Below, in pieces: positions 1 to 21,744 of a DNA stretch of 21,744 nt. The notes beneath the pieces were generated by a model that saw nothing but the letters and a program-made list of their open reading frames with translations, was not told the DNA's origin and searched no databases. The stretch is taken from positions 1 to 21,744 of the IMG/VR virus record IMGVR_UViG_3300044730_000438. One strand, given 5' to 3'. How positions within the stretch are numbered: the first letter of the stretch is position 1; every line of letters starts with the position of its first letter. A program made the translations under genes and the position numbers. The DNA comes from a virus.

Positions 1-125
1 GTCGGCAGGTGGAAGGTCTGGGAAACTGCTGGGTGGGTCACCTTGTCGTGACTGCCGCCGGGTTTGATGGTGGCGCCTGCCTTGAGAATCAGGCGGCGTG
101 CTTCACGGACCTTGATAGGGGTCAT
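1..125 (-). CDS. HicA-like toxin, N-terminal part (runs off window)
   Basis: Only the first 41 codons are visible; the gene continues leftwards past base 1. The visible part has a helix with R10-R11 and then G-G-S-H at residues 23-26, followed by a Thr-His-Pro and an aromatic/Pro strand. This matches the core of HicA-type mRNA interferases, small dsRBD-fold toxins whose catalytic His lies in a GSH motif. The start at 125 lies 29 nt past the -10 box of its cassette. An in-frame ATG at 155 overlaps that -10 and is unlikely to be used. No HicB antitoxin is visible upstream. The fold call is from motif only. Confidence 0.55.
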   Translation of the reverse strand, partial: MTPIKVREARRLILKAGATIKPGGSHDKVTHPAVSQTFHLP

Positions 126-154
126 CGGGTGGGGGTCGGTTGCTTTGGTTCCCA

Positions 155-212
155 TAGTATAGACCCCCCACCCGCAGCAGCAGGCAGGGGGTGTGCGGTT
201 TCAGAACTGGAT
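155..212 (-). promoter_or_regulatory. Stem-loop/promoter cassette 1
   Basis: A degenerate conserved stem-loop (193-212) holds the TGA stop of the upstream gene. It is followed by a C-rich/G-rich pair (ACCCCC/GGGGGT type) and a TATACT -10 box at 160-155. Transcription runs left into the HicA-like gene. Confidence 0.55.
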
Positions 213-362
213 TTCCTGCAGCGTGGCAGCGTGGTTCAGGAAGTCAGCGATGTTGGCGTCTTCCTCATCACGGACAAGGCGGTCCAGGATCTGCAGCATC
301 TCATTGCCATTGCGGGCACGATTCAGCAGGGAGGCAGCGACGTTGAAAGAAAGGGTGGTCAT
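201..362 (-). CDS. Small hypothetical protein (53 aa)
   Basis: I do not recognise this protein. It begins MTTLSF, has a middle part rich in Leu/Arg/Asn and an acidic stretch (DEEDAN), and ends with a probable amphipathic helix. The ATG at 362 was chosen because it lies 26 nt past the TACAAT -10 at 394-389; the frame is open further upstream, but that would overlap the promoter and the preceding gene. The TGA stop lies inside the next cassette's stem-loop, so the last residues (IQF) are cassette-encoded. Confidence 0.75.
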   Translation of the reverse strand: MTTLSFNVAASLLNRARNGNEMLQILDRLVRDEEDANIADFLNHAATLQEIQF

Positions 363-388
363 CGGTTCAGGGGGTGATGGTTGAGAGT

Positions 389-435
389 ATTGTAGCAGGT
401 CAGCGGGCAAACTGCGCCAGACTGCTGGGAGCGAC
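389..435 (-). promoter_or_regulatory. Stem-loop/promoter cassette 2 (degenerate)
   Basis: The stem-loop part (412-435) is read through by the upstream gene and gives the tail VAPSSLAQ, comparable with VPPSKLAQ in the methyltransferase-like gene at 7817. The -10 is TACAAT at 394-389 and the transcript probably starts in ACTCTCA. Confidence 0.5.
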
Positions 436-561
436 GTGAGCAGGCGATCCACAGGACCGGTAGAAGTCTACCATACGCTCTGCCTCCTGCAGGGTGGGGA
501 ACCACTGGGAGCGCCACTCACAGGCATTGTAGGGGGTCTGGTAACGGACTTCGATTCGCAT
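400..561 (-). CDS. Small hypothetical protein (53 aa)
   Basis: This open frame starts MRIEVRYQTPYNACEW, and its ATG lies 24 nt past a TAGAAT -10 box. It is rich in aromatic residues and Arg (WRSQWF, MVDFYR), typical of small cyanophage proteins, but I assign no function. The C-terminal VAPSSLAQFAR is encoded by the degenerate cassette 2. The gene stops six bases before the -10 of the next unit. Confidence 0.8.
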   Translation of the reverse strand: MRIEVRYQTPYNACEWRSQWFPTLQEAERMVDFYRSCGSPAHVAPSSLAQFAR

Positions 562-585
562 CGGGGTTGGTTGCGTTGTGAGAGT

Positions 586-646
586 ATTCTACAGGGTCAG
601 GGGGTCGGGTGTGACCCCCCTGTGTGCCAGTTCAGAAATCGAACAC
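586..646 (-). promoter_or_regulatory. Stem-loop/promoter cassette 3
   Basis: First stem-loop at 624-646 (right arm partly lost). Second stem GGGGGTC/GACCCCC at 600-606 and 613-619, 7 bp. The -10 is TAGAAT at 591-586, followed by ACTCTCACAA. Confidence 0.7.
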
Positions 647-892
647 GTCGCCGTTGATTTCGGCGCGGTTGACTTTAGGATCATCCCATTTCACACCGTC
701 CCGAGTCTCTTTGGTGCCAAACTCATAGAATACCTCCAGCAGTTCTTCATAGCAGCAGATGTCATTCTCCCGAATGAAGTTATAAATGCTCTCATCATTC
801 TGCATCCAGAGCACAACATTCCAGGTCTCATAATTGGTCCAACCGTTGTAGGTTTGATCAGTGAGGCAGGTCTGGTAAGTGGTGACAGGCAT
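632..892 (-). CDS. Conserved phage protein with NGWTNYETWN motif (86 aa)
   Basis: Residues 16-25 read NGWTNYETWN, followed by a hydrophobic helix (VVLWMQND). This is the signature of a small protein family widespread in tailed phages (DUF7249-like in my recollection), whose function is unknown to me. The second half is acidic (YEELLEVFYEFGTKE) and ends DVFDF. The ATG lies 25 nt past the TACAAT -10 of cassette 4, and the TGA stop is in the centre of cassette 3's stem-loop. Confidence 0.85.
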   Translation of the reverse strand: MPVTTYQTCLTDQTYNGWTNYETWNVVLWMQNDESIYNFIRENDICCYEELLEVFYEFGTKETRDGVKWDDPKVNRAEINGDVFDF

Positions 893-916
893 CGGGTTCG
901 CTTGTGAACTGAAAGT

Positions 917-975
917 ATTGTAAGGGGTCAGAGGGGGGGTTGGTGCCCCCCTTGTGCCACCTTATCAACTGGCAC
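917..975 (-). promoter_or_regulatory. Stem-loop/promoter cassette 4
   Basis: A near-consensus first stem-loop lies at 954-975 (GTGCCA/TGGCAC arms), with the TGA stop of the ligase-like gene in its centre. The second stem is GGGGGG/CCCCCC (934-939, 946-951). The -10 is TACAAT at 922-917. Confidence 0.8.
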
Positions 976-1861
976 ACTGAAAGCGACCGTGATTGAAGTT
1001 TGCATAACTGAAGACCTCACGATTCACCAGTTTATACATACCAAACTCATTGGTCATCACATAACCTTCAGAATCAATACGGTTGCGATTGATATAAGCG
1101 GCAGGACCATCATTGCGGCACAGATAGAGACAATCTGCCTTGATCGATTTCACCAGTGCCCACAACCCCAGCAGGTTAGGATCGCAGTCGAATTCACTAT
1201 TCACAACAGGACGATTCTCACGGATGCAAGCATTCAGTTGCTGTTTGATCTTTGCTGCCTCTTTATCAGTTACAAACTTCACCGCAAGTGCCATCACCCG
1301 TGCAAACTTGCAGACTTCCTCAACATCAGCGAACGATTCTTGACCGTGCTGAATGTATGCTTGCGGTTTCACAAATTTGCAGTAGGAAGTATCAGTGATG
1401 ATAAAGTTCATCGGGTGGGCAACAGCATCACGCAAATCATTCTCTGCCACGTAGACAGTATGAGGTGCGACAATGATCTCCTGATAGACTACTTCAGGAA
1501 ACTTGTAAGTGATCGTGTTGGGAGTATACTCATCACTACCACCAAACCCAACAAAATCACCTTGAATGATAGCATCTGTGCGAGGCAGATAATCAAAGCA
1601 AGCGTGAAGAATACGCGCAACTTCACCCTGATAGAACGAATCAATCTCTTCATGATTGTGAGCGATACGAATCTTTTTCTTGTTAAAGACTGCTTTGGTT
1701 CCTACAAAGAACTCACCGCAGGCAGGGTCAATCCCCCAGACAATTGCAGGGGCACCATCAATCTTAACGCTCAAGTTGCCAGGCGTCACGAACCAATCCA
1801 GGACAGAAAGGTCACCCGTCAGGATAGAATCTTCGGGGTGCTCAAGGTGGGTGTTTTTCAT
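965..1861 (-). CDS. Nucleotidyltransferase/nucleic-acid-ligase-like protein (298 aa)
   Basis: Residues 33-36 are K-I-D-G, the motif I lysine site (KxDG) that is adenylated in ATP-dependent DNA/RNA ligases and related nucleotidyltransferases. A motif III-like strand IIQGDFVGFG lies at 98-107 and a motif V-like FVKP at 163-166. The N-terminal HLEHPEDSILTG and the SDEYTPNT segment match a family I recall from T4-like cyanophages; its substrate is not known to me. Oddly, the ATG lies only 6 nt past the cassette 5 -10 (TACAAT, 1873-1868), so the transcript may be leaderless. The tail QCAS and the TGA come from cassette 4. The ligase fold is a motif inference. Confidence 0.85.
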   Translation of the reverse strand: MKNTHLEHPEDSILTGDLSVLDWFVTPGNLSVKIDGAPAIVWGIDPACGEFFVGTKAVFNKKKIRIAHNHEEIDSFYQGEVARILHACFDYLPRTDAIIQGDFVGFGGSDEYTPNTITYKFPEVVYQEIIVAPHTVYVAENDLRDAVAHPMNFIITDTSYCKFVKPQAYIQHGQESFADVEEVCKFARVMALAVKFVTDKEAAKIKQQLNACIRENRPVVNSEFDCDPNLLGLWALVKSIKADCLYLCRNDGPAAYINRNRIDSEGYVMTNEFGMYKLVNREVFSYANFNHGRFQCAS

Positions 1862-1867
1862 ACTGCT

Positions 1868-1926
1868 ATTGTAAGGGGTCCTGTGGGGGTCTGGGGCGGG
1901 TCTTGTGCCAGTTGTCAGGGTGTCAC
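1868..1926 (-). promoter_or_regulatory. Stem-loop/promoter cassette 5
   Basis: The first stem-loop is at 1905-1926 with one mismatch in the arms (GTGACA/TGGCAC). It begins at the TGA of the membrane protein gene and is not translated. The -10 is TACAAT at 1873-1868, preceded by GGACCCCT. No clear second stem was found. Confidence 0.65.
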
Positions 1927-2141
1927 TTGCTGCTGCGTGCTGCGCCGATTAGCAGGTCCAGCAGCAGGATAGCAACCACTGCCTTCCAGAATCCCAGAGC
2001 AGTGATGCCGAACCAACCCATCACCAGCAGCAGCAACCACGCTTTCAGGGACAGGACCCCGAATCCCAGCAGCATCCCCAGAACCAACACTGCCAGCGCC
2101 TGGCGCTTGGTTAGTCCGTCAGCGGTGAATCGGCGGGTCAT
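1923..2141 (-). CDS. Small two-helix membrane protein (72 aa)
   Basis: After a basic N-terminus (MTRRF, TKRQ) come two hydrophobic helices, about residues 15-33 and 35-65, with the core AWLLLLVMGWFG followed by an FWKAVVAILLLDLLIG helix and the end ARSSK. It is a paralogue of the 62-aa protein at 10976-11164: both share AWLLxL, WFG, FW and a terminal SSK. It is probably an inner-membrane protein of unknown role. The ATG is 23 nt past the TATAGT -10 of cassette 6. Confidence 0.85.
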   Translation of the reverse strand: MTRRFTADGLTKRQALAVLVLGMLLGFGVLSLKAWLLLLVMGWFGITALGFWKAVVAILLLDLLIGAARSSK

Positions 2142-2348
2142 CAGGTCCCTTTGCTGTTGAAACTACTATAAGGGGTCAGGCACCCCCTACAAGGGGGTTT
2201 GTGCCACCTTACGAACTGGCACAGGGTGGCAGGTCTGGGGGTCCTCTGGGGTCTATGATAAGGGGACAAACGAAGGAGGGGCAGGGTCGCCCTGATGACG
2301 CAAACGGTCGTCACTGGGGCAGCTTTGAAATAATGTAAAACAAAGTAT
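2142..2348 (-). other. Gene-free stretch with small hairpins
   Basis: Between the terminator at 2349-2374 and the gene starting at 2141 I see no convincing gene. Besides cassette 6 (2165-2222), its right half holds two adjacent short inverted repeats on the minus strand: TGACG/CGTCA, then CAGGG/CCCTG. A -10-like TATCAT follows (about 2261-2256). It could encode a short structured RNA, but no known class is recognised. Confidence 0.4.
2165..2222 (-). promoter_or_regulatory. Stem-loop/promoter cassette 6
   Basis: A near-consensus stem-loop (2201-2222) that overlaps no gene. The second stem is ACCCCC/GGGGGT (2182-2187, 2193-2198). The -10 is TATAGT at 2170-2165, preceded by TGACCCCT. Confidence 0.8.
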
Positions 2349-2374
2349 AAAAAAAGGGAGGCAGATTGCCCCCC
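2349..2374 (-). terminator. Intrinsic terminator
   Basis: On the minus strand, an 8-bp stem (GGGGGGCA/TGCCTCCC, one G-T pair) with a 3-nt loop at 2374-2356 is followed directly by seven T (2355-2349). It begins 6 nt after the stop of the 115-aa gene. It is one of the few classical rho-independent terminators here. Confidence 0.9.
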
Positions 2375-2380
2375 GATTCT

Positions 2381-2728
2381 TTATGCAAAGATGAACCCAT
2401 TGGTGAAATCGTATTCATTGTAGACAGGAGAAGTTCCTGCCTGCCCGATGAACTTGTGGACGAACCAATTGAAGTTGCGTTGAAACACACATTCACCCTT
2501 GATTCCGTGCTCTTTCAGAATCGCATTCAGACGCGATTTAGTGGTCGCAGACTGATAACCACCGTCAAAGATTTGCACGAAATTGTCACCAATGGTAGCA
2601 ATGTGATTGCCGTGCAGATACACTTTGGACTCCTGATTTTCAGGGTCAAAGGTAACCTCAGTGTTGCCAGACTTCCAATTCAGGGAGTCACGAATGGCAG
2701 CATTCATCTGGGTTTCGATCTTACGCAT
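2381..2728 (-). CDS. Conserved phage hypothetical protein (115 aa)
   Basis: This protein begins MRKIETQMNAAI, has a central beta-rich part (TEVTFD, SKVYLHGNHIATIGD, FVQIFDGGYQ) and then TTKSRLNAILKEHG, QRNFNWFVHKFIG and the end NGFIFA. This pattern matches a family I recall from phages and plasmids with no assigned function. It is soluble, with no signal peptide. The ATG lies 26 nt past the CATACT -10 of cassette 7, and an intrinsic terminator follows directly, making this a single-gene unit. Confidence 0.85.
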   Translation of the reverse strand: MRKIETQMNAAIRDSLNWKSGNTEVTFDPENQESKVYLHGNHIATIGDNFVQIFDGGYQSATTKSRLNAILKEHGIKGECVFQRNFNWFVHKFIGQAGTSPVYNEYDFTNGFIFA

Positions 2729-2754
2729 TGTGGGGTTTCCCTCTCAACAAATGT

Positions 2755-2813
2755 AGTATGGACCATATCGGGGGGAATCGCAACCCCCCTTATGCCACTT
2801 CCTCAACTGTCAC
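2755..2813 (-). promoter_or_regulatory. Stem-loop/promoter cassette 7
   Basis: Stem-loop at 2792-2813 with the TGA of the 59-aa gene in its centre. The second stem is GGGGGG/CCCCCC (2770-2775, 2784-2789). The -10 is weak (CATACT, 2760-2755) but stands at the usual distance. Confidence 0.65.
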
Positions 2814-2982
2814 ACTCCAGCAGTTCGGGATAGTATTGCTGAACTTCTTCCGTCAGTTCGTTATCACTGTATTTGTCGTAACTTTCCATCAAATAATCAT
2901 AACAAAGACCCACCAAAGTTTGCATATCCATACCATCAATCATCTGCTGGACCAGGTGATTTTGAAGTTCAGAACGGTTCAT
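2803..2982 (-). CDS. Small acidic hypothetical protein (59 aa)
   Basis: It starts MNRSELQNHLVQQMIDGM and has an acidic, tyrosine-rich second half (YDYLMESYDKYSDNELTEE) that suggests helices. The end ECDS followed by TGA is encoded by the cassette stem-loop. The ATG at 2982 overlaps the upstream stop in TGATG, which points to translational coupling. Function is unknown. It shares the opening NRSELQ/NRTELE with the gene before it, so the two may be distant duplicates. Confidence 0.85.
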   Translation of the reverse strand: MNRSELQNHLVQQMIDGMDMQTLVGLCYDYLMESYDKYSDNELTEEVQQYYPELLECDS

Positions 2983-3140
2983 CAATTGTCTCCAAAGTTG
3001 TTAGAAAGGAAGTCTTCAAGTTCAGTGAGTTTGGATTCACTCAGATTCCAAACATATTCACTGATGATAGTATCAAAAAGATCAGCATCTTCACGACACT
3101 TTTCTTTCAGAAACCACTCCAGTTCGGTTCGGTTAGTCAT
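2982..3140 (-). CDS. Small acidic hypothetical protein (52 aa)
   Basis: Starts MTNRTELEWFLKEKCRED and ends FLSNNFGDN. It looks helical and acidic, with a DLFDTIISEYVWNL core. It overlaps both neighbours by stop/start fusion: ATGA with the membrane gene upstream and TGATG with the gene downstream. That arrangement supports the frame even though the protein is short. No function recognised. Confidence 0.85.
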   Translation of the reverse strand: MTNRTELEWFLKEKCREDADLFDTIISEYVWNLSESKLTELEDFLSNNFGDN

Positions 3141-3265
3141 TTACGAAGAGGAGAATTGTAGTAACGACGAAAGGCAGTGAGAAGAATAATGCCCGTTGAA
3201 ACAACACCAACCAAACCAAGGAAGGTGACAGCATCACCGGCAAAAGTGTAAGTGTCAGGATTCAT
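3137..3265 (-). CDS. Small single-pass membrane protein (42 aa)
   Basis: MNPDTYTFAGDAV is followed by one hydrophobic helix (FLGLVGVVSTGIILLTAF, about residues 14-31) and a basic tail (RRYY, LRK). The positive-inside rule predicts the N-terminus outside and the C-terminus in the cytoplasm. It is coupled by an ATGA overlap to the next gene. Role unknown. Confidence 0.85.
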   Translation of the reverse strand: MNPDTYTFAGDAVTFLGLVGVVSTGIILLTAFRRYYNSPLRK

Positions 3266-3266
3266 T

Positions 3267-3395
3267 TCAGTAATCGTAGTTAGCGTTGAGATACTCATTC
3301 ACATCGAACTTCTCATTATCACGAAGTTCGGGAATGTCAAGGTCAAAGATTTCACCAGGAGCGTCTTGAATCTCACTCCAGAGTTCGTCAAACAT
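3267..3395 (-). CDS. Small acidic hypothetical protein (42 aa)
   Basis: Starts MFDELWSEIQDAPGEIFDLDI and ends NANYDY; strongly acidic and probably soluble. The ATG is 26 nt past the TACATT -10 of cassette 8, so this is the first gene of a four-gene unit (3395 to 2803). It also resembles the acidic DELWDEI stretch of the 44-aa protein at 20314. No function recognised. Confidence 0.8.
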   Translation of the reverse strand: MFDELWSEIQDAPGEIFDLDIPELRDNEKFDVNEYLNANYDY

Positions 3396-3421
3396 TTGGG
3401 GAATCCCTTAACGACAAATGT

Positions 3422-3479
3422 AATGTAGCAGGTCTCAGCGGCGCTTGGCAGTCTTCTGTGCCACTTTCACAACCGGCAC
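3422..3479 (-). promoter_or_regulatory. Stem-loop/promoter cassette 8
   Basis: The stem-loop (3458-3479) lies fully inside the upstream gene and is translated as VPVVKVAQ. The -10 is TACATT at 3427-3422. Confidence 0.65.
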
Positions 3480-3683
3480 ATCGTGATTCAAATTCTCATA
3501 GATTTTGCTGGTAAGTGTATTAATCACCTGCAGAGTTTGAATCACGAATTGCCGCACCTTTGCGTCGCCATTGTTGTCATTGTAGGCACGCACAGCAAAC
3601 TGATACAAACCCACAACAATTGCACAAATGGTTGCAATATTGAACACCAGAGTTTGGTAGAACTTGGAAGCGAACAGTTTCAT
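3435..3683 (-). CDS. Small membrane-anchored protein with cassette-encoded tail (82 aa)
   Basis: An N-terminal hydrophobic helix (TLVFNIATICAIVVGLYQFAV, about residues 11-31) acts as signal anchor. It is followed by a polar helical part and a basic end (KTAKRR). Residues 68-76 (DVPVVKVAQ) are the translated cassette stem-loop and are probably not original to the protein. The ATG lies 21 nt past a TACACT -10. Function unknown. Confidence 0.85.
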   Translation of the reverse strand: MKLFASKFYQTLVFNIATICAIVVGLYQFAVRAYNDNNGDAKVRQFVIQTLQVINTLTSKIYENLNHDVPVVKVAQKTAKRR

Positions 3684-3704
3684 AACATTTGGGGTGAGGG
3701 GGAT

Positions 3705-3792
3705 AGTGTAGAGAATGCCTCAACCACGAATCAAACATAACCCACCACGTGGCAGATATCAACCCTCATTGTGCCACTTCGAGAACTGTCAC
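3705..3792 (-). promoter_or_regulatory. Stem-loop/promoter cassette 9 (extended)
   Basis: The stem-loop is at 3771-3792, but the -10 (TACACT, 3710-3705) lies about 60 nt away instead of 30. Here a -35-like TTGATT is found 18 bp upstream of the -10. The 3' end of the miniprotein gene at 3794 abuts the stem-loop. Confidence 0.6.
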
Positions 3793-3793
3793 A

Positions 3794-3946
3794 CTAGACG
3801 AAGATATCGACTTCCTTGATGCTAACATCGACATCTTCGTCACCTTCGAGTTCTAATATTTGCTTCCAATCCATAGATTCTAGATCTAAATCATCATAAC
3901 AATCGATATCTAATGTAACACGTACTAGGCGTTTGTGTGTTATCAT
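3794..3946 (-). CDS. Acidic miniprotein, conserved cyanophage type (50 aa)
   Basis: It starts MITHKRLVRVTLDIDCYDDLDL, then MDWKQILELEGDEDVDV and the end KEVDIFV. Alternating beta strands and very many Asp/Glu residues are seen. I recall close relatives in cyanomyoviruses but no function. It lies 6 nt after the stop of the 46-aa gene and ends with TAG two bases before the cassette stem-loop. Codons are unusual: GAT CTA GAT runs create CTAG tetramers that are rare elsewhere in the window. Confidence 0.85.
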   Translation of the reverse strand: MITHKRLVRVTLDIDCYDDLDLESMDWKQILELEGDEDVDVSIKEVDIFV

Positions 3947-3952
3947 GATACG

Positions 3953-4093
3953 TTATGCATAATGCCTGTATGCTAGGTCCTGATAATCATGCGAATCACG
4001 TGCATAATCATCATCTAGATCTAGTGTATAATGCTCATCTAGATCCGCGTAATCGTTCGTGTATGTATAGTCGAAGTCGTAATCGTCGTACAT
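3953..4093 (-). CDS. Asp/Tyr-rich miniprotein (46 aa)
   Basis: It starts MYDDYDFDYTYTNDYADLDE and ends LAYRHYA. Roughly half the residues are Asp or Tyr, with repeated DLD and DYx motifs. No fold is recognised; a disordered or DNA-mimicking acidic protein is possible, but that is a guess. It is the first gene after the operator/promoter array. A TATAAT box at 4130-4125 lies 31 nt upstream of the ATG. Confidence 0.75.
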   Translation of the reverse strand: MYDDYDFDYTYTNDYADLDEHYTLDLDDDYARDSHDYQDLAYRHYA

Positions 4094-4124
4094 AGCTCGT
4101 CGAGATCGTGTGAGTGACTTGTGT

Positions 4125-4154
4125 ATTATAGCATAGAGCTCGACGAGATTGCAA
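4125..4154 (-). promoter_or_regulatory. Promoter with operator in spacer
   Basis: -35 TTGCAA (4154-4149), 18-bp spacer that contains the palindrome at 4139-4147, and a perfect -10 TATAAT (4130-4125). It points at the Asp/Tyr-rich miniprotein gene. Confidence 0.65.
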
Positions 4155-4258
4155 TAGGTGTGTGCAGGTCTCGTCGAGATTCGTATGATAGTATATATGA
4201 ATCTAGATGCTTCTCGACTAGATTATATGAGAGTCTCGTAACATAATGTCTCGTCGAG

Positions 4259-4287
4259 ATTCTATCATACTCTCATAAGAATGTCAA
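4259..4287 (-). promoter_or_regulatory. Strong sigma70-type promoter flanked by operators
   Basis: Consensus -35 TTGACA (4287-4282), exactly 17 bp, then -10 TAGAAT (4264-4259). Palindromes abut both sides: 4290-4298 just upstream of the -35, and 4250-4258 directly after the -10, over the expected start point. A protein bound at either would be well placed to control it. Confidence 0.8.
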
Positions 4288-4380
4288 GTCTCGTCTAGAT
4301 TTTATGTGAGGGTCTGGGAATTTTTATGGGCGCGGGGGTTGACAAACTGCTCTTCTTATGATACGCTCGCTAAACTCACA

Positions 4381-4514
4381 AGACCCGGAGGCATTTAATA
4401 AGACCTGGAGGGGTTTATAAGCATTCATAAGCATTTAAGACATAAAGACCTGGAGGCATTTATAAGCACTTATAAGCACTTATAAGCACTTATAAGCATT
4501 TAAGACATAAAGAC
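4381..4514 (+). repeat. Nested direct repeats with 10-bp tandem array
   Basis: AGACCYGGAGG occurs at 4381, 4401 and 4446, each followed by an AT-rich TTTATAA-like stretch. A 23-bp direct repeat beginning ATAAGCATTTAAGAC lies at 4427-4449 and 4492-4514. Between them a 10-bp unit, TATAAGCACT, is repeated three times plus one TATAAGCATT (4461-4500), one unit per helical turn. On the minus strand TATAAATG (4464-4457) resembles a T4-type late promoter. Confidence 0.8.
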
Positions 4515-4591
4515 TCAAGCATTCAAAACACCTATTGATTCTCATTATCAAGACATTATTGAGAATGTTACAAAAAACACAATTATATTTT

Positions 4592-4801
4592 TTAATACCT
4601 TTTTTTAATTAAATTTAAATTAACAGGTTGTTGATCATTCCAATGTCTTACTACTCCTGCAATAATAAAGCAATTGGTAATCAGATAAGATACAAAGATG
4701 AATGATCGAATCAATGCTATCTTATCTGACTCCTTATTACACTTGGATGCTTTCTCTCCTAATGACTTTGCCCACAGTCTCCATAGTTTATTATTTCTCA
4801 T
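4592..4801 (-). CDS. Small membrane protein, conserved cyanophage type (69 aa)
   Basis: The basic, tryptophan-containing N-terminus (LWRLWAKSLGEKASKCNKESDK) is followed by one hydrophobic helix (ALIRSFIFVSYLITNCFIIAGVV, about residues 29-51), RHWND and a basic end (KKRY). I recall near-identical small proteins in cyanomyoviruses; no function is known to me. It overlaps the upstream gene by 11 nt and is last before the gene-free region. Confidence 0.85.
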   Translation of the reverse strand: MRNNKLWRLWAKSLGEKASKCNKESDKIALIRSFIFVSYLITNCFIIAGVVRHWNDQQPVNLNLIKKRY

Positions 4802-4973
4802 GAATTCTTATATCCTTCCATTCTGATGGATACACTAACAAACAAACATCCCTGACCTTATAATCAAACTGTTGAATACAAACCGTAATATACTGTGAAC
4901 ACACAAACCGAATGATTCCTTTGAAATGCTTGTACTCAACTTCAAGTCCAGTAACAAAAGAATCGTACTTCAT
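4791..4973 (-). CDS. Conserved cyanophage hypothetical protein (60 aa)
   Basis: Starts MKYDSFVTGLEVEYKHFKGIIRFVC, then YITVCIQ and RDVCLLVYPSEW. It has at least four beta strands and three cysteines, consistent with a small beta-barrel-like fold. The family is familiar from T4-like cyanophages but unassigned. It overlaps both neighbours (ATGA with the gene ending at 4970). Confidence 0.85.
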   Translation of the reverse strand: MKYDSFVTGLEVEYKHFKGIIRFVCSQYITVCIQQFDYKVRDVCLLVYPSEWKDIRIHEK

Positions 4974-5254
4974 ACAAATGCTTGCTGTAAAGGTGTTTGC
5001 TTCAATGGCATTGCTGTATAAGGTGTTGTGTCTTTTGGATTTACACGCTTACCAATGGTCTTACTATTAATGGGTGAGAAGTATTCTTTTGTTTTGGTGT
5101 TGTAGAATCCCCAGATACATTTGACAGGTTTGCCAAGATTATAATCAAAGCACCGATCATAATGAATCCAAATAGCGGTGACATTACGCTTGAAATCTTC
5201 ATATTCATAATACATTCCTTTCGGCGCTTTGTGAGGAAATTCAATCGTTGTCAT
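4970..5254 (-). CDS. Conserved phage hypothetical protein (94 aa)
   Basis: Starts MTTIEFPHKAPKGMYYEYEDFKRNV. The middle WIHYDRCFDYNLG and KCIWGFYNTKTKEYFSPIN suggests alternating strands, and the end is Gln/Pro-rich. Two start codons are possible; the ATG at 5254 gives a 14-nt overlap with the upstream gene and avoids the short MLS extension. No catalytic motif is seen. Confidence 0.8.
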   Translation of the reverse strand: MTTIEFPHKAPKGMYYEYEDFKRNVTAIWIHYDRCFDYNLGKPVKCIWGFYNTKTKEYFSPINSKTIGKRVNPKDTTPYTAMPLKQTPLQQAFV

Positions 5255-5405
5255 AGACAGCACGGAGACGATTGGGTGGATAACCTAACGACAGATAATT
5301 ATTCAGCATCAAATCACACTGCTCTTTCGTCAGTTTTGTTGCTTCTTCCTCAATCAATTCCCATCCAGTAGTTGTCAGTTCTTGAATACGATAAAGTTGT
5401 GTCAC
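5241..5405 (-). CDS. Small conserved hypothetical protein, GTG start (54 aa)
   Basis: Encodes (M)TQLYRIQELTTTGWELIEEE, then ATKLTKEQCDLMLNNYL, LGYPPNRLRAV and YDND. I recall this TTTGWE...TKEQCD pattern from cyanophages; role unknown. The start is GTG, fused to the upstream stop as GTGA and preceded by GGAGG about 10 nt before it. Both support the start. Confidence 0.85.
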   Translation of the reverse strand: MTQLYRIQELTTTGWELIEEEATKLTKEQCDLMLNNYLSLGYPPNRLRAVYDND

Positions 5406-5632
5406 GTTGTAAATGCCTCCAGAATACCAGACTCATAATCTTCTTGCAATGCAAACTTTTGGGCATTGACGACTCTTTCCATAATTCGGTCAGTGTACTT
5501 ACTATCAAACTGTTCTTCCTCTGACAGAAGCGTAAATGCTTCGGTGTCAGACTCGGCAATCAGATTAATCAGACCACCATACTCACTGGAAGGAAATGGA
5601 ACCCAGTAGTCTACAATATAAAGATACTTCAT
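5402..5632 (-). CDS. Conserved cyanophage hypothetical protein (76 aa)
   Basis: Starts MKYLYIVDYWVPFPSSEYGG, followed by LINLIAESDTEAFTLLSEEE and a polar helical end. It is a familiar small cyanophage protein of unknown role, predicted to be a mixed alpha/beta cytosolic domain. Its own consensus promoter lies just upstream (5684-5656), and AAGGAG precedes the gene by about 15 nt. Confidence 0.85.
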   Translation of the reverse strand: MKYLYIVDYWVPFPSSEYGGLINLIAESDTEAFTLLSEEEQFDSKYTDRIMERVVNAQKFALQEDYESGILEAFTT

Positions 5633-5645
5633 TTCTTGTGTTAAA

Positions 5646-5816
5646 TTACTCCTTGATTTTAATAGAATGTTTCGAATTTGTCAACTGTCGATTCAACTCA
5701 ACCTTTATCTGAATCAGATGAGAATGTAGATATTGTTGATACTCGTTTCCTGCAAGCAATGACGTTAGATTCTCAATTTGCAATAATGCCAGAATCAGTT
5801 TGGTCTGTTCGTTCAT
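5646..5816 (-). CDS. Conserved small helical protein (56 aa)
   Basis: Starts MNEQTKLILALLQIENLTSLLAG, then NEYQQYLHSHLIQIKVELNRQL and a polar end. It is probably two amphipathic helices. I recall near-identical proteins in cyanomyoviruses; function unknown. It overlaps the upstream gene as ATGA. Its 3' end carries the -35 and -10 of the next promoter, which constrains its last codons. Confidence 0.85.
   Translation of the reverse strand: MNEQTKLILALLQIENLTSLLAGNEYQQYLHSHLIQIKVELNRQLTNSKHSIKIKE
5656..5684 (-). promoter_or_regulatory. Sigma70-type promoter inside a gene end
   Basis: TTGACA (5684-5679), 17-bp spacer, TAAAAT (5661-5656), lying in the last codons of the 56-aa gene and pointing at the gene starting at 5632. 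Confidence 0.75.
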
Positions 5817-5956
5817 AGAAACTCTGCAACAAAATAATCAACCGTCAATTCAAGTTTGGCAGCAGTGTTCTCAATATACTCATCAACCAATTCAGGAGCA
5901 TCCTGTTGAAGAATGTGATAATACTGATACCACGTGGGAGAAAGAGATTCAATCAT
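5813..5956 (-). CDS. Small hypothetical protein (47 aa)
   Basis: Starts MIESLSPTWYQYYHILQQDAPELV and ends VDYFVAEFL; acidic and helical. It is the only in-frame start after an in-frame TGA, and it overlaps genes on both sides by stop/start fusion (ATGA twice). No function recognised. Confidence 0.8.
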   Translation of the reverse strand: MIESLSPTWYQYYHILQQDAPELVDEYIENTAAKLELTVDYFVAEFL

Positions 5957-6072
5957 TTGTGAGGGCGGTTGTAGGACTCAAACAGTTTAACGTCTCTCTG
6001 AATCAGAAAGGCATTGTATCCAAGAATCAGAAACAGAGCAAACAAACAATAGGCAATCATTTTGCGATTCAT
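5953..6072 (-). CDS. Tiny single-pass membrane protein (39 aa)
   Basis: MNRKM is followed by a hydrophobic helix (IAYCLFALFLILGYNAFLI, residues 6-24) and a basic/aromatic tail (QRDVKLFESYNRPHK). It overlaps the upstream stop in TGATG and the downstream start in ATGA. Role unknown; the tight coupling suggests co-expression with the preceding 77-aa protein. Confidence 0.8.
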   Translation of the reverse strand: MNRKMIAYCLFALFLILGYNAFLIQRDVKLFESYNRPHK

Positions 6073-6305
6073 CAGCACGCTCCTGCCATAGGATTGACAT
6101 TGACCGATTCAGTGTTGAAACCGGTGACTTCATAACCAAGACCAATGCGCTCTTCACATTCACGCTCAAAGTCACGCTTGCTGATACACTTGGTGCTCAT
6201 CGTATCAACACCTTGAAACTTCAGCACCTTGTAGACAAATTGAGTGCTACCTTCGATGGGATAATAATCAACAACCATCGAACCAGTGGTAGAGGTCAGT
6301 TGCAT
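6072..6305 (-). CDS. Conserved small protein (77 aa)
   Basis: Starts MQLTSTTGSMVVDYYPIEG. The TQFVYKVLKFQGVDTMSTKCISKRDFE stretch suggests strand-strand-helix, and the end is Gly/Asn-rich with a terminal Cys. First gene of a unit, 27 nt past the TATAAT of cassette 10. No known fold recognised. Confidence 0.8.
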   Translation of the reverse strand: MQLTSTTGSMVVDYYPIEGSTQFVYKVLKFQGVDTMSTKCISKRDFERECEERIGLGYEVTGFNTESVNVNPMAGAC

Positions 6306-6332
6306 TTGAGGGTGTCTCCCGATTACCTTTGT

Positions 6333-6390
6333 ATTATAGGGTGCCCCTAGAGGTCTGGGGGCACGTGCTGTGCCAGTTCCTCAACTGGTC
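6333..6390 (-). promoter_or_regulatory. Stem-loop/promoter cassette 10
   Basis: Stem-loop at 6370-6390 with a TGA stop in its centre. Second stem GTGCCCC/GGGGCAC (6341-6347, 6358-6364), 7 bp. Perfect -10 TATAAT at 6338-6333, followed by ACAAAGGTAATC. The 18 bases 6321-6338 are identical to those in cassette 12. Confidence 0.85.
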
Positions 6391-6965
6391 GGGAAGATGT
6401 CAGAGTTTCCACAGTCAATCCAAAGATTCTCATCAACCTGAATGAAACCTACCTCATTTACATTATCATAATGTTCTTGAAGTCGAGCAACCTTATCCTT
6501 CAAACTAATATGCTCAACAACATATCCTTCAAGAGTTTGTGTTGTAACATCAGGGTCATCACTCTTATCTTCCAAACGGTCACGTTCTTGATTGTCTACA
6601 AGAGGTGCAAGAGTTTCCCAACTGTTACCGTGACCATTGGCAAGAATGTGACTGCAATTCAACTTATACATCAAGTTGGTAATCATCATATGAATGTTTT
6701 CTGCATTTGGTTCATCCAGAGTATACTCAAATGCCTCCGCAAGACCAAGACCACATTCACCAGTTTTAATGGGGTCTACACCAGTGGGTTCATATTCTAC
6801 AGAAAAACCAGTCTCATCCCTAGTTTCTGAAACAACTCTTGAAGCAGAAGAATAGTCAATATCTTTCAAGCAGAGTTCTGGTTCTTGATGAACACAATTC
6901 CAAGCCCATTCAAGGATATTGCAAAGTGAATCATATTCAGTTGGAGTCAAAATCGGTTTAGTCAT
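6381..6965 (-). CDS. Acidic hypothetical protein (194 aa)
   Basis: Starts MTKPILTPTEYDSLCNILEWAWNCV; strongly acidic throughout (DNQERDRLEDKSDDPDV). It has an MMITNLMYKLNCSHILANGHG segment that could be a structured core and a Leu-rich helix near the C-terminus (ISLKDKVARLQEHYDNV). No catalytic motif recognised. It is a monocistronic unit between cassettes 10 and 11. The TGA after PTS lies in the cassette stem-loop, and the ATG is 23 nt past the TATAAT. Confidence 0.85.
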   Translation of the reverse strand: MTKPILTPTEYDSLCNILEWAWNCVHQEPELCLKDIDYSSASRVVSETRDETGFSVEYEPTGVDPIKTGECGLGLAEAFEYTLDEPNAENIHMMITNLMYKLNCSHILANGHGNSWETLAPLVDNQERDRLEDKSDDPDVTTQTLEGYVVEHISLKDKVARLQEHYDNVNEVGFIQVDENLWIDCGNSDIFPTS

Positions 6966-6988
6966 AATGTCAAGGATAATTGTAAAGT

Positions 6989-7045
6989 ATTATAGAGTCA
7001 GAACGACGGCACCACGTCGTTGCGTAGACCAGTTTGCGAACTGTC
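6989..7045 (-). promoter_or_regulatory. Stem-loop/promoter cassette 11
   Basis: Stem-loop at 7027-7045, translated as DSSQTGL in the upstream gene. Second stem AACGACG/CGTCGTT (7002-7008, 7015-7021), 7 bp with a sequence unlike the other copies. -10 TATAAT at 6994-6989. Confidence 0.8.
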
Positions 7046-7204
7046 CATCCGCTCATAGAGAGTGTAAAGTTTGTTGTACACTGCTGGTACACTTCCATAC
7101 TCTCTGGCAATCATTCTTTCTTCTCTAATGTCCAGAAGTTGCAGTGCAGATAGAATCACACCCATTTCGTGAACATTCAAATTTACTTGTGTTTCAGTCA
7201 TCAT
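6998..7204 (-). CDS. Small hypothetical protein with cassette-encoded tail (68 aa)
   Basis: MMTETQVNLNVHEMGVILSALQLLDIREERMIAREYG is followed by VYNKLYTLYERM, then the cassette-derived tail DSSQTGLRNDVVPSF. The body is a helical domain with the NLNVHEMGVILSAL pattern known from small phage proteins. The start is either ATG of an ATGATG pair (7204 or 7201), both overlapping the upstream stop. Function unknown. Confidence 0.85.
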   Translation of the reverse strand: MMTETQVNLNVHEMGVILSALQLLDIREERMIAREYGSVPAVYNKLYTLYERMDSSQTGLRNDVVPSF

Positions 7205-7410
7205 TTCAGTTCAATCCGATCAAATACTAACATACCAATCTCAAAAAGCAAAGTATCATCCATATCACCCATCACACTGCGAATACCTTCAATCACAGCA
7301 GTCTGCATATATTCGGCGTATCCTTCATCTTCATAGATGTAATCAATAACTGCAGGTTTCAAAGCATCTGCAATCTTCGTGACCGATTGAGTGGAGAGTT
7401 TCATTGTCAT
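7201..7410 (-). CDS. Small hypothetical protein (69 aa)
   Basis: MTMKLSTQSVTKIADALKPAVIDYIYEDEGYAEYMQ, then VIEGIRSVMGDMDDTLLFEIGMLVFDRIELK. Acidic and helical, with a pattern known from cyanophages. The ATG at 7410 overlaps the upstream stop in ATGA; a second ATG two codons on is possible. No function is visible. Confidence 0.85.
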   Translation of the reverse strand: MTMKLSTQSVTKIADALKPAVIDYIYEDEGYAEYMQTAVIEGIRSVMGDMDDTLLFEIGMLVFDRIELK

Positions 7411-7565
7411 TGGATGTTCAGATACTTTTTGTTGCGAATCATATGGTCCAGAATCTCACCAATCATTTGACGGTAAGTTTCATCATAGTTTTTGCTGCAC
7501 TCTTCATAGGCATCATACAGTTTGGTGTAGAGTGTATCCCAGTGTTTGCGATTGATGACAGTCAT
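7407..7565 (-). CDS. Small hypothetical protein (52 aa)
   Basis: MTVINRKHWDTLYTKLYDAYEECSKNYDE is followed by TYRQMIGEILDHMIRNKKYLNIQ. It is predicted all-helical, with a charged surface. It sits in a four-gene unit (7789 to 6998) in which each junction is a stop/start overlap. No function recognised. Confidence 0.85.
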   Translation of the reverse strand: MTVINRKHWDTLYTKLYDAYEECSKNYDETYRQMIGEILDHMIRNKKYLNIQ

Positions 7566-7789
7566 CAGTAGTGTGCCTCCGAATAATCAAGTTGAGCAGA
7601 ATACTTTGCGATGGCATCATAACACTTTGCTGCCATCAATTCATCATTACCAATATAACCAGACAGAAACTCAAAAGCATACTTCATACGCTGTTCGGGT
7701 TGAGCAAGCACACGCTTCAATTCTGCCTGTTGTTTGTTATATGCAAACATCTCACGGTCAGCAAAACTGGTGGTGTAGTAGGGGTGCAT
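7565..7789 (-). CDS. Small hypothetical protein (74 aa)
   Basis: MHPYYTTSFADREMFAYNKQQAELKRVL precedes QPEQRMKYAFEFLSGYIGNDELMAAKCYDAIAKY. It is helical and mildly acidic. First gene after cassette 12 (26 nt past TATAAT) and coupled by TGATG to the next. Role unknown. Confidence 0.85.
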   Translation of the reverse strand: MHPYYTTSFADREMFAYNKQQAELKRVLAQPEQRMKYAFEFLSGYIGNDELMAAKCYDAIAKYSAQLDYSEAHY

Positions 7790-7815
7790 CAGGCGTTTCC
7801 GTTGATTACCTTTGT

Positions 7816-7873
7816 ATTATAGGGGCAAACGTGCCTCGCTGCCAGTCCGCTGTGCCAGTTTGGAAGGTGGCAC
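7816..7873 (-). promoter_or_regulatory. Stem-loop/promoter cassette 12
   Basis: Stem-loop at 7852-7873, translated as VPPSKLAQ in the methyltransferase-like gene. The TATAAT -10 (7821-7816) itself supplies that gene's TAA stop. Followed by ACAAAGGTAATC as in cassette 10. Confidence 0.85.
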
Positions 7874-8392
7874 AGTGAGTTCCTCCATTATGATTTGTTT
7901 TGGTAGAAAGTTCCAGCAATAATAACTGCTACTGAACGTGATCTTATCATTTGGACGACCATCCGGACTGTGAAACTTCATCCGTTTGTCGAACATCAAC
8001 AGTTGCAGATCTTTGTCCTTGAACAGTTGCTTTGGAGCACTATCATTCAACCAAGTATTGGTCATAATCAGAGCAAAAGGTTTATTGAATGATAGTGCTC
8101 GTTCAAAGAACTTTCTCTTGTTTGTGAACGGTGGATTCGATACAATCACATCCCATTGTCTTGGTTCAAATGTAAGAAAGTCCTGCCCATACTTGATGTG
8201 AGTGAATACAACCTCATTTTGTTCTGAAATCTGCTTAACAAACTCACTATCAATAGTATCAAACGGACACCAGACAATAACATCTTTGGGAATATATTTG
8301 AGAATGGGCGTCACACCGTAATTTGGTGTGTAACATTCGTCATTATTCCCTACAGAATACATCAGTTTTCCACTATCGAATTCTTGTACCAT
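7817..8392 (-). CDS. DNA adenine-methyltransferase-like protein (191 aa)
   Basis: Contains SNPPF at residues 85-89, the NPPF/NPPY catalytic motif IV of N6-adenine (and some other N) methyltransferases. N-terminal NNDECYTP (16-23) and VWCPFD (40-45) probably stand for the cofactor-binding region; no classical FxGxG is seen. Similar phage proteins are often annotated only as hypothetical or as a nucleotidyltransferase. It overlaps the nuclease candidate upstream by 20 nt, so it could be its protecting methylase. The start is the ATG at 8392 (AAGAG precedes it). About 20 C-terminal residues (from VPPSKLAQ) come from cassette 12. Confidence 0.8.
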   Translation of the reverse strand: MVQEFDSGKLMYSVGNNDECYTPNYGVTPILKYIPKDVIVWCPFDTIDSEFVKQISEQNEVVFTHIKYGQDFLTFEPRQWDVIVSNPPFTNKRKFFERALSFNKPFALIMTNTWLNDSAPKQLFKDKDLQLLMFDKRMKFHSPDGRPNDKITFSSSYYCWNFLPKQIIMEELTVPPSKLAQRTGSEARLPL

Positions 8393-8870
8393 TGCTCTTA
8401 ATTTCTTTTTGAGAGATTGTAACACCAATGCGAGGATCTTTTGCAAATCCTTTCTTCTTTTGAGGATATTGCTTTTGAATCTTGGGAAGAAGAATCTTCA
8501 GAACAGTTTGAGCATCAAGTTTCCAAATTTCAGCAATTCTACCACCTTCATATCGTGCATAATAATGATTGGCATACTTTCCAATCTTGTCTTCAATAAT
8601 ATAACGTTCCTGCTCTTCCCAAGTATCCTGAACGCTGATACCATTATAAGTCCCATTGATAGATTTTGCAATGGTAGATTTATATTCTGCTCCACCTTCT
8701 TCATCAATGGCATCAGCACCCGAATAAGTGTCTGCAATTTTATGACCCAAAACTCCTGCCATATGAATCTCACGGGAGCGAGCATAAGAGAATGGATCTC
8801 CCCAACCCTCTTCCTGGCAAAGATCATACATTTGCTCAAAGAGTTGTTGAAACTTTTGTTCGGGGGTCAT
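8373..8870 (-). CDS. PD-(D/E)XK restriction-endonuclease-like protein (165 aa)
   Basis: Residues 51-64 hold GAD (D53) followed after a short loop by E62-Y-K64, matching the D...(E)xK catalytic core of type II restriction enzymes and related nucleases. A helix-rich N-terminal part (FQQLFEQMYDLCQEEGWGDPFSYARSRE) and a C-terminal basic segment (KILLPKIQKQYPQKKKG) could contact DNA. The 165-aa length is short for a type II enzyme but possible. It is directly followed by a methyltransferase-like gene with a 20-nt overlap, and the pair lies between cassettes 12 and 13. Target unknown; alternatives are a homing or repair nuclease. Confidence 0.7.
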   Translation of the reverse strand: MTPEQKFQQLFEQMYDLCQEEGWGDPFSYARSREIHMAGVLGHKIADTYSGADAIDEEGGAEYKSTIAKSINGTYNGISVQDTWEEQERYIIEDKIGKYANHYYARYEGGRIAEIWKLDAQTVLKILLPKIQKQYPQKKKGFAKDPRIGVTISQKEIKSNGTRIR

Positions 8871-8892
8871 TGATTTGTTTGATTACCTTGTA

Positions 8893-8950
8893 ATTATACT
8901 GCCGCCATCAGGCGATTCGGAAAGAACTGTGCCACTTGTTGGACTGGCAC
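8893..8950 (-). promoter_or_regulatory. Stem-loop/promoter cassette 13
   Basis: Stem-loop at 8929-8950, translated as VPVQQVAQ. A short second stem CGCC/GGCG lies before the -10. The -10 TATAAT at 8898-8893 supplies the TAA stop of the metalloprotease gene and is followed by TACAAGGTAATC. It drives the nuclease candidate gene. Confidence 0.85.
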
Positions 8951-9370
8951 ATCTTGTTTTTCAATTAGGTACTCCAGATATAGGGTTTCTTCTTGCTCCC
9001 GTGCCTCAATTTCGTGTGGTTGATGCCAATAGTCGTAATTTTCAACGCATTCTTTACCATAATACATTTTTCCACGCTTGGACCGCAGCGAACCTACTAC
9101 CCACTGGCGCAGGTGGACCAGTTCGTGCAGAAGAGTTTTTATATACAACTCCTCATCAAAATAGGTGCCAATCTCAATCAGAAATTCACGGGGACGATAG
9201 GATTCACCCACATAATCACAGTAACCATAAACTCCTTCACGACGCAGACCACGATGAAGAATCTCCACCTCAATCTTGTGACGGGGAAGAAACTTATTCA
9301 GAAACCAAGAGGTAACATCTTCACAGAGGCGTTTAGAATAACCGTATCCAGAAAGAGTGATGTAAGACAT
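8894..9370 (-). CDS. SprT-like zinc metalloprotease (158 aa)
   Basis: The HELVHLRQW motif is an HExxH zinc site, with the conserved YGYC strand and PHEIEA before the C-terminus as the likely third-ligand region. This matches the SprT-like family carried by T4-type cyanophages. SprT/Spartan proteins cleave DNA-crosslinked proteins; the phage target is unknown. The start is MSYITLSGYGYSK at 9370; an extra 7-residue extension is open but weak. The last residues, VPVQQVAQFFPNRLMAAV, are encoded by cassette 13 down to the -10 TAA. Confidence 0.85.
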   Translation of the reverse strand: MSYITLSGYGYSKRLCEDVTSWFLNKFLPRHKIEVEILHRGLRREGVYGYCDYVGESYRPREFLIEIGTYFDEELYIKTLLHELVHLRQWVVGSLRSKRGKMYYGKECVENYDYWHQPHEIEAREQEETLYLEYLIEKQDVPVQQVAQFFPNRLMAAV

Positions 9371-9428
9371 TGACCCCAATGCAAAAACCAAATGAACGAA
9401 GAAACAAAAATCAAACGGTCAAAATTAT

Positions 9429-9809
9429 TCAATTGCATCCAAACATTGCTCCTCCAATTGCAGCACCAACAGGAACAGACCAATAATATCCATTACCACG
9501 ACTCATACTTGCAGCAACACCACCACCCAACAGAGCACCTAATGCAGAACGAGTTGGATTGCAGTATCTACCACCATAACCATTCCCATAATACTGATTG
9601 GCAGGTCGATATCCTTGATTTACATTGTTACAGGGAACATTGAAAGATTGCACACTCACACCACCAGGAATGTAGTTTCCATATTGATCATATCCACCAG
9701 GTCGATAAACCTCCTGATTTTGAGTGCAGACTGCATAATTGTTCACCTGCTGTGCTTGCACTGGAGCAGAGAACAGTGCCAATGGAAGAAGAAAAAGAAG
9801 TTGTTTCAT
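9429..9809 (-). CDS. Secreted/periplasmic glycine-rich protein with glycine zipper (126 aa)
   Basis: A signal peptide (MKQLLFLLPLALFSAPVQA) is likely cleaved after AQA near residue 20. A Tyr/Gly/Asn-rich part with four cysteines (possible disulfides) is followed by GALLGGGVAASMSRG and GAAIGGAMFGC, which is a glycine-zipper pattern. It probably acts in the envelope or periplasm, for example by affecting membranes, but that is inference. It lies 4 nt after the upstream stop region. Confidence 0.85.
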   Translation of the reverse strand: MKQLLFLLPLALFSAPVQAQQVNNYAVCTQNQEVYRPGGYDQYGNYIPGGVSVQSFNVPCNNVNQGYRPANQYYGNGYGGRYCNPTRSALGALLGGGVAASMSRGNGYYWSVPVGAAIGGAMFGCN

Positions 9810-9812
9810 TAT

Positions 9813-10163
9813 TCAGCGAGCATAGAGATAAGAACCGTGCCAAGTTGCATTCTCAAGCAACCATTCACGCTGCTCAATGATGCGAAGGTCATAACGAACA
9901 CCTTTGGCAGGAGACTTCCAACTGGCGCTTTTATAAATCTGTCCAGTCTTTTTATCTATAAAGCAATGAACACTGCGACCACCAGCGTTATCAACCATAA
10001 TGACTTTATGATACTTATGACCAGACTCAAAGATGTAATCATAACCATCAGGAGCAGCGTCACGCAGAGCGTCACAGAGCATCCAAGTCCACTTGGTAAC
10101 ATTCAACTGAATGGTGTTACGAGCGTCTTGCTGGGCGGCGTAGTCAGCGAAGGTGGCAGTCAT
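9813..10163 (-). CDS. Conserved cyanophage hypothetical protein (116 aa)
   Basis: Begins MTATFADYAAQQDARN, then WTWMLCDALRDAAPDGYDYIF, KYHKVIMVDNAGGRSVHCFIDKKTG and SASWKSPAKGVRYDLRIIEQREWLLENATWHGSYLYAR. This matches a family I recall across cyanomyoviruses with unknown function. The start at 10163 lies 21 nt past the TATAAT of cassette 14; the 12-residue upstream extension would begin before the transcript start. Confidence 0.85.
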   Translation of the reverse strand: MTATFADYAAQQDARNTIQLNVTKWTWMLCDALRDAAPDGYDYIFESGHKYHKVIMVDNAGGRSVHCFIDKKTGQIYKSASWKSPAKGVRYDLRIIEQREWLLENATWHGSYLYAR

Positions 10164-10184
10164 TGGTTGGTTGCGTATGTGCTT

Positions 10185-10243
10185 ATTATAGGGGCACACA
10201 GGCGCCCCTGGGAGGGTCAGTATGCCAGTTCTGCATCTGGCAC
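10185..10243 (-). promoter_or_regulatory. Stem-loop/promoter cassette 14
   Basis: Stem-loop at 10222-10243 (GTGCCAG/CTGGCAT arms), translated as VPDAELAY in the upstream gene. Second stem GGGG/CCCC (10191-10194, 10205-10208). -10 TATAAT at 10190-10185. Confidence 0.8.
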
Positions 10244-10351
10244 ATAGGAGTCATCATTCCCCAAGTATCCCATCCAATCTGCAGGTTCAGAACCATAGAT
10301 TTCAATCTCACGGATTTCGTCAATCAATTCAGAAAGTTCAACCGAAAACAT
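10217..10351 (-). CDS. Small acidic hypothetical protein (44 aa)
   Basis: MFSVELSELIDEIREIEIYGSEPADWMGYLGNDDSY is followed by the cassette-coded tail VPDAELAY. The helix ELIDEIREIEI is acidic. The start has a good Shine-Dalgarno sequence (GAGGA) and lies 23 nt past the TATAAT of cassette 15. No function recognised. Confidence 0.8.
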   Translation of the reverse strand: MFSVELSELIDEIREIEIYGSEPADWMGYLGNDDSYVPDAELAY

Positions 10352-10374
10352 AGGAGTTCCTCAATTACCTTTTT

Positions 10375-10430
10375 ATTATAGCAGAAAACCCGCCTTGTGA
10401 GCGGGTCTTGTGACAGTTACCGAACTGGCG
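10375..10430 (-). promoter_or_regulatory. Stem-loop/promoter cassette 15 with terminator
   Basis: A degenerate stem-loop (10410-10430) holds the TAA of the upstream gene. A classical terminator (ACCCGC/GCGGGT stem, then TTTT) follows, and -10 TATAAT lies at 10380-10375, followed by AAAAAGGTAATT. It shows the cassette acting as a terminator-promoter hinge. Confidence 0.8.
10384..10404 (-). terminator. Intrinsic terminator within cassette 15
   Basis: A 6-bp stem ACCCGC/GCGGGT with a 7-nt loop and a following TTTT ends the unit 11569-10417 just before the next -10. Confidence 0.7.
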
Positions 10431-10569
10431 GCGGAAGTTGTGGTTGATTCATTTCTACTGTAGTCTTTTGAAGATTAAACATTGCACCGTCAAGAACTTT
10501 GGCAATAGGACCAAACCCAACAGTTGCAGCGATAATCCCAAAAATCACACCAGAAATGAAGTTAAACAT
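10417..10569 (-). CDS. Small membrane protein (50 aa)
   Basis: MFNFISGVIFGIIAATVGFGPIAKVL forms one hydrophobic helix, followed by a polar part (MFNLQKTTVEMNQPQ) and LPPPVR, the last part cassette-encoded. It overlaps the upstream gene in TAATG. It is co-transcribed with the prohibitin-like gene, so it may act in the same membrane. Role unknown. Confidence 0.8.
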   Translation of the reverse strand: MFNFISGVIFGIIAATVGFGPIAKVLDGAMFNLQKTTVEMNQPQLPPPVR

Positions 10570-10979
10570 TATTTGTTTGTGGGTTGCGTAAGAACAGGAA
10601 CACCTGCCTGATTAGGAGCAACAAAATAGGTTTTATTGCCTTTTTCTGCACCTTCCTGAATATTTTGGATTTGAAGGAAAGTCAGATATTCAGGATTATT
10701 CTTAAGACTTGCTCCAATGATACGGTTTGCCTCAGCAATACCTTGTGCTTCAGTGATGCGAACTTGTTTCAATTTCTCAGCACTATCAAGTTTTGCTTGT
10801 GCTTCCAAGACAGCAGTTTGACGTGTATATTCTGCCTCCATCAGTTGTGCTTTACCATTCAACGATTTGGTATAAACACCATACTGCGGAAGACCAAATG
10901 CCAGACCACCAATCAAAACTACACCAGCAAGAACAAGCACAAAACCTTCAGTAGTCAGAAATCCGTTTTGTTGTTTCAT
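10569..10979 (-). CDS. Prohibitin/SPFH-like membrane protein (136 aa)
   Basis: An N-terminal anchor (FVLVLAGVVLIGGLAFGLP, about residues 13-31) precedes a long alanine/glutamate-rich coiled-coil-like helix (MEAEYTRQTAVLEAQAKLDSAEKLKQVRITEAQGIAEANRII) and a NPEYLTFLQIQ segment. This Ala-Glu helix plus LTFLQIQ is typical of the tail of SPFH/prohibitin-family proteins, which form membrane scaffolds; T4-like cyanophages carry such proteins. The protein is shorter than full prohibitins (about 270-300 aa) and lacks most of the SPFH beta domain. It probably oligomerises in the host membrane. Confidence 0.8.
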   Translation of the reverse strand: MKQQNGFLTTEGFVLVLAGVVLIGGLAFGLPQYGVYTKSLNGKAQLMEAEYTRQTAVLEAQAKLDSAEKLKQVRITEAQGIAEANRIIGASLKNNPEYLTFLQIQNIQEGAEKGNKTYFVAPNQAGVPVLTQPTNK

Positions 10980-11164
10980 TTAGAAGATACGTTAGATTTG
11001 AAAATAAGATTAGCAAGGAAGATGATAGCAAAGTTCTGCCAGAATGACAATGATACGCCAAACCAAGACAGAATCAGTCCAAGCAGCCACGCCTCAAAGA
11101 AGAGACCAGCAACAGCAAGGACAATTACACCAAAAGCAACGCCAAGAGCAGTAGAAGTTTTCAT
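10976..11164 (-). CDS. Small two-helix membrane protein, paralogue of the 1923-2141 protein (62 aa)
   Basis: Two hydrophobic helices (ALGVAFGVIVLAVAGLFFEA and WLLGLILSWFG...FWQNFAIIFLANLIF) end NVSSK. AWLLxLxxxWFG, FW and the final SSK align with the protein at 1923-2141. It overlaps the prohibitin-like gene start by ATGA, so both are made from one message and may act together. Role unknown. Confidence 0.85.
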   Translation of the reverse strand: MKTSTALGVAFGVIVLAVAGLFFEAWLLGLILSWFGVSLSFWQNFAIIFLANLIFKSNVSSK

Positions 11165-11167
11165 AAA

Positions 11168-11569
11168 TCAAGCAGCAAGGGCACCAGAGGGAATTTCAAC
11201 GACTTCAGGAAGTTTGCTGTCGTCAAACTGATGCATATTATAGCACACCCATTCACCACTGCGGAAGACATAAGCATATTCTTCGCTATTATCAGGCAGA
11301 AGATATTCACACAGGTCAGCATCAAGACGAGGAGGGCAATCTTCACCACGCTGAGAATAGTATTCGGGGTGATAGGTATTCTCACAGTCATTCTTAGTCC
11401 AGCAAGAACTCATATCACCACCATCAATCAGTTCGGCAGCAAGTTCTTTGCTATTATAGTGCGTCGTCAGAATGCGACCCAACCATTCTGGATAACCATC
11501 ATAATGATGATATGCCGACAAAATAGAACCATCAGCGAGTTCAAGACCGATGCGAGAGCAAGTTGCCAT
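11168..11569 (-). CDS. Conserved phage protein, MATCSRIGLEL family (133 aa)
   Basis: Starts MATCSRIGLELADGSILSAYHHYDGYPEWLGRIL, a signature of a phage-encoded family of unknown function (usually MATRSRIGIEL...YCHWDGYP). It has several Cys (SCWTKNDCEN, EDCPP) and an acidic C-terminal half (LLPDNSEEYAYVF). First gene of the unit, 25 nt past the TATACT -10 of cassette 16. Confidence 0.85.
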   Translation of the reverse strand: MATCSRIGLELADGSILSAYHHYDGYPEWLGRILTTHYNSKELAAELIDGGDMSSCWTKNDCENTYHPEYYSQRGEDCPPRLDADLCEYLLPDNSEEYAYVFRSGEWVCYNMHQFDDSKLPEVVEIPSGALAA

Positions 11570-11592
11570 CAGTGGTTTTCTTGAGTACCTTG

Positions 11593-12369
11593 TTAGTATA
11601 ATGCCTCTAGCAGCGGATTCTGGGGGTCCTGTGCCACTTCCTGAACTGGCACACCATTGATCCTTTGTTGAGCGACCGAAAAGTATTCTTCCTCTCGCTC
11701 AATGCCGATAAAGTTTCTATTTTCTATTTTAGATGCGATTCCAGTGGTGCCAGATCCCATACAGGGGTCCAGTACCAGATCACCCTCATTAGAGAATGTT
11801 CTAATCAACCAACGATAAAGATCTACTGGTTTCTGTGTGGGATGGTATTTTCCTTCACCTTCTGCAGTCTTGAAGTAAATGACACTGCGGGGATACCTCA
11901 ACCCACTATCATTTTTTACATGAACTGCTTTTGTCTGAACACCATATGCTTCAGTATCTCTTACTGCAGTTCCCTTATCATATGGTGTTCCTTGTGTCAT
12001 TTGGGGATTGTATGTTGGTTGCTTCTTATAGAACACTACAATATCTTCATGAGCACGTAGAGGTTGTTTCTTGGCATTCAGATAACCAGTTGCCTTTGAT
12101 TTTTCCCACACCATTGTATACTTGAAGTTCCTATAGTTTGAAGCAATAAGCACGCTTGTAAATGGTTGTGCTGCTGTTGAGATGATAGGGCACGTTGGTT
12201 TGCATATACGATCAACATGCTCCCAAAACTTTGGATAATCAATGATGGTATCCCACTCATTTCTTTTGTTCAGAGTTCCATAAGGAAAATCTGTCAATAA
12301 CAAATCGATGCTCTGGGGAGCAAGATTCCCCAGAACATCGAACATATCATCGTTGAATAATTCAATCAT
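11593..12369 (-). CDS. Type II DNA methyltransferase, beta class (258 aa)
   Basis: Motif IV is TDFPYG (residues 26-31), a variant of the DPPY/SPPY catalytic site. Motif I DPCMGSGTTG follows near the C-terminus, after HPTQKP. The order IV then I, with the target-recognition region between, is that of beta-class N6-adenine/N4-cytosine methyltransferases, which transfer methyl groups from S-adenosylmethionine to DNA. The start at 12369 fuses with the nuclease gene stop (ATGA). Residues from VPVQEVAQ onward come from cassette 16, and the TAA stop overlaps the TATACT -10. Target site unknown. Confidence 0.9.
   Translation of the reverse strand: MIELFNDDMFDVLGNLAPQSIDLLLTDFPYGTLNKRNEWDTIIDYPKFWEHVDRICKPTCPIISTAAQPFTSVLIASNYRNFKYTMVWEKSKATGYLNAKKQPLRAHEDIVVFYKKQPTYNPQMTQGTPYDKGTAVRDTEAYGVQTKAVHVKNDSGLRYPRSVIYFKTAEGEGKYHPTQKPVDLYRWLIRTFSNEGDLVLDPCMGSGTTGIASKIENRNFIGIEREEEYFSVAQQRINGVPVQEVAQDPQNPLLEALY
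11595..11652 (-). promoter_or_regulatory. Stem-loop/promoter cassette 16
   Basis: Consensus stem-loop at 11631-11652 (GTGCCA/TGGCAC), translated as VPVQEVAQ. -10 TATACT at 11600-11595, followed by AACAAGGTACTC. No clear second stem. Confidence 0.8.
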
Positions 12370-12944
12370 TTTTGCAACCAATCAATAAATTTATTATAAA
12401 CCACTTCGTCAAGTTTGAAGTCAGCGCGATAGTCTGCGTTGTAAATAGGGCGCTTCGAATTACGCTTACGATACGGATTAACAAAAAAAATGTTCAGATC
12501 TTTACCAGTGATTTTTTTGAAAAATGCAGGATAATATGCAAAAGCATCTTTACCGCAGGCATTCTGACCAGCAAAAATTGCAAACTCTGCATCATCAGGA
12601 ACATCCGGAGATTGATCAAGTTCAATCAAATCAAAAACTGCACGTTTGAGATAACAAGCATCCAAGTAAGTCTTGGATTCTACCAATTTTTTCAGTACAC
12701 CTTGAACATAAATGTGAAAGTCAACTTGAAGATTCTTCAAGCACCTATTATTAACAATCATGGAACGCTTATAATCATTTTTACGGGCATCAAGATCCAA
12801 TTCTTCACAAGTTCTCAAAGTAAGATTTTCGTAAATAAGACCAGATGCATTCCTTGCTTTACCGCCGCCAAAATTTTTATGAAGATTGGGAAGATCATCC
12901 ACTTCTTTGTTGTAACTTTCAATAATCAAATCAAGATTAGACAT
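12366..12944 (-). CDS. Type II restriction endonuclease candidate (192 aa)
   Basis: Residues 71-91 contain NLQVD (D75) and, after a hydrophobic strand, ES-K91 (E89-S-K91), the D...ExK core of PD-(D/E)XK nucleases; G35xxxE39 may supply the helix glutamate. The N-terminal region has NFGGGKARNASG, possibly a DNA-contact loop. It is followed by a DNA methyltransferase gene with a 4-nt stop/start overlap, the layout of a type II restriction-modification pair. The start at 12944 lies 23 nt past the TATAAT; the ATG at 12959 is too close to it. The methylase would protect phage and host DNA while the nuclease could attack rival phage DNA; that role is inference. Confidence 0.75.
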   Translation of the reverse strand: MSNLDLIIESYNKEVDDLPNLHKNFGGGKARNASGLIYENLTLRTCEELDLDARKNDYKRSMIVNNRCLKNLQVDFHIYVQGVLKKLVESKTYLDACYLKRAVFDLIELDQSPDVPDDAEFAIFAGQNACGKDAFAYYPAFFKKITGKDLNIFFVNPYRKRNSKRPIYNADYRADFKLDEVVYNKFIDWLQK

Positions 12945-12967
12945 GATTCGGTCGTGCATATGAATAT

Positions 12968-13024
12968 ATTATAAGGGGTCCCCAGTGCCCTGAGAACCCC
13001 CTGTGTGCCAGTTTGCTAACTGTC
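12968..13024 (-). promoter_or_regulatory. Stem-loop/promoter cassette 17
   Basis: A slightly degenerate stem-loop (13005-13024) lies just after the CP12 stop. G/C-rich DNA with GGGG/CCCC pairing follows, then -10 TATAAT (12973-12968). It isolates the restriction-modification pair from CP12. Confidence 0.8.
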
Positions 13025-13025
13025 C

Positions 13026-13238
13026 TCAATCCTCATAAATTCTACACTCAAGTGCATCAGGATTGGCATCGCAATAAAGTTCCAGTGGTGTAGGATCGTG
13101 AGAGTCTTCAGGATGATTCTCTTTATATACTTTGAGTGCTTCTAATTCTTCTTCAGTATGTCTTCTTGCTTGTGGAGATGTCATAGGATCATTCAAAAGA
13201 TCCTCGTCTCTTTGAATGTGTTGGTCTATTGTACTCAT
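13026..13238 (-). CDS. cp12: CP12, Calvin-cycle regulator (70 aa)
   Basis: The C-terminus LELYCDANPDALECRIYED is the CP12 signature, with the two cysteines of the C-terminal GAPDH-binding loop and a final YED. The HTEEELEAL helix replaces the AWD-VEEL motif of host CP12. CP12 links GAPDH and phosphoribulokinase into an inactive complex, blocking the Calvin cycle. Cyanophages use it to divert NADPH and ATP to nucleotide synthesis. No N-terminal cysteine pair is present. It follows directly after a run of small genes; see the late-promoter candidate at 13259. Confidence 0.9.
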   Translation of the reverse strand: MSTIDQHIQRDEDLLNDPMTSPQARRHTEEELEALKVYKENHPEDSHDPTPLELYCDANPDALECRIYED

Positions 13239-13258
13239 TATTTTGTAGCAGTGTGATA

Positions 13259-13266
13259 TATTTATT
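13259..13266 (-). promoter_or_regulatory. Possible T4-type late promoter before cp12
   Basis: AATAAATA on the minus strand matches the TATAAATA-type late promoter motif in 7 of 8 bases. It lies 20 nt before the cp12 start. AT-rich intergenic DNA can give this by chance. Confidence 0.4.
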
Positions 13267-13268
13267 TT

Positions 13269-13475
13269 TCATTCACTTAAAGAACTACCTCTCCAATTCT
13301 TTGGAGTAGGTGGGTCACATTTACCTTCAAGTGAACGAACTAGTAATTCAGTGAATTTTTCCATTTTTTGAGGATGAACTGTAGCAGGATTGTCATTGAT
13401 TGCTTCTTTGAGTGCTACAAGTTCTTCCCATTCTTCAGGAGTGAGTGTCTCTGTCCCAGTTTTTGCAAGTGTCAT
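13269..13475 (-). CDS. Small acidic hypothetical protein (68 aa)
   Basis: Starts MTLAKTGTETLTPEEWEELVALKEAINDNP. An acidic helix is followed by MEKFTELLVRSLEGKCDPPTPKNW and a Ser-rich end. The start at 13475 follows the ATGAC pattern of neighbours; the 11-residue upstream extension (MLIFGTHRND) is unlikely. A TTGACA/TAAAAT promoter lies about 80 nt upstream. No function recognised. Confidence 0.8.
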   Translation of the reverse strand: MTLAKTGTETLTPEEWEELVALKEAINDNPATVHPQKMEKFTELLVRSLEGKCDPPTPKNWRGSSLSE

Positions 13476-13552
13476 AGTGTCGTTGCGATGTGTCCCAAAT
13501 ATTAGCATTTCAATACATTAGTATCTAGTAACTTAATGTTTTCTTTGGGATC

Positions 13553-13580
13553 ATTTTACACTACTTAATGAAATTGTCAA
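13553..13580 (-). promoter_or_regulatory. Sigma70-type promoter
   Basis: TTGACA (13580-13575), 16-bp spacer, TAAAAT (13558-13553). It overlaps the end of the 115-aa gene and could drive the 68-aa protein and cp12. Confidence 0.65.
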
Positions 13581-13908
13581 GAGACTCAAGATCGTCTTGA
13601 AGTTCTTTTTCTTTCTTTTGATCGTGATAATAAGACCAGAGAGCATTATGAACGTCCATAAGATTATCAATCCAGAAACCTGCAGGATAGATTCCTAGCG
13701 TATCTTGAAGACCACGATGACTAGTTCCTTCACTTTCTGCCTTACACATAATGTAACAGATTGCCTGAACCATATCAAGTTTGTCCTCTTCAGAAAGCAT
13801 AAAATACTTTCCTACTGCTCGTTGCTTTGCCTCTTCAGATTCTTTCTGAAGTTGCTTGCAGGCATCAGAGTCCCACCATTCTTGTAGTGCTTTGCCAAGT
13901 TCATTCAT
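13561..13908 (-). CDS. Conserved hypothetical protein (115 aa)
   Basis: Starts MNELGKALQEWWDSDACKQLQKESEEAKQR; acidic and helical. Then come LSEEDKLDMVQAICYIMCKAESEGTSHRG and GIYPAGFWIDNLMDVHNALWSYYHD, which are familiar from cyanophages, with no function known to me. The ATG at 13908 overlaps the upstream stop by 8 nt; the open frame extends further but without a better start. Confidence 0.85.
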   Translation of the reverse strand: MNELGKALQEWWDSDACKQLQKESEEAKQRAVGKYFMLSEEDKLDMVQAICYIMCKAESEGTSHRGLQDTLGIYPAGFWIDNLMDVHNALWSYYHDQKKEKELQDDLESLDNFIK

Positions 13909-14134
13909 TGTCTTTTCCAAAAAAAGTACCAAAGAATCCAGAGTCTCCTGGTTTACGATTCTCAAGTTTATCTAGAAGACTATCAGTGGTTTGTAGAGTT
14001 TCAATACGATGAATCAGGTCTGCGATTACACTACAAACCATTGGGCGCTCTTGACGGGCAGCATAAGCAAGGGCATTCCTTAAAGATGCCTCTGCTTCTT
14101 TTAAACTTACTTCAACTGATTCTGATAATGCCAT
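13901..14134 (-). CDS. Small conserved helical protein (77 aa)
   Basis: MALSESVEVSLKEAEASLRNALAYAARQERP precedes VCSVIADLIHRIETLQTTDSLLDKLE, then a Gly/Phe-rich end (GDSGFFGTFFG). Probably a helical hairpin; near-identical sequences are known to me from cyanomyoviruses without function. It lies 2 nt after the stop of the gene upstream. Confidence 0.85.
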   Translation of the reverse strand: MALSESVEVSLKEAEASLRNALAYAARQERPMVCSVIADLIHRIETLQTTDSLLDKLENRKPGDSGFFGTFFGKDNE

Positions 14135-14136
14135 AA

Positions 14137-14703
14137 TTAATTTACTTTTTTAAGAAGAAATGATCCGTCCAAATTATCTACCCATTCAACTCTATCACCT
14201 TCTTTAAGGTCTGCTGCTTCTAAAAGATCATCGGGAAACGTAATACAATATTCATCTTTATCAGTGTCTTCATCTCTGACCACTTCAACAGGAAGAACCC
14301 ATTTTACCACTTTATCTTTCTTCTGATTAGCAACAAGATACTCAAGGTCACTATGCCCCCAAGGTCTCATACCATCATCGGATTCTTCCCAGAATGAAGT
14401 CCAAGACTTTTTACATTCTTGAGATAGGTCATCTTTATCACAAGATTTTTGTGCTTCTTCTGGATAATAAGTTTCTTCCCACTCTTTCCACCCTTGAATA
14501 TGACCTTTACCATTACCATTTAGAAGAGCAAGAAGTTCATAGCAACGACCAGTATGATGCTTAAAGTAATGATATTCTTCATTCACAATACCTTTGATGG
14601 TATCATAAATTTCCTGCGGAGACACTTCCGCAGAAACTAAAGCATCTCTCACCCAAGTTTTTACTTGTTCAAGAGAATGTTTTTTGTATCCAAAGTCACT
14701 CAT
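14137..14703 (-). CDS. Protein with C-terminal AbrB-like domain (188 aa)
   Basis: The last about 40 residues (ITFPDDLLEAADLKEGDRVEWVDNLDGSFLLKKV) form the swapped-hairpin pattern of AbrB/MazE/SpoVT DNA-binding domains, where a conserved LxEGDxVEW stretch is typical. The N-terminal 140 residues are helical and acidic and are not recognised. Such proteins often regulate genes, or act as antitoxins; here either is possible. The start is MSDFGYKKHSLE at 14703, with an 8-nt overlap with the upstream gene. Confidence 0.8.
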   Translation of the reverse strand: MSDFGYKKHSLEQVKTWVRDALVSAEVSPQEIYDTIKGIVNEEYHYFKHHTGRCYELLALLNGNGKGHIQGWKEWEETYYPEEAQKSCDKDDLSQECKKSWTSFWEESDDGMRPWGHSDLEYLVANQKKDKVVKWVLPVEVVRDEDTDKDEYCITFPDDLLEAADLKEGDRVEWVDNLDGSFLLKKVN

Positions 14704-14875
14704 TTTCATACTCCTTGATTGCTTCCTCCATTATAACCTGAAGTTCTTTAGAGGTCAACCCATTCAACCACGCCCAATTTGGGTCTTCTTTGTCCCATTC
14801 TGCAGTATAAGACCCATCATCATTTTTTGTGATTCTGAAACTATCAGTCTCTTGGTTTTGGTTTGTTACATTCAT
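14696..14875 (-). CDS. Small acidic hypothetical protein (59 aa)
   Basis: MNVTNQNQETDSFRITKNDDGSYTAEWDKEDPNWAWLNG is followed by LTSKELQVIMEEAIKEYENE. It pairs a short beta part with a terminal amphipathic helix. It overlaps the zinc-finger frame upstream by 32 nt and the AbrB-tailed gene by 8 nt. No function recognised. Confidence 0.8.
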   Translation of the reverse strand: MNVTNQNQETDSFRITKNDDGSYTAEWDKEDPNWAWLNGLTSKELQVIMEEAIKEYENE

Positions 14876-15041
14876 TACAATAATAAGAAAACCCTGTTTT
14901 AAAATTTTTTACGACTTGAAAATACTTTATACAAAGTGGTTTGACTTCACCACATTTACTGCATTTCCTTTCTGTATAACTTTCGCACTTGTTTAAGTTC
15001 CTTGAGTTCAACTTTAATATTCTTGTAAGCAGTTTCAGCAT
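14844..15041 (-). CDS. Zinc-ribbon ORF, possible HNH endonuclease remnant
   Basis: Reads CSKCGEVKPL...YYCNECNKPKPRD, a CxxC...CxxC zinc-ribbon pattern like that found before HNH domains in phage homing endonucleases. No HNH motif is present here, so it looks like a leftover or a tiny zinc-binding protein. The frame opens only at ATG 15041 (or a TTG near 15008) and overlaps the MYEDLDT gene by 86 nt, so the true start is uncertain. It overlaps the next gene by 32 nt. Confidence 0.5.
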   Translation of the reverse strand: MLKLLTRILKLNSRNLNKCESYTERKCSKCGEVKPLCIKYFQVVKNFKTGFSYYCNECNKPKPRD

Positions 15042-15135
15042 CTATTCGTCCTCCCATTTCCATTGCACATATGACATCCACTCTAGTTCCAAAATGTGAT
15101 AATGCTTTTTCGAAAGTATCCAAATCTTCATACAT
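14956..15135 (-). CDS. Small hypothetical protein (59 aa)
   Basis: MYEDLDTFEKALSHFGTRVDVICAMEMGGRIDAETAYKNIK is followed by VELKELKQVRKLYRKEMQ, giving an acidic first half and a basic coiled end. It overlaps the coiled-coil gene upstream by 8 nt. No function recognised. Confidence 0.8.
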   Translation of the reverse strand: MYEDLDTFEKALSHFGTRVDVICAMEMGGRIDAETAYKNIKVELKELKQVRKLYRKEMQ

Positions 15136-15385
15136 CGTAATTAATCCTACAATGCTCTGCAATAATATCTATGCGAGCATCTAAAGAATTCTCAAGACGA
15201 TAAATTTCATTTGTAGTAGAAGTATTTTCTTCCTTAAGTATTTTAATATCTTCAAGTACCTCTGAAAACTTTTCTTCAAGTTGTTTGATTTTAATTTCTA
15301 AATCAGACAACCTTTTATAAACATCATCCATAGGGACTTCATCTAATCTACCCCACTTCTTTTGAAACCAGTTTGGATCACTCAT
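15128..15385 (-). CDS. Coiled-coil protein (85 aa)
   Basis: MSDPNWFQKKWGRLDEVPMDDVYKRL precedes a heptad-like stretch (LEIKIKQLEEKFSEVLEDIKILKEE) and another at LENSLDARIDIIAEH. It is a probable oligomerising coiled coil. It starts by ATGA overlap with the upstream gene. Role unknown. Confidence 0.85.
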   Translation of the reverse strand: MSDPNWFQKKWGRLDEVPMDDVYKRLSDLEIKIKQLEEKFSEVLEDIKILKEENTSTTNEIYRLENSLDARIDIIAEHCRINYDV

Positions 15386-15546
15386 AATACACCTACAGAT
15401 TTTAAATAACGACGATATGCCATAAATCTACCTACACTTGGTTGATCGACAACATTCAATTGATGACAAATTTCACAGTATTGAATCCATTCATACCAAG
15501 GAGTTGTAGGATCTAATTCGTGATAAGGATAATCAGAGTTTTCCAC
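15382..15546 (-). CDS. Small hypothetical protein, GTG start (54 aa)
   Basis: Encodes (M)ENSDYPYHELDPTTPWYEWIQYCEICHQL then NVVDQPSVGRFMAYRRYLKSVGVL. It is aromatic-rich with two Cys (YCEIC) that could bind metal. GTG at 15546 overlaps the upstream gene by 14 nt; the next in-frame ATG comes very late (codon 42), so GTG is the better start. No function recognised. Confidence 0.75.
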   Translation of the reverse strand: MENSDYPYHELDPTTPWYEWIQYCEICHQLNVVDQPSVGRFMAYRRYLKSVGVL

Positions 15547-15742
15547 CTACTTGCCCAGTATAAGTTTTGGATTCAGAGAAACCTTCCTGCCGTCCTTTAA
15601 GTAGAAAACGGGTTGCTGAAATGCACGACTCTTCAGTGAGAGAGGTGACAAGTCCATTACCTTCTTTGTCTGTTGAATACCAGAGTCCATACTTTCTTTC
15701 ATCAACATAAAAAGCATCATCGATTAGTTTCTTTTCGCTCAT
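15533..15742 (-). CDS. Conserved small protein (69 aa)
   Basis: MSEKKLIDDAFYVDERKYGLWYSTDKEGNGLVTSL precedes CISATRFLLKGRQEG and a Gly-rich end. It looks like a small alpha/beta domain, and is familiar from cyanophages without a function. It overlaps the preceding gene by 26 nt and the next by 14. Confidence 0.85.
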   Translation of the reverse strand: MSEKKLIDDAFYVDERKYGLWYSTDKEGNGLVTSLTEESCISATRFLLKGRQEGFSESKTYTGQVGGKL

Positions 15743-15851
15743 TGACTTTCTTTACAGTTTCGTGAAGTTCTTTAAGTGCTTGAATGGTTTCGGGTGTTTC
15801 TTCCCAACTCCAATCATTATCATTTTTGTCTTTGTAAGTTCTTTCAGTCAT
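15717..15851 (-). CDS. Small charged hypothetical protein (44 aa)
   Basis: MTERTYKDKNDNDWSWEETPETIQALKELHETVKKVNERKETNR is highly charged and probably one long helix after a short strand. It starts within the end of the oxygenase-like gene (8-nt overlap) and runs 26 nt into the next gene. No function recognised. Confidence 0.75.
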   Translation of the reverse strand: MTERTYKDKNDNDWSWEETPETIQALKELHETVKKVNERKETNR

Positions 15852-16440
15852 CTTTAATATCTGGGGGGAATCTGGAATCGTGTATAAAAAATGTGAATGT
15901 CATTCTTCCTGTTTCTTTAGAGTTACCAAAAACATCAGAAACAGCGTGAATCCTAGTGCCTTCATATGCGACTAGGCGATTATATACATTCTCTACATTT
16001 ACAAATTGATTTTCTGGTCCATTTAGAATCGAAGTTCCTGCTTTGAGAGGAGCATTAGGAGTCAAATAAACTACACCAGCAACAGCAGTTTCAAAGTCTT
16101 TATGAAATCTATCCTGCCAAAAGTCTGGAAAAGCACCTCTAGTTTCTTCGGTAGTGATATGAAAGTAAGTTGTAATCATCAACTCTTCAATCTTTTTGTT
16201 CAGATATGGAACAATATAATTCTCAAAATCAAAGTAATCATAACAGATTTTGTAAATGCCTTCAGCACATTCATCAAGTGTTTGATTCTTAAGATTGCGA
16301 AGAGGATAAGTTCTTTGACCTTTCCAACCAATCGGAGGAATGATTAATTGATTATCAACACGATACTCATCCAAAGAAAGTGCTAATTCTCTGATTGAAT
16401 CTGGGTCTTTGAAATAATTATCTTTAATGAGTACCTTCAT
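15844..16440 (-). CDS. 2OG-Fe(II) oxygenase-like protein (198 aa)
   Basis: The segment FHKDFE supplies an H-x-D pair and, about 60 residues on, RIHAV gives the distal His, followed by GRMTFTFF with an Arg that could bind 2-oxoglutarate. This H-x-D...H...R pattern is that of 2-oxoglutarate/Fe(II) dioxygenases, here of the family that T4-like cyanophages often carry (DUF6445-like). Substrate unknown. The N-terminus MKVLIKDNYFKDPDSIRELAL is characteristic. It overlaps the upstream gene by 17 nt. Confidence 0.8.
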   Translation of the reverse strand: MKVLIKDNYFKDPDSIRELALSLDEYRVDNQLIIPPIGWKGQRTYPLRNLKNQTLDECAEGIYKICYDYFDFENYIVPYLNKKIEELMITTYFHITTEETRGAFPDFWQDRFHKDFETAVAGVVYLTPNAPLKAGTSILNGPENQFVNVENVYNRLVAYEGTRIHAVSDVFGNSKETGRMTFTFFIHDSRFPPDIKDD

Positions 16441-16603
16441 ACTTATAACTCAATTGAATGTCTTTCTTTTTCAGTTTGTAGCGGTCAATGTGTTGCTTTC
16501 GATGATCTTCAGTTTGAAAATAGCACTTACGGGTTTCTTTTCCGTCTTTATGCACCAATTTATAAGGAAACTGGTCAAAAGGAAACTCTTCAGTGTGTTC
16601 CAT
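16424..16603 (-). CDS. Conserved small basic protein (59 aa)
   Basis: MEHTEEFPFDQFPYKLVHKDGKETRKCYFQTEDHRKQHIDRYKLKKKD then IQLSYKYEGTH. CYFQ...H...H and a basic helix recall a small zinc-finger-like cyanophage protein, but one Cys only makes zinc binding unlikely. It lies 23 nt past a consensus promoter (TTGACA-17-TATACT), and overlaps the oxygenase-like gene by 17 nt. Confidence 0.8.
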   Translation of the reverse strand: MEHTEEFPFDQFPYKLVHKDGKETRKCYFQTEDHRKQHIDRYKLKKKDIQLSYKYEGTH

Positions 16604-16626
16604 AATGTTGATTGCTCACGAGTTTG

Positions 16627-16655
16627 AGTATAGGATGAGATGTGGAATTTGTCAA
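16627..16655 (-). promoter_or_regulatory. Strong sigma70-type promoter
   Basis: TTGACA (16655-16650), 17-bp spacer, TATACT (16632-16627). It splits the long gene chain and drives genes from 16603 towards cp12. Confidence 0.85.
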
Positions 16656-16656
16656 G

Positions 16657-16878
16657 TCATTTAAATCCTCTTGACTTCTCTTTAATATCTAGCACTTCAA
16701 TGTGACTTAAAAATTTTCCGGCGTGTTGAAACCAAGTCACCTGTGCTTCTTCATAATTATCAAAGACAACTTCTCTACCATCATCATAAACCAACTTATA
16801 TTGGTGACGAATATAGGGGTAGTCTGATGTTTGTTTGAATATCTTCACTTCTTGTTTATCGTTGTCAATAGAATCCAA
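16657..16878 (-). CDS. Conserved small protein, TTG start (73 aa)
   Basis: Encodes (M)DSIDNDKQEVKIFKQTSDYPYIRHQYKLVYDDGREVVFDNYEEAQVTWFQHAG and a basic end. It has a two- to three-strand fold. No in-frame ATG exists near the start. TTG at 16878 has GGAGG 7 nt before it, whereas TTG at 16884 stands too close to it, so 16878 is chosen. It overlaps the 30-aa membrane peptide gene. Function unknown. Confidence 0.8.
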   Translation of the reverse strand: MDSIDNDKQEVKIFKQTSDYPYIRHQYKLVYDDGREVVFDNYEEAQVTWFQHAGKFLSHIEVLDIKEKSRGFK

Positions 16879-16937
16879 AACCAAACCTCCAAAAGAATCA
16901 GAATAATAATCTCAACAAATACTGGTGGAAAGTTCAT
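16845..16937 (-). CDS. Tiny membrane peptide (30 aa) overlapping two genes
   Basis: MNFPPVFVEIIILILLEVWF then WILLTTINKK: almost all hydrophobic, one transmembrane helix with a basic tail. The ATG fuses with the upstream stop (ATGA), and its 3' third overlaps the TTG-start gene in another frame. The junction and hydrophobic content support it as real, but its size allows doubt. Confidence 0.6.
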   Translation of the reverse strand: MNFPPVFVEIIILILLEVWFWILLTTINKK

Positions 16938-17269
16938 TCTTCATCATCCCAAGGTGCTTTACGATTTAATATCTCTTTGAATCTTTCCATTATAGCAGGG
17001 TCTGGTGGTTCATTCAAGCGTTCTACAAGAGCATCAAAGTCTTTTGCAGGCAACACAATCCTTTCAGGTTTTGCTCCTTTACCCCAGAACTTCTCAAACT
17101 CCCACTTATAATTCATATCATACCATCCACCATTCAGAGAATGCCAAAACTCTCCCCAAATGTGATAATCATCAAAGCGAAAACCCTGATGCGACATCAA
17201 ACGATACCACCACCAGAATGGAGTATATTTAATCGGTTTAAATCCGATTATCCATTTGTTTATGACCAT
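16934..17269 (-). CDS. W-rich protein with TacA-like antitoxin tail (111 aa)
   Basis: The C-terminus RIVLPAKDFDALVERLNEPPDPA then MERFKEILNRKAPWDDEE resembles the toxin-binding tail of DUF1778/TacA antitoxins (...FDALVxxLNxPP...). The N-terminal 65 residues are Trp/Tyr-rich (KYTPFWWWYRLM, FWHSLNGGWYD) and do not look like the usual ribbon-helix-helix DNA-binding part. No acetyltransferase toxin partner is found next to it. It could neutralise a host toxin; that is inference. Confidence 0.75.
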   Translation of the reverse strand: MVINKWIIGFKPIKYTPFWWWYRLMSHQGFRFDDYHIWGEFWHSLNGGWYDMNYKWEFEKFWGKGAKPERIVLPAKDFDALVERLNEPPDPAIMERFKEILNRKAPWDDEE

Positions 17270-17487
17270 CTTCCCAACCTCAACTTGCGTTCAGGTGAAA
17301 TGGTTGGATTATAACAATCATCATAAGGATAGATGTATTCACACATCCATCCCCACGATAAACTCTCCCAGAAGTCATCAGGAAAGTGCTCAACAGTCTC
17401 ATAACAATCCATAATATATGGAATGTTACGAAAACCCTCAATAAACCATTCCCACTTGGTCATCTGCCAGTATTCTTTCCAAGTCAT
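17260..17487 (-). CDS. W/Y-rich small protein (75 aa)
   Basis: MTWKEYWQMTKWEWFIEGFRNIPYIMDCYETVEHF then PDDFWESLSWGWMCEYIYPYDD and a basic end. It has the same aromatic style as the N-terminus of the TacA-tailed protein it precedes, and the two genes overlap by 10 nt. It is helical; no function recognised. Confidence 0.8.
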   Translation of the reverse strand: MTWKEYWQMTKWEWFIEGFRNIPYIMDCYETVEHFPDDFWESLSWGWMCEYIYPYDDCYNPTISPERKLRLGRWS

Positions 17488-17696
17488 TTTTTACCTTCTA
17501 AAATGTCAAGTTGTTGATGAACATAATCGGCAAAGTCAATCGTATTCACATCTACATTTTCATTCTGGCAATCAAGAATGTAATCTTGAAACGCGGTGAT
17601 AATCAGCAGAGCACGGCGTTTGTCGTGTTCTACGATGGCAGTATGGGGAGATGCAACATAATGAGTAATGTGGTCGTAGAGTTCGTCAAGGGTCAT
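17484..17696 (-). CDS. Small acidic hypothetical protein (70 aa)
   Basis: Starts MTLDELYDHITHYVASPHTAIVEHDKRRALLIITAF, then QDYILDCQNENVDVNTIDFADYVHQQLDIL. The start at 17696 is chosen from the ATGAC junction, with an 11-nt overlap with the upstream gene; a longer frame (to 17735) lies inside that gene. Function unknown. Confidence 0.8.
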   Translation of the reverse strand: MTLDELYDHITHYVASPHTAIVEHDKRRALLIITAFQDYILDCQNENVDVNTIDFADYVHQQLDILEGKK

Positions 17697-17910
17697 TGTC
17701 CCATTCCTCATAGCGGGTCTGTATCCTACCACCATTCAGGAAAATATTCAAGTGTCCTGTGCTACCATCCGCAAGGTAAAATGCCATCCAGACGTGCTGC
17801 CCTTCATCCATTACCTCATAATGATACCCTTTAATATCATCCAGAAGAAACTCATCAGGATTGTATAATGTCTTGTCTTTCTTAAAGTATTCGGTGTCCC
17901 TTTCGTTCAT
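17686..17910 (-). CDS. Small acidic hypothetical protein (74 aa)
   Basis: Starts MNERDTEYFKKDKTLYNPDEFLLDDIKGYHYEVMDEG, then WMAFYLADGSTGHLNIFLNGGRIQ. A small alpha/beta domain. The start at 17910 fuses with the upstream stop (ATGA). The longer frame reaching 18120 covers the neighbouring gene and is not used. Confidence 0.8.
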   Translation of the reverse strand: MNERDTEYFKKDKTLYNPDEFLLDDIKGYHYEVMDEGQHVWMAFYLADGSTGHLNIFLNGGRIQTRYEEWDNDP

Positions 17911-18056
17911 TTTGCTTCCACCGCAGCATCTTGGATAATCTGTGAGAGTTCTATTAATTCTTCTTTCATTGTGGGTGTAGCAGTTGTTGCAACTTCTTCC
18001 TGAAGCATTGTGATTGCAATTGTCAGTAGAATCAGTTGTCTGTATGTGAGGTTCAT
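17907..18056 (-). CDS. Small helical protein (49 aa)
   Basis: MNLTYRQLILLTIAITMLQEEVATTATPTMKEEL then IELSQIIQDAAVEAK. A short hydrophobic helix is followed by an acidic amphipathic helix, perhaps peripherally membrane-bound. It is joined to both neighbours by ATGA overlaps. No function recognised. Confidence 0.8.
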   Translation of the reverse strand: MNLTYRQLILLTIAITMLQEEVATTATPTMKEELIELSQIIQDAAVEAK

Positions 18057-18346
18057 GAGTAATTAAAGTGTAAATGTGTTTGCCAAGTACCAATGGTTTT
18101 ATCCCGAAGCATATTAGCAATCAGGTTAGGAATAAATCGCGTATACTTATCCAGAAACTCTCGCTCTGTAAGTTCATCACATCCGCGTAGATAATGATCA
18201 TAATTAACAAAGTTTGCAAATTTTGTGAACTCATAATCTCTTTCTCCATCAAGATCATAACGGCAGATTTGTAACCAAATAGAACGACCTTCACCAGTTG
18301 CGAAGTAATCAATCGCAAAAAAACGATAGAATGGTTTATCATCCAT
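18053..18346 (-). CDS. Small hypothetical protein (97 aa)
   Basis: MDDKPFYRFFAIDYFATGEGRSIWLQICRYDLDGERDYEF then TKFANFVNYDHYLRGCDELTEREFLDKYTRFIPNLIAN. It is acidic and helix-rich at its end. It overlaps the upstream gene by 8 nt. No recognised fold. Confidence 0.85.
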   Translation of the reverse strand: MDDKPFYRFFAIDYFATGEGRSIWLQICRYDLDGERDYEFTKFANFVNYDHYLRGCDELTEREFLDKYTRFIPNLIANMLRDKTIGTWQTHLHFNYS

Positions 18347-18881
18347 TGTTTTGTCTCACTCGTTCAAGAAACTCATTACTCTGCCGATATAAACCATCAA
18401 TCAAATCCTTGATGTCATCAATCGCAATCACATCATACTCCACATTCATATTCTCACAACGCAGAGCGTCAATCATACACTCCAATGTGATTGCTTGCAT
18501 ATGTTCTGGGGTGATTGGCGTCCCGTGAGGCATTCCAGAACATTCTTCATTGTAGAAGTGATTATATCGTGAGAGAACTGTTCTACTTCTTTCCTCTCGT
18601 TCCCATTGATCCTTCTCAATTTCAGCAAGACGCAACATAGCATTCCCGTGTTTCTCATAGATTTCATCAAGAGCATCAAGTGCCTTATTTTCTGCTTCAC
18701 GACGCTCAGCTTCCTCAAACATCTCATCAGGATATGGTTCTTGGTTTCTCATAAGTTCTCTCAACCTCTGTTTTCCATATTCCGTTAATTCGTGTTTTTT
18801 GTTGCGGAGTTCTTCAATCTCTTTTTGAGAAAGATTGACCCACGGCATATCATCAGGTACTGGAAGATTGTGTTCAGTCAT
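18339..18881 (-). CDS. Acidic helical hypothetical protein (180 aa)
   Basis: MTEHNLPVPDDMPWVNLSQKEIEELRNKKHELTEYGKQRLRELMRN begins a strongly charged helical protein (EEAERREAENKALDALDEIYEKHGNAMLRL). It ends in a mostly helical C-terminus (MIDALRCENMNVEYDVIAIDDIKDLIDGL). No motif known to me. It is the largest protein of this chain after the two at 15844 and 19349. ATGA overlap with the upstream gene. Confidence 0.85.
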   Translation of the reverse strand: MTEHNLPVPDDMPWVNLSQKEIEELRNKKHELTEYGKQRLRELMRNQEPYPDEMFEEAERREAENKALDALDEIYEKHGNAMLRLAEIEKDQWEREERSRTVLSRYNHFYNEECSGMPHGTPITPEHMQAITLECMIDALRCENMNVEYDVIAIDDIKDLIDGLYRQSNEFLERVRQNNG

Positions 18882-19084
18882 AATCCAATATTCCTCACAT
18901 ATTCGTGTGTGCGAACGACTTCTTGAACACCTTTGAGTTGTGTTTCAAGTTCCTCAATTTTAAGATAGAGTTCCTCCAAATGTGATGTAAGTTTATAAAT
19001 GTTTACCTTATCAATCTCATAACACCCACTATCATCTGTGAGGTCAGTGAAGATAGTTCTCCAATCGTCGGTTCTGTCAGTCAT
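18878..19084 (-). CDS. Small acidic coiled-coil protein (68 aa)
   Basis: MTDRTDDWRTIFTDLTDDSGCYEIDKVNIYKLTSHL then a heptad-like EELYLKIEELETQLKGVQEVVR. It is an acidic head with a coiled tail. ATGA overlaps on both sides. No function recognised. Confidence 0.85.
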   Translation of the reverse strand: MTDRTDDWRTIFTDLTDDSGCYEIDKVNIYKLTSHLEELYLKIEELETQLKGVQEVVRTHEYVRNIGL

Positions 19085-19356
19085 CGTAACATCTCCTTCA
19101 TTTTACGCAAACAATCATTGAAACCATCAACAAGCAATTCAACATCTACATTCTGCGAACCAGCAGCAGATTGTTGTTCAGGCAACCACTCCTCAACAGC
19201 ATCTACAATCTCATCACACATATCAATAGAGAAACCAAGTTTGTCTCTCATAATGTACCAAAGCTTTTGTGCCTTAAATTTCTCAACTTGTTTGAGGATT
19301 ATGAGTTTATCTTGGAGAGTTTTAATCTCAACTTCTAGTTTTTCAATTTCAGTCAT
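19081..19356 (-). CDS. Coiled-coil protein (91 aa)
   Basis: MTEIEKLEVEIKTLQDKLIILKQVEKFKAQKLWYIM is a coiled coil that closely resembles the internal helix IEKTEAEIKVLQKKLELLKEI of the protein encoded directly upstream (19349-19900). The rest is acidic (IDMCDEIVDAVEEWL). It may be a duplicated module. No function recognised. Confidence 0.85.
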   Translation of the reverse strand: MTEIEKLEVEIKTLQDKLIILKQVEKFKAQKLWYIMRDKLGFSIDMCDEIVDAVEEWLPEQQSAAGSQNVDVELLVDGFNDCLRKMKEMLR

Positions 19357-19900
19357 AATTCCCCTTCTTCACATCATTAAACCAAAGTCCTTCTAGAAGA
19401 CGATGAGTTTCACCATCAGTAATATGAACCAACATCATACCATCCTTAAACCTATACTTTCTCTTATACCAATAAACTTCATCAGGAAATTCAAGACGAT
19501 AATAAACCATCTCATTATAAGAGACAACCTCAAACTTACCACCAAAACTAAACTCCATTCTTGGTTGAGATTTGTGTGTCTCAATCTCTTTGAGGAGTTC
19601 AAGTTTCTTTTGAAGCACTTTGATTTCTGCTTCGGTCTTTTCAATATCAGATTTATAAGTCATTTGTTTAAGATAAGGAGTAGCATCCATCACACCATCT
19701 TTGATTGCTTGTCTAAAAGCATTACGCAATCCATCGGCAACTTCTTCGTGTGTCTGTGGAGTTGGTTGAAATTCAGTCATTTCTTTCACTTCAAGTTTAG
19801 TTTCAGGGCATTTGCTTCCAACATAAGGAAAAGATGAAGGAGAGAAAGGAATACGAAATCCTTCTTTACCATTTGTTTTGAAGATTATTGGGTCAGTCAT
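19349..19900 (-). CDS. Hypothetical protein with central coiled coil (183 aa)
   Basis: The first 40 residues are Phe/Pro/Lys-rich (MTDPIIFKTNGKEGFRIPFS), followed by EEVADGLRNAFRQAIKDGVMDATPYLKQM, a coiled helix (IEKTEAEIKVLQKKLELLKEI) and a beta-rich C-terminus (MEFSFGGKFEVVSYNEMVYYRLEFPDEVYWYKRKYRF). An internal ATG (MTEFQPTP, residue 41) is a possible shorter start. No family recognised. Confidence 0.8.
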   Translation of the reverse strand: MTDPIIFKTNGKEGFRIPFSPSSFPYVGSKCPETKLEVKEMTEFQPTPQTHEEVADGLRNAFRQAIKDGVMDATPYLKQMTYKSDIEKTEAEIKVLQKKLELLKEIETHKSQPRMEFSFGGKFEVVSYNEMVYYRLEFPDEVYWYKRKYRFKDGMMLVHITDGETHRLLEGLWFNDVKKGNYD

Positions 19901-20135
19901 TATTCGTTAGTCCTACTTCAAGTCCTTCCATTCTTCCCATATTATACCCCATAACGAACGCAGAGTGCAACCACTTATACATCACATCCTTACGAGTATT
20001 CACATCTCCGATTTCCACATCACCAAAAAAATATTCACTACAAAGTGCAAAACCACCATTAAGGTCATTAAACCATTCCTGAAATGCTTCTTCAATTGTA
20101 TCATCAAAGTCCCAATCTTTCGTAGGATGAGTCAT
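19893..20135 (-). CDS. Conserved small protein (80 aa)
   Basis: Starts MTHPTKDWDFDDTIEEAFQEWFNDLNGGFALCSEYFFGDVEIGDV, then VMYKWLHSAFVMGYNMGRMEGLE. The end suggests a hydrophobic helix packed against an acidic part. The start at 20135 uses the ATGAC junction of the chain; an 11-residue extension (MEKRPSTTFGL) lies inside the upstream gene. No function recognised. Confidence 0.8.
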   Translation of the reverse strand: MTHPTKDWDFDDTIEEAFQEWFNDLNGGFALCSEYFFGDVEIGDVNTRKDVMYKWLHSAFVMGYNMGRMEGLEVGLTNND

Positions 20136-20317
20136 AAGTCCAAAGGTTGTTGAGGGTCTCTTTTCCAAGTTTCCTTATAAGTAATCCACCGTTCCACACC
20201 AATTTCTTGTTGTGCAGACCAGTGGTATCCATTTTCATCAATCGCATCAAGATAATGCACCCCAGTTTTAGGGCAGATTACTCTGGATACTTGTGTGAAT
20301 TTTAGTTTGTTAGTCAT
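20132..20317 (-). CDS. Small beta-rich hypothetical protein (61 aa)
   Basis: MTNKLKFTQVSRVICPKTGVHYLDAIDENGYHWSAQQEI then RWITYKETWKRDP. It is beta-rich with one Cys and several Trp. ATGA overlaps on both sides. No function recognised. Confidence 0.8.
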   Translation of the reverse strand: MTNKLKFTQVSRVICPKTGVHYLDAIDENGYHWSAQQEIGVERWITYKETWKRDPQQPLDL

Positions 20318-20448
20318 TCTTCAATCTCCACATTTCCCCAACGATTGAGTGCCTCACGGATAGTGTTTCTAACTTCAGGATAAAGATTGTAATACCCTCC
20401 AATCTCATCCCAGAGTTCATCAAGTTGTTCGTCAGTTGGTTCAGTCAT
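20314..20448 (-). CDS. Small acidic protein (44 aa)
   Basis: MTEPTDEQLDELWDEIGGYYNLYPEVRN is followed by TIREALNRWGNVEIEE. It is acidic and helical. The TDEQLDELWDEI opening is a common one among small phage proteins. ATGA overlap downstream; 2 nt separate it from the upstream stop. Confidence 0.8.
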   Translation of the reverse strand: MTEPTDEQLDELWDEIGGYYNLYPEVRNTIREALNRWGNVEIEE

Positions 20449-20450
20449 AA

Positions 20451-20654
20451 TCAATAATCAACTCCTTCTACTCTATTATCCCAATTTGCTCTCACATCTT
20501 TAAACCTAAAATCATAAAGTCGTTGAACAGCACCATGGCGATTGACGATTTCGTTTTCCAACTGACGAATGTAGATATAAACTGGGTCGGGCACTTCAAA
20601 GTTTTGAAGGTCTTTGTAGGGCATATTGTAGCACGAAATGTAGGATTTAGTCAT
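20451..20654 (-). CDS. Small hypothetical protein (67 aa)
   Basis: MTKSYISCYNMPYKDLQNFEVPDPVYIYIRQLENEIV then NRHGAVQRLYDFRFKDVRANWDNRVEGVDY. It combines a Tyr-rich head with a charged helix. ATGA overlap with the gene upstream. No function recognised. Confidence 0.8.
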   Translation of the reverse strand: MTKSYISCYNMPYKDLQNFEVPDPVYIYIRQLENEIVNRHGAVQRLYDFRFKDVRANWDNRVEGVDY

Positions 20655-20851
20655 TTCTGGTTCTCTTGAAGTTTGAGGTAATCATAAGAAATTTTGCATT
20701 CCTTTTGTTTTTCCATACAGAACACAATACCATCATTCTTTCCCTTTACCACACCGTCATCAAAACCAAACCTACTTCCCAAAAGAAAAAACACACCAAC
20801 AGATGCAAAGAGTGCAAATAAAAGTCCTCCAATAACACTATCATCGTTCAT
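20651..20851 (-). CDS. Small membrane protein (66 aa)
   Basis: MNDDSVIGGLLFALFASVGVFFLLGSRFGFDDGVVKGKN: one hydrophobic helix (residues 6-24) then a charged part with two Cys (VFCMEKQKECKISYDYL). Probably an inner-membrane protein with a cytoplasmic tail. It lies 1 nt after the upstream stop. No function recognised. Confidence 0.8.
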   Translation of the reverse strand: MNDDSVIGGLLFALFASVGVFFLLGSRFGFDDGVVKGKNDGIVFCMEKQKECKISYDYLKLQENQK

Positions 20852-20852
20852 T

Positions 20853-21071
20853 TCACTTCACCTCATTATAAAATACAGGAACTTCACCACAAATAGAATT
20901 TGCTGAATGACCTACGGTATAAGACTTCCTACATTCTATCACAATCTCATAAGTTTTCACAAACATCTCTCTGTCCTTTTGAGTATTGTAAGTGTTTAGT
21001 AGTTCCATAGAAAGGAAATAACCAGTGACGATGAGAAGTGGAATGATGAGAGTAAAGATAAAGAGTTTCAT
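20853..21071 (-). CDS. Small membrane or secreted protein (72 aa)
   Basis: MKLFIFTLIIPLLIVTGYFLSMELL is a signal-anchor or long signal peptide. The remainder (NTYNTQKDREMFVKTYEIVIECRKSY then SICGEVPVFYNEVK) holds two cysteines that could pair outside the cytoplasm. The start at 21071 overlaps the upstream gene in ATGA. Function unknown. Confidence 0.8.
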   Translation of the reverse strand: MKLFIFTLIIPLLIVTGYFLSMELLNTYNTQKDREMFVKTYEIVIECRKSYTVGHSANSICGEVPVFYNEVK

Positions 21072-21253
21072 TTCAATCCACTCACACAAATAGAACAAAG
21101 ACAATCATCAGTTTTAGGAACTCTAAACATAATGTGATTTCCAGAGCAACAATCTCTATCACCACATTTCATACAATTATCACAAACCCACTCTTTTTGA
21201 TTACGACATTTGACGAAATCTTCAAGAGTATAGTTTTGAAGAAGATTAGTCAT
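21068..21253 (-). CDS. Cysteine-rich small protein, probable zinc binder (61 aa)
   Basis: MTNLLQNYTLEDFVKCRNQKEWVCDNCMKCGDRDCCSG followed by DDCLCSICVSGLK: nine or so cysteines arranged in CxxC-type clusters. It looks like a small zinc-binding domain, perhaps interacting with nucleic acid or a host protein. ATGA overlaps on both sides. Confidence 0.8.
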   Translation of the reverse strand: MTNLLQNYTLEDFVKCRNQKEWVCDNCMKCGDRDCCSGNHIMFRVPKTDDCLCSICVSGLK

Positions 21254-21426
21254 TTTTCAGCAACCACCACAAAATCATCCATAGAAATACTCCTCTTACT
21301 TTTAGCAAGAATACCTTGATTTGGAAAATAAGGAACTGCTACAAGATTATAGAATGGTCTTAACTGCTCATAGAGAGTATAAAGGTGTCCGTCTTTCTTG
21401 TATCGGTAGAGTTTCATTTCAGTCAT
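21250..21426 (-). CDS. Small basic hypothetical protein (58 aa)
   Basis: MTEMKLYRYKKDGHLYTLYEQLRPFYNLVAVPYFP then SKRSISMDDFVVVAEK. It resembles a small phage family with the MKLYRYKKDG opening. The start at 21426 lies 21 nt past the TATAAT of cassette 18; the ATG at 21417 is also possible. No function recognised. Confidence 0.8.
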   Translation of the reverse strand: MTEMKLYRYKKDGHLYTLYEQLRPFYNLVAVPYFPNQGILAKSKRSISMDDFVVVAEK

Positions 21427-21447
21427 AAAGTTTCTGTGTGTGAGAGT

Positions 21448-21503
21448 ATTATAAGGCATCCACAGGGTCTGTGGTGAGGTCTTGTGCCAGTTTAGAAAGT
21501 GTC
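21448..21503 (-). promoter_or_regulatory. Stem-loop/promoter cassette 18
   Basis: A slightly degenerate stem-loop (21484-21503) contains the stop of the upstream gene. Second stem CCACAG/CTGTGG (21460-21465, 21469-21474). -10 TATAAT at 21453-21448, followed by ACTCTCACAC as in cassettes 2 and 3. It starts the long cassette-free chain. Confidence 0.8.
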
Positions 21504-21665
21504 CTCCTTTATAGATTTCTCCACAATCTCTAATAATTTTTTAGGAGTAATGGAACGAAGTGCTTCATTTTCTTTTCGCAATCTTTCAACTTCCTTTCTA
21601 ATTTGTTTGTTGTCTTCTCTAATTTGTTTGATTTCTTCTCTAAAACCAGACAACCAATCAGTCAT
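21492..21665 (-). CDS. Coiled-coil protein (57 aa)
   Basis: MTDWLSGFREEIKQIREDNKQIRKEVERLRKENEALRSI is a near-perfect charged coiled coil (heptads of I/L). The tail ITPKKLLEIVEKSIKEDTF follows; its last residues and the TAA are cassette-coded. The start at 21665 overlaps the upstream stop by 8 nt; the open frame to 21731 is not needed. Confidence 0.8.
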   Translation of the reverse strand: MTDWLSGFREEIKQIREDNKQIRKEVERLRKENEALRSITPKKLLEIVEKSIKEDTF

Positions 21666-21738
21666 AATACATATCCTGTTCATAACGGACATAATCACTT
21701 TGAAGATAGTTAAAGAACTCTCCGTCTTCACTTCTCAT
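21658..21738 (-). CDS. Small protein or C-terminal part of one (26 aa visible)
   Basis: MRSEDGEFFNYLQSDYVRYE then QDMYYD; acidic and Tyr-rich. The ATG at 21738 is the only start seen, with TATACT directly before it; the frame stays open to the window edge, so it may be the end of a longer gene. Overlaps the next gene by 8 nt. Confidence 0.6.
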   Translation of the reverse strand: MRSEDGEFFNYLQSDYVRYEQDMYYD

Positions 21739-21744
21739 AGTATA

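Follow-up and report, generated by a model that had tools for sequence, protein, structure and literature searches.

Results

A repeated pseudo-palindrome at gene boundaries

The window, i.e., the whole 21,744-nucleotide stretch analyzed here (IMG/VR record IMGVR_UViG_3300044730_000438), carries a repeated unit in which a 22- to 24-bp pseudo-palindrome (core form 22 bp; consensus approximately RKGMCA[C/G]TT-N4-AA[C/G]TGGCAC on the coding, minus strand) usually overlaps the end of the upstream gene and is followed about 30 to 31 nt downstream by a −10 box. The original prediction had placed 18 copies of a sequence-conserved stem-loop here, each with a TATAAT-like −10, and had given no strand; the minus strand is that of the genes and promoters. 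Allowing up to three mismatches, GTGCCA-N10-TGGCAC matches the window 16 times, compared with a mean of 6.41 and a maximum of 14 in 100 shuffles. Sites were also scored with a 26-column profile trained on 165 IMG/VR units and 16 window sites, so that window scores are partly circular. By this profile, 15 of the 18 places score 11 or more on the minus strand, and the repeat is indeed conserved in sequence; the tally itself shrinks, as the copy at 7027 is degraded, that at 193 is a remnant, and there is no copy at 412 (score −46.8). With 412 set aside, a −10-like hexamer lies 29 to 32 nt away at 17 of the 18 places (best minus-strand hexamer at offsets 27 to 35, with a half-point bonus at 30 and 31), but several are poor (TATGTT, CATACT, TACATT, and TAGAAT).

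Full copies of the pseudo-palindrome, on the minus strand like all those described below, occupy 954..975 (score 28.6; −10 TACAAT at 917–922, offset 31), upstream of a DUF7249 gene (632–892, Pfam); 2201..2222 (25.3; TATAGT at 2165–2170, offset 30), upstream of 1923–2141, with a further −10-like hexamer on the plus side that was picked by the automatic site table; 7852..7873 (30.4; TATAAT at 7816–7821, offset 30), upstream of 7565–7789; 8929..8950 (30.6; TATAAT at 8893–8898, offset 30), upstream of 8373–8870; and 11631..11652 (33.8; TATACT at 11595–11600, offset 30), upstream of 11168–11569 and within the last codons of a DNA methylase gene (11593–12381, Pfam).

Further copies lie at 1905..1926 (25.5; TACAAT at 1868–1873, offset 31), upstream of a DUF6267 gene (965–1861, Pfam) whose ATG coincides with the predicted +1 of this unit; at 2792..2813 (27.3; a poor CATACT at 2755–2760), upstream of a Kyano_Gp96 gene (2381–2728, Pfam); at 3458..3479 (28.7; TACATT at 3422–3427, offset 30), upstream of a 42–amino acid ORF; at 3771..3792 (31.5; a poor TATGTT at 3734–3739, offset 31); and at 6370..6391 (28.1; TATAAT at 6333–6338, offset 31), upstream of 6072–6305. 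The copy at 10222..10243 (22.9; TATAAT at 10185–10190, offset 31) precedes 9813–10163, assigned to the DUF7717 family from its relatives and the Pfam match of its S-SRM01 relative; 13005..13026 (31.6; TATAAT at 12968–12973, offset 31) lies at the end of the CP12 gene and upstream of 12366–12959; and 21484..21505 (31.3; TATAAT at 21448–21453, offset 30) is upstream of an ATG inside ORF 21250–21459. Weaker copies are found at 10410..10431 (13.8; TATAAT at 10375–10380, offset 29), upstream of an ATG at 10351, and at 624..645 (12.9; TAGAAT at 586–591, offset 32), upstream of 400–561, where the proximal half is intact and the distal half degraded. The degraded copy at 7026..7047 (6.6; TATAAT at 6989–6994, offset 31) precedes 6381–6965, and 193..214 (−11.9; TATACT at 156–161, offset 31) is a doubtful remnant.

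The unit is present in most Kyanoviridae examined

Among IMG/VR loci found by the palindrome alone, 117 of 120 are Kyanoviridae-like; related sequences do not count as independent. Profile hits exceed controls in 10 of the 11 Kyanoviridae genomes scanned, with few hits in some and S-N03 as the exception; the signal in S-RIM2 is weak (11 profile hits versus 3 and 3 in controls; the plain pattern gives 2 versus 3). The phages concerned infect Prochlorococcus and both marine and freshwater Synechococcus. Within genomes, the units cluster in variable regions: 24 of 27 at 27 to 54 kb in ACG-2014f, 14 of 16 at 44 to 69 kb in P-SSM2, and 18 of 21 at 49 to 90 kb in S-SRM01. In the available text of the open-licence literature, we found no description of the palindrome.

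Fixed spacing across a free spacer

When both sides of 157 IMG/VR palindromes (154 with full flanks) were scanned at offsets 0 to 73, exact TATAAT fell 36 times at offset 30, 19 times at 31, 7 times at 40 to 42, and 11 times at all other offsets together. A scan of every offset in nine named phages and the window (threshold 10) likewise placed 107 −10-like hexamers at 29 to 31. The class at 40 to 42, one helical turn further out, comprises perhaps four independent cases. Of 183 profile sites, 118 have a −10 matching at least five of six positions at 29 to 32 or 40 to 42 nt; the other 65 lack one at these spacings, especially in S-CRM01 (18 of 29) and Syn9 (11 of 12).

From these 118 sites we retained 107 units with a score of at least 14, an offset of 29 to 32, and a distinct spacer. 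Information is high in their palindrome and −10 columns and low in the spacer columns. A TTGACA-like hexamer (at least four of six matches) is seen 17 nt from the −10 in 33 of these units, at 16 in 11, and at 18 in 4, with 0 or 1 at each other gap between 13 and 21. Spacer hairpins reach −6 kcal/mol or lower in 62 of the 107 (mean z −1.08, with 33% of shuffles as stable or more), and 18 combine a hairpin with a T run. The predicted transcription start lies about 43 nt past the downstream edge of the site.

Linkage to the downstream gene

The unit is linked to the gene that follows it. Upstream of DUF7717 genes, 36 of 48 loci (38 distinct; 3 of an initial 51 were dropped for too little upstream sequence) have a hit scoring at least 10, 35 of these 36 also showing a −10 with five or more of six matches at 30 to 31, and the other 12 have no such hit. 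Across reciprocal homolog pairs, 26 of 239 carry the unit on both members, compared with about 14 expected under independence, and the unit follows its downstream gene across genera. Among the window families, units also precede the Kyano_Gp96 member in S-RIM2, the S-SRM01 member of the 42–amino acid ORF family, the 6072–6305 relatives in P-SSM2 and ACG-2014f, and the 8373–8870 relative in P-SSM2 (72.6% identical).

On the upstream side, 65 of 115 ORFs terminate inside the palindrome. This gene-neighbor set required a score of at least 14, left out S-SRM01 207134 as well as any offset of 40 or above, and included by hand seven window units (the doubtful 193 among them) and five P-HM2 sites; start codons were sought just 8 to 75 nt past the −10. 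ORF-based gene calling around the profile sites proved unreliable; of the units compared by eye with annotation, nearly all lie within tandem gene runs.

Upstream neighbors are nonhomologous in all 26 pairs in which both members have the unit, in 60 of 64 with the unit on one member, and in 130 of 149 with it on neither. The contrast between both and neither (0 of 26 versus 19 of 149 homologous) gives P = 0.08, which makes the evidence for gene shuffling suggestive and no more. The one deletion mapped in S-PM2 in the available text of PMC4503421 (5,799–15,339) does not have its endpoints at units.

Pairing is not what is conserved

The gene-anchored set comprises 26 distinct cores whose −10 matches five or more of six positions at 30 to 31, including two loci with profile scores below 10 (L543 and L571). 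In this set, 172 of 234 cells are paired, compared with 169.1 ± 2.7 after column shuffling; in the named phages, pairing falls below expectation (636 of 945 cells versus 654.1 ± 6.7). With no significant excess over the column-shuffled expectation, the original stem-loop reading is not supported. Columns 7 and 16 favor C..C or G..G mismatches (Fisher P = 1.8e-8 in IMG/VR, 0.002 in named phages), and these like-with-like forms are a single double-stranded DNA element read in two orientations. Hits numbering 139 and 104 were narrowed to the 93 and 64 having at least six distal matches before the 7/16 table was drawn up. Because training of the profile held the proximal half fixed, the higher conservation of that half is independently backed by the gene-anchored set alone (14.5 bits versus 10.4 bits for the distal half).

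Because the spacing is fixed across a free spacer and pairing is unselected, the palindrome is probably a DNA recognition site, not an RNA stem-loop. An RNA stem-loop as the conserved function was rejected on the unselected pairing and the mismatches at columns 7 and 16. We also rejected a standard intrinsic terminator, as the sequence after the palindrome is A and then mixed, with no T run (the spacer hairpins are a separate matter), an Rfam family (0 matches at the gathering score in the window, Rfam 15), and a tRNA.

Discussion

Our preferred explanation, to which we assign a probability of roughly 0.65, is a double-stranded DNA site near −54 of a sigma-70–type promoter, most likely serving a dimeric class I–like activator and defining a Kyanoviridae regulon. 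The unit would form a compact boundary between two genes, with the pseudo-palindrome (22 to 24 bp) as the recognition site, its center at about position −54 in the promoter of the gene that follows. The 30- to 31-bp spacer, with little conserved sequence, sometimes holds a −35–like hexamer at the right distance and sometimes a terminator-like hairpin; it leads to a sigma-70–type −10, a predicted +1 seven bases on, and an ATG usually 20 to 29 bases past the −10. A dimeric protein bound on one helix face at a fixed position would recruit or stimulate the cyanobacterial RNA polymerase, most likely in a class I–like manner, with the promoter-proximal half-site providing most of the specificity. 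The regulon would consist mostly of small variable-region genes and be common to most Kyanoviridae examined. We infer protein binding, activation, control of early or middle genes, and, probably, a phage-encoded factor.

An activator is most likely given the position of the site; a repressor or architectural protein would be the alternatives. An operator or silencing site that closes promoters later in infection would suit a pseudo-palindrome with dimer-like half-sites, but the predicted position, −43 to −64, is outside the −35/−10 region where repressors usually sit, and fixed spacing is typical of polymerase contact; we find this very improbable. A host factor conserved in picocyanobacteria, binding the same DNA site and exploited by the phages, would fit the sharing of the site by phages of Prochlorococcus and of marine and freshwater Synechococcus, and truly immediate-early promoters depend on host-supplied machinery. 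One cyanobacterium-like MAG (G004) has 6 matches against 1 in the control, and GTDB as a whole has 32 loci, about twice the 15 estimated by hand for uniform base composition. However, only 4 of those 32 are labelled cyanobacterial, 151 genomes of one Cyanobium family show no clear excess (3 matches against 1 control), and four cyanobacterial genomes chosen for holding the palindrome gave 22 matches against 20. A host motif is not supported, and we regard a host factor as unlikely.

The RNA explanation, in which the palindrome is transcribed at the 3′ terminus of the preceding gene's mRNA and acts as a terminating, processing, or stabilizing hairpin and the promoter is a separate neighbor, draws on the upstream ORFs that end inside it, on the layout of the units, and on folding energies: some window copies fold at about −9 to −10 kcal/mol, and the gene-anchored set folds slightly better than shuffled sequence (mean −5.68 versus −5.27 ± 0.38). 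The named phages fold worse than shuffled (−3.50 versus −3.98 ± 0.25), as they also pair worse, and the absent T run, the lack of significant pairing selection, the like-with-like mismatches, and a −10 distance fixed to 1 to 2 bp despite a free spacer further argue against such a hairpin, which we consider distinctly improbable. Least probable of all is a recombination target or selfish short repeat, copied about with no role in transcription. The many gene-boundary copies with changing upstream neighbors would fit this, but copies share the site, spacing, and −10 and hardly the spacer, they track the downstream gene across genera, and the mapped S-PM2 deletion does not use them.

Promoter early stem-loops (PeSLs) were reportedly described in T4-type phages by Arbiol in 2010 and Comeau in 2014. 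The original comparison with them holds for layout: within the variable region of this T4-type cyanophage, a repeat that includes a promoter lies where one gene meets the next. Both PeSLs and the cyanophage units are repeated composite elements coupling one gene's end to the next gene's early-type promoter. In contrast to PeSLs, the conserved repeat here is an upstream DNA site at a fixed distance whose pairing is unselected, a hairpin with a T run occurs in a minority of spacers, and shuffling is suggested. The statement that no cyanophage precedent was known applies to the palindrome itself and not to PeSLs, which were already discussed for a cyanophage, where, in the available text, the mechanism was judged unlikely (PMC4503421).

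The combination of a sigma-70 −10 with a recognition site at fixed distance, in many copies per phage, also recalls T4 middle promoters. Class I activator sites (CRP-like) are palindromic, upstream of −35, and helically phased, as is the cyanophage site, although we know of no activator site that resembles its sequence. T4 early promoters with UP elements likewise join a host-type promoter to an extra conserved upstream sequence, but UP elements are A+T-rich, whereas the cyanophage site is a pseudo-palindrome that contains G+C and has a consensus of its own. The MotA box takes the place of the −35 and has its center at −30 (PMC2988021, available text); the cyanophage site is centered near −54, and some units retain a −35–like hexamer. 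The units do not fit a MotA-dependent middle promoter.

More tentatively, and with less than even odds, the Kyanoviridae may encode their own global activator, a previously unrecognized transcription factor that would bind the asymmetric pseudo-palindrome in either orientation, always on the same helix face, and replace Alt/ModA and MotA/AsiA in the early-to-middle program. DUF7717 is one weak candidate from sequence comparison. It was found in each of the ten unit-bearing Kyanoviridae genomes under comparison but not in S-N03, and its gene is itself preceded by a unit in several phages, but with S-N03 as the single unit-less genome for comparison the case is weak. DUF7717, a MoxR ATPase, and a VWA peptidase occur together in 7 of 7 unit-rich phages compared and were not found by tblastn in S-N03, Cr30, or S-TIM5, yet S-TIM5 has five profile hits against none in the control. 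The DUF7717 structure model (mean pLDDT 91.9) has no PDB fold neighbor in Foldseek at E ≤ 0.001 (best 0.45). The AbrB/MazE-like phrog_661 occurs in the window as well as in 10 of 17 named phages (the S-TIM5 match being weak), with no match in S-CRM01 and Bellamy, both of which have units; its members look acidic. The AbrB pseudo-consensus is given as TGGNA in the available text of PMC11497800. A 69–amino acid protein with a helix-turn-helix look by eye has no Pfam hit.

Among the viruses of marine and freshwater picocyanobacteria, T4-like cyanophages are abundant. According to the available text of a 2010 review (PMC2984593), cyanomyoviruses are without homologs of alt, modA, modB, motA, and asi, and their mode of early and middle transcription was then still unclear. 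The promoter class described here bears on early and middle control in cyanophages without motA and asi, and a defined site with fixed spacing and predicted starts in many genomes makes this question directly testable. The unit can also serve operon prediction across large regions of unknown genes and as bait in a search for the factor. Through it, cyanobacterial phages may activate many of their variable genes.

Anatomy and spacing of the unit

The window is a viral record from IMG/VR, 21,744 nt long, and its unit-associated genes lie on the minus strand. Read on this strand, the unit runs from the end of the upstream gene through a 22-bp pseudo-palindrome, a spacer of 30–31 nt, and a −10 element to the predicted transcription start, 7 nt past the −10, and the ATG. 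Across 119 units in the window and ten named phages, the downstream ORF begins 20–29 nt past the −10 in 92 of the 110 cases where one was found. Of the 115 upstream ORFs identified, 65 terminate within the palindrome, which thus often gives the upstream gene its stop codon. The DUF6267 gene (965–1861, minus strand) has its ATG at the predicted +1, as does its counterpart in P-SSM2 at 58536, and because of this coincidence its mRNA may be leaderless.

The original prediction named 18 copies of a stem-loop/promoter cassette. Examined with their flanks on the minus strand, 15 of these places score at least 11 with a 26-column profile (trained on 165 IMG/VR units and 16 window sites, making window scores partly circular). 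The exceptions are 7027, where the copy is degraded, 193, where a remnant is left, and 412, which is no copy. A loose pattern matches 16 times in the window, against a shuffle mean of 6.41 and maximum of 14.

Scanning IMG/VR with the palindrome only, with no promoter selection, returned at least 120 stretches with 157 palindromes. Among the matches listed, an exact TATAAT lies at an offset of 30 nt in 36 cases, 31 in 19, and 40–42 in 7, with all other offsets (0–73, both sides) totaling 11; the peak is the same when nine named phages and the window are scanned with the profile at all offsets. The excess of profile matches over Markov and reversed controls is strong in most genomes and weak in S-RIM2 (11 vs 3 and 3); a plain half-site plus TATAAT pattern yields 40 matches versus 1 in the control over 17 records. 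The spacers are low in sequence information; TTGACA-like hexamers occur at gaps of 16–18, best at 17. A protein in contact with the polymerase would require just such spacing, held without sequence; a terminator adjoining a promoter would not be expected to show it.

To avoid selection on the motif, we took 51 relatives of the window DUF7717 gene, of which 48 loci (38 distinct) had sufficient upstream sequence. In 36 of the 48 the profile scores at least 10 just upstream, and 35 of these also carry, at 30–31, a −10 that matches 5/6 or better; no such score was found just upstream in the other 12. Scores of at least 14 occur in 33/48 upstreams versus 83/830 random windows from the same contigs, a background that we take to be further units. 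The distal half of the palindrome is widely variable among these loci (10.4 bits, against 14.5 for the promoter-proximal half).

The palindrome is not conserved as RNA pairing

The stem-loop reading of the original prediction is not supported by the alignments. Over all nine pairs, pairing shows no significant excess over column shuffles: the gene-anchored set lies slightly above them (172 vs 169.1 ± 2.7) and the named phages below (636 vs 654.1 ± 6.7), and one-sided differences outnumber compensatory ones by 1060 to 62 and 19942 to 686, respectively. Selection for pairing is absent. In IMG/VR samples chosen by proximal half and −10, the opposed columns 7 and 16 favor identical bases: among the matches listed, C at column 16 accompanies C at column 7 in 66 and G in 26, and G accompanies G in 43 and C in 14 (Fisher p = 1.8e-8). 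The named phages agree (CC 32, GG 27, GC 26, CG 7; p = 0.002). CC and GG are one double-stranded element in opposite orientations, and both are mismatches in RNA.

Distribution in phages and hosts

The unit is present family-wide in Kyanoviridae, to which the nearest annotated relative found for the window, the freshwater Synechococcus phage S-SRM01, belongs. At least two ORFs with Kyanoviridae homologues occur at 117/120 palindrome loci and at 184/202 further IMG/VR loci, both among the matches listed. Sites are many in ACG-2014f, S-SRM01, S-CRM01, P-SSM2, and S-PM2, and fewer in P-SSM3, Bellamy, S-RIM2, and Syn9. Matches also exceed controls in DSL-LC03 (9 vs 0), S-TIM5 (5 vs 0, divergent in appearance), the first 50 kb of P-HM2 (11 strand matches vs 0), and, with the plain pattern, S-ShM2 (5 vs 0). 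There is no excess in S-N03 (1 vs 2), Caulobacter phage Cr30 has 1 match vs 1, and RB3, P-SSP7, and Ma-LMM01 have none with the plain pattern at up to one mismatch.

Among hosts, the family that includes Cyanobium CH-040 gives 3 matches vs 1 in the control over 151 genomes, and four cyanobacterial genomes picked for holding the palindrome give 22 vs 20, unevenly among genomes. The exact palindrome occurs at 32 GTDB loci, about twice the uniform-base estimate of 15. One of these, on a contig in a Flavobacteriales MAG bin (L409), holds a complete unit with its TATAAT at 30; the contig is probably of cyanophage origin.

Genes behind the units

The unit is linked to its downstream genes. Families carrying it in at least two phages include DUF7717 (5), a 276–397-aa family (5) of which the window DUF6267 gene is, by sequence, probably a member, MoxR ATPase (4), and a helicase-like family (3). 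Among the 38 listed cases in which different phages have homologous genes downstream of the unit, the upstream genes are homologous too in one. With a control, upstream homology is found in 0/26 pairs when both carry the unit, 4/64 when one does, and 19/149 when neither does, which is no more than suggestive of a shuffling effect.

A deletion in S-PM2 is documented between 5,799 and 15,339 (PMC4503421); the closest units to the two ends lie at 5,077 and 17,031. The unit at 11,348 has as its spacer hairpin one of the two potential stem loops named in that account (11,369–11,391). The S-PM2 unit at 17031 (stretch L451) spans the position annotated as the start of S-PM2p056 (17030), whose true start is therefore probably downstream of the unit's −10. 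In P-SSM2, three minus-strand units occupy an annotated intergenic gap in a plus-strand region (66337–66613, within stretch L414) and could possibly produce antisense or small RNAs. The window gene for CP12, a Calvin-cycle regulator (13026–13238, minus strand), ends at a unit, as in S-SRM01 near 72007.

Other features of the window

A second motif, approximately GTCTCGTCGAGATTC, occurs in six copies 31–43 nt apart at 4094–4302, where no ORF of at least 50 aa is listed. An imperfect 65-nt direct repeat with a (GCACTTATAA)n array at 4380–4509 could be an origin or promoter cluster. A methylase-like gene (7817–8437) adjoins one with a weak PvuII-endonuclease match (8373–8870), both on the minus strand; all matches fall under Pfam cut-offs (E 0.0001 to 0.0037), and the two are a possible phage-borne restriction-modification pair. 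The protein at 14137–14709 (minus strand) has an AbrB/MazE-like domain at its C-terminal end (phrog_661).

Discussion

The layout of the unit does resemble the promoter early stem-loops (PeSLs) of T4-type phages, as predicted, and its logic is similar to that of activator-dependent promoters. MotA boxes of T4 are described as centered at −30 and taking the place of the −35 (PMC2988021), whereas the palindrome does neither. In PMC2984593, cyanomyoviruses are reported without alt, modA, modB, motA, and asi, and sigma-70-like motifs are described as preceding early-gene homologues in S-PM2 and Syn9. A putative middle promoter is given there for Syn9 and P-SSM4 (printed P-SMM4) but not for P-SSM2 or S-PM2, and the transcription mechanism is called unclear. 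Prior cyanophage promoter work includes sigma-70, T4-late, Pho, and NtcA models (PMC3037559) and motifs upstream of psbA (PMC5931967). The palindrome was not found in the open-licence literature searched.

The unit, its spacing, its occurrence across Kyanoviridae, its linkage to downstream genes, and the lack of selection for pairing are observed; we infer that a protein binds the palindrome. It would act by activation rather than repression, and would be phage-encoded; the genes driven by the unit would be early or middle in timing.

Follow-up and report, generated by a model that had tools for sequence, protein, structure and literature searches.

The window analysed here, a 21.7-kb IMG/VR fragment of viral DNA, has its nearest matches among T4-like cyanophages, with S-SRM01 the best, and the genes discussed below are all predicted on its minus strand. 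A gap of roughly 500 bp separates a gene ending at 4592 from a small open reading frame starting at 4093, and the part of this gap proximal to the small frame holds six sites of the CTCGWCGAG family (4096-4298; Table 1). Four of these (sites 1, 2, 3 and 5) are exact and two have one mismatch (CTCGACTAG at site 4 and CTCGTCTAG at site 6), with spacings along the array of 43, 31, 43, 37 and 40 bp. No other match with up to one mismatch occurs anywhere in the window, and 2000 windows simulated with a first-order Markov model never placed more than 2 sites within 203 bp, compared to the 6 observed.

The sites are interleaved with two promoters, P1 and P2; the counterpart of P2 in many relatives is a consensus TTGACA-17-TATAAT promoter with a site in its spacer. 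Downstream, two miniprotein genes open what we take to be an operon, a run of small early-type open reading frames, whose early timing we infer from the kind of promoter and its position. The sequence-only reading of the window had described six palindromes interleaved with promoters, and this held, although the palindrome is perfect at four sites only. Its TTGACA-17-TAGAAT promoter geometry held (minus strand, with sites before the -35 and after the -10), as did its placing of one site within a promoter spacer and of the array before two acidic miniproteins.

Table 1. Features of the array locus, with positions in the window
Feature	Position	Strand	Remark
50-aa acidic protein gene (phrog_12516)	3794-3946	-	second in operon; query for relatives
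46-aa D/Y-rich miniprotein gene (MYDDYD...RHYA)	3953-4093	-	first in operon
Site 1, CTCGACGAG	4096-4104	-	2 bp before first miniprotein ATG; position common among relatives
P2, TTGCAA-18-TATAAT (or TGCAAT with 17 bp)	4125-4154	-	sigma70-type promoter
Site 2, CTCGTCGAG	4139-4147	-	within P2 spacer
Site 3, CTCGACGAG	4170-4178	-	in relatives, often 12 bp after a late-type TATAAATA box
Site 4, CTAGTCGAG	4213-4221	-	immediately after a TATAAT
Site 5, CTCGACGAG	4250-4258	-	begins one base past P1 -10, over expected start
P1 -10 box, TAGAAT	4259-4264	-	17-bp spacer
P1 -35 box, TTGACA	4282-4287	-	
Site 6, CTAGACGAG on sense strand	4290-4298	-	2 bp upstream of P1 -35

Other elements lie around the array. 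Upstream of it, a divergent TTGACA-17 promoter on the plus strand (4339-4367) can also be made out in S-SRM01, in S-SKS1 and at many IMG/VR loci; past this promoter the closest genes are predicted on the minus strand, making its transcript a candidate antisense or non-coding RNA. Tandem repeats around AAGACCTGGAGGCATTTATAAGCA (4380-4515), GGAGG-rich when read as plus-strand RNA, are replaced in the matching region of other phages by different repeats of the same style. An ATTCTCA...TGAGAAT inverted repeat with T-rich DNA after it (4535-4600) is conserved with S-SRM01 and has related sequences in S-T4 and Bellamy; it has no Rfam match, and an Rfam search of the window returned no family at the gathering threshold. 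Elsewhere, the window encodes an N6/N4 DNA methylase (11593-12381, minus strand; strong match) and a PvuII-like restriction endonuclease supported only by a weak Pfam match below the cut-off (8373-8870, minus strand).

The array is conserved in place. Searching with the 50-aa protein alone fetched 32 IMG/VR loci, of which 31 were informative after exclusion of one without upstream DNA (L012). At least two exact sites lie upstream of the gene in 26 of the 31, and four further loci have variant or half-site arrays: L030 with CTAG-containing variants, L036 and L037 with nine half-sites each, and L027 with one palindrome and seven half-sites. L025 is without an exact site and keeps the promoter, with CTCTTAGAG just before the ATG. 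Counting the variant arrays, the position upstream of the 50-aa gene is kept in 30 of 31 informative loci. These counts are not independent because many loci are related, several of them as near-duplicates, so that there are fewer independent lineages than loci. Among cultured phages, arrays are present in S-SRM01, S-SKS1, S-T4 and the type phage P-SSM2, where the array lies at about 66.0-66.2 kb and the promoter is TTGACA-atCTCGActagatctgg-TATAAT. The S-SKS1 array falls within 151.1-151.25 kb. The motif is absent upstream of the distant 50-aa homologues of S-CAM7, Bellamy, S-B05, S-SCSM1 and DSL-LC03. In S-CAM7 a different repeat, CGCAGTA/TACTGCG, is found upstream of the homologue (L159 1099-1340) and is perhaps an operator of another specificity; TTCGTG motifs repeated around promoters in AG-345-F15 (L376 3500-3700) and in L025 (1-120) possibly represent a related half-site family.

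The motif is also specific and clustered. Across the loci retrieved with the protein as sole query, CTCG-W-CGAG is the commonest of the 256 W-centred palindromic 9-mers, occurring 116 times compared to 25 for the next. Whole-record scans give 2-11 exact sites per array genome, nearly all in one to three clusters: the 11 exact sites in the 240 kb of S-SRM01 all fall within three arrays spanning 5.4 kb, a single array holds all 4 in the 188 kb of G001, and G003 has one stray exact site outside its array. The same type of scan found no exact sites in Syn9, S-PM2, S-SSM7 or Bellamy. The additional S-SRM01 arrays (L001 5534-5643 and 2781-2878) are intergenic, and the first continues right up to where translation of the following gene starts. 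Scanning IMG/VR by pattern for pairs of sites found at least 119 stretches. In the part of the genome contigs that a similar scan covered, the contigs with sites belong to bacteria and archaea from many phyla, almost every one has a single spaced pair, and the sole cyanobacterium is Phormidium; a regulon in the host is therefore unsupported, yet not excluded.

Within the arrays, the sites keep a register with promoters. Among 48 distinct TTGAC[AT]-16..18-TATAAT promoters, 12 contain a palindrome between the two boxes; it follows the -35 by 1-3 bp without exception, and the spacer is 17 bp long in 11 of the 12. A site no more than 35 bp downstream of the -10 is present in 13. Seen from the sites, TATAAT is enriched at +16/+17 and -6/-7. 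For T4-late-type TATAAATA boxes, 17 of 98 are followed by a site within 40 bp, and in 11 of these 17 the distance is exactly +12. Relatives also commonly have a site that ends 2-4 bp ahead of the ATG of the miniprotein.

The spacing between sites is helically phased. Across 70 non-redundant arrays (85% cut), spacings peak at 31-33, 42 and 60-67 bp, and the periodogram has its maximum at 10.25 bp (R=0.28, compared to 0.077 for random phases). This phasing is consistent with proteins bound on one face of the helix, a possibility for which there are no binding data. Inherited spacing could contribute, as related arrays that fall below the cut may have it in common through ancestry.

Sites that lie in tandem outside coding sequence, with no more than three arrays in one region, might instead serve replication, as origin iterons, or else partition or recombination, and not be transcriptional operators at all. 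We regard this as very unlikely: cumulative GC skew has no extreme at the arrays of S-SRM01, S-SKS1, G001 and P-SSM2, the promoter register is kept, and across array loci the downstream genes are conserved while upstream neighbours vary, the pattern expected of an operon's own control region.

A different objection arises from the miniprotein gene itself. Homologues of the 46-aa protein are present in S-SRM01, S-SKS1, S-T4 and G001, and in several phages sites run into the gene, where GATCTCGACGAG codes for DLDE; the acidity of the first miniprotein is therefore partly a by-product of the sites. In-gene sites of the relatives encode DLDE/ARD. The repeats could be duplications of a D/L/E-rich gene segment without any binding function, a reading favoured by these DLDE codons. 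It is very unlikely: most sites lie outside the gene, in fixed promoter register and with unrelated flanks, and the motif occurs at other loci as well. Further, the miniprotein gene of the window keeps the DLDE residues but has lost the DNA palindrome, which the non-coding sites retain.

The sites are nearly symmetric in sequence and share an orientation with respect to transcription. Their sense-strand consensus is AATCTCGACGAGA. The commonest single variants, C3->A (20) and G7->T (8), are the same base change in either arm, and double variants number 37, compared to about 21 expected if the arms were independent. A is the central base of exact sites on the sense strand in a ratio of 71:10, and all 46 single half-sites, found in six palindrome-poor records (S-SKS1, L014, L023, L027, L036 and L037), have the sense orientation. 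Because of this A-centre bias and the uniformly sense half-sites, recognition appears to have a direction; the common orientation could also stem from duplication history. Half-sites stand in for palindromes in some lineages, a pattern not expected of a simple symmetric dimer.

This directionality raises the alternative of a stoperator-like system, in which an asymmetric protein would read ACGAGA(T) one way and block both initiation and elongation, the palindrome being a reinforced form. In its favour, the sites are found within promoters and the 5′ UTR as well as in coding sequence and gaps between genes, with the biases just described, and L5-type sites are likewise found in promoters and short intergenic spaces, following the direction of transcription (PMC9283540). 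Against it, most lineages have near-perfect palindromes whose two arms vary alike, the sites form 1-3 clusters rather than being spread genome-wide, and array duplication could give a shared orientation. We consider this alternative unlikely.

An RNA-level element is a further alternative: AUCUC-GAC-GAGAU hairpins, or linear ACGAGAU motifs, would be recognized close to the start codon by a protein that binds RNA. The strand bias of the half-sites and the site 2-4 nt before the ATG would fit, and the palindrome folds as RNA with a triloop, at about -3.0 kcal/mol. However, the sites lie in fixed register inside -35/-10 spacers and are helically phased, a C-to-U change that would preserve pairing is absent from the 36 single variants, among which the pair-breaking C3->A is the commonest, and lineages with half-sites are unable to form the hairpin. 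The spacer position, the helical phasing and the absence of pairing-preserving C-to-U variants favour a DNA-level element and leave little room for the RNA reading.

The explanation that we favour, and consider likely, is that the array comprises operators for one sequence-specific DNA-binding protein that regulates an early-type operon in one group of T4-like cyanophages. Binding, repression and the phage encoding of the regulator are inferred in this explanation, there being no binding or expression data. The protein would occupy the -35/-10 spacer and the start site of host-sigma70-type promoters and so block host RNA polymerase; further copies bound on the same helical face would co-operate along the array, and those located beyond the start, within the 5′ UTR or the coding part, may hinder elongation as a road-block. 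The outcome would be an operon that is shut off or timed during infection. A location between the -35 and -10 of a promoter with full consensus is characteristic of repressor sites. Repression is the probable mechanism, again as an inference without binding or repression data, and activation is not excluded. Several points count against the operator reading: a regulator has yet to be identified, the second and third arrays of S-SRM01 are without a clear sigma70 promoter, the motif is missing upstream of the distant 50-aa homologues, and half-sites take the place of palindromes in some lineages.

An operator array at a promoter cluster, as proposed in the sequence-only reading, is thus supported by in-place conservation, promoter register, helical spacing and restriction to clusters. 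The outcome that would have refuted it, loss of the sites in close relatives with the same downstream genes, was not met, given their retention in nearly all of the loci fetched. Its further suggestion of a dedicated, previously unrecognized regulator remains an inference, as no regulator of the array has been identified. That the regulator is phage-encoded is likewise inferred, and a host regulator remains possible.

Several candidates for the regulator were considered. The AbrB-like protein of the window (14137-14709), named as a candidate by the same reading, failed: it has homologues in S-SRM01 and G001 and none in S-SKS1 or S-T4, and presence in only two of the four array genomes tested makes it a poor candidate. 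A winged-helix family near nine arrays was rejected as well, with no match in 8 of 8 phage genomes tested. A comparison of five array genomes (S-SRM01, S-T4, S-SKS1, G001 and P-SSM2) with five non-array genomes (S-PM2, Syn9, S-SSM7, Bellamy and S-CAM7) revealed no obvious array-specific DNA-binding protein. Among the small early proteins common to array genomes, the only one of note is a 57-aa MazE/AbrB-like protein that shares the phrog_661 domain with the AbrB-like protein of the window. Its model has a pLDDT of 86 and finds MazE as the best PDB match, with a TM of 0.74 but an E of only 0.064. The gene always lies 1.6-6.7 kb downstream of the array and reads the same way in 44 of 44 cases; where a locus extends far enough, 12 of 13 have it. 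DNA-contact positions of AbrB/MazE proteins are usually basic, and the 57-aa protein has no evident basic residues there. It is the best named candidate but a weak and improbable one, because it is strongly acidic and also occurs in phages without an array near it (ACG-2014f, S-CAM7 and Sf-CH8).

An operator array is a known kind of element; here the motif and its distribution are new and the regulator is probably so, with the caveat that novelty is not proven and rests on open-access literature only. No description of the array motif or of the P-SSM2 promoter motifs was found in the open-access literature searched, and palindromic operators are not mentioned in PMC2984593 or PMC3037559; subscription papers were outside the scope of the search, probably including the main cyanophage transcriptome papers.

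Among known systems, the array resembles the operators of MetJ/Arc and MazE/AbrB in offering short tandem palindromes of the kind contacted by small dimeric proteins; on the cyanophage side, however, no ribbon-helix-helix protein is identified, and the conserved neighbour is MazE/AbrB-like by fold only. Similar to the OR/OL-type operators of lambda, several short, roughly palindromic sites lie at the -35, -10 and start of early promoters and are helically phased. The cyanophage array differs in its motif, in spreading as many as six sites across 200 bp, with some of them in coding sequence, and in belonging to a T4-like type of phage with no lysogeny known and no repressor gene identified. The operators and stoperators of L5, a Cluster A mycobacteriophage, are likewise short motifs in promoters and intergenic gaps oriented with transcription, an orientation that matters for their function (PMC9283540). 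By contrast, L5 stoperators are more than 20 asymmetric 13-mers along the genome (PMC9283540), whereas the cyanophage sites are near-palindromes in one to three clusters; of the L5-type criteria, orientation with transcription is met and numerous asymmetric genome-wide sites are not.

Finally, cyanomyoviruses are without homologues of motA, asiA, alt and mod, and because these are absent, the timing of early and middle genes in T4-like cyanophages is unresolved (PMC2984593). A DNA element conserved in P-SSM2, S-SKS1, S-T4 and S-SRM01 gives a direct handle on this control in phages that infect abundant marine cyanobacteria. A bolder reading, which we raise only as a possibility, is that in a lytic T4-like group both early-type and late-type promoters are governed by a dedicated operator/stoperator system that has a direction, is bound by an unrecognized small protein and replaces the MotA/AsiA switch. 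Like the MotA box with AsiA at T4 middle promoters, where a phage-specific element beside the -10 alters the use of host RNA polymerase, the cyanophage site accompanies a promoter, but it does so from within the spacer of complete TTGACA/TATAAT promoters.
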